DNA of 64,000 nucleotides from Nostoc foliaceum FACHB-393 (GTDB lineage: Bacteria; Cyanobacteriota; Cyanobacteriia; Cyanobacteriales; Nostocaceae), in contig NZ_JACJTD010000014.1 of NCBI RefSeq assembly GCF_014698505.1, positions 62,001 through 126,000 of the forward strand. The letters run 5' to 3'. Below are positions 1 through 64,000 of this stretch, one piece after another; the first letter of the stretch is position 1; each line of letters opens with the position of its first letter. Both the position numbers and the translations under genes were made by a program. Under the pieces are notes generated by a model that saw only the letters and a list, made by a program, of their open reading frames with translations, was not told the origin of the DNA and searched no databases.

Positions 1-399
1 GTTTAATGGCGTAGTCAAAACTGTCTGCTGGGCACTAAGAGATTGTCCTAAATGATTTACCCAACCTTCTAAAAATTCTATGGATTGAGAGTCAGCCGCC
101 GCGATTCCCTTAACCAAATCAACCATTGACATCTGGCATAATTGGGTAGGTTCAATTGCGATCGCTACAAAATTCCATTGGCTTTGTGCTATTACTTCCG
201 GTAACAAGACTTCACCAGCGTTGACATGAAACAAATAGCGGCGATGCTCCTTTAGTAAGCTGTTATTAACTCTAGTGGCAAACACCGCCAATGTTCCAGA
301 CTGCACTATCCAGAATGTTTCTGAGTCATTCAACAGTACTGGTTCGTTTGCTTGGAGGGAGTACAGTTTAAAAGAAGAATTCACCTGCGGGCTACTCAT
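1..399 (-). CDS. NHLP-type lanthipeptide export ABC transporter, second subunit (N-terminal part)
   Basis: Reading leftward from ATG at 399, the frame MSSPQVNSSFKLYSLQANEP stays open to the window edge (133 codons), so the C-terminus lies outside. The visible part has the look of the N-terminal extension of the second NHLM/NHLP bacteriocin-system ABC subunit: a cyclic-nucleotide-binding-like beta fold (LLNDSETFWIVQSGTLAVF, then HRRYLFHVNAGEVLLPE). The membrane and ATPase domains would follow outside the window. It starts 7 bases after the stop of the peptidase/ABC gene and is therefore the third gene of the exporter operon. The assignment rests on this context and on the N-terminal pattern only, because no ATPase motif is visible. 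Confidence 0.7.
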   Translation of the reverse strand, partial: MSSPQVNSSFKLYSLQANEPVLLNDSETFWIVQSGTLAVFATRVNNSLLKEHRRYLFHVNAGEVLLPEVIAQSQWNFVAIAIEPTQLCQMSMVDLVKGIAAADSQSIEFLEGWVNHLGQSLSAQQTVLTTPLN

Positions 400-406
400 T
401 ACTCAA

Positions 407-2629
407 CTATGCCTCTGCCGCGTGAAGTAAGCGAACATAAGTTCCGCCTTGCTGCCATAATTCCTCATGGGTGCCACGCTGCACGATTTTACCTTGCTCT
501 AGCACAATAATTTCATGGCAATCACGAATTGTGCTGAGGCGGTGGGCTACTACAATACACGAACAACCACGCTGTTGCAAGTTGCGGTTAATAATCAACT
601 CCGTTTCTGCATCTAGGGCGCTGGTTGCTTCATCCAATACTAAAACTGTGGGATTTCTCACTAAAGCGCGGGCAATTTCTAAACGCTGGCGTTGTCCACC
701 ACTAATATTCATACCGCCTTCAATCAACTCAAAGTCATATTTCCCAGGCATAGATGCGATCGCATCATGAATCGCTGCGTCTTGGCAAGCCTGCACCAAA
801 TCAACTTCTGGTACAGTTGAATCCCAAAGAGTAATGTTTTCTCGGATAGTGCCGGCAAATAAAAAGATATCTTGTTCAACCATTGCCAACCAGTTAGCCA
901 GAACAGAACGCTTAATTTGCGATCGCTCTACACCATCAAAGCAGATTTCCCCATCCCACGGTTGATAAAGCCCACAAATTAATTTAGCAACTGTGGATTT
1001 ACCAGAACCACTTCCCCCCACAAGCGCTATTCTCTGCCCTGGCTTGACAGTCAAGCTCAAATTCTCAATCAAAGGAGATTCTACACGACTGTACCCAAAG
1101 GTGACATTCCGTAACTCAACATGACCCTGTAATTGCCAGAGAGATGAGAAAGTAATTTCTCCCCCTGCTCCCCCTGCTCCCCCTGCCTCCCCTGCTCTCC
1201 ACTCCCCCTCGACTTCCAAATCAACGGGATTTTGCAATACATCATCAAGCCGATTTAAATCAGCTTCTAAATCTTGGAGTGTACTGCCGAAATTAACGAG
1301 GCTATTAACTGGTTCTAAGAAGCTCAGTGTTAAACTTTGGTAGGCAACCAGCATTCCAATACTAAGATTGCCATTCATTACTTGTAAACCACCAACTAGC
1401 AGAATAGAAGCTGTGGTTAGGGCTGTCAAAATTGTGGGTAATGTGGTGAGAATTTGAGTTTGTAAGCCTAATTGTTGCTGGGCGTTCATGGCTTTAGCGT
1501 AATAACCCGCAAACCGAGCAAATAAGTCTGACTCCAGCCCAGAAGCTTTGATGGTTTCTATCGTTTGGATGCCACTAACCGTTACTCCGCCCACTTTGCC
1601 ATATTCCTGAGCTAGGCGCATATTTGTATCTACACGAGTTTGCGATAAAAATAGGAGGGCGAGAATGTTGATTAAAGCAAAACCAACTGCGATCGCACTC
1701 AGCAATTGGTCATACTGAATCATAATCAGCAAGTAAAAGACCATCATCACCGCGTCAATTACTGTAGTTGCCAAAGGCCCCGAAAGTACTTCTGCCACGC
1801 GGTCATTCAGTTGCACCCGGCTACTAATTTCCCCAGCAAACCGTTGGTCATAAAACCCAATGGGCAATCGTAGGATATGCCAGAGAAATAGTCCTGATGT
1901 GCTGACTGACAACTTAACCATCAATCGCCGCAGGTAGGTAAGCCGTAATCTGGCAAGGAATGCCCGTAATAAAGTAGTTAACAGCATTCCTAACAGCAAA
2001 GGTCGTAACCAATCTTGCCGATCTTGGATTAAAATCTCATCGATAAATACCTGAGCAAAGGCTGGTACAGCTAACCGAGGCAGTGTTAGCAACAACCCAG
2101 CTAGCAAGCAAAATAAGATAGTAACTCGTGAGTTTTGCAAGCGGCTATTTAAAGCAGAAACAATGTGATTTTTTTTGCCTCCCTTCTGAAAGTCTGCTCC
2201 TGGTTCCATTGTCAGCACAACACCCGTGTATGCGCGATCAAACTCTTCCCAACTCACTGTTCTCCGACCATTGGCAGGATCGTTGAGGTAGACGCGTTTT
2301 TTGCTATATCCTTCTACCACGAGAAAATGGTTAAAATTCCAAAAGGCAATGTAGGGAAGACGGGTAGTTTTTACATTTTCTAGAGACAGTTTTAAACCTT
2401 TAGCATTGAGTCCATAGTTTTTGGCAGCTTTGAGAATATTAAAAGCTTTACTCCCATCCCGCGAAACACCACATTCTTCACGCAGTTTAGCCAGTGGTAC
2501 AATCCGGCCGTAATAGCTAAGAATTATTCCTAAAGCAGCCGCACCACATTCGACCGCTTCCATTTGCAAGAGTGTAGAAGTGCGAACACGATTTGGTTTA
2601 ATTTGTGAAAAAAGACGGAAAGCGGCCAT
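407..2629 (-). CDS. Peptidase C39-containing ABC exporter of the NHLP lanthipeptide system
   Basis: This 740-residue protein should cut the leader after the Gly-Gly site and export the modified peptide across the inner membrane. The N-terminal C39 cysteine protease domain (about 1-145) shows Cys28 in MEAVECGAAA, His101 in NHFLVVEGY and Asp117 in LNDPANG. A six-helix ABC transmembrane domain spans about 165-450. The ATPase domain has Walker A GGSGSGKST (538-546), the signature SGGQRQRLEIARAL and Walker B VLVLDEATSALD. It lies downstream of the membrane fusion protein gene (162-base gap) and directly upstream of the second ABC subunit gene. A Gly/Ala-rich linker (about 480-491) is encoded by a C-rich tandem repeat and looks like an inserted low-complexity sequence. 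The precursor leaders at 10.4-11.2 kb end in SVSGG, which fits this protease. Confidence 0.95.
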   Translation of the reverse strand: MAAFRLFSQIKPNRVRTSTLLQMEAVECGAAALGIILSYYGRIVPLAKLREECGVSRDGSKAFNILKAAKNYGLNAKGLKLSLENVKTTRLPYIAFWNFNHFLVVEGYSKKRVYLNDPANGRRTVSWEEFDRAYTGVVLTMEPGADFQKGGKKNHIVSALNSRLQNSRVTILFCLLAGLLLTLPRLAVPAFAQVFIDEILIQDRQDWLRPLLLGMLLTTLLRAFLARLRLTYLRRLMVKLSVSTSGLFLWHILRLPIGFYDQRFAGEISSRVQLNDRVAEVLSGPLATTVIDAVMMVFYLLIMIQYDQLLSAIAVGFALINILALLFLSQTRVDTNMRLAQEYGKVGGVTVSGIQTIETIKASGLESDLFARFAGYYAKAMNAQQQLGLQTQILTTLPTILTALTTASILLVGGLQVMNGNLSIGMLVAYQSLTLSFLEPVNSLVNFGSTLQDLEADLNRLDDVLQNPVDLEVEGEWRAGEAGGAGGAGGEITFSSLWQLQGHVELRNVTFGYSRVESPLIENLSLTVKPGQRIALVGGSGSGKSTVAKLICGLYQPWDGEICFDGVERSQIKRSVLANWLAMVEQDIFLFAGTIRENITLWDSTVPEVDLVQACQDAAIHDAIASMPGKYDFELIEGGMNISGGQRQRLEIARALVRNPTVLVLDEATSALDAETELIINRNLQQRGCSCIVVAHRLSTIRDCHEIIVLEQGKIVQRGTHEELWQQGGTYVRLLHAAEA
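1161..1200. repeat. C-rich low-complexity tandem repeat inside the exporter gene
   Basis: Units of CCCCCTGCTC repeat about four times with small changes. On the minus strand they encode the Gly/Ala/Glu-rich linker between the membrane and ATPase domains of the exporter. The same sequence style is common between Nostoc genes, and comparable stretches lie within the genes at 16.05 kb and 29.55 kb. Confidence 0.8.
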
Positions 2630-2711
2630 TTTAAACTTTGATTTCTAATTGAGAATTTTAAATATTCTTATACCAATTCAATTAATGATTGCAACACATC
2701 CTTGGGTAAAG

Positions 2712-2739
2712 GTAGAGACGCGATGAATCGCGTCTCTAC
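2712..2739. repeat. Dispersed hairpin repeat (GTAGAGACGCGAT type)
   Basis: GTAGAGACGCGAT, two bases, then its exact complement ATCGCGTCTCTAC form a 13-bp hairpin. Related hairpins occur at 26492-26517 and 28217-28236, where they form the centres of longer MITE-like elements. This copy lies between the fusion protein and exporter genes of one operon. Confidence 0.85.
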
Positions 2740-2791
2740 AAATGGTCTATTTGTCGCATTCTTTTTTCAAATTAGTATTACTTCTGCCTCC

Positions 2792-4231
2792 TTAATAAAT
2801 TCCCGTCCAAGAGCGCAACATAGGAATAATATAAGAAATCGGTGCTTTTTCTCCAACTTTTACTTGAACAGAGGTAGTTGTGCCAGAGGATATTTTTAAA
2901 GCTGGGCCATCGGAGGATGACCATTTGTAGCCACTGACTGATGTAGAGTTTTCTTGGAGGTGGACAAAAGCTTGCACCTGGCCTTCACCTTTAGCGGCAA
3001 GGCTGGCGGCCATTTCTTTGTTACCAACGATCGCTGTAATATCTTGTGTACTTACCGGAAATGAAGAAATATCTGCGATCGTTCCGACAATACCACCTTC
3101 GCGTTCACGTTTGGCAAAACTGGGAGTCACCTGTACAGCCATCCCCGGCTTGATTTGCTTACCATCTTTATTCGCAAAGTAAACAAGACTCATAAGTTTT
3201 GAATTTGGCTGTTCAGCTTCAATTGAACCTAAGCGACTACCCAGATTCATCATTTGTCCAGGGACAGCGCTCAGTTCGAGAATGTGACCATTATATTTGC
3301 TAATTATTCTACTATCTTGAGATAGTTGTAATTCTAATTGGGCAATTCGCCGCTTTACTTCCCGAATTTGATTGGTTTTATCAATTGATTGCTTTAAGTC
3401 TTGTTCGCGTAGTTTAGTATTTTGAGTATTAATATCTTTAATTTTGGTTTTTATTTCGTCAATTCTGTTGAGATTTTCTAGATATTCTCGTTGGGTAGTA
3501 GTTTCTTGGATTTCCAGATCCTTTAGTTGCACATCAATATTCGACAGTTCACTTTGAGTATTAAAATATTCTTGTTCAGCTTGCACCAGCATATCTTGGC
3601 TGATGACATGCTGCTCAAAAAGTTGACGACGATTATCAACCCGTCCTTTGAGAGTTTTGAGTAAGTAATTAATTTGTTGTTTGCGGGAATTAATACTTTG
3701 ACGTTTTTGAGCGATCGCTCTCAATGTTTGATCGCGTAACTTTGGCGCATCTTGCTCTCGGCGCAGATTATTTTCCAGATCCAGTTTTTGCTGTCCAAGA
3801 GTAATGATTTGTTGGTCAATCAGCAGCTTTTGTAACCTGTCAGTCTCTTGATTTTGGGTTTGCAATTGTTGCAACTTTACTTGCTCTTGCTGTAATTGCT
3901 GCTTTAGCGCTGATTGGTCGATTATCCCTAGTACATCACCTTGTTTAATAATATCTCCTGGCTTTACCTTCAGAGTTAGTAATGGGCCAGAACTGGGTGC
4001 TTGAAATTCCACAACATGGTGCGGTTTAATCAATATACCTTGGCCTGTCACCGTGAGAGGAATTCTGCCAAACACACTCCAAACGCCAGCTACAGCAACC
4101 ACAAAACTCAAAGTACATAGAGTCAACCAAGCTTGAGGCTTGACTACATTTATCGCTTGATCCAGTTGTTCTGGTGAAGATAAGCGCTCAAGAGCTTCTT
4201 GACGGAAAATGTGGCTGTGTTTTAGTTGCAT
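2792..4231 (-). CDS. NHLP-system HlyD-type membrane fusion protein
   Basis: This 479-residue periplasmic adaptor of the lanthipeptide exporter would link the inner-membrane ABC subunits to an outer-membrane channel. There is a cytoplasmic N-terminus, one transmembrane segment (about residues 36-56, WLTLCTLSFVVAVAGVW), a biotinyl-lipoyl-like half motif (VEFQAPSSGPLLTLKVKPGD), a long Gln/Lys-rich coiled coil (about 110-300), a second lipoyl half (ISKYNGHILELSAVPGQMM) and a beta-barrel C-terminus. It is the first gene of the exporter operon. The start at 4231 has AAAAGGAG just upstream, and a promoter of the shared CTCCCC type lies at 4284-4316. Confidence 0.92.
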   Translation of the reverse strand: MQLKHSHIFRQEALERLSSPEQLDQAINVVKPQAWLTLCTLSFVVAVAGVWSVFGRIPLTVTGQGILIKPHHVVEFQAPSSGPLLTLKVKPGDIIKQGDVLGIIDQSALKQQLQQEQVKLQQLQTQNQETDRLQKLLIDQQIITLGQQKLDLENNLRREQDAPKLRDQTLRAIAQKRQSINSRKQQINYLLKTLKGRVDNRRQLFEQHVISQDMLVQAEQEYFNTQSELSNIDVQLKDLEIQETTTQREYLENLNRIDEIKTKIKDINTQNTKLREQDLKQSIDKTNQIREVKRRIAQLELQLSQDSRIISKYNGHILELSAVPGQMMNLGSRLGSIEAEQPNSKLMSLVYFANKDGKQIKPGMAVQVTPSFAKREREGGIVGTIADISSFPVSTQDITAIVGNKEMAASLAAKGEGQVQAFVHLQENSTSVSGYKWSSSDGPALKISSGTTTSVQVKVGEKAPISYIIPMLRSWTGIY

Positions 4232-4272
4232 TGTTCTCCTTTTTCCTGAGAGCGCCTAGAGCTTCAAGTTTT

Positions 4273-4479
4273 CTAGACTTCTAAGATTAAAGTGTGATCG
4301 GGGAGAACTAGGGGAGAAATCAGGGAAGCGATCGCCATACTGATGACGCAAGTCCCGTGACACTGCTTGCAGCACCTCTGGATCATGCTGGGAATCAAAC
4401 CCAAGCTTAATGCTTGCTTTCCAAGTTTTTCGGTTGGTTCCTCTAGACTCAGTTGGTCATGAAATACGTGTTCAGCCAT
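4273..4479 (-). CDS. Possible small Cys-containing peptide, unassigned
   Basis: This frame encodes 68 residues with a good ribosome binding site (GGGAGAT, 8 bases before ATG). The N-terminal part is acidic (LSLEEPTEK). The middle has clustered cysteines (RCCKQCHGTC) and is followed by a hydrophobic stretch. I do not recognise it. Its place, just upstream of the lanthipeptide exporter, would suit a peptide substrate, but there is no double-glycine site. Its last 15 codons overlap the conserved exporter promoter, so the real product may be shorter or the frame may be a decayed remnant. Confidence 0.35.
   Translation of the reverse strand: MAEHVFHDQLSLEEPTEKLGKQALSLGLIPSMIQRCCKQCHGTCVISMAIASLISPLVLPDHTLILEV
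4284..4316 (-). promoter_or_regulatory. Shared CTCCCC direct-repeat promoter, exporter operon
   Basis: On the minus strand: CTCCCC (4316-4311), TAGTT, CTCCCC (4305-4300), ten bases, TAATCT (4289-4284). The two hexamers are 11 bp apart, one helical turn. The second sits where a -35 box would be relative to the TAATCT -10 box. The predicted transcript starts about 45 bases upstream of the fusion protein ATG. The same layout recurs at 10736, 11248, 17732 and 19020. Confidence 0.7.
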
Positions 4480-4806
4480 ATTTGTTCATCTCCCTGCACT
4501 TTATTGAACTCTGGAAGAAGGTTCAACACCAATATTGCACTAATCAGCTTTAGGTGATTCACCATGTTTCATTTATTAGAAAATATCCGATTTAGGTTAA
4601 GAATAAAACTATACCAATTTAAGGGCAGAGTTTACACTTACCTCTTTCGATAGATTTTTTACTTAAGTGTCTTAACTGTCTTAACTGTCCTTGTGTCACT
4701 TTTTCAGCCATGCTAAGTTTCGGGGTGAAATGAGCAACTATGCAGAAAGTTACGCTCTAATTTCAAGTCTTAAACATAGAAATTCCCAAAACTAAGGTAA
4801 TAACAA
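4480..4806. other. Divergent intergenic region with 9-bp tandem repeats
   Basis: This 327-base AT-rich spacer lies between the leftward small frame and the rightward acyltransferase gene. At 4662-4688 three 9-bp units occur in a row, CTTAAGTGT, CTTAACTGT and CTTAACTGT, with a weaker fourth (CCTTGTGTC). They could be an operator for the acyltransferase gene, whose start lies about 120 bases away. No gene is seen here. Confidence 0.5.
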
Positions 4807-6345
4807 ATGGCAACACCTAACCAAGAACTTTATCCGGTTATCTTAATACATGGAATATCAGGATCTAGGCTCATCTCAAAACAAACAGTATTTCCAATAG
4901 AACCGCCACCAATCTCGAAAGTAGAAGAAGAATATCCAATTTGGCTGAATTTATTGATGAGTTCACGACCAGCACGACCAATACCAAATGACGATGCAGA
5001 AATTAACAGCAACCCTGAAAAAGTAACTTTAAAAACACTTGGATGGAATCTACCAGATGCTACAATTTCTTCTAGGACTGTCTCGATTACTCCGGCTCCG
5101 TGGTGGAAAACACAAATGACATTAGGGGTTGATGGTATAACCGCCTCCAATGACGAGGATAATCATCCTGTAGAGGGATTTAAAGCAATTGAGAGGATAG
5201 CTCCAGATACAGAGCCTGATTTTGACCCTGAGACTGGCAAAGACAATCGATATTTTGCCGCTTTAATTGAGAAGTTAGTAGAACAAGGATATGTGAAGAA
5301 TGAAAATAATAATCAAGGTAACTTGGTAGCTTTTCCATATGATTGGCGAGTATCACCAAAAGGTCTGAACGAAAAGTATGACTACTTTAATAAGCTCAAA
5401 AATGAAATACAAAAGCAACGCGAATATAACCAAAAACGTGTAGTGATAATAGCTCATAGTATGGGAAATCGAGTTACGCAGTATTTTCTACAGTGGGTTA
5501 AAAATAAAAAGGAGTTAGGGGAACAGTGGATACATGAAAATATAGAACGATATATAGCAGTTAGTCCACCGTGGCTTGGCGGCCCTTTAGCAATTCGTTT
5601 TCTAGGATCAGATGATCCAATAGTATTAGGAAAGGCAGCAATAAAGGATCTTAAATCAGTAATACAAAGCTATTCGAGTGTTCCTTGGCTATTGCCCATA
5701 ACAAAAGCGCCACAGGCATTTTTGAACACTGAACATTTTGCGTTTGTCAAAGAGAACAGCAAAGCTCCATCAACAATCAATAACTTTCAGCCAAAAACAA
5801 TCCAAGATATATTAACAGATGGAGGAGCCGAACAAACTACACTGAAATATCAGCAGGAGCATTATCAAAACGATAATTTGATACGTAGTATTGTGGACGG
5901 CGACGGGGGTAAGCTGGTAGAGTGCCCACCTGTTCAGAAATTAGATGTTATCTATGCATATGGCACACCTACACATGTCGGTGCATACTACATTTCTTCT
6001 GTAGAAGAGATAGACGGAGAACAAACAAAATCACTGAGAGTAGCAGCAGACCTGAACGACACAGGCGGAAACTTTCTTGTAAAAGAAGGAATAAGATTTG
6101 AAATAGAGGGTACTACAACACAACTGATAGATGGATCAACACATTCAGGAGATGGAATAGTTCCATACGGAAGCTTGACATATCACAAGCATTGGCAGAA
6201 AAACAAGTCGCTAAAAACCGAAATAGGAGATTACGGTTTTCAACTTAGCGATGCGGCTACATATCCAGGACATGAGGAAATTTTAAAGGTTAACGAAGGT
6301 ATTAATAAAATCCTGGAGTTGTTACGCAACGTGCATTTGGATTAA
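4807..6345 (+). CDS. LCAT/PDAT-like alpha/beta-hydrolase (putative acyltransferase or phospholipase)
   Basis: This 512-residue protein of the lecithin:cholesterol acyltransferase fold is predicted to move or release fatty acyl groups. Near the start, PVILIHGISGSRL matches the oxyanion-hole strand of the family. FPYDWRVSP followed by VVIIAHSMGNRVTQYFL supplies the nucleophilic serine (HSMGN). Near the C-terminus THSGDGIVPYGSL fits the family's GDGxVPxxSL histidine/aspartate region. No signal peptide is visible. It has no HIP1 octamer and is AT-rich with many AGA/ATA codons, unlike the LanM gene beside it, which may mean recent transfer. It lies between the lanthipeptide exporter and LanM, but on the opposite strand, so a tailoring role such as peptide lipidation is only a guess. 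Confidence 0.75.
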   Translation: MATPNQELYPVILIHGISGSRLISKQTVFPIEPPPISKVEEEYPIWLNLLMSSRPARPIPNDDAEINSNPEKVTLKTLGWNLPDATISSRTVSITPAPWWKTQMTLGVDGITASNDEDNHPVEGFKAIERIAPDTEPDFDPETGKDNRYFAALIEKLVEQGYVKNENNNQGNLVAFPYDWRVSPKGLNEKYDYFNKLKNEIQKQREYNQKRVVIIAHSMGNRVTQYFLQWVKNKKELGEQWIHENIERYIAVSPPWLGGPLAIRFLGSDDPIVLGKAAIKDLKSVIQSYSSVPWLLPITKAPQAFLNTEHFAFVKENSKAPSTINNFQPKTIQDILTDGGAEQTTLKYQQEHYQNDNLIRSIVDGDGGKLVECPPVQKLDVIYAYGTPTHVGAYYISSVEEIDGEQTKSLRVAADLNDTGGNFLVKEGIRFEIEGTTTQLIDGSTHSGDGIVPYGSLTYHKHWQKNKSLKTEIGDYGFQLSDAATYPGHEEILKVNEGINKILELLRNVHLD

Positions 6346-6396
6346 AGTTGGCGTAGATATAGCGGGGGGTAAATGAGCTTGGTAACATAATTAGGT

Positions 6397-6436
6397 AGTT
6401 TAAAAGCAGATGGTTAGTGCCATCTGCTTTTAAACT
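6397..6436. terminator. Strong bidirectional terminator
   Basis: A perfect 17-bp stem (6397-6413 with 6420-6436) closes a 6-base loop. It is flanked by A- and T-rich bases on both sides and lies between the convergent acyltransferase and LanM genes, so it can end both transcripts. Confidence 0.85.
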
Positions 6437-6521
6437 TTTATGAGAAAAACTTATTAGAAAAGTTAAAAAATCAATTATTTTTAACTTGGTCAAAAACTGT
6501 TTTTGGGTATGAACAACAAGC

Positions 6522-9500
6522 TCAATCCCACAACAATATTGAAGGCAAATTATTGTTAGCTAGACGCAGCAATTGATAACCAATTCCAGATATACCGGGT
6601 AAAAAGCCAGGATTAAATACAGAATTGGGTAAGTTGGGGAACAGTTGATAAGCTCCAGTTCGCTTGGCTCTAGCCACAACACTTGTTACATTCTGGTGAG
6701 CAATTTGATGCCAATCAGGACGGGAACAGATTTTTGCACCGACTAACAGCACTTCCGCTCGACCGAAGTTGCCACAGCATAAGTGATCGATCGCTTGTAA
6801 GCCAAAACTCTGAGTAGTTTGGAGAGCAATTTCTATTTCTTGTTGAATTTCCGGCGTTTCCACGATTCTCAAACTGCCTAAGCGTCCCAAACCAATGCCG
6901 GCTGCACCATGACACCACTTATTTGCAAAGTCAGGTTGTCCTGGTTGTCCCATTCTGCGGAAGTCTGGCCAGTTGGCAGTGGACGGGCAAAAGACGCTAC
7001 GTTCATACTCAATTCCTGCTAAACCTGCTTCTAAGAATTTGCCCTCTGAGGTGGCGGCATAAAGTCTGAGCAAGGCATAGGAAATGCCTGCGGCTCCATG
7101 AGAGAAGCCAGTTAAGGGCTTATCCCAATAAGTATGCCAAGCTTTGGGCGCACCGTTGTGGCTAACTTGACGGTTGATTAAATGTTGTCCACAGGCGATC
7201 GCTTTTTCTAATACGGTTGCTTCTCCTGTGGCTTGATGCAGGGATAATAACCCTAAAATTGCCCCAGCTGCTCCGCTCATAATATCCAAGTGTTCGTCGG
7301 CAGCAATTAGTTCTGGTGTCATCAACTCGGCTAATACTTGAGCGTCTGGCAACAGCGTTGCATCGTTGAGGAATTGACTAATTTTCACCAAGCTATAGAT
7401 CAGCGATCCTAAACCTGTTGCACCCCCAACGCCCATGAAACGAGCCATGCGTTCCCAAGTTTCTGGCTCAATGGTGTGGATTTGGCGACGCAGAGATTGC
7501 ACTGTCCTTAATGCTAAATCGCGGTAACGGGAATCACCAGTTACTTGACTCAGTGCAGCTAAAAACAAAGCAACTCCAGAGCGTCCGTCAGAGAGACAAT
7601 TATTCAATACTTGCAGTTGATATCGTTCGGCGCGAGGCACGAAGTCTAAGCCAATCCAGTTAACGCTGCCATCAGGATCAGAAATGGCTCTAGTTTCCAG
7701 TTGAGTGGCGATTTCTTTGGCTTCGGCAATAAATTGTTCCGAATTTAGCAACGGTAACGATTCGCCTTGCCATTGCCCACCTTGGCGGCTGGAGGTGGTT
7801 GCAATCTTGGCATCGAAGGAGCCTTGAATAATCGCTACTTGTCGAGCTAAGTCGGTTTCATCCAGAGATTGTAACTGGTTGAGCAGGTCTTGGTAACTGG
7901 ATTGCTTGAAGTAGTTGGGAATGGAAGAAGAACCGTTTAAACTCAGTTCATCAACCACCGCGCTAGCCGTGAAGAAGGGAATATCCAATTGTTCCATCGC
8001 TCGGAGTTCTGCGCTCAAAACAGGAAAGGCATTCGGTTTTTCCTGAGCAACTAGAAAAGCACGACTGAGAACATCGAGTTGAATACTGTAATCTACGCCG
8101 TGTTTGAGGTAATCGGGTGCTAAAGCTTTTTGGAGGATGATGCCATAAATCCGGGTGTTGCGGAAGATAAAGCGCACCTGCTGATTTTGCATAGCAGATA
8201 GCAAACTTTGGCCTGAAAGTAAGAAATCTTTGTGCGCCATCAGAAAGCGATACATCTGCTCAAATCCAGTGGTGATTTGTAGTTGATAATCGCTTGGAGA
8301 CAGAGCAACTCCATTCAAGAAGGGCACATTTTTCGTAATCGGCAAGGTTACAGGCTCAGACAACAGGTGCATATTATCTGTATTAATGTTCTGCCAGCGC
8401 GGGACTTTGCGGGGAGATAATCGGGGATCTGTGCTGCCTAGCCCGCTAATATCATAAGCGACACTGCGATCGCCACTAAAGTCCCAACGCGGTAAAAGTC
8501 CGGTGCGGAGTACGGAATCCCAAAATTGTCGTGTGGCGGTTGTTTCTACATCTTGGGTAAGTGGTGAGTCTTCAATGAGGTTCGGTTCATGGTGCAGCAG
8601 CGTTTCCATGTCAATCAGCACCAAATGTTCACCATTGGCAATTAAGTTTTCGTAATGGCAATCTGTTCCCCGCAAAGCATAAAGCACACACAACAACATC
8701 CCAGAACGCTGATAGAATCGTTTCGCAGCTGCTTCATCAACACAAGGCAACTGTTCAACATGTTCTACCCAACCGTAACCGTTGCGTTCTAGCACCTGAA
8801 TGACTTTAAAATCTAAAAGATTGCTGTGTTGATTGCACCAATCCAAAAATTGGTTAAAGACAACCTCTAATCCTAAATCTTTGGGTTTATAAACAAGTTT
8901 AAGTCCAGACTCAAAGGTAAGCGAAATCACCGTTCGTCCGCGTTTGTGTGCATCGGAAATGGATGTTTGAATTTCGGCAACTTTGTTTTGATAAAATGGG
9001 ATAATTCTTTCATCAAACATTTGTTGAATATCTGTCCTATCTGCAACTAAACGTTCGAGAAATTCAGCAGTGAACTCAACCCAAAAATTGACTGCTGTTG
9101 CCACTAACCGACCGAGAACTGGATACTTCTGGAAGAAGGTCAGCATTCCATCTTCTAGGAGTTGATTGACGAACTTGGTGTAATGAGTGTTATTATTTCC
9201 TGTCTCCAGTCCTAGTAAGCCGAGCAAGCTTTGACCAAAGGGACGCACCTGAGAAAATTCAAAATCTAATGTCTTTGTGCAAATTCCTGCTAATCGTTTC
9301 AGTAGACCACGTTCTAGAGAACTGTAAGCGTTGTGGGAAAGAATCGATAAGGGAAGACAATCTTGGGTAAACTGACTGTTGCAGCGAGTCAGTAATTGCT
9401 GTCTGGCTACTAAGATAGTAGGCAAAAGGATATCTTCAAAGGTGATCGGATTTTGTGAATCGATTGGTAGAAATACTTCAGTTGCAGAATTGAATCCTGT

Positions 9501-9845
9501 AGCGGTTTGGATGATTTGCTGCAAGGTTTGTGCCCATTCAGGCAAAGGTTGATCGGCAAGTAACTCAATGGCTCCCAATCTAGAACTAACAGTATCGAGG
9601 TCTAGCCCTTCCCACTCTAAGCGTTTGTGTAACGTATCCAATTTACCTTCTGCTGCAACTTCGCACCAGCGATGTCTACGACGGTTAATTTCTTGTTCGT
9701 TGACTTGATCGCCATTAATAGCAAATCTGCTTTCATCAAGACGTTCCCAGAGAAAGCTAGCATTGGCTGCGATCGCTCTTAAATCGTCTGATGTTTTCTG
9801 TTGGGATAAGCGAACAACTTGTTGAACCATAGCTGGATTTCTCAT
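6522..9845 (-). CDS. lanM: Type 2 lanthipeptide synthetase LanM, CCG group
   Basis: This 1107-residue bifunctional enzyme dehydrates Ser/Thr in the precursor core and adds Cys thiols to form lanthionine rings. The N-terminal DUF4135 dehydratase (about 150-600) contains KLVYKPKD and RGTDCHYENLIANG, followed by LVLIDMETLLHHEP, which hold the phosphate-transfer and metal residues. The C-terminal LanC-like cyclase (about 730-1100) shows GFSHGAAGISYALL, WCHGAAGIGLGR (Cys978) and LCCGNFGR (Cys1023/Cys1024). Having CCG where most LanMs have CHG places it in the three-cysteine zinc group that includes the broad-substrate enzyme ProcM, which acts on Nif11-leader precursors such as those at 10.4-11.2 kb. 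Start 9845 is the first ATG; ATG 9833 is an alternative. The shared CTCCCC promoter was not found in front of it. Confidence 0.95.
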   Translation of the reverse strand: MRNPAMVQQVVRLSQQKTSDDLRAIAANASFLWERLDESRFAINGDQVNEQEINRRRHRWCEVAAEGKLDTLHKRLEWEGLDLDTVSSRLGAIELLADQPLPEWAQTLQQIIQTATGFNSATEVFLPIDSQNPITFEDILLPTILVARQQLLTRCNSQFTQDCLPLSILSHNAYSSLERGLLKRLAGICTKTLDFEFSQVRPFGQSLLGLLGLETGNNNTHYTKFVNQLLEDGMLTFFQKYPVLGRLVATAVNFWVEFTAEFLERLVADRTDIQQMFDERIIPFYQNKVAEIQTSISDAHKRGRTVISLTFESGLKLVYKPKDLGLEVVFNQFLDWCNQHSNLLDFKVIQVLERNGYGWVEHVEQLPCVDEAAAKRFYQRSGMLLCVLYALRGTDCHYENLIANGEHLVLIDMETLLHHEPNLIEDSPLTQDVETTATRQFWDSVLRTGLLPRWDFSGDRSVAYDISGLGSTDPRLSPRKVPRWQNINTDNMHLLSEPVTLPITKNVPFLNGVALSPSDYQLQITTGFEQMYRFLMAHKDFLLSGQSLLSAMQNQQVRFIFRNTRIYGIILQKALAPDYLKHGVDYSIQLDVLSRAFLVAQEKPNAFPVLSAELRAMEQLDIPFFTASAVVDELSLNGSSSIPNYFKQSSYQDLLNQLQSLDETDLARQVAIIQGSFDAKIATTSSRQGGQWQGESLPLLNSEQFIAEAKEIATQLETRAISDPDGSVNWIGLDFVPRAERYQLQVLNNCLSDGRSGVALFLAALSQVTGDSRYRDLALRTVQSLRRQIHTIEPETWERMARFMGVGGATGLGSLIYSLVKISQFLNDATLLPDAQVLAELMTPELIAADEHLDIMSGAAGAILGLLSLHQATGEATVLEKAIACGQHLINRQVSHNGAPKAWHTYWDKPLTGFSHGAAGISYALLRLYAATSEGKFLEAGLAGIEYERSVFCPSTANWPDFRRMGQPGQPDFANKWCHGAAGIGLGRLGSLRIVETPEIQQEIEIALQTTQSFGLQAIDHLCCGNFGRAEVLLVGAKICSRPDWHQIAHQNVTSVVARAKRTGAYQLFPNLPNSVFNPGFLPGISGIGYQLLRLANNNLPSILLWD

Positions 9846-10368
9846 GATGGAGTTAAAAGGTAAGTATCAATTCTGGTCTACGTCTCAATAGTTGGCATTA
9901 AGAACAATAGCGTTCGTCTGAAACAAGTTTTAAATTAAGTACTAATTACGTAAATATCTAGGCATAAATAAATTTCAAGTTTGTAGTAAGGACTTTAGTC
10001 CTGATAATCCTTGCTCTGAGCGATAAATCGCTCACTACAAACTAGGAGCTTATTTTATATTTAATTATCTTGGCATATTCTCGCGTAGTTGGCTATTTTA
10101 GAGTAGGCTTTAAATTTGTGACAACATAATCGTATTTTCTCACGTTTGGTGATAGTAATTGTTAATTGAATTCCCTCTATACCTTGATCAAAAAAGCAAA
10201 GAGGGAATCTGTTATGCAGCATCTCTTTCTGCGTTAAGCCTCAGTACCAAGCATGGAATTTATCCAAATTAAAATATTGGGAAAGTTGGATATAAAAAGC
10301 TGTTTTAGAAAAACAACCTGACCTTGGAGGCTATAATGCCATAGACAAAGAGAAGCTACATACCTTTT
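9846..10368. other. Intergenic region between precursors and LanM
   Basis: This 523-base spacer holds a palindromic repeat at 9978-10041 (TTTGTAGTAAGGAC ... CTCACTACAAA, with an inner GAGCGATAAATCGCTC hairpin). It also has an inverted repeat TTCCCTCT/AGAGGGAA (10171-10178 with 10200-10207, 21-base loop) that could end the precursor transcript. No coding frame is convincing. Confidence 0.6.
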
Positions 10369-10650
10369 TTAGCAGTGTCCGCCACCACAGCCTTCTGTAT
10401 GACATAGCTTAGGCGCACTATCAGCCATCAATCCACCACTAACACTAAGTAATTCTTCTTCACTCAGTTCGTTGGAGTCTACAAAAGTCAGTTCTGCCAG
10501 CATTTGAGAGATGGCTTCAACTGTGAAGTTATAACCTTTCTCTGCACTAGCGATCGCTAGTACTTTGATGGCTTCTGCTTGGTTGGTTGCTGCTTTAATT
10601 TGCTGTTGTAGTTGTGCGTTTTGAAGCAATTCTTTAATTTGGTGTAGCAT
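10369..10650 (-). CDS. Nif11-leader lanthipeptide precursor 1
   Basis: This 93-residue precursor has a Nif11-like leader (MLHQIKELLQNAQLQQQIKA onward, about 73 residues) ending in LLSVSGG. The core is about 20 residues: LMADSAPKLC then HTEGCGGGHC. The core has Ser5 and Thr12 as dehydration sites and Cys10, Cys15 and Cys20 as ring donors, so one Cys more than acceptors. I chose ATG 10650, not an upstream frame start, because GGAG lies at the right distance, the Nif11 domain begins here, and the promoter lies between the two starts. LanM and the C39 exporter in the same region are the likely processing partners. It is a near-duplicate of the gene at 10871, about 500 bases away. Confidence 0.93.
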   Translation of the reverse strand: MLHQIKELLQNAQLQQQIKAATNQAEAIKVLAIASAEKGYNFTVEAISQMLAELTFVDSNELSEEELLSVSGGLMADSAPKLCHTEGCGGGHC

Positions 10651-10735
10651 ACGTTTGTTCTCCGTTTTTGTTGACTTATTAACACAGCAGAGATGTGCAC
10701 TTGTTTTGGTTGGTGTTCTCTGCTTTTCTGATTTG

Positions 10736-10768
10736 AATTTAGAGATAAATAGGGGAGAAATAGGGGAG
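10736..10768 (-). promoter_or_regulatory. Shared CTCCCC direct-repeat promoter, precursor 1
   Basis: On the minus strand: CTCCCC (10768-10763), TATTT, CTCCCC (10757-10752), ten bases, TAAATT (10741-10736). The spacing is identical to the exporter promoter. The predicted start of transcription is about 80 bases before the precursor ATG. Confidence 0.7.
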
Positions 10769-10842
10769 ATAGTTACAATTGCAGAAAAGTTTTTCAGCAC
10801 AGATTAATTGGAGGATTGAAAACTAGGTATTAGTTATTTCTA

Positions 10843-10875
10843 CCCCTACCCTCTGGCGCACTATCAGCCATCATT
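10843..10875 (-). pseudogene. Remnant of a third lanthipeptide precursor core
   Basis: Directly after the Cys20 codon of precursor 2 the DNA matches the start of a precursor core again: GGTGCAATGATGGCTGATAG then TGCGCC, which would read GAMMADSAP in another frame. Precursor 2 therefore runs into a core fragment, and its C-terminal SVQ appears to be read from that scrap. This is best explained by a deletion between tandem precursor copies. Confidence 0.7.
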
Positions 10876-11161
10876 GCACCGAGCAGTGTCCGCCACCACA
10901 GCCCGCTGTATGACATAGCTTAGGCGCACTATCAGACATCGCTCCACCACTAACACTAAGTAATTCTTCTTCACTCAGTTCGTTGGAGTCTACAAAGGTT
11001 AGTTCGGCCAGCATTTGAGAGATGGCTTCAACTGTGAAGTTATAACCTTTCTCTGCACTAGCGATCGCTAGCACTTTGATGGCTTCTGCTTGGTTAGTTG
11101 CTGCTTTGATTTGCTGTTGCAGTTGAGCGTTTTGAAGCAATTCTTTAATTTGGTGTAGCAT
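10871..11161 (-). CDS. Nif11-leader lanthipeptide precursor 2
   Basis: This 96-residue precursor has a leader nearly identical to copy 1, again ending in SVSGG. The core is AMSDSAPKLC then HTAGCGGGHC and a short tail SVQ. Compared with copy 1 it gains Ser3 and a Ser in the tail, and has Ala for Glu at position 13, so it offers up to four dehydration sites for three Cys. The start at ATG 11161 has the same GGAG box as copy 1. Gene plus promoter form a roughly 500-base duplication unit. The tail appears to derive from fusion with a third copy at 10843-10875. Confidence 0.93.
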   Translation of the reverse strand: MLHQIKELLQNAQLQQQIKAATNQAEAIKVLAIASAEKGYNFTVEAISQMLAELTFVDSNELSEEELLSVSGGAMSDSAPKLCHTAGCGGGHCSVQ

Positions 11162-11247
11162 ACGTTTGTTCTCCGTTTTTATTGACTTATTGATACGGCA
11201 GAGATTGTACGCTTGTTTTGGGCGGTGTCCTCTGCTTTTCTGATTTG

Positions 11248-11280
11248 AATTTAGAAAGAAATAGGGGAGAAATAGGGGAG
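11248..11280 (-). promoter_or_regulatory. Shared CTCCCC direct-repeat promoter, precursor 2
   Basis: On the minus strand: CTCCCC (11280-11275), TATTT, CTCCCC (11269-11264), ten bases, TAAATT (11253-11248). It is duplicated together with the gene. Sequence around it (GTGCTGAAAAA) is also shared with copy 1. Confidence 0.7.
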
Positions 11281-11498
11281 ATAAGTGCAATTACGGAAAA
11301 ATTTTTCAGCACAGATTAATTCGGGGATTAGTTATTTATCCCCCAGCCCCTCTCTATGATGCTGATATCTGCATTACTGCTGTAATATTTGAAGCAAATA
11401 TGTAGTTTTGCTGTAGTTAAATATCCTAATGATCAACTAAAGATACAATCGCTATACCAAATTGATTGATCTATCTAGGAGATATTAAGGAGTTGGTG

Positions 11499-14400
11499 AT
11501 GAGCGCTAAACAATTGGAGCAGGTAAAGCAATTGCAAGCTACCCTCACCAAAATGGAAGTAACATTAGGTGCGATCGCTGATGCTGTAGTCTGGGTAGGA
11601 GAAGACCGATGCATCCAATGGTGCAATCCTAGCTTTGAGGGTTTGGTGAATCAACCCCACAACACTGTCTCCGGTGCGAAGTTAACTGACTTGCTACCCC
11701 TAGCACAAGCAGGACAACCAGTTGCTTTACCAGCCTATCCTGATGTGCGGATACTCAATGGTGAGTACGAAACAGCAAATTACCAGTTCCAGCAGGGTGA
11801 GCGGACTTTAACACTACAAATTTCCGGTAACTGTAGCGGACTGACTGATGATCAATGTGCAATATTGGTGATTCGGGATATCACGCTGGCGAAACAAACT
11901 CAAGAATCCTTACAAGAGATTGAGGAGCGTTTGCAGACATTAATTAACGCTACACCCGATATTATCTGTTTAAAAGACGGCGAGGGAAAATGGTTGCTGT
12001 CAAACCAAGCTAACCTGGAATTTTTACAGCTACAAGGCGTTGATTATCAAGGCAAAACAGATTCAGAACTAGCAGAATTTAGCAATTTTTATCACGATGC
12101 TTTGCTCAACTGCGACAAAACAGATGAACAAGCTTGGCAGTTGGGATGTGTGCATCGAGTAGAAGAAGTTATACCCCGACCTGATGGGACAGTGACCAGT
12201 GTAGATATGATTAAAGCTCCCCTATTTCACCAGGATGGTAGACGCAAAGCTCTGGTGGTTTTAGGGCGGGATTTGAGCGATGTCTATCGACAAGCTACGC
12301 AACGCAAACAAACTCAAGTAGCCTTAGAAAACTCTTTGTCTCTATTAAGCGCTATCTTTGAATCGATTCAAGACGGTATATTAGTAGTTGATAGTTTAAG
12401 TAATATCACTAGTTACAACCAAAAGTTCTTAGAAATGTGGTCAATTCCACCAGAACTTTTGACAGAACCAGATCATCCTCAGCGGCTAGCGTATCTGGCA
12501 AACCAGCTAAAAGACCCGGATGTGTTTTTGCAACGAGTCCGAGAATTATACTCACAGCCAGAGCTAGTTAGTTACGACTCATTAGAATTGTGCGATGGCA
12601 GAGTATTTGAGCGCTATTCCTGTCCTCAGCGCATCGGCGAACAGATTATTGGTAGAGTGTGGAGTTTCCGCGACATTACCCAACGCCAAAGGGCAGAAGA
12701 AGCACTGCGACAAAGTGAGCTACAATATCGCAGTATTTTTGAAGCTATTAATGATGGACTATTTATTACTGAAATAGAAACTGAAAAAGTCGCTGAAGTT
12801 AATCCTGCGGCTTGTCAGATGCACGGTTACTCTTATGAAGAATTTCTCACTTTACATCCATCTGTTTACATTCACCCAGACTCACATTCTGTTTTCTTAG
12901 AGTTTCTCAAAACAACGCAATCTGGTGAGCAATTTTATGGGCCAGCAGTTGATATCTGCAAAGATGGCACTTTGATAGATGTGGAAGTTAAAGGGACAAC
13001 TTGCATTTACAACGGTAAGCCGCACATCTTAGCGATAGTGCGCGACATTACTGCTCGCAAACGCACTGAGGAAGCCTTGCGACAAAGCGAAGTCCAGTAT
13101 CGGGATTTGGTGCAAACAGCCAACTGCATCATTCTACGTTGGGATGGTAACGGCGACATCATATTTTTAAATGATTATGGTCAAAGGCTTTTTGGTTTCG
13201 ATTTAGATGAAATTATCGGGCGTAATGTTATTGGCACAATTGTTCCAGAAACAGAAACTTCTGGGCGCGACTTACAGACATTAATGGTTGATATTTGTCA
13301 ACATCCAGAAAACTATCTATTCAACGAAAATGAGAACTTATGCCAAAATGGCGATCGCGTCTGGATAGTCTGGGCAAATAAACCCATATTAGATGCACAA
13401 GGAAACTTAATCGAAATTCTTTCAGTAGGCACCGATGCTACAGAACGCAAACGCGTCCAAGCAGCCCTCCAAGAAAGTGAGTTAAAATTCCGCAGCATTG
13501 TTGAAAATGCCAATGATCTGATATTTGTCCTCTCGCCAGAGGGAATTTTTACTTATCACTCGCCGAATGTAACTGCAACTATGGGTTACAGCCTGGAGGA
13601 AATCGAAGGTCATTCGGTGGTGGAGTTTACCAAACCTGAAGATTTAGAAATTAGTGTTGCCGCCTTACAAAAAGCTCTAACTGGGGAAAAGCTGACTGAT
13701 ATTGAAGTGCGATTGCGACACAAAGACGGTAGCTGGCGATGGTTCAACTTTAACACTTCCACAATCAACACTCCCAGTGGTGAAATTGCGATCGCGGGTG
13801 TGGGACGCGACATCACAGAACGCAAGCAAGCAGAAGAAGCCTTGCGTCGTAGTGAAATGAAATACCGCAACATCTTTGAAAATTCCCAAGTGGGGATTTT
13901 CCGCACCTGCCAAAAAGATGGATTGATTATCGATGCTAATCAACGTGGTGCTGAGATATTAGGTTTTACCTCTGCTGCTGACTTAATTGGCAAGTATTTT
14001 ACAACTGACTTATATCTCAATCCAGACGATCGCGTGCAGATGTTAGCAGAGTTAGAAGAAGACGGTGAAGTTCGCAATTTTGAAGTAGCACTGCGACGCT
14101 TGGATGGATCTGTTGTTTGGGTACTGTTGTCACTCCGTCTCAACGCAGAAGAATCCTGTTTGGATTCTGTCTTTACAGATATTAGCGATCGCAAACGGCA
14201 AGAACAGGCTTTACGCTTAATTGTTGAGGGCACAGCAGCAAAAACAGGTGATGAATTTTTCAATTCCTGCGTTCGTTACCTTGCCGAAGTATTGCAAGTT
14301 CAATATGCTCTAGTCACTGAGTTTGGTGATGAGCCAAAAACTAGAGTCCGCACTTTAGCATTTTGGTGTGGCGGGGCTATTAACGAAAACTTGGAGTATG

Positions 14401-17069
14401 AATTGCAAGGTACTCCTTGTGAACATACCTTGGAAGGTAACCTCTGTCACTACCCTCAAGCAGTACAAGCCGCTTTCCCCCAAGATGCAGATTTAGTGAA
14501 GATGAATGCCGAGAGTTTTTTTGGTGTTCCTCTAACTAGTTCATCCGGCGAAATCATCGGACATCTAGCAGTGATCGATGTCAAACCAATGAAGCACGAT
14601 CCGGGACGGGAACTCATTCTTAAAATCTTTGCTGCCCGTGCCGGTGCTGAATTGGAACGCAAACAGGCAGAAGCCGCCCTACAGCAAAGTGAGTTAAAGT
14701 TTCGCACTATCGTTGAAAAGGTCAACGATATGCTGTTTGTCATCAATCCTGATGGAGTATTTAACTATATTTCTCCTAATATATTGAACACTACAGGATT
14801 TGCCCCCAGCGAAATGGAAGGTAATTCCTTGGCATCCTTTACTCATCCCGATGATGTGCCAATATGTTTTGAAGCCGCCCAAAGTATCCTGACAACAGGT
14901 GAGGGAATTTCGGGAACTGAGTACCGCGCCAAACATCGAACTAAAGGCTGGGTTTGGCTAACTGCTAATGCAGTCCGCACACAAGATGCCCAGGGTAATT
15001 TTCAGATTGTGGGTGTAGCTCGTGATATTAGCGATCGCAAACAAGCAGAGGAAGCTTTGCAACGTCGGACTCAAGCCGAAAGTTTACTCAGTAGCATTTC
15101 TCGCCAATTTATTGACCAAAATTTAGAAACAGCAATTAATTTTACACTTCGAGCGATCGCTGAGTTTATTGATGCTGAACACAGTTGCATCTTTGAATGC
15201 TCCCAAGATCAACGTGAATTCCACCTCATCCATGAATGGTGTGGTGAAGATGTTGCACCATTGATTGATATTGCAAAAGGTTCACCTGTGGAAGTTTTCC
15301 CCTATTTCTACGAACCGATTCTCCGTGGTAGGCATAGACAAATCTCTTGTGTGGAGAATTTACCACCCCATCTACCTGAGCGAAAAGTTTTTGAAAGTAT
15401 GTCGTTTCAGTCTTTACTAGCAGTGCCGATGGTTCATGCTGGCAAAGTAGTGGGATTTGTTGGTGCAGCGATGATTCACTGCTCGAAAACCTGGAACCAA
15501 GAAGATATTAATTTACTGAAACTGGTAGGTGAAATAATTGCGATCGGTCGAGCTAGGCATCAAGCAGAAGAAGCGTTGAGAATTGCCAAAGAAGCCGCCG
15601 AAACTGCCAACCGTGCCAAAAGTGCTTTCCTCGCTAACATGAGTCACGAACTCCGCACACCTTTGAATGCGATTCTGGGTTTTTCTCAGTTAATGGAACG
15701 AGATACTAGTCTCAACTCAAACCAACGTGAATCTTTAGCTACCATTAACCGCAGTGGAGAACACTTGCTCAACCTGATTAACGATGTCCTAGAAATGTCC
15801 AAAATTGAAGCTGGACAAATCATTTTCAACCCTGAAGACTTCGACCTTTATCTGCTGTTGCAAACATTACAAGAAATGTTTCAGGTAAGGGCACAAACAA
15901 AGCAATTGTTCCTCAGATTTGAAATTGCTCCCAATCTTCCCCGTTATATCCAAACAGATGAGGGAAAACTCCGCCAAGTTCTTATTAACCTTTTGGGTAA
16001 CGCCGTCAAGTTTACTCAAACAGGGGGAGTAACTTTACGAGTCAGATTAGGGAGTGGGGAGCAGGGGGAAAACTCCTCTCCTCTGCCCCCCGCACCCTGC
16101 CCCTCTGCCTCTTCCCCATCTCTTCACTTTGAAGTCGAAGACACTGGACGGGGAATAGCACCAGAAGAAATGAATAACCTGTTTCAGCCTTTTGTCCAGA
16201 CCACAAGCGGTATCCAAACCAAGGAGGGAACTGGACTAGGACTGACTATCAGCCGTCAATTTGTGCGGTTACTGGGGGGCGATATTCACTTGACGAGTAG
16301 CGTTAGACAAGGATCTACTTTTAGTTTTGAAATCCAAGTGAATTTAGCCGCAGCTTTAAAAGCTACACCAAAATTGAGTAAGGGACGTGTACTCAAGCTG
16401 GCAGCAGACCAACCATCTTACCGTGTTCTGGTAGTGGATGACCGCAAAGAAAACCGCGATTTAATTGTGCAACTTCTTGGTAGCATTGGCTTTGAGATTA
16501 AAGCTGCGAATAATGGACAAGAAGCGATCGCTATTTGGCAAACCTGGCAACCTCACCTAATTTGGATGGATATGCGGATGCCTGTAATGAATGGTTACGA
16601 TGCAACAAAAGAGATTAGAGCCAGGGAAAGAAATACAAATGCAAATCACCGCACTATAATTATTGCCCTAACCGCCAGTGCTTTTGAAGAACAACAGGCA
16701 AGCATCTTAGCCGCAGGTTGCAACGACTTGGTTCGTAAGCCATTCCGGGAGCAGGTAATTTTTGAAAAGATAGCTGAATATTTGCAGGTGCGTTATGTTT
16801 ACGCAGAAGAAAGTCGTGAAGAAACAACAGACAACAACCTAGAAAATATTCAATTTTCCATCTTGGATCTTCGCTCTGCAATTACCGTTATGCCTGCCCA
16901 ATGGGTAACAGAACTTAATCAGGCAGCTATTGAAGTCGATGCTGAAAGAATTTTCCAACTAATTGAGCAAATTCCACCAACACATTCTGCTTTGGCAGAA
17001 AAATTGGCAAATTTAGTCAGAAGCTTCTGCTTCGATGAAATTATCAGTCTAACGGAGGATAACTTATAA
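11499..17069 (+). CDS. Multi-PAS/GAF hybrid sensor histidine kinase
   Basis: This 1856-residue soluble-looking hybrid kinase (no clear membrane segment) has about eight PAS domains in series, one GAF after the seventh PAS (LIVEGTAAKTGDEFFNSC onward) and a second GAF (SISRQFIDQNLETAINF) before the kinase core. HisKA has MSHELRTPLNAILGF, the ATPase has NLLGNAVKF, DTGRGI and GTGLGLTISRQF, and the C-terminal receiver has VVDDRKENRD, the acceptor in MDMRMPVMNGYD, and RKPF. ATG 11499 is preferred over a frame start at 11466 because AAGGAG stands at 11487-11492. A low-complexity insert (SSPLPPAPCPSASSPS) lies in the ATPase domain before the G1 box. It is adjacent to the lanthipeptide precursors but divergent, and no input signal can be named. 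Confidence 0.95.
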   Translation: MSAKQLEQVKQLQATLTKMEVTLGAIADAVVWVGEDRCIQWCNPSFEGLVNQPHNTVSGAKLTDLLPLAQAGQPVALPAYPDVRILNGEYETANYQFQQGERTLTLQISGNCSGLTDDQCAILVIRDITLAKQTQESLQEIEERLQTLINATPDIICLKDGEGKWLLSNQANLEFLQLQGVDYQGKTDSELAEFSNFYHDALLNCDKTDEQAWQLGCVHRVEEVIPRPDGTVTSVDMIKAPLFHQDGRRKALVVLGRDLSDVYRQATQRKQTQVALENSLSLLSAIFESIQDGILVVDSLSNITSYNQKFLEMWSIPPELLTEPDHPQRLAYLANQLKDPDVFLQRVRELYSQPELVSYDSLELCDGRVFERYSCPQRIGEQIIGRVWSFRDITQRQRAEEALRQSELQYRSIFEAINDGLFITEIETEKVAEVNPAACQMHGYSYEEFLTLHPSVYIHPDSHSVFLEFLKTTQSGEQFYGPAVDICKDGTLIDVEVKGTTCIYNGKPHILAIVRDITARKRTEEALRQSEVQYRDLVQTANCIILRWDGNGDIIFLNDYGQRLFGFDLDEIIGRNVIGTIVPETETSGRDLQTLMVDICQHPENYLFNENENLCQNGDRVWIVWANKPILDAQGNLIEILSVGTDATERKRVQAALQESELKFRSIVENANDLIFVLSPEGIFTYHSPNVTATMGYSLEEIEGHSVVEFTKPEDLEISVAALQKALTGEKLTDIEVRLRHKDGSWRWFNFNTSTINTPSGEIAIAGVGRDITERKQAEEALRRSEMKYRNIFENSQVGIFRTCQKDGLIIDANQRGAEILGFTSAADLIGKYFTTDLYLNPDDRVQMLAELEEDGEVRNFEVALRRLDGSVVWVLLSLRLNAEESCLDSVFTDISDRKRQEQALRLIVEGTAAKTGDEFFNSCVRYLAEVLQVQYALVTEFGDEPKTRVRTLAFWCGGAINENLEYELQGTPCEHTLEGNLCHYPQAVQAAFPQDADLVKMNAESFFGVPLTSSSGEIIGHLAVIDVKPMKHDPGRELILKIFAARAGAELERKQAEAALQQSELKFRTIVEKVNDMLFVINPDGVFNYISPNILNTTGFAPSEMEGNSLASFTHPDDVPICFEAAQSILTTGEGISGTEYRAKHRTKGWVWLTANAVRTQDAQGNFQIVGVARDISDRKQAEEALQRRTQAESLLSSISRQFIDQNLETAINFTLRAIAEFIDAEHSCIFECSQDQREFHLIHEWCGEDVAPLIDIAKGSPVEVFPYFYEPILRGRHRQISCVENLPPHLPERKVFESMSFQSLLAVPMVHAGKVVGFVGAAMIHCSKTWNQEDINLLKLVGEIIAIGRARHQAEEALRIAKEAAETANRAKSAFLANMSHELRTPLNAILGFSQLMERDTSLNSNQRESLATINRSGEHLLNLINDVLEMSKIEAGQIIFNPEDFDLYLLLQTLQEMFQVRAQTKQLFLRFEIAPNLPRYIQTDEGKLRQVLINLLGNAVKFTQTGGVTLRVRLGSGEQGENSSPLPPAPCPSASSPSLHFEVEDTGRGIAPEEMNNLFQPFVQTTSGIQTKEGTGLGLTISRQFVRLLGGDIHLTSSVRQGSTFSFEIQVNLAAALKATPKLSKGRVLKLAADQPSYRVLVVDDRKENRDLIVQLLGSIGFEIKAANNGQEAIAIWQTWQPHLIWMDMRMPVMNGYDATKEIRARERNTNANHRTIIIALTASAFEEQQASILAAGCNDLVRKPFREQVIFEKIAEYLQVRYVYAEESREETTDNNLENIQFSILDLRSAITVMPAQWVTELNQAAIEVDAERIFQLIEQIPPTHSALAEKLANLVRSFCFDEIISLTEDNL
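16049..16122. repeat. C/G-rich low-complexity insert in the kinase gene
   Basis: A GGGGAGCAGGGGG run followed by a run of CCCCxTGCC units encodes GEQGENSSPLPPAPCPSASS in the ATPase domain, between the strand after the N box and the DTGRGI box, a surface loop. It has the same character as the stretches at 1161-1200 and 29554-29621. Confidence 0.75.
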
Positions 17070-17168
17070 TTCGTAATTCGTAATTAATCAAGTGAGATTT
17101 AATTAGCGATCGCACTCCTAATTTTAGAAGTTTTTTTGATCAATAAAAAGTAGGAAATTGAATAAAAG

Positions 17169-17215
17169 TAAGCGTTTAATTTGTATGGGCTGTAACCATT
17201 CAGATTAAACGCTTA
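17169..17215. terminator. Inverted repeat between convergent genes
   Basis: TAAGCGTTTAAT (17169-17180) pairs perfectly with ATTAAACGCTTA (17204-17215) around a 23-base loop. It lies between the ends of the kinase gene and the VOC gene. It lacks a clear T-run, so the terminator role is inferred from position. Confidence 0.5.
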
Positions 17216-17222
17216 GAGTTGA

Positions 17223-17705
17223 CTAATTTGTGACTAATGCTGGTTCTGCCAAAAAATATTTCAGATTTTCTTGCTGAGTGGCAAATTTCAAATACTGAGA
17301 TGCCATTTCTGGTGTTAACAGTTCTATCATTAATCTGTTTTCCACCCAGAACTCAATCACATCAAAGAAAGAGTCGCGGTTACAGCGCACTACACGCCAA
17401 CCTTCACGGATACCGATTTGTTCAATTTCTTTCTGGGTAATGGGCACAGAAATAGCTGCATGAATATCTGTATACATAGAGGTAATTGCAGTACGGACAA
17501 ATACGCATTCATCATCATTTTGACCAGGTTCAAGTTGAGAGCCTAAAGGATAAAGTTCAATGGCTGTACCGTATTCATCAAAAGGTATAACCATATAGCT
17601 TCCTGGGTTAGGAGGAAAGGGAACAGCTTGCGCTTTTAAGATTTCCGCCAGAACTTGAGCAACATGGCTAGGGTTTCTAACAGCAATTGAAATATGGTGA
17701 ATCAT
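17223..17705 (-). CDS. VOC-fold (glyoxalase-like) protein
   Basis: This 160-residue protein starts with MIHHISIAVRNPSHVAQVL, the usual opening strand and helix of vicinal-oxygen-chelate proteins. The matching half ends in FDVIEFWVENRLMIELLTP. His4 and the Glu in GTAIELYP and MIELLTP are candidate metal ligands. The substrate is unknown. Its promoter (17732-17764) shares the CTCCCC architecture with the lanthipeptide precursors and exporter, which suggests that it is made under the same conditions and might act on, or protect from, the same pathway. It is convergent with the kinase gene. Confidence 0.75.
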   Translation of the reverse strand: MIHHISIAVRNPSHVAQVLAEILKAQAVPFPPNPGSYMVIPFDEYGTAIELYPLGSQLEPGQNDDECVFVRTAITSMYTDIHAAISVPITQKEIEQIGIREGWRVVRCNRDSFFDVIEFWVENRLMIELLTPEMASQYLKFATQQENLKYFLAEPALVTN

Positions 17706-17731
17706 GGGATAACCTCAGTTCGATATTTTGT

Positions 17732-17764
17732 AGATTAAAAAACAATCGGGGAGAACTAGGGGAG
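17732..17764 (-). promoter_or_regulatory. Shared CTCCCC direct-repeat promoter, VOC gene
   Basis: On the minus strand: CTCCCC (17764-17759), TAGTT, CTCCCC (17753-17748), ten bases, TAATCT (17737-17732). Transcription would start about 20 bases before the ATG at 17705. Confidence 0.7.
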
Positions 17765-17813
17765 CAAGGAAGGGTGGGGAGAGAAAAAGCTTAACTCTTG
17801 AATGCTTATTAGC

Positions 17814-18341
17814 TTATTGAGGTCGCCCGTAATGACTTCGCCCCTTACCGTCGGCAGTCTCAAGTACTAGAACTTGCTGCCCGTACTCATCCGTCTCAAT
17901 CGACCACTGATAAGTCTCAGCCTTTGCTGTATTGCGGCTGGAGTAGGTGCGCCCGCTATTGCAGATTTGCCCTTTGGATGTGCTGTCACTGGGTTGGAAA
18001 GTCAGGCGTTGAGCCTCAATCTTAACTTTGCCTTTTTCCTCTATGAAGAGGTTAGATGCACAGTTGTAAGTGTTGATTTGAAGCAGCCTATTTCGCTTGT
18101 AGTTTCCGTTAGATGCGAGTTGAAATTGATCGCTAGAACCGTTCGGGGCTGCTGACTGCCCTGTGTAACTATCTTGATATTGGATGGACGAGATTCGACC
18201 ATATCGCCACTCACCCTGGAGTTCAGCAGGGACTCCAGTGTCGTTTTTACCCGCCTGACTCGCGCTTGGGTAAAAAACAAGGCTAGCGGTGAGGCCCAAA
18301 CTCAGGGAACTAGTAGCGAAAAGGCGGACAGCTTTTAGCAT
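17814..18341 (-). CDS. Secreted protein of unknown function
   Basis: This 175-residue protein has a signal peptide: MLKAVRLFATSSLSLGLTAS, a hydrophobic core, and a cut likely after ASQA. The mature part is polar with strands typical of a small beta-sheet protein (LQGEWRYGRISSIQYQD, YQWSIETDEYGQQVLVLE) and two cysteines (CASNLF, GQICNSG) that may form a disulphide. I do not recognise the family; a lipocalin-like barrel is possible. Upstream frame starts (TTG 18413, ATG 18374) would add residues before the signal peptide, so ATG 18341 was chosen, although its ribosome binding site is weak. It lies between the two promoter-sharing genes but lacks the CTCCCC motif. Confidence 0.7.
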   Translation of the reverse strand: MLKAVRLFATSSLSLGLTASLVFYPSASQAGKNDTGVPAELQGEWRYGRISSIQYQDSYTGQSAAPNGSSDQFQLASNGNYKRNRLLQINTYNCASNLFIEEKGKVKIEAQRLTFQPSDSTSKGQICNSGRTYSSRNTAKAETYQWSIETDEYGQQVLVLETADGKGRSHYGRPQ

Positions 18342-18503
18342 AGAATAGGGTTGCTTGTTTGTTATTGAGTACATAAGACTTTTGTAGAAATTAATTAATT
18401 TATTTATCAACAAAGACGATTTAGAATGCGAAGTCTGCGTGTTTATATATAGCCCGTCTCAGTAGGGACGTACAGATGTGCGCCCTGCATCCAAATGAAA
18501 AGC

Positions 18504-18956
18504 TCACGCAAGAAACTGCAATCCATATTTGTTCAAAACAGGCTGTACTTTTTCCATGTTTAGCGATGAGCTATCTGCTACTTGACCCATTTCTTCATAA
18601 AAGTTCTTCGCGCCCTTAGGTGAAATTAAAACCAGAAATTTAGCAGTAGCAGAACAAATTTTGAAGGCATGTGGTGCATTGTGGGGAATGTTAACGAAAA
18701 AGCCTGGTGATGCCAAAATTGTTTCTGTACCAACTTGGATTTCTAGTTCTCCTTCTAGAACATAAAATGCTTCTTCCCAAGGGTGAGTATGCAGTGGCGG
18801 CCCATTTTCCTCTGTATCTGTAATTTCGTAAACTGACCAAGCTTGATTTGTCTCTTCACCGATTGCTTTTGTTGTGAACCGTGAACCAAGGATTGAGAAT
18901 TGATTACCTTCTCCTGGTGCAAGAATAGTTGGTTTACGTATCGTTGAACTTTGCAT
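18504..18956 (-). CDS. Cupin-domain protein
   Basis: This 150-residue single-domain cupin has motif 1 in [20 protein letters not shown] (two His, one Glu) and motif 2 in [11 protein letters not shown] (His), enough for a bound metal. The family includes dioxygenases, isomerases and binding proteins, and the substrate cannot be told. The promoter at 19020-19052 belongs to the shared CTCCCC set, linking the gene with the lanthipeptide locus and the VOC gene. Transcript leader is about 55 bases long. Confidence 0.85.
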
Positions 18957-19019
18957 ACAAGTTACTCCTTGTTCTGTAATTTGGTAAGTTTGATTTACAA
19001 ACTTGATTTGATGTTTTTA

Positions 19020-19052
19020 AGATTAAAAATTAATCGGGGAGAACTAGGGGAG
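19020..19052 (-). promoter_or_regulatory. Shared CTCCCC direct-repeat promoter, cupin gene
   Basis: On the minus strand: CTCCCC (19052-19047), TAGTT, CTCCCC (19041-19036), ten bases, TAATCT (19025-19020). It is nearly identical to the VOC and exporter promoters, including the GAT after the second hexamer. Confidence 0.7.
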
Positions 19053-19161
19053 ATCAATGGGTGATTGGTATTTTTTTTGTAACTGATTATTAAGACATTG
19101 AACTAAGGTTAAAATCTCTAAGAATAATTAGTAGCCTATTCTGGCTAAAGTCGATATTGCC

Positions 19162-20742
19162 ATGCCTAAAGAGCCATTCAACTTGCCCAAAGCAGACATA
19201 CTAGTGATTGATGACACGCCAGAAAACCTGAACCTCCTATCTGCCATGCTGACGGAACAGGGGTATAAAGTTCGCAGCGTAACTAAAGGTTCTACGGGGT
19301 TACGGGGAGCAAATGCAGTTCCTCCCGACCTGATTTTGTTGGATGTGAATATGCCTGAGATGAATGGCTATGAAGTGTGTCAACACCTGAAGGCAAACGA
19401 TCGCACCCGCGAAATTCCAGTAATTTTTATCAGCGCTTTGGGTGATGTCCTGGATAAAGTGAAAGCGTTTGCAGTTGGTGGGGTGGACTATATAACTAAG
19501 CCTTTTCAACTCGAAGAGGTTTTAGCACGAATTGAAAATCACTTGACGATTTGGAAACTGCAACAACAACTCCAAGCTCAAAATGAGCGGTTGCAGCAAG
19601 AAATTCATGATCGCGCCAAAGCAGAAGAGAAGTTCACTAAAGTTTTTCGCTCTAGTCCCAATCCAATCGCGATCGCCACCATTTCGGAAGCACGCTTTAT
19701 TGATGTCAATCCCAGTTTCTTGAAGATGAGCGGCTATTGTCTAGAGGAAGTGATTGGACACACTGCTACTGAACTTAATTTAGGTAAGGATGCAGTAGCG
19801 ATGTCTGACGACAAGCCGCGTAGCGTCTACGCTCAGACCATCCAACTTTTATCTGATACTGGGTCACTCTATAATCAGGAATTTGAATTTTCTACCAAGT
19901 CTGGAGAGGTCAAGACTATACTGCTATCTATCGAATTGATTGACTTGGGTGGGGTGCAATGCGCTTTATTGATCGCCAACGATATCACCGAACGTAAACG
20001 CTTGGAAAACGAGTTTATCTCTCTAGTTAGTCACGAATTACGTACACCTTTAACCTCTACAATGGGAGCGTTAGATTTATTGGGTGCAGGACAATTAGGA
20101 ACTCTAACTGAACAGGGACAAAAAGTTCTGAGCATTGCTACCACTAATACTGAACGCCTGATCCGATTGATAAATGATATTCTCGATTTAGAGCGGATGA
20201 AATCAGTCAAAATCTTCATGCAGAAGGTGAAGTGCAACGCTGCTGACCTGCTGATTATGGCAACAGAGACAATGCAGGCAATGGCAGATAAATTGCAAGT
20301 TAAACTGATTGTCCATCCTCTAGCAATTGATCTTTGGGCAGACCCCGATCGCCTACTGCAAACTCTGACCAACTTAATAAGTAACGCTATTAAGTTTTCT
20401 GAACCAGGTGATACCGTGTGGGTAAGTGCCACACTCGCAGAACACAAGGGTGTTGGGTTGGTGGAAAATGACCATTCTTCAACACAAAGCACTCCATTAC
20501 CAAGTTTCCTGCTAATTACTATCCGAGATGAAGGGCGAGGAATTCCTGAAGATAAATTACAACTAATCTTCGAGCGCTTTCAGCAGGTAGATGCATCCGA
20601 CTCCCGCAGAAAAGGAGGAACAGGTTTAGGACTGGCTATTTGCCGAAATATTGTCCAGCAACATAACGGTAAAATCTGGGTTGAGAGCACTTTGGGCGAA
20701 GGTAGCACGTTTTATGTACTGTTACCTTTACCAGCTTTCTAA
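19162..20742 (+). CDS. Receiver-PAS-histidine kinase
   Basis: This 526-residue cytoplasmic protein has an N-terminal receiver (VIDDTPENLNLL, phospho-acceptor in LILLDVNMPEMNGYEVC, Lys in YITKPF), a short coiled coil, one PAS domain (about 155-270), HisKA with LVSHELRTPLTSTMG and an HATPase domain with NLISNAIKF, DEGRGIPEDKL and GTGLGLAIC. The order receiver first, kinase last suggests a phosphorelay middle component. The single-domain regulator gene at 20852 follows 109 bases downstream on the same strand and is the likely output partner. Confidence 0.93.
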   Translation: MPKEPFNLPKADILVIDDTPENLNLLSAMLTEQGYKVRSVTKGSTGLRGANAVPPDLILLDVNMPEMNGYEVCQHLKANDRTREIPVIFISALGDVLDKVKAFAVGGVDYITKPFQLEEVLARIENHLTIWKLQQQLQAQNERLQQEIHDRAKAEEKFTKVFRSSPNPIAIATISEARFIDVNPSFLKMSGYCLEEVIGHTATELNLGKDAVAMSDDKPRSVYAQTIQLLSDTGSLYNQEFEFSTKSGEVKTILLSIELIDLGGVQCALLIANDITERKRLENEFISLVSHELRTPLTSTMGALDLLGAGQLGTLTEQGQKVLSIATTNTERLIRLINDILDLERMKSVKIFMQKVKCNAADLLIMATETMQAMADKLQVKLIVHPLAIDLWADPDRLLQTLTNLISNAIKFSEPGDTVWVSATLAEHKGVGLVENDHSSTQSTPLPSFLLITIRDEGRGIPEDKLQLIFERFQQVDASDSRRKGGTGLGLAICRNIVQQHNGKIWVESTLGEGSTFYVLLPLPAF

Positions 20743-20851
20743 TAATTAGCTTATAACTGCTTAATTATCCCCTGCTTTTCCCCGATTTAGCTTTAGAATA
20801 TCTCAAGAGCGATCAAGCAAATCAGCACTTACATTGTGCAAGAGTGTCATT

Positions 20852-21223
20852 ATGAACAGAAATATCTTGATTGTTGATGATGAAGAAGATGTGCGGGCGA
20901 TCGCAAAGTTGGGATTAGAAATGGGTGCGGGCTGGAATGTTTTCACGGCTAGTTCTGGTCAAGAAGCCTTAAACGTAGCTGTTAAGCATAAACTAGATGT
21001 CATCTTACTAGATATGATGATGCCTGATATGGATGGGCGTGCAACTCTACAACAACTGAAAGCTAACCCCGCAACTAAAAAAATTCCAGTAATTTTATTA
21101 ACAGCCAAATTTCAGCAATCGGATCGAGAGAGGTTTACTGATTTGGATGTTGCTGCTATTTTTGCCAAGCCTTTCCGTCCATTGAAACTGGCAGAGCAAA
21201 TTAGTGAAATACTGGGCAGTTAG
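20852..21223 (+). CDS. Single-domain response regulator
   Basis: This 123-residue CheY-like receiver has no output domain. Acidic pocket residues are in LIVDDEEDV, the acceptor Asp is in VILLDMMMPDMDGRAT, and the switch Thr and Lys are in ILLTAKF and FAKPFRP. ATG 20852 is preferred to a TTG 18 bases earlier because the domain begins with MNRNILIVDD. It follows the kinase at 19162 and probably receives phosphate from it. Confidence 0.92.
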   Translation: MNRNILIVDDEEDVRAIAKLGLEMGAGWNVFTASSGQEALNVAVKHKLDVILLDMMMPDMDGRATLQQLKANPATKKIPVILLTAKFQQSDRERFTDLDVAAIFAKPFRPLKLAEQISEILGS

Positions 21224-21275
21224 GCTGACTTTGATGAACGGCAAAGAAGGCGCTGCATAAATGCAGAATCATTTA

Positions 21276-21660
21276 ATGAAAGAATATCTAATTCCAGAAG
21301 TTGGAGAACTTGATGAATTAGAGACATTTGTTGGCTCAAAAAAAACAAAATTTGGTTATGGACAGTAGTAAATCAATTACTCAAGGTATTTTAGCCTGGG
21401 TTTTGGGACGACAACCAGTGCCGAAATTTTTGAGCCATTGTGGGAAATTGCGCTCACAGTGGAAAAGCTATTTTTATGTGACAGATGGCTTATTGTTTAC
21501 CCAAGTTTTATTCTAGATGGAGACCAAATTGTTAGTAAAACATATATGACACGAGTTGAAAATGAAAACACAAGGCTTAGACATTATCTGGCACGTCTTC
21601 ACCGAAAAACTTTATGCTATTGCAAGCCAGAATAAATGCTGTGATTCTCAGTTAAATTGA
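21276..21660 (+). pseudogene. Broken IS1-family transposase
   Basis: Pieces of an IS1-type DDE transposase appear in shifting frames: MKEYLIPEVGELDELETFVG, then SITQGILAWVLGRQPVPKF, then KSYFYVTDGLL, then IVSKTYMTRVENENTRLRHY and LARLHRKTLCY. Frameshifts lie at the A-run near 21340 and near 21500. The N-terminal zinc-finger part and both element ends are missing, so it is an old fragment that cannot move. Confidence 0.85.
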
Positions 21661-22129
21661 TACTTCATTGTTTGAAGTATCAAACTGTACCTACATAAAT
21701 CGATTCATCCCTTCATTCAGCAACGCCATACTATTCAAAAGTGTTATGGGTAATTTCTTTAAGTGTTCAGCACATCATTGAAGTAGTGTAGCAATTCCTC
21801 ACTAAAATCCTGAAGTTAACCAGATAAAAACTAAGTAGAAAAAATTTACACTAAGCGTCACATTAAAAATAAAATACAAGTTTATTTACGGACTATATAA
21901 CAGGTAATAAATAATTTATTGGATGTATTATTTTTATCATTTATTAGCTGAAATGTTATTTAAATAACCAATATAAATTTTTCAAAAAATAGCGCTAATT
22001 ATAGAAAGTTGAGTTAATCTTGGAAACTAGCAATTGTTAATAACATACGTTGTTACTGGGTGACAACATTGGAGATTCGCTTTGGTCTCTATGTAATCAA
22101 ACCAGCAAGTAAAATGATTACCATAGAAT
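21661..22129. other. Intergenic region upstream of the GT39 gene
   Basis: This AT-rich spacer starts with a short inverted repeat (GATACTTCATTGTTTGAAGTATC, 21659-21681, shown here by its ends GATACTTC/GAAGTATC). No coding frame or known RNA was seen. It may contain the far end of the IS1 remnant. Confidence 0.4.
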
Positions 22130-23749
22130 ATGCAAGAAGGAAGCTTTATTTGGAGTCATCTAGAAAAACAGCATCGCACGGTTGGGAAATGGATTGATTG
22201 GGTATGGCTAATCGTGTTGCTGCTTGCAGCAGTGTTACTGTTTAGCATCAATCTGGGAGGATTGCCGCTGCGAGATTGGGATGAAGGGACTGTGGCACAG
22301 GTAGCTCGTGAAATTTGGCACGCTCCAGCAGGTTCTATGCGGTGGCTTTACCCAACGCTAGGAGGCGAACCATATCATAACAAGCCGCCTTTGATGCATT
22401 TGCTAATTGCTTGGGCTTATTCTCTTGGAGGCGAAAATGAGTTGACAACGCGCCTGCCTGGAGCAATTTTAACAGCAACATCTGTACCTTTACTGTATTG
22501 CATTGCTCGAGAGATATTTCGCCAACGTTGGGCTGCTATTTATAGCGCCTTGATTTATCTAACAATGCTACCTGTAGTGCGTCATGGGCGGCTGGCAATG
22601 TTGGATGGGGCGATGGTAAGTTTTTTGATGGTAATGATGTTGTGCGTGTTACGATCGCGTCGGGATTTACGTTATTGCCTTGGTGTTGGTATTAGTTTTG
22701 GATTTATTTGCCTGACTCAAGGATTACTAGGCGTATTACTAGGTGCGATCGCGATCGCGTTTCTGTTTTGGGATACGCCACGACTTCTCACCTGTTACTA
22801 TCTGTGGATAGCAATCTTAATTGGCATTTTGCCTGTAGCTGCTTGGTATGGTGCCCAACTAATTCACTATGGTTACACTTTCGCCCAAATTGGGATTGTA
22901 AACCCATCACTCGGCCGAATTGGCTCATTTGTAGAGGAAAATTCTGAACCACCTTGGTACTATGTTATTGAACTTTTCAAATACACATGGCCGTGGCTAT
23001 TATTCTTACCACAAACTGTCCGCTTAACCTGGGAAAACCGCAACCTTAGCTGGGCAAAACTAGTAATGGCGTGGAGTGGTGTTTATCTGCTGGTAATTTC
23101 CTTCATGATTACCAAAGTACCCTGGTATTTATTCCCAATTTACCCGAGTTTAGCTTTAGCTTTTGGTATCCAGTTATCAGATACAGAAAATTCGCCTTTA
23201 CTCTCATCCTATCCCCGTGCTTGGGTCGCTGGTTTAGCGATACTTGCTGTAGCCGCTTCTGCTGGTAGTATTTATTTCAGTTGGGGTACAACACCAAAAA
23301 CAGATTTACAACTGATTTTTGCAGCAGTAGCTTTAACTATGACCTTAGCAGCTATTTTGGCAGAACGAGGCGACGCACAATTTCTGAAGATTTTGTTTTG
23401 GGGAAGTTATATTTCGCTGCTACTGTTAATGAAATCTAACTACTGGGTTTGGGAATTATCTGAAGCCTATCCAGTTAAACCAGTCGCCGCCATGATCGCG
23501 AGGGCAAATCCAGCTACGAGGAAGATTTACACATCCTTTCCCTACCATCGTCCCTCGTTGGATTATTATAGCGATCGCACCATCATTCCCGCTTCTGTTG
23601 GCGAACTGGAATATTATTGGCACTACAACGGGCAACCCTACTTTCTACTCCATGCATCTGCTTTTAACAATCTCCAACTAGAGTCTATGAAGCTAATTGA
23701 CCAAGCTGAAGGCTGGAAGTTAGTTACAAAAGATACTAATCGTCTATAA
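22130..23749 (+). CDS. GT39-family membrane glycosyltransferase (ArnT/PMT-like)
   Basis: This 539-residue polytopic membrane protein has about 10-12 transmembrane helices. After the first helix LPLRDWDEGTVAQVAREIW gives the acidic loop typical of ArnT/PMT-type enzymes, which use polyprenyl-phosphate sugars as donors. YHNKPPLMHLLIAWAY is the next conserved loop. A C-terminal outside domain (about 440-539) follows. The acceptor is unknown; protein, lipid or envelope polysaccharide are possible. It stands alone, with no matching pathway genes next to it. Confidence 0.85.
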   Translation: MQEGSFIWSHLEKQHRTVGKWIDWVWLIVLLLAAVLLFSINLGGLPLRDWDEGTVAQVAREIWHAPAGSMRWLYPTLGGEPYHNKPPLMHLLIAWAYSLGGENELTTRLPGAILTATSVPLLYCIAREIFRQRWAAIYSALIYLTMLPVVRHGRLAMLDGAMVSFLMVMMLCVLRSRRDLRYCLGVGISFGFICLTQGLLGVLLGAIAIAFLFWDTPRLLTCYYLWIAILIGILPVAAWYGAQLIHYGYTFAQIGIVNPSLGRIGSFVEENSEPPWYYVIELFKYTWPWLLFLPQTVRLTWENRNLSWAKLVMAWSGVYLLVISFMITKVPWYLFPIYPSLALAFGIQLSDTENSPLLSSYPRAWVAGLAILAVAASAGSIYFSWGTTPKTDLQLIFAAVALTMTLAAILAERGDAQFLKILFWGSYISLLLLMKSNYWVWELSEAYPVKPVAAMIARANPATRKIYTSFPYHRPSLDYYSDRTIIPASVGELEYYWHYNGQPYFLLHASAFNNLQLESMKLIDQAEGWKLVTKDTNRL

Positions 23750-23765
23750 ATGTAAGGGATAAGGC

Positions 23766-23821
23766 ACAAGAGGCAGAGGAGTTGGAGGGAGAATTAAAAT
23801 TACCTCTTTCCCCTCTGCTTC
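23766..23821. terminator. Possible terminator after the GT39 gene
   Basis: A purine-rich arm (AGGCAGAGGAG) and a later pyrimidine arm (CCCCTCTGCTTCC) can pair imperfectly directly after the stop codon. The style also matches dispersed low-complexity repeats, so the role is uncertain. Confidence 0.4.
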
Positions 23822-23837
23822 CTAAATCTGTCTTATA

Positions 23838-23967
23838 GCAGTTCCCACTCAGATCCGGTACAACATTATATCGCCAAATGTAGGGGCACGGCAGGTAACG
23901 GTAACTGTCCCTGCGATCGTTACGTTACCGTACAACATTATATGTACCTCACGTAAACGAGAACCGC
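23838..23967. mobile_element. MITE-like element B, copy 1
   Basis: This 130-base element has short inverted ends (GCAGTTCCC at the left, GAGAACCGC at the right) and inner hairpins around TGTAGGGGCACGGCAGG. Its reverse complement matches the element at 54764-54866 along both ends (GTTTACGTGAGGTACA against ATTTACGTGAGTACA, and TTGTACCGGATCTGA against TTGTACCGCATCTGA). No gene is inside. Confidence 0.7.
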
Positions 23968-26351
<2,384 letters not shown>

Positions 26352-26376
26352 ACTATTGCTAAGTAAATAACGGTTT

Positions 26377-26405
26377 AGGGTGGGCAGCAGCCCACCCTTT
26401 CATTT
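26377..26405 (+). terminator. Intrinsic terminator of nifH
   Basis: AGGGTGGGC (26377-26385) and GCCCACCCT (26390-26398) form a perfect 9-bp stem with loop AGCA, followed by a T-rich tract, 25 bases after the nifH stop. Confidence 0.9.
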
Positions 26406-26470
26406 TTGCATTTTTTTGTTTGAAAGGAATATACCGCGATCGCTCGTTTGTATGCAATACACTTTGACCT

Positions 26471-26561
26471 CAATACGGTTCGGTTAAGGCAAGAGACGCG
26501 ATAAATCGCCGTCTCTACAATTGGCGGCGTGTCATTAAAAATCCTTATCCGAACTGTATTG
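26471..26561. mobile_element. MITE-like element A, copy 1
   Basis: This 91-base element has 19-bp inverted ends with two mismatches (CAATACGGTTCGGTTAAGG against CCTTATCCGAACTGTATTG) and an inner hairpin AGAGACGCGAT. The 8-base sequence TTTGACCT stands directly left of it (26463-26470) and again two bases to its right (26564-26571), like a target-site duplication. A diverged copy lies at 28172-28274 within the cas operon. Confidence 0.75.
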
Positions 26562-26580
26562 ATTTTGACCTCTCTCCAAA

Positions 26581-26603
26581 CCTCTCTCCTTTTAGGAGAG
26601 AGG
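26581..26603. repeat. Hairpin downstream of the CRISPR array
   Basis: CCTCTCTCC and GGAGAGAGG form a perfect 9-bp stem with loop TTTTA. In the likely (leftward) direction of array transcription it lies after the last repeat and could end the transcript. Similar hairpins are dispersed in cyanobacterial genomes. Confidence 0.55.
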
Positions 26604-26632
26604 CTTTGAGGTTTACTCCTTTTTCTACACTA

Positions 26633-26739
26633 GTTTCAATCCCTAATAGGGATTTTGATGAATTGCAATTATCAGCACTCGGTTACTTTTAGTATAAGGG
26701 GAGTTTCAATCCCTAATAGGGATTTTGATGAATTGCAAT
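26633..26739 (-). CRISPR. Minimal CRISPR array: two repeats, one spacer
   Basis: Two identical 37-base repeats (26633-26669 and 26703-26739) enclose one 33-base spacer (26670-26702). The repeat holds an inner palindrome ATCCCTAATAGGGAT. Read on the minus strand it ends in ATTGAAAC, the usual 3' end of such repeats and the likely crRNA 5' handle, so transcription is probably leftward, in line with the cas genes. Only 42 bases separate the first repeat from the cas2 stop, leaving almost no room for a normal leader. Confidence 0.9.
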
Positions 26740-26781
26740 TCGGCAGTGAATCAAGATGAATAAATCTTTAGAAGTAGAAAC

Positions 26782-27069
26782 CTAGGCAGAAGGGGACTCA
26801 GCAAAGAAAATTGTTTCATCCCGTGGCTGTTCTCCACCAATACGTTCGACTTTTCGCTTACAACAGCCACAGAGAAAATAAAAGCGCACGCTATCAGTGT
26901 CAGGTTTGATTAATTTCGCTAAACGCGATCGCAGTTTAGCATACTGAGTGGGAGTGATATCGCACTCAAATACACTCAGTTGCATCCATTGTCCATAAGA
27001 CTTAAGAATCGAATGGATTTTAGTCCGACGCTTATCTTCTGGAATGTCGTAGCTGACAACAATATACAT
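26782..27069 (-). CDS. cas2: CRISPR-associated endoribonuclease-like Cas2
   Basis: This 95-residue protein of the adaptation complex has a ferredoxin-like fold starting MYIVVSYDIPEDKRR, in which Asp8 is the usual metal residue, followed by GQWMQLSVFECDI. The C-terminal region is Cys-rich (FLCGCCKRK). It is the last protein gene of the operon, 39 bases after cas1, with the array directly behind it. Confidence 0.95.
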   Translation of the reverse strand: MYIVVSYDIPEDKRRTKIHSILKSYGQWMQLSVFECDITPTQYAKLRSRLAKLIKPDTDSVRFYFLCGCCKRKVERIGGEQPRDETIFFAESPSA

Positions 27070-27070
27070 G

Positions 27071-27094
27071 AAGGGAATAGGGAATAGGGAATGG
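27071..27094. repeat. Heptamer tandem repeat between cas1 and cas2
   Basis: GGGAATA repeats about three times (GGGAATAGGGAATAGGGAAT). This short tandem heptamer type is common in Nostoc genomes. It overlaps the short cas1-cas2 spacer. Confidence 0.7.
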
Positions 27095-27108
27095 GGAGAA
27101 ATTACAAG

Positions 27109-28113
27109 TTATTTGAGAACTAGGGGAGGATATTTATCGATTTCGTTCATTAGGTATTTACTTAATAACCTCGCTTGAATTTCAAAGGATTCTTGGTAGG
27201 TGCATTTGTTTCCCAAAACTGGATGTTTGAAACTCGATAGTTTCTTTTGTTGATAGGCGCAAAGAAATTTATGGAGTCCTTCTTTGGTTAAAGACACAGC
27301 ACCACTGAGCGGTTCGGTGGTAAAGTCAGTTAGAGTTAGCGATCGCTTGTTAATCAGCGATAAGACTACAGCATCCACTATTAAAGGACGAAATTCTTCC
27401 ATCAAGTCTAAGGCTAGGGAAGGTCTACCATAACGTTCGACGTGTAAGTATCCTAGATAGGGATCGAAGCCAACAATATTTAAAGCACTTTGCACATCAT
27501 GGCGTAGCAATGAATACCCAAAACTCAGTAGAGCATTAACTGGATCGGTTGGTGGGCGGCGGCGTCTGGCTTCAAATCGAAATTCTGAGGTTTTGATTAG
27601 CTGTTGAAAGCAACCGAAATAGGCTGCACTACCGGCACCTTCTAAGCCTCTGAGGGAATCAATACTGTTAGTTTTTTCGATTGGTGCGATCGCGTTTTCT
27701 AATCGAGTGATGTTATTATTCAGGTCAGTATCAGGATGTTCTCGCTGAGTGCGAAGTAAGCTATGGCGGTAATTTTTTAATTTACCCCGCACAAATCCTC
27801 TGACTAAATGTATTGCTGGTTGTGATTCTCCCACAGCTTGCCATTGGGCTTTGCGAACAAAGATATTTTTAGTAGCTTCTGGTTCTAAACGCCCTAAATA
27901 TCGTCCGTTTTGTGTGAGAAATGTTAAACAAATGTGACGTTCTAGAAGTTCACTGACGACGGCGGGAGAAATAGTAGCCCGTCCTAGTACTACAATTCCT
28001 TCTATTTTAATTAAAGGGATATCCAAGATTGTTTTTTGTTCAGCTTTGACGGTGAGACGTTCGTCAACTTTACCGATAAAAGCATCGGCTTGTGTTACGT
28101 AAAGTGTTCCCAT
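27109..28113 (-). CDS. cas1: CRISPR-associated integrase Cas1 (type I-D)
   Basis: This 334-residue integrase inserts new spacers together with Cas2. The catalytic metal residues are visible: Glu158 in LRGLEGAGSAAYF, His224 in YLHVERYGRPSLALDL, and Asp236/Glu239 in LDLMEEFRP. The N-terminal beta domain and the helical C-terminal domain both have normal length. It sits between cas4 (170 bases upstream, the gap holding a MITE-like repeat) and cas2. Confidence 0.96.
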   Translation of the reverse strand: MGTLYVTQADAFIGKVDERLTVKAEQKTILDIPLIKIEGIVVLGRATISPAVVSELLERHICLTFLTQNGRYLGRLEPEATKNIFVRKAQWQAVGESQPAIHLVRGFVRGKLKNYRHSLLRTQREHPDTDLNNNITRLENAIAPIEKTNSIDSLRGLEGAGSAAYFGCFQQLIKTSEFRFEARRRRPPTDPVNALLSFGYSLLRHDVQSALNIVGFDPYLGYLHVERYGRPSLALDLMEEFRPLIVDAVVLSLINKRSLTLTDFTTEPLSGAVSLTKEGLHKFLCAYQQKKLSSFKHPVLGNKCTYQESFEIQARLLSKYLMNEIDKYPPLVLK

Positions 28114-28171
28114 TTTTGATGATTCCTAGTAATGGTTGGAGATTGGATGAATAGACTTATTAGGTAGAATT

Positions 28172-28274
28172 CAATACGTCTGTTAAGGATTGTTGGTGTA
28201 GATAATTGGTATTTCAAGACGCGATAAATCGCGTCTCTACATGATGGTTTTGTTGCTCATTATGAACTGTATTT
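28172..28274. mobile_element. MITE-like element A, copy 2, in the cas operon
   Basis: A diverged relative of the element at 26471, with left end CAATACGTCTGTTAAGG, centre AGACGCGATAAATCGCGTCT (28217-28236) and right end GAACTGTATT. It occupies most of the 170-base gap between cas4 and cas1, so it probably inserted within the operon. Confidence 0.65.
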
Positions 28275-28283
28275 GGGTATGAT

Positions 28284-28877
28284 TTAATTTACTTCTTGAT
28301 AACTTTTGACTTTATCGGTTGCTTTGGGTAAACATTGCGAATAAAGGCTGCATCCTTGACAGCGTTTGCTGTAAACTGGTTTTGGCATTGCTCCTGTTTC
28401 TAGGAGATTTGTGACAGCTTCAATAGTAGCGATCGCACTTTGCCGTAACTCTGCATTAATCTCTACTAATTGCCGTTGATGGGAGTGGGTATAATAGATA
28501 TATCCAGTGTTAACTGGTTGTCCTGTCATCTCTTCTAAACATAAGGCTTGGGCACAAACTTGTAACTCATCGTTATCCCATTCACCTTTGCGTCCCCGTT
28601 TGTATTCCACTGGATAAACTTGACCAGATTCGGCTTCAATTAAATCAGATTTACCGATGAGTTTGTATTGCTCAGACTTTAGCCAAATTGCTCGAATTTG
28701 CCAAGTTTCTCCTCGCTGTATATCGCTTGTGGTGTGGACGCGATCGTGTAAAGTTGTACCTTCAATTGTGTATTGATTATCGGTAAACTCCCCGGCACAA
28801 AACATCCGCCAACAGCGATGCGGACAGTAGGCATATTGATTCAATGCCGCAATGGAAATATATTCAGTTTGATTCAT
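28284..28877 (-). CDS. cas4: CRISPR-associated exonuclease Cas4
   Basis: This 197-residue RecB-like nuclease with an iron-sulphur cluster trims and orients new spacers. Cys18 (YCPHRCW, with Cys22) and the C-terminal group CQGCSLYSQC supply cluster ligands. The nuclease motifs are GKSDLIEA and YPVEYKRGRKG. It follows cas6 by 31 bases and precedes cas1, the usual order in type I-D loci. Confidence 0.94.
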   Translation of the reverse strand: MNQTEYISIAALNQYAYCPHRCWRMFCAGEFTDNQYTIEGTTLHDRVHTTSDIQRGETWQIRAIWLKSEQYKLIGKSDLIEAESGQVYPVEYKRGRKGEWDNDELQVCAQALCLEEMTGQPVNTGYIYYTHSHQRQLVEINAELRQSAIATIEAVTNLLETGAMPKPVYSKRCQGCSLYSQCLPKATDKVKSYQEVN

Positions 28878-28908
28878 AACTTAGGTGGTTTTTAAATGAT
28901 TATTGAAA

Positions 28909-29772
28909 TTATGGAGAATACAGCCGCCGCGTCATTCCCATACCCATAGTTGTTTTTCTCCCAACACCGCTATATAAAGCAAAGTCAGCTAAAGCATTGA
29001 TTTGCTTAATTTGTATTGGTTCAACTGCCCCTAAAATTTTATAAGTAACTTCGCCAAGAATGCCGATAAATTTGCTGCGAGAGTCAGCTAATATTTCTGT
29101 ATGAATATTGACAAATGAGGGAAATATTGACTCGATTGCAATCTGAGATAATTCTATGCCACTGTATTTATTCCACCGCGAAAGTAGGGAATTAAACACA
29201 GATTCTCTGGTAGGAAGGGTAGTATCATACTGTCCTTGACGGAAGGCGGTAGGCGTGGAAAAGGTAAGGTTGATGGAAGAATTGCGATCGCTAGCTTCTT
29301 CGTATAATTGAGCGTAAGTACTGGCATTTGCCCAAGGTTGAATAGATTGGGGTGTGCCTTGAATGCTGGTAATATACAAGTCAGCCGGGCCAAGATGCCA
29401 AGGGCGATTGGGATTAAGATTTAGCCAAAGTTGGGTAAGTTTGCCAAATAGAGTGTCATCTAATAAAGAGATGCGCCACCAACAAGGAGTTCCGGCGGGA
29501 ATGGGTTGCTGATGTGAGTACTGCAAACTACTGCTAGTAGAAATTTTAGATTTACCCCGATCCTGTCCCCTGTCCCCTATCCCCTCTCCCCTTATTTGCA
29601 GGGGAGAGAGGGTGAAAGCTTTATCTGCGGTGGAATCATGCAAGCGATCGCCTAATGTGCTATCTACAGAACTAACAAGGGTTAAAAATAGGGCGTGGAG
29701 ATGTCTACCTGTAAGATACTGTGGTGGAATGGGCGATTGAGGTAGCAAATTCAACACTAAACTATGAGGCAT
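28909..29772 (-). CDS. cas6: CRISPR RNA endonuclease Cas6
   Basis: This 287-residue repeat-cleaving endoribonuclease carries the C-terminal Gly-rich loop VGRKTTMGMGMTRRL typical of Cas6. It starts inside the end of the 2OG-oxygenase gene (11-base overlap), so the two are probably translated together. A low-complexity insert (LQIRGEGIGDRGQDRGKSK, about residues 55-75) is encoded by a C-rich intergenic-type repeat at 29554-29621. Confidence 0.9.
   Translation of the reverse strand: MPHSLVLNLLPQSPIPPQYLTGRHLHALFLTLVSSVDSTLGDRLHDSTADKAFTLSPLQIRGEGIGDRGQDRGKSKISTSSSLQYSHQQPIPAGTPCWWRISLLDDTLFGKLTQLWLNLNPNRPWHLGPADLYITSIQGTPQSIQPWANASTYAQLYEEASDRNSSINLTFSTPTAFRQGQYDTTLPTRESVFNSLLSRWNKYSGIELSQIAIESIFPSFVNIHTEILADSRSKFIGILGEVTYKILGAVEPIQIKQINALADFALYSGVGRKTTMGMGMTRRLYSP
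29554..29621. repeat. C-rich repeat and hairpin inserted in cas6
   Basis: CCTGTCCCCTGTCCCCTATC units are followed by the hairpin CTCTCCCC/GGGGAGAG (29584-29591 with 29601-29608). Such sequences are typical between Nostoc genes but here lie in frame within cas6. Confidence 0.75.
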
Positions 29773-30382
29773 ACTTTCTCTTTTTGGTTGTAGACTGAGT
29801 GCTTCTTGACTCTACAGTGAATTCAGGGATTTCTTGGAGTTCAGCATCACTCAAACTATACTGTTCACAAACGAGACTTAGACGATTTCCTGGGGTTTTG
29901 ACAGCGTTAACCGAATGGGTTAAATCACCTTGAAAATAAACTAAAGTATTGAATTGGGGCTTAATTTGCCCAAGTTGGCGTTTGTGCGATCGCAATACCA
30001 GTTCTCCCCCTTCCATATCCGCAGGTACGCGCACATAAAGCACACTAACAACCGCAGGCGGTTCAATGGTTTTGGAGTAGGAACGTAAGGAGCGATCGAT
30101 ATGCGGATCAACGCGGGAGCCTTCTTTGAGTTGTAAAGGATTGAGGTAAAAAGCATTACAATTCGGCTGGAGTGCTAAATCGAGGTAAGGTTTGAAGTAG
30201 GGAAACTGCTGTTCTACTTTTGCTAATCCAGAACGCTGAAATACTACAGAAAATCCTTTAGTGGCGACAAAATCCCGGTTGAGGTTGTTGATAGCAAAGT
30301 AAGGACAAGCTTGGATTTCTCCCCACAAGTTGTTTAGGTAGTCGCTGGGGAAAGCGTTGGTTTGTTGTTGATAGTGTTTCAC
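29762..30382 (-). CDS. 2OG-Fe(II) oxygenase within the CRISPR-Cas operon
   Basis: This 206-residue double-stranded beta-helix dioxygenase has a prolyl-4-hydroxylase-like pattern: iron ligands His94 and Asp96 (DPHIDRS) and His156 (LTHSVNAV), and the 2-oxoglutarate anchor Arg167 (GNRLSLVCEQYSL). YFQGDLTH is also typical. All catalytic residues are present, so it is probably active. It lies between csc1 (114-base gap) and cas6 (11-base overlap) on the same strand, so it is transcribed with the I-D genes. It is not a standard member of the type I-D gene set; substrates could be protein, nucleic acid or a small molecule. Confidence 0.88.
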   Translation of the reverse strand: MKHYQQQTNAFPSDYLNNLWGEIQACPYFAINNLNRDFVATKGFSVVFQRSGLAKVEQQFPYFKPYLDLALQPNCNAFYLNPLQLKEGSRVDPHIDRSLRSYSKTIEPPAVVSVLYVRVPADMEGGELVLRSHKRQLGQIKPQFNTLVYFQGDLTHSVNAVKTPGNRLSLVCEQYSLSDAELQEIPEFTVESRSTQSTTKKRKYAS

Positions 30383-30496
30383 AATGAGTGTGGGGAGCGT
30401 ACAGAACTAACAGGGGCTAAAAATTGTAACGTAATTTGTGACTGGACGCTAGAACCTGCGAAAAATAAAAGCCGTAGTAAAGGTTTTAGGAAGTGA

Positions 30497-31204
30497 TTAA
30501 TTCCGAAAACGATATTCTATCCGAACTGGGATTTTTAAGTTTTGAATGCCATCAAATTGATAGTATTGACCTCGCATTTGGACATTCTGAATTAAGCTAA
30601 CTGGAGGCATATTCACAACATCATAGCTAATCACTTGATTAGTGAACATCACATCTAACGGATTTAATGGATGTGTACAAGTGAATATACCTTCAGAAAT
30701 TTTATGTTTCGGTAATGGTTCAACCGTCACTTCAGCCTTGCTCATCCATTTACCCAAGCGAATCCACTTTGGTAATTTGAGTTCTTTTTGAGAAATGACA
30801 AAAAACTCAAATAGACTTTCTGCTGCTATTTCTTTCGCTCTGCCAAAACTAGGGATATTTTTTTGTGTTTTCTCCATTTCAACGTGGTAGTTGTTGTTAG
30901 CATACTTCCAGGTGTTGAGGATGGAAGAATGATTGAGCGATCGCGCCGGAGTTACGTAAATTTCCTGTTGATTTAGTGGCGTTAAATGCTCCTCATATTT
31001 TGGCACTTGTTCGGGGCAAAAATAGCGATAAGAATGTTCTTCAGCAACGGTAGTAGAGTAGATTTGGCTATCAACTAAACCCAGTGCATAACAGAGAGCG
31101 TAATTGTGAATTAGGGCTTCTGTTTCATACAATCGTCCGATTTCACGAGTTGCAAAATAAAGGCTGTCATGAAGTTCTATTTGACAACGGTAAATAAACA
31201 CCAT
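30497..31204 (-). CDS. csc1: Type I-D Cascade subunit Csc1 (Cas5 role)
   Basis: This 235-residue protein matches Csc1 in length and place, starting MVFIYRCQIELHDSLYFATR and ending in VRIEYRFRN. It is expected to cap the crRNA 5' handle in the I-D interference complex. It lies 5 bases after csc2, with which it is almost certainly co-translated. The assignment rests on pattern and context, as the family has no short catalytic motif. Confidence 0.9.
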   Translation of the reverse strand: MVFIYRCQIELHDSLYFATREIGRLYETEALIHNYALCYALGLVDSQIYSTTVAEEHSYRYFCPEQVPKYEEHLTPLNQQEIYVTPARSLNHSSILNTWKYANNNYHVEMEKTQKNIPSFGRAKEIAAESLFEFFVISQKELKLPKWIRLGKWMSKAEVTVEPLPKHKISEGIFTCTHPLNPLDVMFTNQVISYDVVNMPPVSLIQNVQMRGQYYQFDGIQNLKIPVRIEYRFRN

Positions 31205-31209
31205 ATCGC

Positions 31210-32244
31210 TTACTCCGTTGCAGCAACAGCTTTCTTATTAACCTTGGTATCTTTCTTAGGGTCTTTCTTCCCTGATTTAAGAACCCATGTTTGAGCATAA
31301 ATAGATGATTCAGCATTTGCTTGAGTCAACATTTCTTGCAATCGAGTTTCATCACTGGTGATAGACTTAACTTCACTCAAAAGTTGTGTAAAGGATGCAC
31401 CAACAAAATCAGTATGAGAAATACACTCTTGAGACATTAGAGCAGTAATTGCTTGTGTAGCCGCCTCTAAAACCTCGTCTTCATTGAGCGGATCAGGAGG
31501 ATTAATTTGCTTTGGAGTTGCATTGCTCATTACGTCATATATCTTTTGAGTCCAGAGAAGATTACTAACAATCTCACCATCAGCAAAAATGACTCCAACT
31601 AACTCATTACGCACTCTACCAGTGCGAGTAGTCTGCGCTCCGTAATGGCGTGTTCTGAGAATGTTATTGAAAACGTAGAGAAATCCAGCTTCAGTGGGAT
31701 CTTTCAGCGTGACAATGCTGGGGAAAAAGACTTGAGGTAAGATATGGTCTTGACTATTAATACGGCTGGTTACTTCCCCTTGACGGCTCATCGTGCCATT
31801 TTCAAAAGGTGCATTGAGAGTAAAGTTAAGGTGAGAATCATCAAATGGTGTAATAGAGTACGCTGTGTCTACAACTACTTTCGACTTTTCAGAACCAGAA
31901 TCACCAATAGCAAAACCATAGAGAATACAATCAGGAGTAGTTTTGCTGAAATCTACGTTGTAGTCGCATTTTTCCGAGTCACCAATTTTGTAGTTACGTA
32001 ATAATTCTCTACCTGTTAAACGTTCTGGTGTAGACTGCTTGCGCTTAAACATTGCCAAGCGACTAATAGGTTCTTTGTTTTCAATTCCAGCACGTACTCT
32101 AGCTTTATTTAGTTCGCCATCTGTCTGGAATAAAGGATAAGATTCTGTAACGCGAATGGTAATAAAATGAACATATTTGCCCATTGGTTTAGCAGGAATT
32201 ACATCGTGGAAAAATTTAGAATTGAGTGTTTTCAAGAATTTCAT
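31210..32244 (-). CDS. csc2: Type I-D Cascade backbone subunit Csc2 (Cas7 role)
   Basis: This 344-residue Cas7-type protein starts MKFLKTLNSKFFHDVIPAKP. RHYGAQTTRTGRVRNELVG is the region typical of Csc2. Several copies would line the crRNA in the effector. The C-terminal tail is Lys-rich (SGKKDPKKDTKVNKK). It is 44 bases after cas10d and 5 bases before csc1. Confidence 0.93.
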   Translation of the reverse strand: MKFLKTLNSKFFHDVIPAKPMGKYVHFITIRVTESYPLFQTDGELNKARVRAGIENKEPISRLAMFKRKQSTPERLTGRELLRNYKIGDSEKCDYNVDFSKTTPDCILYGFAIGDSGSEKSKVVVDTAYSITPFDDSHLNFTLNAPFENGTMSRQGEVTSRINSQDHILPQVFFPSIVTLKDPTEAGFLYVFNNILRTRHYGAQTTRTGRVRNELVGVIFADGEIVSNLLWTQKIYDVMSNATPKQINPPDPLNEDEVLEAATQAITALMSQECISHTDFVGASFTQLLSEVKSITSDETRLQEMLTQANAESSIYAQTWVLKSGKKDPKKDTKVNKKAVAATE

Positions 32245-32288
32245 GATTTGATTGCTCCGATTTAGTTAGTTGGAAAAGAAAGAATAAA

Positions 32289-35200
32289 TTAGACTGATGC
32301 TTCAAGTTCTAATTCAGGAATATCATCAGGTTCATCTTGTGGACGTGCTTTACGTTCTTCATCATCTGCTAGACGATAAAGGTATTCACAAGTATCTCTA
32401 ATTAGATTGAGTTGAGTACCTGCTAAACGTGCGCGATCGCTTTTAAAGCTTCCCTCAAATATTTCTTTTACAAAATACTTAGAAAACTCATAGACTGCTT
32501 GACGTTCTTCTTCGGAAGTTAATGCAGGTTTCCATTTACCATCAACTAAAGTTAATGTTGGTTTTCCTTCAGCCGCTTTACGCCTCACATTATTCATCAG
32601 CTTGGCTAGACGAGCAGCTACCACATCTATTAAAGATTCAGTGTCACTAGCCATAGATTTATCAATTTTCAAAATTACATCAGCAGCCTCATCAATTGGT
32701 TTGAGGATGGCATTAGCTTTAGCATATTGACTTTTAGAACGATAAAAATGACGGTAGAGTTCTGTTAACTTACGCAGTTGATTCACAGCTTTTCCTTCTG
32801 GTTCAAAATAGTGGCAAAAATCCAAGTATAGGCGAACTTTAGCAAGAGGTACAGAATCAATTTTGTCTTGCTTCCGTAGCCATTTATTCAAGTAATGGAA
32901 GACATAGAGAGGGCTAGTTTCTAAATCCCGTGCCAAATCTGCTAATTTTCCCCAATCTGGATCGCCATCCTTTTTACGGTTAACTTCCAAGTGAATAGAG
33001 TAAGCAGCAGTGAGAGCATTGAGGGGAGAAAATTCACGCTTTTCTGAAATTCTAGGTAGAATGCTATCTAAACGATAGTTATCTTTTTGAATTAAAGAAC
33101 GAATCGCTTGATGTTCTCCATCAATTAAAACTGTTTGTTCAAAATCAGCACCACTAATGAAAGGTGGTACAGGTGATTCGGATGCAACTACTTTCACATC
33201 GAGAACAAGCGGTAAAGCAAATGCTAACCAAGCTGGCATTATCCACGATTCTGTATCTGTTGGTTCTCTTCCTGCCGGTAAACCAATGAAGAAGAAAGTT
33301 AATGTTTCATCATCGGGATAGCTAATTTTAAATGTCTTATCATCTTCTGGTGAAATATCCTGCTTAATCAACAATTCATCGACTTTTTGATAGTTGTCAG
33401 GTGTAAAATTCGCAACTTGTTCTTTGGAAACAAAATGTTTACGAAGTTCAGCATCAAATCGAGTTTGAGATATGGCGTTATAAGCTTTTTGCAAAAACTT
33501 ATTTGTTTCTGGAGTAAAGAAATAAGCAGGATAGAGATAGAGATAGCGATATTTACGACCTTCAAAGTCTGCACCAGTTGCGTTAGTCTTACTCATCATA
33601 ATTTGTCTCAACATGATTTCAATTGACCAGATTGAGCAAATTTGTCGCTTTGCAGCTTGAGCATTAAATAAAATTTGACGATTGCTGTAAACTTGTGGTG
33701 CAAATAATGTTGCTGACTCCATTTGCTCCGTTACAGTGTAGGGAGAACTAGATATAGCACAAACATTTTCTCTACCTCTTCCTGTAACTTTTGCAGCGTT
33801 ATACCTACTTATCTCTATTAAAAACTGGTCTGGCTTAGGTTCAACAACTGCACCTGTTGCTAAAGAAATAACTCGACTTACATAAGTGCGTAAATCACTC
33901 CAACCATCAGGAATTGCAAAATCTTCTAAAATAGGTTTAATGAGGTTGGAAGTATAGTTAACCATTCCTTCCATCAACTCAATATTTTGTACTAAATTTT
34001 TACCTAGATTTTTATGGTAATATTTAGCCGATAAATAATACCAATCTAAAGGAACACCTCCTGTTTTCTTGAGAGATTGAATTTGTCTTAAAGCTGGTAT
34101 TTCCTCTAGCAAACCCAAGTATTCAGCTAGTTTTTCAGTCAGGTTTAAATCAGGAATATTTTTACGTTCAGCTTTAGGAAATTGTTTTTGGTATTCATTG
34201 GCGCGTTCTTGCCATTTACCCCAAATACCTCGACATATAATATCTCCAAATTCAGCTAATCTATCAATTTGAATTTCATTACCAAATACAACATTTATAT
34301 TTTCTGGTAATTCTCCTTGTGTTTGAAAAGATTGTAAACTTTCACTTCGCTTACCAGATGAGGCTAATTTAGTATCAGGCAGTATACTGATAGCTGCATT
34401 AATGCTGACTTCCATTAACTCATTAGCACGGAAAAATAACCAGTAGTAATCAGCGAACTTGAAACCTTTACCATCTCGACTAAAACCTGTTTGTCGCTTT
34501 CTTAACTGCTTACTACATAATGTTTTAATTTTATCTACAACTTGATTGGGAATATCAGCAGTATGAATTGCAGGTGCATCGTTACTAGCAAGGTATACTA
34601 CACCATCTGGCAAATACAATAACTGTGTGTAGTATTGCTGAGGATGTGCATCCATCAAAGCATTATTAATAATATTCGTCAGCACACCACGATTATCTGA
34701 CAAAGCATGGTAACTAAACTTTAACTGACCATTACTTACATCGTTTAATAACTCAGGTAATTTCTCATTTCTGCCATCACTTTCTACATCACGAGGATGC
34801 TTTAATAATGAAGCAAATAAATCAGACATTTTTAATAATCTGTGCAGTATATTCCGCACTCGACCATCTAAATTAGGACGCAAACCACGAATTTCTAAAC
34901 CTCGATCAGCATCACTGCCATCACCAGCATTACTACTCAGCCACACAATATCATCGATACAATTTTCCCAACCTTCACCCAAAAAACTATCTAAACTAAA
35001 ATACTGAATTTTTTGTTTTACATACCCGCGTCTTAAATTTGGTTCATCTGATTTCTTTGCAGGGTCTTTACGCCAATCACGGGTTTTAAATACATCATCT
35101 GTATCATTTTCCTCTAACCAAATCGGATAGTCAGGGAATTTTTCAAAGTCATGTAGAATATATGCAGCTACAAATAAACGAGTTTCCTTTTCTTCACATT

Positions 35201-35585
35201 GACGCTTAACAGGATTAGTTTCCAGTTCCGATGACTTTAATTTTTGAATAATTCGGTAGGTAGGAAATAAACCATTAAGCAGATGAGATAATAAAGATTG
35301 GTCATGTTTACTACGTTCAACATTTTTACCTTCGGATCTACGGTCTTCTGTGAATTGACCACCCTTAGCTGTTGCTCCTACTAATTGATGAATTAGCTTA
35401 GGTAATACATTCTCAGAAAAACTAATAATTATGGAATCTTCCTTATTTTCTGGTACTTCTTTAATTGCCTTTTTAAAGAGGCTAATAGTTAAAAGTTCGC
35501 GCTCAATAGGAGTATCTTTTTCGTCTTCATCATAGTTATCTAGGTCTGGAAGTTCAGGATGATCATCAACTTTACTCATACTCAT
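32289..35585 (-). CDS. cas10d: Type I-D large subunit Cas10d with HD nuclease
   Basis: This 1098-residue large subunit of the I-D effector carries an HD nuclease domain near the N-terminus (SLLSHLLNGLFPTYRII, then YILHDFEKFPDY), which in type I-D replaces the HD domain normally on Cas3. The middle and C-terminal parts are Palm-like and helical without a clear cyclase GGDD motif, as is usual for Cas10d. Start at 35585 has a ribosome binding site within the end of the DUF433 gene, 2 bases upstream. With csc2, csc1 and cas3' it completes the interference machinery. Confidence 0.95.
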   Translation of the reverse strand: MSMSKVDDHPELPDLDNYDEDEKDTPIERELLTISLFKKAIKEVPENKEDSIIISFSENVLPKLIHQLVGATAKGGQFTEDRRSEGKNVERSKHDQSLLSHLLNGLFPTYRIIQKLKSSELETNPVKRQCEEKETRLFVAAYILHDFEKFPDYPIWLEENDTDDVFKTRDWRKDPAKKSDEPNLRRGYVKQKIQYFSLDSFLGEGWENCIDDIVWLSSNAGDGSDADRGLEIRGLRPNLDGRVRNILHRLLKMSDLFASLLKHPRDVESDGRNEKLPELLNDVSNGQLKFSYHALSDNRGVLTNIINNALMDAHPQQYYTQLLYLPDGVVYLASNDAPAIHTADIPNQVVDKIKTLCSKQLRKRQTGFSRDGKGFKFADYYWLFFRANELMEVSINAAISILPDTKLASSGKRSESLQSFQTQGELPENINVVFGNEIQIDRLAEFGDIICRGIWGKWQERANEYQKQFPKAERKNIPDLNLTEKLAEYLGLLEEIPALRQIQSLKKTGGVPLDWYYLSAKYYHKNLGKNLVQNIELMEGMVNYTSNLIKPILEDFAIPDGWSDLRTYVSRVISLATGAVVEPKPDQFLIEISRYNAAKVTGRGRENVCAISSSPYTVTEQMESATLFAPQVYSNRQILFNAQAAKRQICSIWSIEIMLRQIMMSKTNATGADFEGRKYRYLYLYPAYFFTPETNKFLQKAYNAISQTRFDAELRKHFVSKEQVANFTPDNYQKVDELLIKQDISPEDDKTFKISYPDDETLTFFFIGLPAGREPTDTESWIMPAWLAFALPLVLDVKVVASESPVPPFISGADFEQTVLIDGEHQAIRSLIQKDNYRLDSILPRISEKREFSPLNALTAAYSIHLEVNRKKDGDPDWGKLADLARDLETSPLYVFHYLNKWLRKQDKIDSVPLAKVRLYLDFCHYFEPEGKAVNQLRKLTELYRHFYRSKSQYAKANAILKPIDEAADVILKIDKSMASDTESLIDVVAARLAKLMNNVRRKAAEGKPTLTLVDGKWKPALTSEEERQAVYEFSKYFVKEIFEGSFKSDRARLAGTQLNLIRDTCEYLYRLADDEERKARPQDEPDDIPELELEASV

Positions 35586-35587
35586 TT

Positions 35588-35824
35588 CTATTCCCCCTCT
35601 TCATTATATAAATCTTGAATTGTCTTAGCAGCAAATGCAATACACGCTAAAATATCTTCTCGTTCTATACCTATATACGCATCTAAAATGCTCTCAATAC
35701 TTTCTCCACCAGCTAATAAATCTAAAATTAAAGAAACCCAAATACGATGTCCGCGAATGCAGGGTTTGCCAAAACAGATGTTTGGGTCAATCGAAATTCG
35801 AGAAGGCAAATCATCTTCAAGCAT
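35588..35824 (-). CDS. DUF433 protein within the cas operon
   Basis: This 78-residue protein is of the DUF433 family: RISIDPNICFGKPCIRGHRI, VSLILDLLAGGESIESIL, and a helical end. DUF433 proteins resemble small winged-helix DNA-binding antitoxins and are often paired with a PIN-like DUF5615 toxin; no such partner is here. ATG 35824 is preferred to a TTG 12 bases earlier. It lies between cas3' (33-base gap) and cas10d (2-base gap), so its expression is coupled to interference genes. A regulator or an antitoxin-type guard of the locus are the obvious ideas, both unproven. Confidence 0.8.
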   Translation of the reverse strand: MLEDDLPSRISIDPNICFGKPCIRGHRIWVSLILDLLAGGESIESILDAYIGIEREDILACIAFAAKTIQDLYNEEGE

Positions 35825-35857
35825 TAGTATTCCCAAAATTTGATGTTATATAACTTT

Positions 35858-37990
35858 CTAACAAATCCAGCCATCATCCTTTTTCGGCTTCCGAAACCAA
35901 AGTAAGGTTTCCAGCATTAGTGCAGATTTACCAAATGCTATAGTGTACGGTGGCAATTTCTTATCGTCGCTACTATATTTATCTGCTAAGGAGTATGCTT
36001 GAAAGTGGATAGGTAAACCTAACTTGGCTCTGAGGTAAGTGCGATCGCAATCTGAAAGAAAGCATACTAAACCCCTACCCGATACAGCATCACTTATTTT
36101 ATTAATCCCGCTACCGTGGGGTTGGCGAATTTCTAAGTTTTTGAGAACCTGGACTTTACCAGATTTGGCAATTTCGCTGATATCTTCTGGATAGTAAAAT
36201 TTCCAGTCTTCTCTTACTTCTCGGTAGCCAGTCAGTTTCAAACAGCATAAAGCTTCTTGAAAACGAGTGGTTGTGACTCTAGATTTATCAGCTTGCTGTA
36301 TAAATTCCTTTCTATCTATCCATTCAAACTTAAAGTTGCTGAGAATACCCGGTAAGTTATAAATTTTAAAACGTTCATTTTGTGGTTCTTCTGGATTTGT
36401 TGAATCATAAATTGCACAATCTAACTGACTATTTCCCCGAAAACTCCGTGCTTCGTCAATGACTTTCTTTTTCTTTTCTTGTAAACATTGATTAATTTGT
36501 TCATATTTTTTCCAAATATTTACATCAAGTGCTTTTTCAATAGTCTCTTTAAAGTTTTTTTCTGCATCTGGATATTGATGAGTCAGCCGTCTTAATTCTT
36601 GATGAACACAAGCTGATTGAATAGCACCCCAGCGTTTAGGGTACTGCTTAAATTCATTCACAAATGGGTAACTTGAACGAATAACTTGTGTAAAGGTTAC
36701 TCGGTCGTAAGTTTTGCCATCTTGCAAAGAGTCTGAATCAGGTTTGAATAATGTTTGAACAATAAATTTGGGAATCAAAGCATAAGCATGATAAGGATGA
36801 GGGTGAAAATCTTTGTGTCTGCCTATCCGGCCAAAGCGTTGAATAAAATTACCTGCATCAGCACCTTCAAATACCAAAAAATTAATTCTAAAATCTACAC
36901 CTACATCAATAGTTGATGTTCCTATAAGTAAATCGGCTTTCGCAACTGATTCAGCTTTTTCTGTCTCACCAGTTAAACCTGTATTTTCTCGAACTTCTAA
37001 GTCTAAAGGTTTAAAAATATTTTTAAAATGCTTAACTAGTTTTTTAACCGCAGCAATCGAGTTGAGAATAATTGCACCTTTACTGCCTGGATAATCTTGA
37101 AAAAACTTGAAAATTGCTGATTCTGAATTTTCTATCAGCCAATCATAACTAGAAGAAAAATTAGGTTCTAGTGTTTGCGGAAAAAATAAAGTTATTGGTT
37201 GACTAATTTGCCGCCATTGAGCGCCATTTTCTGAAAAACAATATTTTCCTTTTTTGGCTGGATTAATTTCTCTATAATTAATGTGAGATTTATCACAAAA
37301 ATCTAGCAATAAATCATCTGGCGTTGCCGATAAAAACAAAAATTTCTTGCCTGGAACAGTATGCTTAATTAACAGTATTGCATTGAATATACTTGCAACT
37401 TGAGCCGAGGAAAATACATGAAACTCGTCAAATATAAACAAATTGTAGTTATCATCTATTTTACTGAATAGCTTATTGGCGTTTTCTCCCTTAGTTTTAC
37501 CGTCTTTTTTAAAACGCCTAAGATAGCGAAAATCGTGAATATAGTAAAAAATATCGGGATTAGTCAGCAAAATTTCTGCTTGGTTAGAAAGATTAGTTAA
37601 TCCAGACTGTTTAGTTGGTAATTTATTCGTTTCTATAAAATCTTCCAGAATAGCTGCATTCAGACGATAAATCTGTGGGTTTTTCTTTGGCTGAAATTCG
37701 TCCTTATATTTTTGTACTTGCTTTTCCTGATCTCTCGCTAACTCGTTAGTTGGGTAAGTTGCCATTGTTGATACACCATCTGTCATAGCCAGAAGAAAAG
37801 CAGCCAAGCTTTTACCATCCCCAGTTATGGCAGTGTTGAACACTATATCAATATTTGGATCGCGTAACGCCTCCAAGGTTTCCACTTGATGCCAAGAAAG
37901 CGACCAATCTTTAGGTAATTTCACTCCGTCAGGTGTAGGGACGGTTTGAGAATAAACAGGTTTGAGATTTATGCTGTAATTTTCAGACAT
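35858..37990 (-). CDS. cas3': Type I-D CRISPR helicase Cas3'
   Basis: This 710-residue superfamily 2 helicase lacks the HD nuclease domain, as normal for type I-D. Motif I is AITGDGKSLAAF, motif II IFDEFHVFSS, motif III LSATPDD, motif VI QRFGRIGRH. ATG 37990 (MSENYSINLKPVYSQT) is chosen over a TTG start at 38029, since AAGGAC stands just before it. It is the first gene of the leftward cas operon, so the promoter should lie in 37991-38301 with the regulator gene on the other side. Confidence 0.93.
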   Translation of the reverse strand: MSENYSINLKPVYSQTVPTPDGVKLPKDWSLSWHQVETLEALRDPNIDIVFNTAITGDGKSLAAFLLAMTDGVSTMATYPTNELARDQEKQVQKYKDEFQPKKNPQIYRLNAAILEDFIETNKLPTKQSGLTNLSNQAEILLTNPDIFYYIHDFRYLRRFKKDGKTKGENANKLFSKIDDNYNLFIFDEFHVFSSAQVASIFNAILLIKHTVPGKKFLFLSATPDDLLLDFCDKSHINYREINPAKKGKYCFSENGAQWRQISQPITLFFPQTLEPNFSSSYDWLIENSESAIFKFFQDYPGSKGAIILNSIAAVKKLVKHFKNIFKPLDLEVRENTGLTGETEKAESVAKADLLIGTSTIDVGVDFRINFLVFEGADAGNFIQRFGRIGRHKDFHPHPYHAYALIPKFIVQTLFKPDSDSLQDGKTYDRVTFTQVIRSSYPFVNEFKQYPKRWGAIQSACVHQELRRLTHQYPDAEKNFKETIEKALDVNIWKKYEQINQCLQEKKKKVIDEARSFRGNSQLDCAIYDSTNPEEPQNERFKIYNLPGILSNFKFEWIDRKEFIQQADKSRVTTTRFQEALCCLKLTGYREVREDWKFYYPEDISEIAKSGKVQVLKNLEIRQPHGSGINKISDAVSGRGLVCFLSDCDRTYLRAKLGLPIHFQAYSLADKYSSDDKKLPPYTIAFGKSALMLETLLWFRKPKKDDGWIC

Positions 37991-38060
37991 GTCCTTGTGA
38001 ATGCTTGGTTTATCGGAAATTTTATGCAAAAAGAATGACAGGCTTAGTAAATCTAATCAA

Positions 38061-38200
38061 TTTCTGTCACCAATGGCGGCATTTTTTATATATGTGCTAA
38101 GAAATACCACTTACAAATTTCTGCAACCATTGGTTGCAGTTTTTTAGATGGGTATAAAACATCTCCAGCCTATTTCTCGCACCATTGGTGCGAGTTTTTC
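38061..38200. promoter_or_regulatory. Three tandem hairpin/oligo-T units between cas3' and the WYL regulator
   Basis: Units start at 38061, 38118 and 38173 (spacing 57 and 55 bases). Each reads TTTCT, a stem around ACCATTGGT (ACCAATGGC in the first), then five or six T. Unit 2 pairs CTGCAACC with GGTTGCAG and unit 3 pairs CTCGCACC with GGTGCGAG: the outer stem bases differ but stay complementary. Unit 1 pairs with one mismatch and a G-U. In the plus direction each looks like a small intrinsic terminator. They lie in the divergent promoter region. Confidence 0.75.
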
Positions 38201-38301
38201 ACTTTGCTTAAAAACTGTCCGTAACTCGTTGTTATTCCCTATAATGCCATGCAAAATAGAAGTTGCCAAGATATAACCGCATAAAAATGTCCGTATAAAA
38301 T

Positions 38302-39168
38302 ATGAGTCGAAAAGGTCAATCTATTACACTGTCGATATCAGAACATGATAAAGCCGAACTAGAAGCGATCGCTCGTGAATTCGGTATGATGTGGGGAGAG
38401 GAGCCTAACATCTCTAAGTTAATTAAAGCGATCGCTCAACGTAAGTTACTCATCGGTAACAATAACGATTGGAAAGAACCACGCATCAGGGCATTACATA
38501 GATGTATCAATGCGTTGACAGACATCGGGCAAATTGAACAAGCCCAAGTCATTGCAAACTTACTTCTGGAACGCAGCGAACTATCATTACCGCTGCGAGG
38601 CGAAATTGAACGTTTCCTAGAGAATTTGCCTCCAGCTTGGCGTTTACAAATAGATAACTACATCTTGCGAAACCAACCATTTCAGCTTTCTTATCAAGAT
38701 GCAACCGGACGCTTATTAAACTTCACGGTTCGCCACGCCAAAGTTACACCCCACGAAAAGCGACAATATCTTGATTGCTGGTGCGAAGAGACAGAAGGAA
38801 ACTTTGATATCCCAGAACTGGTTCACAACTGGAGTTTACGATTAGACAGGATTACAGAAGCTGCTGTCATGCCAATTTCTGGTGAGTGGCGATTTAATTT
38901 GGCTGAGATTGAAGTGGAAATGCATCTATTTGCTGGTTTGGCTTTTGCCTATCAAGCTAAACCAGAAGACAATATCAATGAGTGGCTACCAGATAAAGCG
39001 CGAGTCCGGCGAGTTGTCAGGCGAGTATCGAGTACATTTTGGTTTAGCCGCGAAGTCATGCAGTATGCACCAGATTGTGTAGTGATATTACCAGAGAATG
39101 TGCGCGATCGCTTCAAACAAAAACTCCTCACCCTCTGCAATTTATACGATATCGAAACCAGGTCTTAA
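38302..39168 (+). CDS. WYL-domain transcriptional regulator of the CRISPR locus
   Basis: This 288-residue regulator has an N-terminal ribbon-helix-helix-like DNA-binding start (MSRKGQSITLSISEHDKAEL, EAIAREFG) and a WYL domain from about 120 (RNQPFQLSYQDATGRLLNF, KRQYLDCWCEETE, VHNWSLRLDRITEA). A C-terminal WCX-like extension carries many Arg (KARVRRVVRRVSSTFWFS). It is divergent from cas3'. In Synechocystis a WYL protein next to the type I-D locus (Sll7009) is known to lower CRISPR RNA levels, so a similar role is likely. Confidence 0.88.
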   Translation: MSRKGQSITLSISEHDKAELEAIAREFGMMWGEEPNISKLIKAIAQRKLLIGNNNDWKEPRIRALHRCINALTDIGQIEQAQVIANLLLERSELSLPLRGEIERFLENLPPAWRLQIDNYILRNQPFQLSYQDATGRLLNFTVRHAKVTPHEKRQYLDCWCEETEGNFDIPELVHNWSLRLDRITEAAVMPISGEWRFNLAEIEVEMHLFAGLAFAYQAKPEDNINEWLPDKARVRRVVRRVSSTFWFSREVMQYAPDCVVILPENVRDRFKQKLLTLCNLYDIETRS

Positions 39169-39862
39169 CTCTTTCCCTCTCCGAGTCGGAGAGGGACGGT
39201 TTTACGTAGTAAAACCAGGGAGAGGTCTTTTCATCCTTGACAAAAGTACACTTCCATAAGATGCACTCATGTAGCCGTTATTTGCGATCGCCTATAGTCA
39301 TCTAAAATACGTAAGTAAGACAAATGACGTAATAACAAGGTTTCCAGACATCAATTCTGAAAATTAAAGAAAAAAATAATTACTAATTGCCTAAAAAGTC
39401 CGGTTTTTTTGGCTTTGTGATGATAAATAAAAATAATAGCGTTGAATGTCATGCTTCCTTTCACGAAGGATTACTGAAATTCTTCGCTGCTTTCAGGATG
39501 ACTACTGAACATTAAACAACATCTGCCGCCAATCAGTTTTGTGCTGGGGATGTTTCTGCGCCACAAACCTGGAGATGCAGCTACATCAATGGGTTTCTAC
39601 CACAAAACTTGCTCTAGATGTATCTAAGTAACTATGCTGATAAAGTGTAAAGATGTCACGGTATCTGGGAGCAAATTTTAAAGCAATTGTAAAGGACTTG
39701 GTGCCATTTTGGCAGGTTTTTATCGGCAAGATGGGATATTAGTAGATTGTACAAATCTTTATTCTTATTCCCACACTAGTTACTATCTACCGATAACTGC
39801 TAAGTACAAGCAAATACCGACACAGATAAGTTTAAGTAATTTAATGAAGTAGGAAATAATAC
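39169..39862. other. Intergenic region between WYL regulator and APH-like gene
   Basis: Nearly 700 bases. A hairpin CCCTCTCC/GGAGAGGG (39175-39182 with 39188-39195) follows the WYL gene and probably ends it. A further inverted repeat GTTTTAC/GTAAAAC lies at 39199-39216. The rest is AT-rich. I looked for a small RiPP precursor ahead of the APH/HopA1 pair and saw no credible frame. Confidence 0.5.
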
Positions 39863-41104
39863 ATGGTATTATCACTGTCTTCTCATAACGTTATCCAGTA
39901 TCTGCAAGACGCGGGGCTGTGTAGCTCAGAAGATGACGCATCAGATAAATCTGAGTTGCCAGGAAGTAGTAAGAACAATTTCGATTTACTAGTGACTTTA
40001 GCAGATAATCGTAAACTGCTCATTAAACAAGAACGTAACGTTAAAAACAATGACGCAGCGCCTCATGAATTGTTTCAGGAGTGGCTATTTCATCAGTTGC
40101 TCCAGCAGTTTCCAGTTCTTGGCAATATTTCTGCGATCGCACCATTAGTAGTGCATTTTGACGAAGAAAATTCTATCCTCGTCCGCAACTACTTAAGTGA
40201 ATATCAGGAGCTTGCGACACTATACCACAATAATGATCTTTTTCCACAAGAAATTGCCACTGCGATCGGCACGACTTTGGCAGGACTGCATCGCGCAACC
40301 TACAACCGCCGAGAATATAAGGATTTTATGGCAACTGCTCCGCAAGGAGAGTTTCGCTATGGCTTTTACAATCCGGCGCAAGGGTTAGGGTCAATTGGGC
40401 CGGAGATTTTTGGAACGGTTCCCACAGATGCGCTGAAATTCTATCTACTCTACCAGCAATCGGAGAGTTTAGAATCTGCGATCGCTGATTTGGCATATGA
40501 ATGGAATCCTTGCTGCTTGACTCACAACGACCTGAAATTGAACAACATTTTGGTTCATTCCAGGTGGGAGAAACTAGACAATTGCCTAGTAAAACTAATT
40601 AATTGGGAAGCTTGTTCTTGGGGAGATCCAGCCTTTGATTTAGGAACTTTACTAGCAAGCTATTTAGGAATTTGGCTCAAGAGCCTTGTCGTAGACCCCA
40701 CCATTGAATTACAAGAATCTCTAAATCTAGCATTGACACCGTTGGAGAGTTTACAACCTTCAATTCTTGCCCTAATTAGGGCTTATCTAAATGCTTTCCC
40801 CATGATTTTGGAATACCGCAGTGACTTTATTGTGCGCATTATCCAGTTTGCAGGGCTGGCACTAATTCATCAAATTCAAGATATGATTACCTGCCAAAAA
40901 TATTTTAATAATGCTGACATTTGTATGCTCCAAGTGGCTAAAAGTTTACTCACTATGCCGCAGCAAGCTGTACTGACTATTTTCGGGATATCAGAATCAG
41001 AAATTCTGAATCCTGTAGCAAAAATTCATAAGCTTCCTCAACCTGTCAAAGAGCAGCAGTTACTTCGTATTTATTACGAAAAAACTCAGCTTCGCGGTTG
41101 TTAA
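39863..41104 (+). CDS. APH-like kinase paired with HopA1-family protein
   Basis: This 413-residue protein has the aminoglycoside phosphotransferase fold. The ATP-side Lys region is NRKLLIKQERN, the catalytic loop is CLTHNDLKLNNILVH (His-x-Asp...Asn), and the metal loop is KLINWEACSWGDPAFDLG. In most relatives the first residue of that loop is Asp (IDWE); here it is Asn, so phosphotransfer may be weak or altered. It stands 154 bases before a HopA1-family gene. In thioviridamide-type and class V lanthipeptide pathways an APH-like kinase and a HopA1-like lyase act together to dehydrate Ser/Thr. That role is likely but not shown here. Confidence 0.82.
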   Translation: MVLSLSSHNVIQYLQDAGLCSSEDDASDKSELPGSSKNNFDLLVTLADNRKLLIKQERNVKNNDAAPHELFQEWLFHQLLQQFPVLGNISAIAPLVVHFDEENSILVRNYLSEYQELATLYHNNDLFPQEIATAIGTTLAGLHRATYNRREYKDFMATAPQGEFRYGFYNPAQGLGSIGPEIFGTVPTDALKFYLLYQQSESLESAIADLAYEWNPCCLTHNDLKLNNILVHSRWEKLDNCLVKLINWEACSWGDPAFDLGTLLASYLGIWLKSLVVDPTIELQESLNLALTPLESLQPSILALIRAYLNAFPMILEYRSDFIVRIIQFAGLALIHQIQDMITCQKYFNNADICMLQVAKSLLTMPQQAVLTIFGISESEILNPVAKIHKLPQPVKEQQLLRIYYEKTQLRGC

Positions 41105-41113
41105 TGGCAGGGA

Positions 41114-41170
41114 GCAGAACAATTTAAAAGCCAGATTTTAACTGCAATTAGACATTTTGAATTGTTCTGC
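41114..41170. repeat. Inverted repeat between APH and HopA1 genes
   Basis: GCAGAACAATT (41114-41124) pairs perfectly with AATTGTTCTGC (41160-41170) around a 35-base spacer. It may be a partial terminator that sets the ratio of the two products, or a protein-binding site. Confidence 0.5.
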
Positions 41171-41258
41171 GTATTTTCCTATCATAATTTTCCGAGGATT
41201 TTTGCCCCAGAGGGGTTTCATAATTTTGGATTTTAAAATTTGAATTCTAAATGGATTA

Positions 41259-42347
41259 ATGCTAAATTACTCTACCAATCAACCGCTAACTTCTCTATCC
41301 GATATTGCTAAGAATATCCAAATTGAGTCAAATTTTTGTATTTATCATCCTAATTATCAACCCTTTGCTCTGCCGACTAAAGTAGCCGACAGATTTCAGC
41401 AAAACTCGGCAGATTTACAACAGAAGTATCTCACCTTATTACTACGCAACTTTCTTTATGGGATCTATTACAATGGCTCCCTACAAAGTACTTTAGCAGT
41501 CAATAGTGATAGTAGTAATTGCCCGCCAAAGCAGAATTTAACAGATAATTCCATTTTGGAGATTGATTGGGAATTTTACGAGCAATTGCACGCCAGTAAT
41601 CACGGCATAGGTTACTTTGACCCTCGATGGCAGGTGTTGCGGAAAGAACCTGATGGGACTATGGCGGTGACTAAAGGCGGTTTAACACTTTATGTTGAGC
41701 CAGACTGCCATCTAGAATCCAGTAAGAAATCTACCAAAGTGGGTGACATGGTAGCAATCTGGATGCCCAAAAATAGAATGCAAAATGGCTGTTACTTAGC
41801 AGTTAGTAATGTCGGACAGGAACGGCAAAGTAACCCCGATGCTGATTTGGGAGCAGGGCGAATTTACTTTAACTTTACGCCATCTGGTGCGATCGCTCTC
41901 ATGGAAAGCTTGACACTGCAATTGAATGCAGCCTCGATTCCCTTTTGCTTTCAGGTTCTCCACAATCCCAGTGCATACGGACGCTATGATTCGGGGCTAC
42001 TCTACTTTGAACTCCCTGACTATCCAGCAATCCGCACAATCCTTCAGGCTATTTATCCAGAAAATCAATCCTATTTCCAACCCGAAATTCCCTTGTTTAC
42101 TAAATTTTTAGCACCAGGATTAGGTTTAGCCGAGGAACCAACCCAAAAATTTGCGGCGCAAGAAAGTTTCGGGATGAACCGTTGCCAAATTGTCGCTAAT
42201 GCTTTGTTGGAAGCTTGGCAAAAAGGTAAAAATGCAATGGAGGAACGGATGAGGACGATTGACCAACACTTTGCACGACACCTAATAGATTTACAGCGTC
42301 CTTATCTTAATCCCAGTTCTAAAGATATATATAAGCCGTTAAATTGA
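41259..42347 (+). CDS. HopA1-family protein (putative phospho-Ser/Thr lyase)
   Basis: This 362-residue protein resembles the T3SS effector HopA1 family: LLLRNFLYGIYYNGS near the start, then FDPRWQVLRKEPDGTMAVTKGGLTLYVEPDCH, written here in part as GTMAVTKGGLTLYVEP, and RIYFNFTPSGAIALMESL. The family includes lyases that remove phosphate from phospho-Ser/Thr in RiPP pathways, working with an APH-like kinase such as the one upstream. The C-terminal part (SFGMNRCQIVANALLEAW) is also typical. No signal for secretion is visible and no type III secretion genes are nearby, so an effector role is unlikely. Confidence 0.85.
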   Translation: MLNYSTNQPLTSLSDIAKNIQIESNFCIYHPNYQPFALPTKVADRFQQNSADLQQKYLTLLLRNFLYGIYYNGSLQSTLAVNSDSSNCPPKQNLTDNSILEIDWEFYEQLHASNHGIGYFDPRWQVLRKEPDGTMAVTKGGLTLYVEPDCHLESSKKSTKVGDMVAIWMPKNRMQNGCYLAVSNVGQERQSNPDADLGAGRIYFNFTPSGAIALMESLTLQLNAASIPFCFQVLHNPSAYGRYDSGLLYFELPDYPAIRTILQAIYPENQSYFQPEIPLFTKFLAPGLGLAEEPTQKFAAQESFGMNRCQIVANALLEAWQKGKNAMEERMRTIDQHFARHLIDLQRPYLNPSSKDIYKPLN

Positions 42348-42354
42348 TGACGAG

Positions 42355-42386
42355 TGGGTAGTGGGGCAATACCGCCCCACTACCCA
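42355..42386. terminator. Bidirectional terminator
   Basis: TGGGTAGTGGGGC (42355-42367) and GCCCCACTACCCA (42374-42386) form a perfect 13-bp stem with loop AATACC, between the convergent HopA1 and exonuclease III genes. Confidence 0.85.
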
Positions 42387-42387
42387 T

Positions 42388-43170
42388 TCAAAATTCCACA
42401 ATTACCGGCGTATGGTCGCTGGGTTGGGTTAATTTCCTGGGCGCGACATCGATAATGCAACTTGTAGCACGCTCATAGAGGATAGGTGTGAGATAGTGAT
42501 GGTCAATCCGCCAACCTAAGTTGCGACGGAAGGCGGCGGCGCGATAATCCCACCAGCTATAATTTCCGCCTTCTGTATTGAATTTGCGAAAAGCATCAGC
42601 AAATCCCAATTTCAAAATATCGCGTAAGGCTTGGCGCTCTGTTTCTGTCGCCATAATGTGATTTTCTGTACTCACTTGCTCGTGAATATCTTTATCTTCC
42701 AGGGCGATATTGAAGTCTCCGCACACACAAATTGCAGATTCTGACAGTACCAACAATCGCAAATACTCGTGTAACGCTGTCAACCAGCGCAGTTTGTATT
42801 CGTATTTTTCAGTTCCTACCGCTGCACCATTGGGAACATATAAGTTAACAATCCGAACACCATCAATTACACCTGTAATCACCCGTTTCTGCTCATCCCA
42901 TTCGTGGTGTAAATCTGGCAAAATCGCCCTAAAACCGCTACTTACGTTTACGAGTGGCTGGCGGCTAATCAGGGCTACGCCGTTATAAGATTTTTGTCCT
43001 GACATATAAAGGTTATAGCCTAACTGCTCAAAAGGCGATCGCGGAAACTCAGCATCCATAACCTTGGTTTCTTGCAAGCAGAGAACATCAACAGGATTAT
43101 TAGTTAACCAATCAGTAACCTGTTCTAGACGAGTGCGAATTGAGTTGACGTTCCAAGTAGCGATTTTCAT
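42388..43170 (-). CDS. xth: Exodeoxyribonuclease III
   Basis: This 260-residue AP endonuclease/3'-exonuclease of base excision repair is full length. MKIATWNVNSIRTRLEQV, CLQETKV (metal Glu), VCGDFNIALEDKDIH (Asp/Asn), NYSWWDYRAAAFRRN, WRIDHHYLT and the final SDHTPVIVEF are the family motifs. It stands alone; the 455-base region upstream separates it from a divergent glycosyltransferase gene. Confidence 0.96.
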   Translation of the reverse strand: MKIATWNVNSIRTRLEQVTDWLTNNPVDVLCLQETKVMDAEFPRSPFEQLGYNLYMSGQKSYNGVALISRQPLVNVSSGFRAILPDLHHEWDEQKRVITGVIDGVRIVNLYVPNGAAVGTEKYEYKLRWLTALHEYLRLLVLSESAICVCGDFNIALEDKDIHEQVSTENHIMATETERQALRDILKLGFADAFRKFNTEGGNYSWWDYRAAAFRRNLGWRIDHHYLTPILYERATSCIIDVAPRKLTQPSDHTPVIVEF

Positions 43171-43625
43171 TAGTTATCAGAATTTTTTGAAAATTAATAA
43201 TTACAAATTATGTAATTATTGTACAATTACTTAATATTTAAAATTTCTTTTCTATTTCCCAATTACGTTTAAACAAAGCTTTAATGACTTGATCCCATTC
43301 AATATTTTAGTATTTTCAGCTACAAAATATTCAAATTTGTAAGTTACGCTACAAAATATTCTACTTCATTATGATCCCCAAGACAGATACAACAAGCAAT
43401 AGATTTGTTATAGGTTAGAAGTGTAGCTCAGGGTTGACTTTTACCGATAGTCCGTTAGATTTGTCGGCAGAAAATTTCCGGTCTGGTTAACCGTTATTGT
43501 GCTTTTAGTAGCCTGTTAGGTTAATTTAAATGTCAAAAGAGTAAGTACAAATGCTCTTTACTCATAAAATAATGATGCAACTCATTATATTGAGGACAAT
43601 TTCATAGACTGAACCAATAAAACTT
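43171..43625. other. Divergent intergenic region xth / glycosyltransferase
   Basis: This AT-rich 455-base region must hold the promoters of the leftward xth and rightward GT4 genes. No repeat, RNA or coding frame stands out. Confidence 0.4.
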
Positions 43626-44696
43626 ATGAAAATCGCTCAAGTTGCCCCCTTATGGGAAAGGGTTCCACCTCCTAATTATGGAGGAATAGAACTGGTAGTG
43701 AGTCGCTTGACTGATGAACTTGTTCGTCGCGGTCATGAGGTAACCTTATTTGCCTCTGGCGATTCTCAAACTTTGGCTCATTTAGAAGCAGTTTATCCAC
43801 GTGCATTGCGCTTAGATCCAAATGTCAAAGAGTATGCAGTGTATGAAATGCTGGAACTGAGTCAAGTTTACCAACGTGCTACCCAATTCGATATTATCCA
43901 TTCTCATGTAGGGATTTCGGCACTACCTTTAGCGAGTTTGATAACAACAACTTCTACAGTCCACACACTGCACAATAATTTTACAACGGATAACCGTCAC
44001 GCATTTAGCTACCACCAAAAACAACCATACATCAGCATTAGTAACTCGCAGCGTCAAATCGATCTCAATTATATTGACACGGTTTATAACGGAATTGAGC
44101 TGGCAGATTATCCATTCGTAGCCCAACCGTTAGAACCTCCATATTTGGTATTTTTAGGTCGTTTTTCGCCAGAGAAAGGGCCACAACATGCGATCGCTAT
44201 TGCTAAACAGACCGGTTGGCGCTTGAAGATGGCAGGAAAGGTTGATGTTCAAGACTCTAAGTTTTTTGAACAAGAGATTGCCCCTCTCATAGATGGTCAG
44301 CAAATTGAATATCTAGGCGAAATCAACCACGCCGAAAAGACTGAACTTCTAGGCAATGCTGCCATAACTCTCTTTCCCATTAGCTGGCAAGAACCTTTTG
44401 GGTTAGTAATGACTGAATCAATGGCAACTGGGACACCAGTGATTGCCATGAATTTCGGTTCCGTACCTGAAGTGATTGCCCACGGCAAAACAGGTTTTAT
44501 CTGCAAAAGCTATGCAGAAATGGCGGCAATGATTCCACTAGCTTTGGAACTCAATCGTCAAACCTGTCGAAAACATGTAGAAAACAATTTTAGTGTTAGC
44601 CAAATGGTTAACGGATATGAAGCTGTTTACAGACAAATTATTACAGACCGCATAGAATCGAATGGCCGCATTTATGCAGCTAACATCCAGTTTTAA
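43626..44696 (+). CDS. GT4 glycosyltransferase, paralogue 1
   Basis: This 356-residue GT-B fold enzyme has the N-terminal acceptor domain PLWERVPPPNYGGIELVVSR and the C-terminal nucleotide-sugar domain with LGRFSPEKG, KMAGKVD and EPFGLVMTESMATGTPVIA (the E-x7-E motif). The donor and acceptor are unknown. The gene at 56607-57695 on the other strand is a close paralogue that shares long blocks. A zinc-ribbon gene follows 54 bases downstream. Confidence 0.93.
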   Translation: MKIAQVAPLWERVPPPNYGGIELVVSRLTDELVRRGHEVTLFASGDSQTLAHLEAVYPRALRLDPNVKEYAVYEMLELSQVYQRATQFDIIHSHVGISALPLASLITTTSTVHTLHNNFTTDNRHAFSYHQKQPYISISNSQRQIDLNYIDTVYNGIELADYPFVAQPLEPPYLVFLGRFSPEKGPQHAIAIAKQTGWRLKMAGKVDVQDSKFFEQEIAPLIDGQQIEYLGEINHAEKTELLGNAAITLFPISWQEPFGLVMTESMATGTPVIAMNFGSVPEVIAHGKTGFICKSYAEMAAMIPLALELNRQTCRKHVENNFSVSQMVNGYEAVYRQIITDRIESNGRIYAANIQF

Positions 44697-44750
44697 TCAA
44701 CTGCTTTTTTTACTTAGTTTAAACAATAATTTTTTAAGGAGGACATTGGT

Positions 44751-44936
44751 ATGAGTACGAGAGCCAACACCTGCCCATGCTGCGGTGGTTCCCTCCTGCG
44801 TCATGCCCGTCATGGTGAACTGTATTGGTTTTGCCTGTCGTGCCGACTAGAAGTACCGCTATTAACTGTTACTCGCTTGCCTAATGCGGATACCCGGAAC
44901 ACTGGAGTGGTTCCCCAGCCAGCGGTGAATACATAG
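44751..44936 (+). CDS. Small zinc-ribbon protein
   Basis: This 61-residue protein has two Cys pairs, CPCCGG and FCLSCR, that can bind one zinc. The C-terminus (NADTRNTGVVPQPAVNT) is polar and probably disordered. A strong AAGGAGG box precedes the ATG. Function unknown; similar short zinc-ribbon proteins are common in cyanobacteria. Confidence 0.8.
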   Translation: MSTRANTCPCCGGSLLRHARHGELYWFCLSCRLEVPLLTVTRLPNADTRNTGVVPQPAVNT

Positions 44937-45033
44937 TTTTACAGCATTTTAGATTAATAAAAGCCTACTAGATAGATAGAAATCAAAACTGATTTTTTTA
45001 AACCTATCAACTAGCTTCAACTGGTAAAATCAG

Positions 45034-46083
45034 ATGGAGCTAATTGATAGGTTTAAAGCTTTGTTAGCAGCCTTACTTTATGGTCAAGAAGATTTACGCC
45101 TAGAGAAAGTTGCTGACCCCACTCCGGTAGCTGGCGAAGTTGTGATCCAAGTGGGGGCAGCAACAACTTGTGGTACAGATTTGAAAGTCTGGCGGCGTGG
45201 TGGTCATGCCAAAATGCTGATACCGCCGACGCTGTTTGGTCACGAAGGTGCTGGACGAATTGTTGCCTTGGGTGCAGGCGTTACAAATTGGCAAGTGGGC
45301 GATCGCATCGTCGCTAATAATTCCGCACCATGCATGAAGTGCTTTTTTTGTCAACGCCAAGAGTATTCATTATGTCCAAATTTGACCTGGAATAACGGGA
45401 CTTTTGCGGAATACCTGAAAATTCCTGCACCGATAGTAGAGCATAACTTGTTGCAGATTCCCGATGAGTTGCCGTGGGAATTGGCAGCGATGACAGAACC
45501 TTTAGCTTGTGTATTGCATGGTATAGCCCGTTCTAATATTAAGCCCAAAGATAAAGTCGTCGTTTTGGGAGATGGAGCAATTGGGTTGATGTTTGTGGCG
45601 GCATTGAGTGGGAAAGCTGAGGTATTGCTGTGGGGAGGTAATAAGTATAGGCTAGAAATTGGTCAGAAATTGGGTGCAGCCCAGACTTTTAATTATCATC
45701 AAATCCCAGATATTCCCAATGTGGTGAAAGAACTCACCCAAGGATGGGGCGCAGATGTAGTGATTGAAGCCACTGGTGTACCAAGTGTTTGGGAAACTGC
45801 GATCGCCTGCGCCCGTCCTGGTGCAACAGTCAACTTATTCGGTGGATGTCCACGGGATACCAGTATTACCGTCAATACAGAACAGCTACACTATAGCGAA
45901 CTTACCCTCAAAGGAGTGTTTCATAATACACCAGAGTATGTGCGGAAGGCGCTGGCTCTGATCGCTAGTCGCAAAATCCCCTTTGAGTTACTTATTAGTG
46001 AACACCGACCATTAAAAGATTTAGAACAGGTGTTTTGTGAGATGAAGGCGCGTCAAGTAATAAAGGTAGCGATGATTCCTTAG
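45034..46083 (+). CDS. Zinc-dependent alcohol dehydrogenase family protein
   Basis: This 349-residue medium-chain dehydrogenase has the catalytic zinc site CGTDLK and GHEGAGRIVALG, the structural-zinc Cys loop CMKCFFCQRQEYSLC, the second catalytic region EPLACVLHG, and the dinucleotide fold VVVLGDGAIGLMF. It is closest in style to sorbitol or threonine dehydrogenases. The substrate is unknown. It lies 97 bases after the zinc-ribbon gene and converges with the M24/cupin operon. Confidence 0.9.
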   Translation: MELIDRFKALLAALLYGQEDLRLEKVADPTPVAGEVVIQVGAATTCGTDLKVWRRGGHAKMLIPPTLFGHEGAGRIVALGAGVTNWQVGDRIVANNSAPCMKCFFCQRQEYSLCPNLTWNNGTFAEYLKIPAPIVEHNLLQIPDELPWELAAMTEPLACVLHGIARSNIKPKDKVVVLGDGAIGLMFVAALSGKAEVLLWGGNKYRLEIGQKLGAAQTFNYHQIPDIPNVVKELTQGWGADVVIEATGVPSVWETAIACARPGATVNLFGGCPRDTSITVNTEQLHYSELTLKGVFHNTPEYVRKALALIASRKIPFELLISEHRPLKDLEQVFCEMKARQVIKVAMIP

Positions 46084-46115
46084 TTTTGTGCGGAGTACAG
46101 CAGATACATAGCATA

Positions 46116-46505
46116 CTAACTCTTTGACATTCCAGCCAATGCAACACTATCGCCTGGCTTTGAAGGCCATCTGACAGTAAGAATAGTGCAATCGGACTCA
46201 GCAACCCACCAATGAGGCACACCTGCACACCAAAGAACATAATCACCTTCACAAGATAATAAAATTTCTCTATCTTCAAATTGCAGGCGAAATTGTCCAT
46301 GAATGAGAATTGAAAGAGTAGCGGCTTGGTTATTAACTGCCCAATCAGTTCTACTGTCACCTGCTTGGTGGATAGCCCATTTTACTTCTAGCATTTCCGT
46401 GGAACGCGGATCGTCTTCAGGGGTGATAAAGTGACCCATGAACCATCCCCAACGATTTTCACCTTCAACGACAGCGTTTCCATAAACAACTTTAGGCTGC
46501 ATCAC
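46116..46505 (-). CDS. Cupin-like protein of the M24 operon
   Basis: This 129-residue protein has a beta-barrel pattern (ATLSILIHGQFRLQFEDREI, YVLWCAGVPHWWVAESDCTI) typical of cupins, although the first metal motif is reduced. It opens with NRWGWFMGHF. Its start overlaps the previous frame by 14 bases, so it is the last gene of a three-gene operon with 46492 and 46710. Members of this cyanobacterial family are sometimes labelled signal peptidase I; no catalytic Ser/Lys is visible to support that. Confidence 0.75.
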   Translation of the reverse strand: MMQPKVVYGNAVVEGENRWGWFMGHFITPEDDPRSTEMLEVKWAIHQAGDSRTDWAVNNQAATLSILIHGQFRLQFEDREILLSCEGDYVLWCAGVPHWWVAESDCTILTVRWPSKPGDSVALAGMSKS

Positions 46506-46704
46506 TTAATCCCAAAGAAGGAACCAAAATTTGTCCGTTGTAACCCGCTTGGTTGTATTGTTCCAGGACATGAGTTGCAATACGTTTGCTTTCTCCTGAT
46601 GTAACCAAAATCTCCGCTTTCTCAAGCAAAGGCATCACCCGGCGTTCTAAAGTCCGAGTATCTAAAAATAAGATATGCTCAGTATCAGCCAAGCTAGAAG
46701 CCAA
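46492..46704 (-). CDS. Small hypothetical protein of the M24 operon
   Basis: This 70-residue frame (HILFLDTRTLERRVMPLLEK, AEILVTSGESKRIATHVLEQ, YNQAGYNGQILVPSLGLSDA) has the even composition of a real soluble protein. It begins with TTG 5 bases after the M24 stop and overlaps the cupin start by 14 bases. The frame remains open a little upstream into the M24 end, so the true start is uncertain. It is not recognised. Confidence 0.55.
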   Translation of the reverse strand: MASSLADTEHILFLDTRTLERRVMPLLEKAEILVTSGESKRIATHVLEQYNQAGYNGQILVPSLGLSDAA

Positions 46705-46709
46705 TTGTT

Positions 46710-47798
46710 TTAATTGTACAAAGGCACGGGGCGTAACCTTCCTTCTACCTCAACACTAGGAAAATTTGGATCAAAAGTCAGATTTTCCAACTTTCCATCC
46801 TTGAGAATCACAAAAGTGTCTTCAACCTTTGCCCCTGGTAAACTGGGATTCCAAGCAACAGCAATACCTTCTGTCAAAGTATCAGTAGTAGTTGGATTTG
46901 CGACGATTTCTCGCGCTAAATATCCAGTGGTTCCTCCTTGGTGATGTTCGCGGATGGCATTAGGAAATCCATGCTGCTCATAAGCCTGAGCTAGGGCGTG
47001 ATAAACTGTATCGAGAGTGGTTCCGGGTTGGCACAAATTCAAAACTACTGCTTCTATTTCGCGCACATGGGAATGCAATTCGGCCCGTTCGTTTGAAAGC
47101 TTACCAAAGCAAACAAATCTAGTCAGATTTGCATACAAACCGTAACCTCTAGCGCAAAACACCAGCATCGCTTGCCGTCCAATCTGTTCTCCTGTGGGTG
47201 TCGCATGACGGTATAGCGGTAAACGCCTCTCACCCGCTACCAGTGTCAGCGCTGGATGTAACCCTTTCGCCCATAATGCCTCTGCACCCGCACCCGCTAA
47301 CTGATATTCTGTCCAAGTTGGCTTGGCGGCTTTGAGTACTTCTGTCATGGCAACGCTCGCTTTTTGCCCGATTTGGCGATATCGCTCTAATTCACTTGAC
47401 ACCATTACCCGTTTATGTGATTGCAGAGATACGGGTAACGGCTTTTCTAAATTGGAGATCGGACTATCGCTAAGTAGTTTCCCTCCGGCAGTTGCATCAC
47501 GAACAAAAGACTCACGGGCAGCAGCATCAGCCCAAGGGTTGAAATGCACCTTAAAATTAGCTGGTAGTTCTTCATCAATAAGACGCTGCGCTTCTATTTC
47601 ATCGGTTAATACCCAAGCATCTTCAGTAGTTACTAATACTTCTGCTACGCCAGTTTCAGCGGTAAGCAGCACGGTGTTAGAAGCGCCAGCTGTCGCCCAG
47701 GCAAACCAGTCTGTTCCGCGCAAACGCACGCCTTGCACTCCGGTTTCACGCAAGGTTTGCCTGATTAACTCTAGTTTTTTGGAGACTTCTTCGTTCAT
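46710..47798 (-). CDS. M24 (Xaa-Pro peptidase fold) protein, probably lacking metal ligands
   Basis: This 362-residue protein has the creatinase/aminopeptidase P fold: an N-terminal domain (about 1-130) and a pita-bread domain beginning ELERYRQIGQKASVAMTEVL. Usual ligand positions are changed: the Asp before LTR is Asn (LYANLTRFVCFG) and the GHG-type histidine loop is EHHQGGTTGY. One Glu remains (PGAKVEDTFVIL). It is therefore perhaps not a normal metallopeptidase. It heads the operon with the genes at 46492 and 46116. Confidence 0.8.
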   Translation of the reverse strand: MNEEVSKKLELIRQTLRETGVQGVRLRGTDWFAWATAGASNTVLLTAETGVAEVLVTTEDAWVLTDEIEAQRLIDEELPANFKVHFNPWADAAARESFVRDATAGGKLLSDSPISNLEKPLPVSLQSHKRVMVSSELERYRQIGQKASVAMTEVLKAAKPTWTEYQLAGAGAEALWAKGLHPALTLVAGERRLPLYRHATPTGEQIGRQAMLVFCARGYGLYANLTRFVCFGKLSNERAELHSHVREIEAVVLNLCQPGTTLDTVYHALAQAYEQHGFPNAIREHHQGGTTGYLAREIVANPTTTDTLTEGIAVAWNPSLPGAKVEDTFVILKDGKLENLTFDPNFPSVEVEGRLRPVPLYN

Positions 47799-48082
47799 AC
47801 AAAATTAGTAACCACAGATGAATACAGACAATTATCAGATTCATCTGTGTTTATATGCGTATGTCTATGGTTTGAAAAAAACGTGGGTACGGTATTATAT
47901 TGAGTTTGGCATTCAATATTTGCTTAGAAGAGCGTATTCGGAATTACAAATTCACTTCATATTGAGTAACCCCTCTAGATGAAATGCACATCGAGCCAAG
48001 GTAGTTCTCAAGAATGATGTAGTTATTAGTAAATATTTGAAATTATGAAAGCGCAGGAGCTACAAAGACATGAAAAAAGCCC

Positions 48083-48325
48083 ATGAAATCCCAAGAGACT
48101 CAAAACACAACAACAGAGAATAATCGCCCCGTTGCAGAGGACACGCCTAACTATATAAATCCCGAAGAACCTGGAAAATCTGAGCCTATGACTCAGGTAC
48201 AAAGGGATAATGTAATCACCAATCAAGACTTACCTGATCCACGAGTTCGCTATGGTTTTACCCTGGTTATATTGGCGGCTTTCTTATTTGTTGTCGCCAT
48301 TTATTATGGAATTATTAACCCCTAA
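48083..48325 (+). CDS. Small single-pass membrane protein upstream of psaB
   Basis: This 80-residue protein has a long polar N-terminus (NTTTENNRPVAEDTPNYINP) and one C-terminal transmembrane helix (FTLVILAAFLFVVAIYYGII), so it is tail-anchored. It lies 474 bases ahead of the psaB gene on the same strand. Not recognised; a small membrane partner of a thylakoid complex is one idea based on position only. Confidence 0.65.
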   Translation: MKSQETQNTTTENNRPVAEDTPNYINPEEPGKSEPMTQVQRDNVITNQDLPDPRVRYGFTLVILAAFLFVVAIYYGIINP

Positions 48326-48799
48326 GCAATTCCCCTAATTCAGCCTCACAAGAAGTCAAAACTGTTGGTATCATCCGTTACTAAGTTTCTTGAAAACTTG
48401 AGCTTAATATTTTGTTATGTATTGCCTAGAGAATGAATATTTTTATGCTACACTTTGGCAAAATTTTAAGCTCATTTTCACGAGGAATTTGGCAACCTTT
48501 GCGGCTTTGGGACTGTATGTAAGACTACAAGCTCATTTAATAAAAATATCCTCCAATAGTTAGATGGAATTGATAGTCATTAATTAGTTTATTACTTTTA
48601 TAGAAATGAATTGCATCATACCGCCTAATGATGTAAGTCCAAAAATTAAGCCTGTTTTACCCTCAATACTCACCAGCTTTTGCTATTTAGATTGACCTCC
48701 AATTTAAGGCTGAAAGGGTGCTGATTCAATTGTAAAAAGTTGCTAGCTCACTAAAACTAGTAACTTGGATTAGCGTTTAAGGAGATGTAATTAAATTGC
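48326..48799. other. Leader region of psaB
   Basis: This 474-base AT-rich spacer ends in AAGGAGAT before the psaB start and probably holds its promoter. No repeat or coding frame stands out. Confidence 0.4.
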
Positions 48800-51028
48800 A
48801 TGGCCACAAAATATCCTAAATTTAACCAGGATCTCGCGCAAGATCCTACTACACGTCGGATCTGGTACGCGATCGCTACGGGAAATGATTTTGAAAGCCA
48901 TGATGGCATGACCGAGGAAAATCTTTACCAAAAGATTTTCGCTACTCACTTCGGTCACGTGGCAATCATTTTCCTGTGGGCATCTAGTCTATTGTTCCAC
49001 GTAGCCTGGCAAGGTAACTTTGAACAGTGGATAAAAGATCCGCTGCATATCCGCCCAATCGCCCACGCGATTTGGGACCCTCATTTTGGTAAACCAGCAA
49101 TAGAAGCCTTTACCCAAGGGGGCGCTCCCTATCCTGTTAACATTGCTTACTCTGGTGTCTACCACTGGTGGTACACCATCGGGATGCGGACGAACAATGA
49201 TCTCTACCAGGGTTCAGTGTTCTTGTTGCTGTTAGCAGCATTGTTCTTGTTTGCTGGTTGGCTGCACTTGCAACCTAAGTATCGTCCCAGCTTGGCTTGG
49301 TTCAAGAGTGCTGAACCTCGTCTGAATCACCACTTGGCAGGATTGTTTGGTGTTAGCTCTCTGGCTTGGGCCGGACACCTTGTTCACGTTGCCATTCCCG
49401 AATCTCGCGGTGTTCATGTTGGTTGGAACAATTTTCTGACTACCTTACCACACCCAGCAGGTTTAGCACCCTTCTGGAGGGGTGATTGGGGTGTCTATGC
49501 CCAGAATCCTGATACGTCAGGGCATCTGTTTGGCACATCTCAAGGCGCAGGAACGGCAATTCTGACTTTTTTGGGTGGTTTTCATCCCCAAACTGAATCG
49601 CTATGGCTGACCGATATGGCTCATCACCATTTAGCGATCGCAGTTATCTTTATTGTCGCCGGTCACATGTACCGGACTAACTTCGGTATTGGTCACAGCA
49701 TCAAAGAAATGCTCAACGCCAGAAATTTCTTTGGTATCAAAACTGAAGGTCAATTCAACTTACCGCACCAAGGGCTGTACGACACCTACAACAACTCTCT
49801 GCACTTCCAGTTGTCCATACATTTGGCAGCGTTAGGTACTGCATTATCATTGGTAGCGCAGCACATGTATTCGATGCCTCCTTACGCCTTCATCGGTAAG
49901 GACTACACAACACAGGCGGCGCTGTACACTCATCACCAGTACATTGCTGGCTTCCTGATGATTGGTGCGTTCGCCCATGCCGGCATCTTCTGGGTTCGGG
50001 ATTACGACCCAGAACAGAACAAAGGTAACGTCCTGGAGCGTGTACTACAGCACAAAGAAGCGATTATCTCACACTTGAGTTGGGTGTCGCTATTCTTGGG
50101 TTTCCACACCCTCGGATTGTACGTTCACAACGACGTTGTAGTTGCCTTTGGCACTCCTGAAAAGCAAATTCTGATTGAGCCAGTATTTGCTCAATTCATC
50201 CAATCTGCTCACGGGAAACTGTTGTATGGGATGAATACTTTATTATCTAACCCAGATAGTATCGCCTACACAGCTTGGCCCAACTACGGTAACGTCTGGC
50301 TACCAGGCTGGACAGAAGCGATCAACTCCGGCACTAACTCACTGTTCTTGACGATTGGCCCTGGTGATTTCCTAGTTCACCATGCGATCGCTTTAGGTTT
50401 GCACACCACCACATTAATTTGTGTCAAGGGCGCATTGGATGCTCGTGGTACCAAATTGATGCCTGATAAAAAGGACTTCGGCTTTACCTTCCCCTGCGAT
50501 GGCCCTGGCCGGGGCGGTACTTGCCAAACTTCCTCCTGGGAACAGTCTTTCTATCTTGCTATCTTCTGGATGCTGAATCTCCTTGGTTGGGTAACTTTCT
50601 ATTGGCACTGGAAGCATCTAGGTGTTTGGCAAGGTAACGTCGCTCAGTTCAATGAGAACTCTACATACCTCATGGGTTGGTTCCGTGATTACCTCTGGGC
50701 TAACTCCGCTCAGTTAATTAACGGTTACAACCCCTACGGCACAAATAATTTGTCTGTCTGGGCTTGGATGTTTCTCTTTGGACACTTGGTTTGGGCAACC
50801 GGTTTCATGTTCTTGATTAGCTGGCGTGGGTACTGGCAAGAGTTAATTGAAACTCTTGTCTGGGCACATGAACGCACTCCGTTGGCTAACTTAGTTCACT
50901 GGAAAGATAAGCCTGTTGCTCTGTCCATTGTCCAGGGTTGGTTAGTTGGTCTAGCTCACTTTACTGTTGGCTACATCCTTACCTATGCAGCATTCCTTAT
51001 AGCTTCAACCGCCGGGAAATTCGGTTGA
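48800..51028 (+). CDS. psaB: Photosystem I core protein PsaB (copy without psaA)
   Basis: This 742-residue PsaB has eleven expected transmembrane helices and many His ligands for chlorophyll. The Fx cluster loop [12 protein letters not shown] is intact, so the protein could bind the shared [4Fe-4S] centre together with a PsaA. Normally psaA lies directly upstream of psaB; here there is only an 80-residue membrane protein gene. It is therefore probably a second psaB copy, as known in some Nostoc-type strains, perhaps used under special light or in heterocysts. AAGGAGAT stands before the start. Confidence 0.95.
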
Positions 51029-51062
51029 GGTTTTTGTATAGATATCCTCTGACTTAGCCATC

Positions 51063-51098
51063 TCCCCCTCTATACCATTAGGTAAGAGGGGGATTTTT
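51063..51098 (+). terminator. Intrinsic terminator of psaB
   Basis: TCCCCCTC (51063-51070) and GAGGGGGA (51086-51093) pair in full, followed by TTTTTG, 35 bases after the psaB stop. Confidence 0.85.
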
Positions 51099-51309
51099 GT
51101 ATATCGAAAGCACTTTGTTAGTAGGCTGCTACACTTATTTTATTTTTGAAAAAAATATATATAGTAGCCTGGCAAGCCTAAAATGTTGGAATAGAAAATG
51201 TTTATAGTTGCTCTTTAGGACTGAATCAACTATAAATTTAATGCACAACTTTAGCCTTGCCACACCACTATGCATATTTCAAAAATCAAATATGAGTCCT
51301 ATAATTATT

Positions 51310-51522
51310 TCAGGTATTAGTATTTGATTTTTCACCTGGGCGTTCAGTGGCAGGAGGATACTTAACACTTTCTTCGACTCTATGGATCTCTGTGTTGGTT
51401 TGTTCTTCGGACAAGAGATCGTCGGGGTTTAATGTTTTATCAGCAGCATCATCAATTACTCCATTAGCATTGACATTGGGTTTATCAGAAGTGCCTTTAT
51501 GGCTAGCATGTCCACTAGGCAT
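51310..51522 (-). CDS. Small hydrophilic, probably disordered protein
   Basis: This 70-residue protein is rich in Asn, Asp, Glu, Thr and Pro and has no hydrophobic core (NANGVIDDAADKTLNPDDLL, EESVKYPPATERPGEK). The second ATG (51522) is at the right distance from GAGAGG; the first (51528) is too close. No function can be given. It stands alone on the minus strand between psaB and the chloride channel gene. Confidence 0.6.
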   Translation of the reverse strand: MPSGHASHKGTSDKPNVNANGVIDDAADKTLNPDDLLSEEQTNTEIHRVEESVKYPPATERPGEKSNTNT

Positions 51523-51528
51523 AACCAT

Positions 51529-51959
51529 TACCTCTCATTTTCATAACTAAACACTCCCAGCCTAAACTCTTTTGTTTGTAGAAATACACTATCAGAAGGC
51601 TTATAGCAGAACTATCAGAATCCAGTCTGGAGTTATATAGATTTCTCTTAAGGACGCAGGATTGCTGTGACCCTACCAACGTTTTTGTATCACTATTATT
51701 AAAGTGAAACAGTATTACAAAAAAGTTAAAAACCGCCCTTGATTAGAAAGAACGGTTAAAACAGTTTGCTGTTCAAGCAGTGGACAAACAGGAATAAATA
51801 GGTAAGTTTGTCACACCGAAATCGGTTCTTCAATATTTACAGCGCTTGCATAATGCCCTCTCTTTTTGTTAGCAGAATAAAATTCAGCTTTATTTTAAAA
51901 GGTTTTTGCTTTGGGACTGGCTGGGTTAGCTGTACGATCAGGGGCACACAGCACCATAG
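51529..51959. other. Intergenic region with a repeated 60-base element
   Basis: This 431-base region holds, at 51661-51725, a sequence that returns at 61971-62030 (ATTGCTGT, CCCTA, CAACGT, TTTGTATCA, AAGTGAAA in the same order). No gene is seen. The rest may hold the promoter of the leftward gene at 51522. Confidence 0.5.
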
Positions 51960-53267
51960 TTAACTACCCTTTAATTCAGTAGCTTCTCTCTGTAACTTCA
52001 ATTGAGATGCAATCAGGGGAACTTTGGGCGCGAGAAAAAATCCAATTAAACTAGCAAAAAGGATTGGTGTAAAAGGACTTAAGTTAGCCAGTTTTGACAG
52101 TAATAAAGTTGTACTGATAGGTGTGCGCGTTACGGCTGCATTGACAGCCGCCATTGTACAAATCATGGCAAGGGCAGGATTAAGCCCCGGAATTAAGACT
52201 GCTACTGCTTTACCAATACAAGCACCAGTGAAAAACAGGGGGATGATGAATCCACCCCGCCACCCACCAGTTACCGTAAGGCTAATGGCAGCCATTTTAC
52301 CAAGAGCAAGAGTTAAGAGAAAAACAGCACCAAAGCTAGTAGTGAGGACTGACTCTAATTCTTCATGTCCAAAATAATGGGTTAGGGGTAATAAAACTGC
52401 TAAAGTGCCAAGCCCAAATCCTGCTAATGTTGTACGTACATAAATGGGCCCGGGAATTCGAGCAAACAAGTAATCGCAGCCCCGAAAAATGCCCATAAAA
52501 ATCCATCCCGCCACCGCCCCAATGATTCCGAATATGATAGCGATCGCAAAATCATCAATCTTGTCTAGGTGGTACTGGGGAAAATGCCAAGTGGGTGCAA
52601 TTCCCAAATGTGTAATTGCTGCAAATACCAGATAACTAGCGCAACTTGAAACAATGGCTGGCATCAAGGCTTGGTAGTATTCCACAATATGCTCATGGTG
52701 TAAAATCTCCAGAGCGAACATTGCACCGCCAAGAGGTGCGCCAAACAAGGCAGTGAAGCCAGCCGCCATCGCCGCTAAACTGATAGTTCTGAGGTCTTCA
52801 CCTTGGAGTTTTAGGCAATCGGCAACCCAAGTACCAAAAGAACCTGTTACTTGTACTAGTGGTGCTTCTGGGCCAGCACTACCGCCTGCCGATATGCTGA
52901 TTAGAGAAGCAAGAATCATTGAGGGATTTTTGCGAGCATCTAAGCGTCCGCCGCGAAAATGGATATTATCAACAATCACGGCAATTTCACCGGGATTCCC
53001 CAGGAAATGAATCACCAGCCCGATAACTAAACCCGCTAGTGGCATCGCTATTAGGAGGCTAAAACCTTCAAATCGTTGCAGATGGTGAGTTAAAAGTTCT
53101 AAAACATTCCAGTACAACGCAGCAAATAGACCACCAGCAGTGCCCACAGCTACCCAGAGGATTACCCACTGCGAAATCATCAAGGGATTACGTTTTACCT
53201 GTCCAAAAAGTTGAGCAAATGTCCAGCGTTGAGTTTGATTGGTAGCGGTAGGCTTTTTTGGTAACAC
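51960..53267 (-). CDS. ClC-family chloride channel or Cl-/H+ antiporter
   Basis: This 435-residue membrane protein has the ClC pattern: GSAGPEAPLVQVTGSFG (selectivity region), FGAPLGGAMFALEILHH, and GGWRGGFIIPLFFTGACIGK. It has some ten to twelve hydrophobic segments and no C-terminal CBS domains. The GxEGP form of the gate is replaced by SAGPEAP, so the gating glutamate is shifted and transport may be channel-like. It stands alone. Confidence 0.92.
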   Translation of the reverse strand: MLPKKPTATNQTQRWTFAQLFGQVKRNPLMISQWVILWVAVGTAGGLFAALYWNVLELLTHHLQRFEGFSLLIAMPLAGLVIGLVIHFLGNPGEIAVIVDNIHFRGGRLDARKNPSMILASLISISAGGSAGPEAPLVQVTGSFGTWVADCLKLQGEDLRTISLAAMAAGFTALFGAPLGGAMFALEILHHEHIVEYYQALMPAIVSSCASYLVFAAITHLGIAPTWHFPQYHLDKIDDFAIAIIFGIIGAVAGWIFMGIFRGCDYLFARIPGPIYVRTTLAGFGLGTLAVLLPLTHYFGHEELESVLTTSFGAVFLLTLALGKMAAISLTVTGGWRGGFIIPLFFTGACIGKAVAVLIPGLNPALAMICTMAAVNAAVTRTPISTTLLLSKLANLSPFTPILFASLIGFFLAPKVPLIASQLKLQREATELKGS

Positions 53268-53645
53268 TATTTATTTCCTATTTGTGAAACGAAGAATATG
53301 GAATATTATGTTTTTTATCGTAAAGGCTATTGAGTTCACTGAATCATCTTTCTTCTATAAAGCAATCCAGTTCAGTTAAGCAATTTTTATTTTTTCCTTC
53401 TCTCTGCGTTCTCTGCGCCTCTGCGGTAGCCTATGGCTTGCCGCTTTGCGCCACACGGTGGAACTTACACGTTTACAGTTTCATGGTTAATACTTCATGG
53501 GATTATAAATAATTTTAGAAAAGCTTACTTTTGAGGTAATTATCTAACTAAGTTGCTTATTTCTATTGGGAGATTAAATCACAATTAAAAAAGACCAAAA
53601 TAACAATATACATAGCTGAAAACTAAATTGTAAATTGTTAGTTTT
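53268..53645. other. Intergenic region upstream of the hflX stub
   Basis: This 378-base region contains a pyrimidine-rich repeat (TTCTCTGCGTTCTCTGCGCC, 53400-53419) of a kind scattered in cyanobacterial genomes, followed by AT-rich DNA. No gene is seen. Confidence 0.5.
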
Positions 53646-53783
53646 ATGCAAAAGATTTATGGCAATGTTCAGGGTATCAAAGCTAGTCAGGTCAAACAAC
53701 TGCAACAGCTTTATGAGCAAAATCAGCCAGCAGATAGATTAATTACGCCAGAATTTGCCCAAGCCTTAGCTCCAACTAATTGA
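53646..53783 (+). pseudogene. hflX: Truncated 5' end of hflX
   Basis: This 45-residue frame, MQKIYGNVQGIKASQVKQLQ onward to LITPEFAQALAP, matches the N-terminus of the cyanobacterial ribosome-rescue GTPase HflX, then stops with TGA. The rest of the gene (GTPase domain) is absent, and a repeat-rich stretch (GCGATGCCTACGGCGCTGCA, about 53798-53817) follows. It looks like the left-over of an old rearrangement. Confidence 0.7.
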
Positions 53784-53867
53784 CGAACCAGTGAAGGCGA
53801 TGCCTACGGCGCTGCACGAAGCGCAGAACGCAGTCCGACAAAATTCATAGTAACTAGAAGGAATTAT

Positions 53868-54740
53868 ATGATACCGACTATCATTGTTCACGGTGGAGCA
53901 AAAACCATCACAGACGATAAAGTTGCAGCCAACAATGCAGGCTGTACAGCAGCAGTAGAAGCTGGTTGGGCTGTGCTAATCAGCGGAGGTACAGCCGCAG
54001 AAGCTGTGGAAGCAGCTACCCGTGTTTTGGAAGCTGACCCGACATTTAACGCTGGTCTTGGTGCAACTCTCAACAGCGACGGAGAAGTGGAGTTAGACGC
54101 GGCGATTATGGAAGGCTCATTAAGTTGGGGAGCGATCGCAGCAGTTCAGGGCATCCGTCATCCAATCTCAGTTGCACGAAAAATTATGGATGAAAAACCC
54201 AGGCTGCTAGTAGCACGGGGTGCAGAACGCTTCGCCATAGATTGTGGTGCCGAAATGTGTAAAAAAGAAGACTTAATAGCTGAGGAGCAATGGCAGCAGT
54301 GGAAGGAAGATCAAAAAGTGATTGATCGCCCCAACACCATAGGTTGTGTGGCTTTGGATGCTAGCGGTATTATCGCTGCTGGTACTTCAACTGGCGGTAC
54401 TACGAAGCAGCAATCTAGCCGCGTCGGTGACAGTGCCCTTGTTGGCTGTGGCTTGTACGCTGATAATAAATTCGGCGGTTGCTCAACAACAGGTGATGGC
54501 GAGTCGATTATTCCCGTGGTTTTGGCTAAAACTGCGATCGATTTTTTGACTGGAGACAGACACCCGGACGAAGCTGCACAGATGGCAATTGACGCTTTGG
54601 CTTCTAAGGTTAAAGGTGAAGCTGGGTGCATCCTTATAGATCGTCAAGGACGGGTTGGCTGGGCATATAACTCATCACACATGGCTTGTGCTTATATGAC
54701 CGCAGGACAAGACAAAGTGGCTGCCTTTACCAAGAAATGA
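53868..54740 (+). CDS. Isoaspartyl peptidase / plant-type L-asparaginase
   Basis: This 290-residue Ntn hydrolase is made as a precursor that cuts itself before a Thr: RPNTIGCVALD (nucleophile Thr at about 157). HGGAKTI at the start, GTSTGGTTKQQSSRVGDSAL and STTGDGE form the active site. The family splits beta-aspartyl peptides and asparagine; in cyanobacteria the beta-Asp-Arg dipeptide from cyanophycin is a natural substrate. The usual first residue block is DTVG; here it is NTIG. The ATP-grasp gene follows on the same strand after a repeat element. Confidence 0.92.
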   Translation: MIPTIIVHGGAKTITDDKVAANNAGCTAAVEAGWAVLISGGTAAEAVEAATRVLEADPTFNAGLGATLNSDGEVELDAAIMEGSLSWGAIAAVQGIRHPISVARKIMDEKPRLLVARGAERFAIDCGAEMCKKEDLIAEEQWQQWKEDQKVIDRPNTIGCVALDASGIIAAGTSTGGTTKQQSSRVGDSALVGCGLYADNKFGGCSTTGDGESIIPVVLAKTAIDFLTGDRHPDEAAQMAIDALASKVKGEAGCILIDRQGRVGWAYNSSHMACAYMTAGQDKVAAFTKK

Positions 54741-54763
54741 ACTCATATCAATTCGTAATTATA

Positions 54764-54866
54764 GCCGTTCTCATTTACGTGAGTACACCCGTAGGGGCAC
54801 GGCACGGCACTGCCGTGCCCCTACACCTGGTGATGTAATCTTGTACCGCATCTGAATGGGAACCGC
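54764..54866. mobile_element. MITE-like element B, copy 2
   Basis: This 103-base element has inverted ends GCCGTTCTC/GGGAACCGC and a perfect inner 14-bp hairpin, GTAGGGGCACGGCA with TGCCGTGCCCCTAC (54791-54824). It is related in reverse orientation to the element at 23838-23967; a fragment lies at 56411-56454. Confidence 0.7.
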
Positions 54867-54967
54867 CATAATGAAGCCAAATTACATCTGAGTTTTCAAG
54901 TTTGAACATACAGCTTTTTTTCAAGTTGGTGTTACTTGCAAATCCAGGAGACTTGTTTTATATAAAT

Positions 54968-54993
54968 AACCGCATCCATTTGTGGATGCGGTT
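54968..54993 (+). promoter_or_regulatory. Hairpin touching the ribosome binding site of the ATP-grasp gene
   Basis: AACCGCATCCA and TGGATGCGGTT form a perfect 11-bp stem with loop TTTG. It ends 4 bases before the GGAGGAG box (54998-55004) of the gene at 55008. It could act in translation control or transcript protection; lack of a T-run argues against a simple terminator. Confidence 0.6.
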
Positions 54994-55007
54994 TCTCGGA
55001 GGAGTAG

Positions 55008-56300
55008 ATGTCAAAATACGACTTTCATTATTTTCAAGGGAGTACTCTTTCTGATCTGTTTGCTCAAGATATCAGAGATACATCTTATGGGTTTATTTTA
55101 AATTACCCTGCAACTGCCAATTGGGCTGCTTATCCCAATCGGAAAAAGTATTTTATTCAAGATGGCAGTAGTGAAGCCACCAAAACCTCCTTTGATAAGA
55201 TTTGTCAGAAGGAACCTTGGAAAAATCTGGCTGTATTAGGCGATCGCATTTCAGGAATTGTGATTATTCCACCGCCAAAGTCGTTGGTTGACTACTGGCA
55301 AGAGCATTTCGGATTCAACCACTCCAATATGGAAATGATGGATTGCTCCACTTATTTGGATGACCTCAGCCACAGCGATGGCTGCCCTAACGCCTTTAGC
55401 GATCGCTTTGACAAACTCATCACTCTATTTCCTTTTGATCATCTAAAACCTGAAAAACACGCTGTTGCTCCCGACACTCATTACCGTTTACTCAGCAAAG
55501 TAACGCTAGACCAACTAGGGGTGCAATGTCCGAAATACAAGAGCTACAATCTGCACCAAACCAATCTCGAAGACATTCAGTTACCAGAATTCCCCTATTT
55601 AATTAAAACCTCGCACGGACTCTCAGGAGAAGGTACTTATATCATCAAAAGTTTCAGCGATTTGAACTACTGTTTTGAAGAAATCAAGAAATATCTTGAT
55701 ATTAAGTTGCTCGATACGATTATTGTCTCGGAGTTCGTCAAGAATGAAGTACAGAATTACTGCGTGCAGTTCTATATAAACAAGGCGGGAGAGATAACCC
55801 TCATCGGTACTACTGGCCAACTCGTAACTCCAGAAGGCAACTATTTAGGCGGACTAATTGACTACCACAAAACTGACATGAGCAAGTTCTTTGAGATGAT
55901 TGCCAACCTTGGTCAGTATGCTCACAAACAAGGTTATTTCGGTGTGATTGGCTTTGATGTACTGGAAGACCAAGACGGACAATTTTATGCGATAGATGCT
56001 AATTTCCGAGTCAATGGATCGACTCCGTTGTGCTTGCAGCGTAATACCCTATTAGGACTAGGAAAAGGAGTAGCTAAATATTCCAGCGACTACCGCATGG
56101 AAGGAACGCTAGATTCAATTTTAGTGACCTTAAAACCAGAACTAGATCGCAAGGACTTGATCATCCTGTCAGCTTTAGAGAAAGCCAAATACGGAAAAAT
56201 CTACACTGAAATTTATGCGATCGTTACTGGAGAAACTATCCAGGAAATGCAGCATATTGAGGAGAAATTACAGAATAAGGGATTACAATGGCTCCCTTAA
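55008..56300 (+). CDS. ATP-grasp ligase
   Basis: This 430-residue protein has an ATP-grasp fold in its second half: FPYLIKTSHGLSGEGTYII (phosphate-binding loop), IIVSEFVKNEVQNYCVQFYI (adenine hinge and strand), and YFGVIGFDVLEDQDGQFYAI then DANFRVNGSTP (metal ligands). Such enzymes join a carboxylate to an amine or thiol by an acyl phosphate. The partner substrates are unknown. It follows the isoaspartyl peptidase by 267 bases, the gap holding a MITE-like element, so the two may form a peptide-metabolism pair. The ribosome binding site is strong and next to a hairpin. Confidence 0.85.
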   Translation: MSKYDFHYFQGSTLSDLFAQDIRDTSYGFILNYPATANWAAYPNRKKYFIQDGSSEATKTSFDKICQKEPWKNLAVLGDRISGIVIIPPPKSLVDYWQEHFGFNHSNMEMMDCSTYLDDLSHSDGCPNAFSDRFDKLITLFPFDHLKPEKHAVAPDTHYRLLSKVTLDQLGVQCPKYKSYNLHQTNLEDIQLPEFPYLIKTSHGLSGEGTYIIKSFSDLNYCFEEIKKYLDIKLLDTIIVSEFVKNEVQNYCVQFYINKAGEITLIGTTGQLVTPEGNYLGGLIDYHKTDMSKFFEMIANLGQYAHKQGYFGVIGFDVLEDQDGQFYAIDANFRVNGSTPLCLQRNTLLGLGKGVAKYSSDYRMEGTLDSILVTLKPELDRKDLIILSALEKAKYGKIYTEIYAIVTGETIQEMQHIEEKLQNKGLQWLP

Positions 56301-56606
56301 ACAGCACTACTGTTGATCTTTGGCGTTAAGAAGTCTTATTTATCGTAAAAACTGCTGTTCTTTGCTGAAGTTATAAAGTGATTAACTTAGTTTTATAAAA
56401 AGGAAAAAATACGTGAGGTACACCTGTAGGGGCGCAAGACCTTGCGTCCCTAAGATGGGATATTTTTTTAACTGGAAGTCACTAAGGAATTTATAGGAAA
56501 TCCAGATCGCAAGCAATCTCTCAAATCTCTGCCTAAACTGGTTTTGACGTTAAGTTGATAACAATGACAGATGTTGCGTCCCTATGATGGTTTGTATTCT
56601 ACTTAG
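56301..56606. other. Convergent intergenic region with element B fragment
   Basis: At 56411-56454, ACGTGAGGTACACCTGTAGG begins a sequence that matches one end and hairpin of element B (GGGGCGCAAG/CTTGCGTCCC stem). The rest between the ATP-grasp gene and the leftward GT4 gene shows no gene. Confidence 0.5.
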
Positions 56607-57695
56607 TTAAATGTGATCGCTAGCTAAACTAATTAAACTGCGTAAACGCCCATTCTGAGAAAATCGCTTTGCTAGAATTTGTTGATAAACCGCCTCATAG
56701 CCATCAGTCATGTGCGCAATGCTGAAAAGATTTTCGACATGCTGGCGACAGGCATAGCGGTCTAACTCTATTACCCGATCAATGGCACTAATGCACTCTT
56801 GAATATCATTGCAGAGGAAACCTGTTTTGCCGTGGGAAATTACCTCTTCAGTAGACCCCAGTTTCATCGCAATCACGGGCGTACCCGAAGCCATTGACTC
56901 CACCATCACCAACCCAAAGGGTTCTCGCCAAGTGATGGGGAACAGAGTTGCTACTGCACCTCCCATCAGAGCATTTTTTTGAGCATGGTTGGCTTCACCT
57001 AGATACTCAATTTGCTTCCCATCAATCAGTGGTTTGATTTCTTTCTCAAAGTATTCCACATCAACGACATCGACCTTACCTGCCATTTTCAAGTGCCAAC
57101 CAGCAAGTTTTGCAATTTCTATTGCTAAGTGCGCTCCTTTCTCAGGAGACATCCGACCCAAAAATGCTAGGTAGGGCGGATCTTTTGGTTGAGAGTGAAA
57201 CTGATAACTGCTGACATCAATTCCGTTGTAGACCGTTGCTATACAGTTCAACCCTAGCCTTGGTTCTCGTTGTGCATCGGAAATACTGACGTAGGGTTCT
57301 TTTTTCCCAAAACTAAACATCTTTTCGTTGTCAGGGGTAAAAATACCGTGCAATGTGTGAACCGTAGGGGTTGTGACGAGATTTGCGTAGGCCAGTGCCC
57401 CATACCCTACATGGGAGTGAATAATATCAAATTCTTCTGCACGTTCATACACCGAAGCCAGATTCAGCATTTCGTAAATACTGTAATCTTTGATTGTGCG
57501 ATCGAGTCTGAGGGCACGGGGATGAACTGACGTTAGTTTTGCCAGACTGATAGAATCTCCCGACGCAAATAAAGTTACTTCGTGTCCGCGTCGGACTAAC
57601 TCATCGGTCAGTAACCCCACTACTAGCTCGATGCCACCATAAGCAGGCGGCGGAACTCTTTCCCATAATGGAGCTACTTGAGCTATTCGCATCAC
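56607..57695 (-). CDS. GT4 glycosyltransferase, paralogue 2
   Basis: This 362-residue GT-B enzyme resembles the one at 43626-44696 throughout: IAQVAPLWERVPPPAYGGIE, LGRMSPEKG, KMAGKVD and EPFGLVMVESMASGTPVIA. The donor and acceptor are unknown. AGGAGG precedes the start. The two copies, 12 kb apart on opposite strands, have clearly diverged and probably act on different acceptors or under different conditions. Confidence 0.93.
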   Translation of the reverse strand: MMRIAQVAPLWERVPPPAYGGIELVVGLLTDELVRRGHEVTLFASGDSISLAKLTSVHPRALRLDRTIKDYSIYEMLNLASVYERAEEFDIIHSHVGYGALAYANLVTTPTVHTLHGIFTPDNEKMFSFGKKEPYVSISDAQREPRLGLNCIATVYNGIDVSSYQFHSQPKDPPYLAFLGRMSPEKGAHLAIEIAKLAGWHLKMAGKVDVVDVEYFEKEIKPLIDGKQIEYLGEANHAQKNALMGGAVATLFPITWREPFGLVMVESMASGTPVIAMKLGSTEEVISHGKTGFLCNDIQECISAIDRVIELDRYACRQHVENLFSIAHMTDGYEAVYQQILAKRFSQNGRLRSLISLASDHI

Positions 57696-58346
57696 AAACC
57701 TCCTAAAAAATGAAAGTTGAATTAGAAGTTTTTTCTTTCTTTTGTTGTAGTGCTTGTAATTTTTTCACTTGGCATCAGAAAGTAACTTCAGATACTAAAC
57801 TTATTAACAATTTCTTTCAAATCTTATGCTGCTTCTTTTATATTTCTTGTCTATCCTAGTACGGAAATCACCCACTCCTAAAGAGGTAAATTCATTCTGA
57901 ATTATTAATTTTTGGTAATCTGGTGCAATTTTAAATATAGTTTTTTTAGAAAAAATAATTGTCTAAAATCGCTCAAAACTAAGTTAAGTAGTCATAAAAA
58001 GCTAAAAACCTCTATTATTGCCTGCAAATTATTTGATTTTATAATGTTATTTAAAGAAGAAACTGTCTAGTCAGTTTTTGGGCGGCTTTCCGTACCTAGA
58101 GGATAACCCGTAGCGGACTAAAAGACAGATTCTTGTACAGTACTTAGTTTGAAATTAGAAGTGCCAAAGCTTGATTAGGAATTCTATCCAAATTTTTACC
58201 CATATCATCCTTAGCCACCTTAAAAGGGAATAAGGAGATTACCAGAATTAAAATCTCTCTATTCACTCTAGACAATTGGGGAATACGAAAAAAGGAGAGG
58301 AGAGAGTTAAATTATTGACTTATTACATAAGATGTGATATTTTATT
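57696..58346. other. Divergent intergenic region GT4 / potC
   Basis: This 651-base AT-rich spacer has no frame resembling potB or potA, which would be expected upstream of potC. No repeat stands out. Confidence 0.4.
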
Positions 58347-59183
58347 TTGCTAATCAACAAAACAAATATAAACGTGAATATCTCTCCATCTCTAAAAAAA
58401 CCGCGTGTCTCATGGCAGGCGGTTTTCTCACTGCTGATATTTGTGTTCATGTACCTGCCCATACTGGTACTTGGCTTTTATAGCTTCAATCAGTCGCCCT
58501 ACAGCGCAACTTGGCAAGGATTCACTCTCGATTGGTATCGCAAGTTGTTCAGTGACGATCGCATCTTATCAGCTTTGCAAAACAGTATGATAGTTGCTGG
58601 TTGTGCAGTGGGAATTTCAGCAGTGCTGGGAACTTTGATGGCGGTTGGGTTGGCGCGTTACGAATTTCCTGGTAAGAAATTGTATCGGGGTATTGCTTAC
58701 CTACCATTGATTATTCCCGATATTGCGATCGCAGTGGCTACCCTAGTATGTCTAGCAGCGTTTGCCATACCTTTGAGTTTATGGACGATAGTTGCAGCCC
58801 ATGTGGTGTTTTGTCTGGCCTACGTAGGACTTGTGGTCGCTTCACGACTGACTAATTTAGATCCTCACTTAGAAGAAGCAGCACTAGATTTAGGCGCTAC
58901 ACCAACGCAAGCTTTCATCAAAGTATTGCTACCTCAATTAATGCCTGGTATAGTAGCTGGTTGTCTCTTAGCCTTTGTCCTCAGCTTAGATGACTTTCTC
59001 ATTGCCAGTTTTACCGCTGGTAGCGGTTCTAACACCCTACCAATGGAGATTTTTAGCCGAATTAGAACAGGAGTCAAACCTGATATTAACGCGCTGAGTG
59101 TGATGTTGATTTCAGTATCTGCGATCGCTGCTATTGTAGCTGAATTAATTCGCGCTTCTGGAGAGAATAAAAACTTAAGATAA
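58347..59183 (+). CDS. potC: Orphan PotC-type ABC permease (spermidine/putrescine family)
   Basis: This 278-residue permease has six transmembrane segments and the EAA loop EEAALDLGATPTQAFIKVLL PQ region typical of PotC. The N-terminus (FVFMYLPILVLGFYSFN) is also typical. The start is uncertain: TTG 58347 is the first codon, GTG 58374 also fits, and neither has a good ribosome binding site. No ATPase, partner permease or binding protein gene lies next to it, so the other parts must be elsewhere or it is a left-over. Confidence 0.85.
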   Translation: MLINKTNINVNISPSLKKPRVSWQAVFSLLIFVFMYLPILVLGFYSFNQSPYSATWQGFTLDWYRKLFSDDRILSALQNSMIVAGCAVGISAVLGTLMAVGLARYEFPGKKLYRGIAYLPLIIPDIAIAVATLVCLAAFAIPLSLWTIVAAHVVFCLAYVGLVVASRLTNLDPHLEEAALDLGATPTQAFIKVLLPQLMPGIVAGCLLAFVLSLDDFLIASFTAGSGSNTLPMEIFSRIRTGVKPDINALSVMLISVSAIAAIVAELIRASGENKNLR

Positions 59184-59479
59184 AACTCGCAATTGGTAAT
59201 CAAAATTAGAGATAAGTTGGTTCTCCATGAACTTTTTCGAGTGGTAAATAAAAGCTATATTAAAAGAGACGTTGCAATTTAACGTCTCTTCACCCGTTGT
59301 ACTCGTGTATTCATATCTACTAATATTTATAAACGTCCCAATATAAACAAACATATAGCCTTTGTTTATAAGGAAGTTTAGGCACATGAATAAACTTCCG
59401 TGTTCGCTTCTCTACATAACTGTTTTCAATTAGATAATATTGGGGCTAACTTTGGAGAAGATGCTATTTTCCTCTCATT

Positions 59480-61318
59480 ATGCAAATCTGCCAAAATCCC
59501 AATTGCTCAAATCCATTCAACTCTGATAGCAATAGATTTTGCGTGAGTTGCGGACAAAGCAACTTTGGCAAACTTCTAAGAAGCCGTTACCGTGTATTGA
59601 GACTTCTAGGTGAAGGTGGATTTAGCAGAACCTATGCTACAGAAGATGTAGACAGACTAAATGCGCCTTGCGTCATCAAGCAATTTTTCCCACAGTTTCA
59701 GGGAACAGGACAACGCACCAAAGCAGCAGAATTTTTCAAAGAAGAGGCTTTTCGGTTGTATGAACTGGGAGAAAATCATACCCAAATCCCCAGATTACTT
59801 GCTTACTTTGAACAAGGTGCTAGCTTATATCTCGTACAAGAATTTATTCAAGGAAAAACCCTGTTACAAGAAGTTCAGCAACAAATCTATGGTGAAGCAC
59901 AAATTTGGGAACTTTTAGCTGATTTATTGCCAGTTCTACAATTCATTCATACTCATAATGTCATTCATCGGGATATCAAACCAGAAAATATTATCCGCCG
60001 TGCAAGTGATAAAAAACCTGTTTTAATTGACTTTGGCGGTGCTAAACAGGTAACACAAACTAGTTTAGGAAGACAAGCTACAGTAATTTATACCCTTGGT
60101 TATGCCCCAACTGAACAAATGGCTGGATTTGCTTGTCACGGTAGTGATTTGTATGCTTTGGGTGTAACTTGCGTGCGTCTTTTAACTCGATGTTTGCCTT
60201 TGCAGGATGCTTCTGGACAGGTTAATGACCCTATTTATGATGCTATGAATGCTCAGTGGTTGTGGCGTGAACGGTTACAAGAAAAAGGTATTACTATCAG
60301 CGACGACTTAGGAAAAATTTTAGATAAATTATTAAAACATCTACCTAGCGAGAGATATCAAACAGCAGTAGAAGTTATCAATGATTTGAAATTTGCAACA
60401 TCGAACATTGAACCTGTTGCTCTAAAAATTGTTTCGATGTCTCAAACGATATTACCGCCGCTACCACAAAAAGTAATAGTACCATTACCCCCGTTAGAAA
60501 CCTTTGAATTTGACGTAGTGACAGTAGACACAGGTGGTAGAGAAGTAAACCGCATGAGTTGCAATGCAAACTTCTTTGCCGAAGAATTGGGTAAATCTGT
60601 CACATTAGAAATGGTGTCGATTCCTGGTGGTACTTACATGATGGGTTCACCGGAGTTTGAAGGAGATGCTGACGAACGTCCTCGACATCAAGTTACCGTT
60701 GAACCATTTTTTATGGGAAAATTTCCCGTAACTCAAGCACAGTGGAGAGTAGTAGCAGCTTTACCCAAAGTCAAACAAGCTTTAAATCCTAATCCATCTA
60801 AATTCAAAGGTTTAGATAGACCAGTAGAAAATGTATCTTGGTATGAGGCTGTAGAATTCTGTCTCAGACTATCAGCAAAAACTGGACGCGACTATCGTTT
60901 ACCGAGTGAGGCTGAATGGGAATATGCTTGTCGGGCTGGAACTACAACATCCTTCCACTTTGGCGAAACCATTACCTCTGAGTTAGTCAGTTGCACTATC
61001 GAACCAAAAAGCAAATTCCGTAAAGAAACAACCAACGTCGGTAGTTTTGAAGTCGCTAACGCCTTTGGATTGTACGATATGCACGGGCTAGTTTGGGAAT
61101 GGTGCGCTGATTCGTGGCATAACAATTACAGTGATGCACCCTCAGATGGAACAGCTTGGGAAGTTGGCGGTGATATTAATCGCCGGGTACTACGCGGTGG
61201 TTCTTGGAGTTTCAATGCAGAACTTTGTCGCAGCGCTAGCCGTAGCTGGAATGAGTCAGACGGTGGACTGAGGGTTTGTGGCTTTAGAGTAGTATTTTCC
61301 GTAGAGGAGATTATTTAG
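59480..61318 (+). CDS. Ser/Thr protein kinase fused to an FGE-sulfatase (SUMF1) domain
   Basis: This 612-residue fusion has a zinc ribbon (Cys4, Cys9, Cys21, Cys24), a kinase domain (about 35-310: LLGEGGFSRTY, VIKQFFP, HRDIKPENI, LIDFGGAK, APTEQ), a linker and an FGE/SUMF1-type C-type-lectin-like domain (about 375-608: SIPGGTYMMGSPEFEGD, FPVTQAQW, PVENVSWYEAVEFC, RLPSEAEWEYACRAG, GLVWEWCAD, RRVLRGGSWSFN). The C-terminal stretch SASRSWNESDGGLRVCGFRV has the look of a diversity-generating retroelement variable region. The kinase could signal binding by the lectin-like domain. A small gene follows 27 bases downstream. Confidence 0.92.
   Translation: MQICQNPNCSNPFNSDSNRFCVSCGQSNFGKLLRSRYRVLRLLGEGGFSRTYATEDVDRLNAPCVIKQFFPQFQGTGQRTKAAEFFKEEAFRLYELGENHTQIPRLLAYFEQGASLYLVQEFIQGKTLLQEVQQQIYGEAQIWELLADLLPVLQFIHTHNVIHRDIKPENIIRRASDKKPVLIDFGGAKQVTQTSLGRQATVIYTLGYAPTEQMAGFACHGSDLYALGVTCVRLLTRCLPLQDASGQVNDPIYDAMNAQWLWRERLQEKGITISDDLGKILDKLLKHLPSERYQTAVEVINDLKFATSNIEPVALKIVSMSQTILPPLPQKVIVPLPPLETFEFDVVTVDTGGREVNRMSCNANFFAEELGKSVTLEMVSIPGGTYMMGSPEFEGDADERPRHQVTVEPFFMGKFPVTQAQWRVVAALPKVKQALNPNPSKFKGLDRPVENVSWYEAVEFCLRLSAKTGRDYRLPSEAEWEYACRAGTTTSFHFGETITSELVSCTIEPKSKFRKETTNVGSFEVANAFGLYDMHGLVWEWCADSWHNNYSDAPSDGTAWEVGGDINRRVLRGGSWSFNAELCRSASRSWNESDGGLRVCGFRVVFSVEEII
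61190..61300 (+). other. Candidate DGR variable region
   Basis: The end of the FGE-type domain has the frame GGSW..N..CRSASR....GFRVV that ends many DGR target proteins. Between fixed residues, codons AGC, AGC, TGG, AAT, GTT and TGT occupy positions where template repeats usually carry AAC or AAT, which fits A-specific mutagenesis. No reverse transcriptase or template repeat lies in the window. Confidence 0.4.
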
Positions 61319-61345
61319 CAATTTAATTCAAAGGCTGTATAAATT

Positions 61346-61807
61346 ATGAAAGACAGAATTGAGAAAGGTGACATAGTACTTATAAATAAAAGTGGAAAAT
61401 ATCATAATCAAGTGGGTGAAGTTAGCGAAGTTGATTACAATATTTTCTTCGTCAAAATAGTGCTAGTAAAGTTAGATAATCAACAAGAAGCCTTTGAAGA
61501 AAAAGATTTACAATTACAAACTAAAAAGCCGAGCCTGAAAGAAGTCATTGCATCAGTAGATAAAATTCTAGAACAAGTTGAGCAGATTCCCCACTTGCCA
61601 GCAAAAGAGCAAGTAGAGTTACCCAACCGTCTAAAATATCTGAAATTAGATATTCCTAAACTAGATAAACATGTGATTCAAAAAAACTTCGACAGTATAG
61701 ATAAAATACTCGCAGCAGCAAGAGAAGCAGACTCATCAGCAAGCTTTTGGCAGGAAATAGATCCTAATTTGCAGAAAATCAGCTGGTGGATTAGAACAAG
61801 CTTGTAA
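61346..61807 (+). CDS. Hypothetical protein with KOW-like N-terminus
   Basis: This 153-residue protein starts MKDRIEKGDIVLINKSGKYH and NQVGEVSEVDY, a small beta-barrel pattern like a KOW or SH3-type domain (about 1-60). A helical C-terminal part follows (KEVIASVDKILEQVEQIPHL, LDKHVIQKNFDSIDKILAAA). It lies 27 bases after the kinase-FGE gene and is probably translated from the same transcript. Function unknown. Confidence 0.75.
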   Translation: MKDRIEKGDIVLINKSGKYHNQVGEVSEVDYNIFFVKIVLVKLDNQQEAFEEKDLQLQTKKPSLKEVIASVDKILEQVEQIPHLPAKEQVELPNRLKYLKLDIPKLDKHVIQKNFDSIDKILAAAREADSSASFWQEIDPNLQKISWWIRTSL

Positions 61808-62421
61808 ACCAAGAAGTAAGTCGGCGAGAATAAATCAAACTATAGCAATCCAATTTATCTGCTTCCCAGACTCTGGCTGCCGCCTTAAGACTTTCGGCAG
61901 CAGCCCGATGAAGTGCATTTCCAGTCAGAGGCTGGAAAGGAGATTTTAACCTAAGTTGACACTAATTAGCATTGCTGTACCCCTAGCAACGTATTTGTAT
62001 CATTATTCAAGTGAAATGATATAAAAAGTACTTCAATTCTTCACCTGAACTTATTAATAATTAAAGGAAAAACTCATACTTGTCCACATAATAATGGTTA
62101 GTTGAAAGCTAAGTTATTAGAAATGGACATAATTAAACATAACTATATTTTTATCATTTTTAGCCTTAATGCCTTATGCCTCACACTTTATGCTCTGTCC
62201 TCAGCAGTTATGTTTATTTGCACCCTTTACTTAGCCTTACCTTCCTAACTGTATGACTTAAATTTTGATATTAACTTGATGATTACTTCATCTTAACTTT
62301 AAAAAAGTAGTTTTTTCTCTTTTAAGGCTGTTTATTTAACGGCTATCACTAAGTTTTTAGATTAGTAAATGGCGTGTTATTAGATAAAATAATCTAGAAA
62401 GATCATCAAAAGTATATATGT
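61808..62421. other. Intergenic region with hairpin and repeated element
   Basis: This 614-base region holds a hairpin GCTGCCG/CGGCAGC (61876-61882 with 61895-61901) and, at 61971-62030, the second copy of the 60-base element found at 51661-51725. The remainder is AT-rich and shows no gene. Confidence 0.5.
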
Positions 62422-63096
62422 ATGCGTTTTTCTCAGTTTGCAGGGATTCTTGGTTGTACAACAGCAGCTTTTATATCAATTGCGCCCATACAGGTAGAAG
62501 CTGCAACTTTTAAAGTGATATCTGGAGTCACCAGCATTGATCGTGACCACGAGGATATTCTTAGAAATATCGGGCTAAAATTGACAGGCAGTAATAATAC
62601 AGTCGCACCAATTCCCAGCAATTATTTAGTTGGCTTTAACATCGACTCAGCCACCAGTTTCATGTTCAGCGATGAAGGCAGTTTTACTCCGCTCTCAGGT
62701 ACAATTGAGCATACTGGTAGTGTTACCTTCAACGATCAAATTACTGTTGGTGAGTTTTCAATTGCTTTTGCTCCGGGACGTACTACCAAAGATGCCAGCG
62801 GATTTGTTTTAAGAGATACAATTTCTTTAAATACAATTTTGTTTGATTTGAGTATTCCAGAACCTGTAGCATTTGATGGCGAAAATTTAACCATCCCTGA
62901 TGTTAAATTGTTAATTTCTCCAGAGTTTGCTGGTATTCTGCAAAACTCTAACTTAGCTGGTTTATTTGCTGGAACTGCCCGAATTGATGCTCAAGTTGCT
63001 GCCGTACCTGAACCTGACAGTGTACTAGCAACTTTGGCAGCAGGTGCGGCTCTCTTGGCAACTAGGTTTTTAACTCAAAAAATTAAATGCACCTGA
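62422..63096 (+). CDS. PEP-CTERM sorting-domain protein
   Basis: This 224-residue exported protein has a signal peptide (MRFSQFAGILGCTTAAFISI, cut near VEAA) and a C-terminal PEP-CTERM signal: VPEPDSV, a hydrophobic helix (LATLAAGAALLATRFL) and a basic end (TQKIK). It should be processed by an exosortase and end up outside the cell or in the envelope. The middle is a beta-rich domain without a known family. It overlaps the convergent oxidoreductase gene by 14 bases. Confidence 0.85.
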   Translation: MRFSQFAGILGCTTAAFISIAPIQVEAATFKVISGVTSIDRDHEDILRNIGLKLTGSNNTVAPIPSNYLVGFNIDSATSFMFSDEGSFTPLSGTIEHTGSVTFNDQITVGEFSIAFAPGRTTKDASGFVLRDTISLNTILFDLSIPEPVAFDGENLTIPDVKLLISPEFAGILQNSNLAGLFAGTARIDAQVAAVPEPDSVLATLAAGAALLATRFLTQKIKCT

Positions 63097-64000
63097 TATC
63101 TTGAAGCATAGCTAAATGCTTCTTAACAGGTGCAAGTGTATTTGCAGCAATTAGCCCACTGGCGGCGACTGCTGGTAAACCAATGCCAGGAAATGTCGAG
63201 TCTCCACAGCACATCAGTCCTGGTAGAGGTGTGCTGGGGCCAGGAAACATACTACTTCCAGCCTGAATTGCTGGGCCATAAGAACCTTGGTGACGACGGA
63301 GAAAACGCTCGTGGGTTAGAGGTGTACCAACAAGTGTGATTTCGCAACGAGAGCGAATATCTGGAATTATCCGCTGTAGCGCTTGCCACATTACTTCTGC
63401 ACGCGATCGCTTTTGTTCGGCATATTCTTGGTTCTTTCTATCCATCCCCTGCCAGATAGCATATGGCTCATTACCAGGAGTATAAACATGAATCACGTGC
63501 TTACCCGGTGGTGCTAGGGATGGATCGAGAATTGAAGGGATTGATATCACCACAACATTCTGAGGTGCTGTTATGCCCAATTCCCAGTTATTAACCACAA
63601 TGTAATGACACCGCAAATTTGACTGTAATCCTTGAGCATCAATGCCTAGATGTAGATGCATAAAGCTATCACATTCAGGGGTAGCCTCTCGTTTAGCGCG
63701 GTACTGTTTAGGTATTGCCTTTTCTGGTAGTAACTTCAGTGTGTCCCAAACCGAGGCATTAGAAATTACTGCTCGTTTTGCGCGAATTTCGGAGCGATCG
63801 CGCAGACGCACACCCACCGCTTGATTACCTTCTACAAGCACTTGCTCCACGTGAGCGCCCAGCATCAGCTTCCCTCCGTGACGCTCCAATCCTTGTACAA
63901 GGGTGTCAACTAAAGCACCACTACCACCAATCGGATATTCAAGTATTGCGTCTGGCCGATACCAGTCCGCAAACATAAATCCTACCTCTGCGGCACTAGT
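63083..64000 (-). CDS. CrtI-family FAD-dependent oxidoreductase (C-terminal part)
   Basis: The frame is open to the right edge (TSAAEVGF precedes the first internal Met), so 305 residues of the C-terminal part are visible and the FAD-binding N-terminus lies outside. YPIGGSGALVDTLVQGLERHGG, RAKRAVISNASVWDTLKLLP and the C-terminal GLMCCGDSTFPGIGLPAVAASG are typical of phytoene desaturase, carotene isomerase and ketolase-type enzymes of the CrtI/CrtH/CrtO group. CrtH-like carotene isomerase is a fair guess but the exact member cannot be fixed. It converges with the PEP-CTERM gene. Confidence 0.85.
   Translation of the reverse strand, partial: TSAAEVGFMFADWYRPDAILEYPIGGSGALVDTLVQGLERHGGKLMLGAHVEQVLVEGNQAVGVRLRDRSEIRAKRAVISNASVWDTLKLLPEKAIPKQYRAKREATPECDSFMHLHLGIDAQGLQSNLRCHYIVVNNWELGITAPQNVVVISIPSILDPSLAPPGKHVIHVYTPGNEPYAIWQGMDRKNQEYAEQKRSRAEVMWQALQRIIPDIRSRCEITLVGTPLTHERFLRRHQGSYGPAIQAGSSMFPGPSTPLPGLMCCGDSTFPGIGLPAVAASGLIAANTLAPVKKHLAMLQDIRCI

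Follow-up and report, generated by a model that had tools for sequence, protein, structure and literature searches.

A precisely spaced pair of CTCCCC hexamers forms a putative switch before peptide-precursor, exporter, and small-enzyme genes in Nostoc-type cyanobacteria

The window, meaning the whole 64,000-nt stretch of DNA that was analyzed, carries two RiPP precursor genes, a LanM synthetase gene, an exporter operon, genes for a cupin and a VOC-like protein, and genes for two hybrid kinases and a single-domain receiver (Table 1). Five minus-strand sites (sites 1 to 5), which a sequence-only reading had placed upstream of the cupin, VOC, precursor, and exporter genes, proved exact on re-reading; each is a 33-nt element of the form CTCCCC-N5-CTCCCC-N10-TAATCT/TAAATT. 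The finer description was also accurate, with TAGTT between the hexamers and GAT after the second in three sites and a TATTT spacer in both precursor sites, where TAT follows the hexamers. The same reading had put the sites 20 to 80 bases upstream of gene starts, which is right for the VOC-like (26 nt between the −10 box and the ATG), exporter (52 nt), and cupin (63 nt) genes, but the precursor sites lie slightly outside this range because the corresponding distances are 85 and 86 nt.

Table 1. Putative promoter sites, neighboring genes, and the candidate regulator gene (window positions, except for C46 contig coordinates; matrix scores in bits)
Feature	Position	Strand	Remarks
Site 1	19020..19052	-	Tandem CTCCCC and −10 box, putative cupin promoter; 49.6 bits
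Site 2	17732..17764	-	Putative promoter of VOC-like gene; 51.8 bits
Site 3	11248..11280	-	Putative promoter of precursor gene 10871-11161; 46.9 bits
Site 4	10736..10768	-	Putative promoter of precursor gene 10369-10650; 46.9 bits
Site 5	4284..4316	-	Putative promoter of exporter operon, HlyD then ABC; 44.3 bits
Site 6 (weaker)	20767..20799	+	Putative promoter of single-receiver gene; 23.6 bits
Exporter peptidase/permease/ATPase	407..2629	-	TIGR03796; 3' of HlyD; own site in 1/20 orthologs
Exporter HlyD subunit	2792..4231	-	TIGR03794
LanM class II lanthipeptide synthetase	6522..9845	-	TIGR03897; no site
Nif11-leader RiPP precursor, 93 aa	10369..10650	-	TIGR03798, 34.6 against a cut-off of 32.3
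RiPP precursor, 96 aa	10871..11161	-	ORF; leader near-identical to neighbor's
Multi-PAS/GAF hybrid kinase, 1867 aa	11466..17069	+	Recurring neighbor, 22 genomes; no site
VOC-like protein, 160 aa	17223..17705	-	Named VOC in the sequence-only reading
Secreted-looking protein	17814..18413	-	Between cupin and VOC; own site in 7/25 orthologs, none in this genome
Cupin protein, 150 aa	18504..18956	-	Pfam Cupin_2; regulon member
REC-PAS-HisKA-HATPase hybrid histidine kinase	19162..20742	+	Pfam; no site on own strand
Single-domain response regulator (receiver only)	20852..21223	+	Pfam Response_reg; adjoins hybrid kinase; 24 genomes
OmpR/RcaC-like response regulator, 776 aa	C46:56689-59019		About 3 kb left of window; profile matches

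Neither strand of the window contains another CTCCCC-N5-CTCCCC. When TAA was included in the pattern and two mismatches were allowed, the window gave 5 matches, compared with a mean of 0.03 and a maximum of 1 in 100 dinucleotide shuffles. The 8.87-Mb genome contains 11 copies of CTCCCC-N5-CTCCCC, 5 of them inside the window, and none of the reversed pattern. Chance clustering was dropped as an explanation, given these own-genome counts and shuffles. Three of the 11 copies (on contigs C94, C105, and C142), those lacking the TANTT spacer, show no correctly placed −10 box and were left out. At two mismatches, the genome yields 21 matches (8 exact, 2 with one mismatch, and 11 with two) versus 13 for the reversed pattern; of the 11, only the one on C126 was kept because it has GAT, TA at spacing 10, and a downstream gene start. 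Site 6, absent from the earlier list, also appears as a 3-mismatch match (C46:82767), and its score compares with none of 8 bits or more in the reversed window.

Of 217 genomes of the family, 52 carry the core pattern, with 148 occurrences in all, whereas its reversal occurs twice. A scan of named genomes gave at least 80 stretches, those listed all coming from records titled as cyanobacteria, and the motif was found in none of 16 genomes examined from other families of the order. Of the 148 places, 13 repeated another context or were not covered, leaving 135 distinct sites, 133 of which were used to test placement relative to ORFs. Equal frequency within genes, named at the outset as the observation that would count against a promoter, is clearly not what is seen in the loci read: 5 of the 133 sites lie inside an ORF of at least 80 aa and more than 150 nt from its start, compared with 71% of random positions. 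An ORF start lies within 300 nt downstream of 123 of the 133 sites and on the other side of 35. Although the core search patterns set no condition 3' of the hexamers, 27.0 of 30 downstream-gene clusters (cluster weighted) have TAnnnT exactly 10 nt past the second hexamer, and no other offset exceeds 3.2. The clusters are partly nonindependent, since some have flanking promoter sequence in common, and for three, each a lone site, no ORF was found. The proposal that all five genes have one promoter architecture is thus borne out across many genomes. These comparisons also support the proposed reading of the hexamers as OmpR-type sites with the second as a substitute for the −35 box: the half-sites are direct and 11 bp apart, their distance to the −10 box is fixed, and the second hexamer occupies the −35 place, the layout of a class II activator promoter. 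The window sites have no −35 box. By all these measures, the motif is a real promoter element and, as a putative regulatory site, a very precise two-CTCCCC switch common to Nostoc-type cyanobacteria that stands before peptide-precursor, exporter, and small-enzyme genes.

Among the fetched loci, a site precedes the cupin gene in 25 of 25 orthologs, the VOC-like gene in 27 of 28, the exporter HlyD gene in 21 of 23, and the single-receiver gene in 23 of 24; the last set, gathered by homology, is an out-of-sample test except that one of its genomes (G136) is also in the matrix. Precursor genes are less regular (23/35). No site was found before LanM (0/24), before the PAS kinase (0/22), or, on its own strand, before the hybrid kinase (0/30) in these loci. 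The tie that had been proposed between the cupin and VOC genes and the RiPP locus is therefore supported. The label of a lanthipeptide regulon is too narrow for 30 downstream-gene clusters, and a pure RiPP regulon was rejected, since LanM is without a site in all 24 orthologs. The VOC-like protein has no Pfam or NCBIfam match at an E value of ≤0.001. The NHLP families are matched by the exporter alone. An NHLM-type export system, with HlyD and two ABC subunits, is indicated by TIGR03794 and TIGR03796 in the window and by TIGR03797 in another locus (L279), each above its cut-off, but the 93-aa precursor, the one of the two that was scanned for its leader family, has a leader of the Nif11 type rather than the nitrile-hydratase-like type; it matches only TIGR03798 at an E value of ≤0.001, with Pfam Nif11 just under its cut-off (23.3 versus 23.8). 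Another Nif11-leader lanthipeptide of Nostoc, nostolysamide, has a 25-residue core with four Cys (PMC13060382). The PAS/GAF kinase and the hybrid kinase were dropped as candidate regulators, as their Pfam matches include no DNA-binding domain. Among the fetched loci, 30 genomes have the hybrid kinase, and 24 of these also have the single receiver, which by analogy may occupy an RcaF- or RfpC-like position in a relay.

The probable reader of the CTCCCC switch, judged from its sequence, is the OmpR/RcaC-like regulator encoded just outside the window. Its domain order is REC-wHTH-Hpt-REC-REC-degenerate GGDEF, with Response_reg, Trans_reg_C, Hpt, and GGDEF above their cut-offs. It belongs to the OmpR/PhoB family by its receiver (Response_reg, residues 5 to 115) and winged helix (PF00486, residues 148 to 222). 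Residues D51, K101, H303, and D547 are kept in all 54 full-length orthologs, so that the first receiver retains its phosphoacceptor Asp and Lys; together with the winged helix, the three receivers, the Hpt with its H303, and the single-receiver partner, this is an RcaC-type architecture. The first 221 residues match the RppA-type model NF041734 (301.4 bits; cut-off, 250), a model whose 229 positions (receiver and winged helix) correspond to the front third of the protein, and the PhoB equivalog TIGR02154 is not reached (259.6 versus 296.2). A cyclic di-GMP role for the C-terminal end was considered, but cyclase output is unlikely because the GGDEF motif is degenerate in 54 of 54 orthologs. The CdgK-CdgS system of Anabaena is a different one (PMC9927289).

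Motif and regulator occur together. With a regulator match of at least 65% identity, 41 genomes have both, 3 the regulator only, 11 the motif only, and 162 neither (P = 2e-30); the corresponding counts are 26, 1, 5, and 21 within the window's genus (P = 4e-9) and 12, 8, 3, and 33 by genus at ≥56% identity (P = 6e-5), in Fisher tests that treat related genomes as independent. The 44 genomes with a ≥65% match include three with partial matches (G040, G103, and G138). The regulator gene and an exact site are at most 12 kb apart in 22 of the 41 genomes; in 19, the gene is farther away or on another contig, and therefore the co-occurrence does not reflect linkage alone. The three genomes with a ≥65% match and no exact motif (G018, G080, and G103) have sites with one or two mismatches. 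Among the 11 motif genomes without a ≥65% ortholog, G136 has one of 59% that rises to 76% in the DNA-binding half, G180 and G055 have only the N-terminal part (71% and 81%), G002 has only a first-receiver fragment, and G019, G006, G059, G110, G167, G211, and G212 have no match at that level. Four motif genomes named outside the Nostocaceae all have a 63 to 71% match over the N-terminal half. From the 157 family genomes without a ≥56% regulator among the matches listed, 80 were searched for VOC homologs; 33 of the 39 with a homolog have no exact motif at any place in the genome.

The two also diverge together. None of the 15 genomes with a 56 to 64% ortholog has the exact CTCCCC motif. Instead, 11 have an exact CTTCCC..CTTCYC form, which in 10 of these genomes lies no more than 5 kb from the regulator gene. 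No convincing site was found in two of the 15 (G181 and G089). A search of 19 genomes with three mismatches allowed gave 66 matches versus 25 in the reversed control, so the control was not silent. In four CTTC-type genomes, a site (0 to 1 mismatch to CTTCCC..CTTC(C/T)C) precedes the regulator gene itself, an arrangement seen in none of six checked in the CTCCCC group. At residue 192, in the recognition helix, 40 of the 54 full-length orthologs have Ser and 14 have Ala (aligned with stops written as X); the 14 with Ala are those belonging to the CTTC-type group. On the tree, residue 192 and the motif change together just once. One CTCCCC genome with a Ser ortholog (G046) has, in addition, a 65% paralog of the Ala clade and no exact CTTC site.

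It is unlikely that another DNA-binding protein, either an OmpR-type paralog encoded elsewhere in the genome or an alternative sigma factor recognizing an atypical −35 element, reads the sites and that the linked regulator is a passenger. The seven motif genomes with neither a ≥65% ortholog nor a remnant would fit such a reader, as would the many OmpR-type paralogs (19 matches at an E value of ≤1e-40 in the own genome) and four genomes with CTTC-type sites and no ortholog among the matches listed (G146, G163, G196, and G204). Against it stand the codivergence of the motif with this linked regulator and the sites before that same regulator's gene in four CTTC-type genomes. Tandem winged-helix dimers typically have an 11-bp direct repeat as their operator, and the −10 box is an ordinary one. 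Two of the exceptions, G211 and G212, may be chance occurrences, with TAACAC or TAACAT in place of TAnnnT at a transporter-like frame. The T-ended form in G212 (TAACAT) would itself fit TAnnnT.

We consider it probable that the six sites are class II activator promoters of one regulon under the linked OmpR/PhoB-type regulator. The motif, its fixed spacing, its placement in front of genes, its conservation, its co-occurrence with the regulator, their frequent linkage, and their codivergence can all be read from the genomes. The regulator's winged helix would bind the two CTCCCC half-sites head to tail, the predicted target of the DNA-binding domain being CTCCCCTAGTTCTCCCC. Together the half-sites would span roughly −39 to −23, where a −35 box would otherwise stand, and the bound regulator would recruit RNA polymerase to the TAATCT/TAAATT −10 box. 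The REC-PAS hybrid kinase is the probable input and probably phosphorylates the single receiver; from there, by analogy with RcaE-RcaF-RcaC, phosphate would move on to the regulator's Hpt and then its first receiver. Site 6, the weak one upstream of the single-receiver gene, would close a feedback loop. Regulator binding, its activating rather than repressing effect, the relay's order, and the signal are inferred.

Somewhat less probable still than a different reader is the same regulator acting as a repressor whose bound hexamers block polymerase. The sites do overlap the −35 region, and RcaC activates or represses according to site placement (PMC8256508). However, the −35 position (17 nt before the −10 box) reads CCTAGT or CCTATT in the five window sites, from the motif itself, so an ungoverned promoter would be weak, and the spacing is fixed to the base. 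That the motif is a short repeat or mobile element lying by chance before genes is close to refuted: Nostoc genomes are full of short repeats, and the precursor promoters have a longer leader in common with some other genes, but information content is mostly low outside the hexamers and −10 box, and the sites are oriented, rare deep in genes, and at the same position in orthologs.

Several known systems resemble the proposed one. In the chromatic acclimation system of Fremyella diplosiphon (RcaE-RcaF-RcaC), as here, a kinase and a single receiver accompany a multireceiver winged-helix regulator; RcaC has an Hpt, and its L box is a direct hexamer repeat. The likeness of the two regulators is drawn at the level of architecture. 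RcaF relays phosphate from RcaE to RcaC, which recognizes L boxes in the promoters that it controls (PMC8256508). The present case differs in having CTCCCC/CTTCCC as its operator and genes for secretion, RiPPs, and small enzymes as its targets rather than phycobilisome genes; the window kinase (REC-PAS-HK) has no photoreceptor domain among its Pfam matches, and the regulator ends in a degenerate GGDEF. The far-red acclimation system RfpA-RfpB-RfpC likewise has a single receiver and a DNA-binding regulator beside its targets, RfpC and RfpB lying in the target gene cluster (PMC4390838). It differs in its phytochrome input, its photosynthesis targets, and RfpB, which varies among strains, some having two receivers and others missing the one at the C terminus. 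The pho box is an 11-bp repeat placed at −35; its half-site differs from that found here, and the present regulator has four domains more than PhoB. PhoB winged helices bind direct repeats head to tail and contact sigma70 (PMC4415409). No paper describing the CTCCCC operator or its regulator was found, as judged by titles and the beginnings of abstracts.

We lean toward a third RcaC-like cyanobacterial phosphorelay, one that serves secreted peptides, secreted proteins, and small accessory enzymes rather than light harvesting and in which the operator has changed from CTCCCC to CTTCCC alongside a single recognition-helix substitution, Ser192 to Ala, giving a matched operator-regulator pair across the Nostocaceae and some other cyanobacteria. 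Such a relay would comprise a kinase, a single receiver that is itself under the operator, and a six-domain regulator.

How cyanobacterial RiPP and secretion clusters are turned on is, to our knowledge, little understood. An operator this sharp reveals its targets in dozens of genomes through a plain text search, ties the cupin, VOC-like, and other unexplained genes to one program, and comes with one candidate regulator that is directly testable. The pair may offer a natural example of an operator and a recognition helix changing together, and it points to a possible means of activating silent Nostoc lanthipeptide clusters.

The tandem-CTCCCC motif is a promoter element. All five sites that the sequence-only reading had placed in the window are correct to the base, and the motif with the start of the -10 box matched five times there versus 0.03 times in shuffled sequence. 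Its core, CTCCCCTANTTCTCCCC, was found in 52 of 217 family (Nostocaceae) genomes from 15 of 56 genera (148 sites versus 2 reversed-pattern matches) and in 31 of the 53 genomes within the genus. We examined 135 distinct site contexts, which form 30 clusters by downstream open reading frame (ORF), three of them single sites without an ORF found. With a weight of 1 per cluster and the -10 box absent from the search pattern, 27.0 of 30 clusters have TAnnnT exactly 10 nt past the second hexamer (other offsets, at most 3.2). The clusters are not fully independent, since the HigA-like cluster has promoter flanks in common with the small membrane protein cluster, and three further clusters carry the precursor leader. 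An ORF starts within 300 nt downstream of 123 of 133 sites, compared with 35 on the opposite side. Only 5 of 133 sites lie within ORFs of at least 80 aa and more than 150 nt from the start, versus 71% of random positions, so in the loci read the motif is not equally frequent inside genes; equal frequency there was the outcome named as counting against the proposal. The second hexamer occupies the -35 position, as had been suggested, and the window sites lack a -35 box.

The organism's own genome (8.87 Mb) contains CTCCCC-N5-CTCCCC 11 times and the reversed pattern not at all. The spacer is TANTT in eight of the 11, namely, the five window sites and those on contigs C20, C58, and C157. The C20 and C58 sites precede copies of a small secreted-looking protein, and the C157 site has a precursor leader sequence in common with the window precursors. 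Weaker sites lie on C151 and C167 (one mismatch each) and on C126 (two mismatches), against a high two-mismatch background (21 matches in total versus 13 reversed). The precursor mRNA leaders could possibly form a 7-bp stem (GCAGAGA...TCTCTGC), which is kept in 14 sequences except for two single mismatches, with no pair altered on both sides among them; it is also found before nonprecursor genes (C157, C151, and fetched locus L116).

Smaller clusters of predicted target genes encode COQ4-like, cyclopropane-synthase-like methyltransferase, small membrane, acetoacetate-decarboxylase-like, RTX-type, and grasp-like proteins and more precursors; cluster names come from Pfam or NCBIfam where these were applied and otherwise from our reading of the sequences. 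Orthologs were gathered by homology in fetched loci and scored with a weight matrix built from the sites. Because each locus was chosen for holding one or more sites and locus ends truncate some genes, the rates in the table are valid for such loci. The single-receiver sites come closest to an independent test because they lie outside the initial finding and, except for that of genome G136, outside the matrix.

Features of the locus and predicted target genes (window coordinates unless a contig or locus is named; ortholog rates are weight-matrix results in fetched loci)
Feature	Coordinates (strand)	Sites in cluster	Orthologs with site	Remark
Probable regulator, 776 aa	C46:56689-59019			2981 to 5311 bases left of window start
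Second NHLM ABC subunit (TIGR03797)	L279 17508-19997 (-)			Lies between regulator and exporter, just left of window; lacks its own site
Small ORF	4273-4479 (-)
LCAT/lipase-like protein	4807-6345 (+)			Between exporter and LanM
Precursor mRNA leaders	10651-10735, 11162-11247 (-)
Single receiver (window's own site)	20767-20799 (+)		23/24
Exporter HlyD		22	21/23
Exporter ABC			1/20	Downstream gene of operon
VOC-like		20	27/28
Cupin		16	25/25
Nif11-type precursor		14	23/35
Small secreted protein		11
Secreted protein between cupin and VOC			7/25
LanM			0/24
PAS kinase			0/22
Hybrid kinase			0/30
G130 region with CTTC-type sites	C167:196742-218652			L363, L392, L393

The exporter promoter sits in the end of the small ORF, the start of which resembles, by eye, a 71-aa protein from the loci of three relatives before diverging; the ORF looks truncated. 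The LCAT/lipase-like protein has a relative in the fetched loci of just one other genome. In genomes G019, G002, G020, and G055 (L146, L158, L192, and L198), a site with small-membrane-protein promoter flanks lies 210 to 232 nt before a HigA-like antitoxin frame (names by eye), which would fit loss of the gene that originally stood there.

One recurrent neighbor of the sites was recognized as DNA binding, which Pfam confirmed. This probable regulator comprises a receiver, a Trans_reg_C winged helix, an Hpt domain, two further receivers, and a GGDEF domain. All 54 full-length orthologs keep Asp51 and Lys101 of the first receiver, His303 of Hpt, and Asp547 of the third receiver; their second receiver lacks Asp at the equivalent position, and their GGDEF motif is degenerate. 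The regulator is present at ≥65% identity in 44 of 217 genomes (three as partial matches). The motif occurs in 41 of these 44 and in 11 genomes without such a regulator (P = 2e-30); the corresponding counts for both, regulator only, motif only, and neither are 26/1/5/21 inside the genus (P = 4e-9) and 12/8/3/33 by genus at 56% identity (P = 6e-5), all three P values ignoring the relatedness of the genomes. The regulator gene and an exact site are no more than 12 kb apart in 22 of the 41 genomes but not in the other 19. Of the 11 motif-only genomes, G136 has an ortholog of 59% overall identity, G055 and G180 retain an N-terminal part, G002 has just a fragment of the first receiver, and seven have nothing at 65%. 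A VOC homolog occurs in 39 of 80 family genomes without a ≥56% regulator among the matches listed, and the exact motif is absent anywhere in 33 of these 39. In G002, the regulator is reduced to a piece of the first receiver (77% identical), the VOC homolog is incomplete, with a stop, and one exact site is still present. The parts of the regulon appear to be decaying together here, and a broken VOC homolog is expected if the target decays along with the regulator.

None of the 16 genomes searched from the order's other families contained the motif in an earlier search that included the -10 start. A scan of named genomes returned at least 80 stretches, all in records with cyanobacterial titles among the matches listed; those outside the family included stretches in Aphanothece (before a cupin relative, by eye), UBA8803, Limnofasciculus, and Myxacorys (before a precursor relative, by eye). 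All four have matches to the N-terminal half of the regulator at 63 to 71% identity, that of Myxacorys containing an internal stop.

Altered motifs with up to three mismatches were sought in the 18 genomes that have an ortholog and no exact motif, along with the own genome. These 19 genomes gave 66 matches versus 25 reversed, so that single three-mismatch matches prove little; G206 and G089 had none, and the sole match in G181 was poor. Sites in G018, G080, and G103 differ by one or two changes, and most genomes with a 56 to 64% ortholog have a recurrent form, CTTCCCTAGTTCTTCCCGAT or CTTCCC..CTTCTCGAT, close to the regulator gene. Because this CTTC-type form was learned from that search, the test is where else it occurs. 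Its exact form has 27 sites in 15 of the 217 genomes (reversed control, 0) and is absent from all 52 CTCCCC genomes and all 44 genomes with a ≥65% regulator match. It is present in 11 of the 15 genomes of the diverged group (56 to 64% ortholog, no exact CTCCCC motif), within 5 kb of the regulator gene in 10, and also, unexplained, in G146, G163, G196, and G204, which have no ortholog among the matches listed. In G111, G200, G202, and G206, a CTTC-type site (0 to 1 mismatch) directly precedes the regulator gene itself.

Of the 54 orthologs, 40 have Ser and 14 have Ala at recognition-helix residue 192, the Ala set being the diverged group, whose regulators form one clade (support, 0.969). This clade includes an Ala paralog from G046, which is itself a CTCCCC genome that carries a Ser ortholog and lacks any exact CTTC site; two distant paralogs outside the clade likewise have Ala. 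As the codivergence is a single event, the pairing of the residue 192 change with the motif change is only suggestive. The G130 region has ten CTTC-type sites (0 to 2 mismatches) in about 22 kb beside the regulator gene, before HlyD-like, COQ4-like, dehydrogenase-like, and other frames, and may represent an entire secretion or natural-product island controlled by the CTTC-type operator.

In the most likely mechanism, the regulator would bind both half-sites head to tail, at about -39 to -23, and recruit polymerase to the -10 box. The relay would run from the hybrid kinase through the single receiver and Hpt to the first receiver of the regulator, with feedback onto the single receiver via the site before its gene. 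Gene order and analogy with RcaE-RcaF-RcaC (PMC8256508 and PMC4390838) suggest this relay and feedback; the single receiver is present in 24 of 30 hybrid-kinase genomes in the fetched loci. In the literature collection searched, no paper's listing described this operator. Each component belongs to a known kind; what appears new is how they are combined, the operator, and the set of genes targeted.
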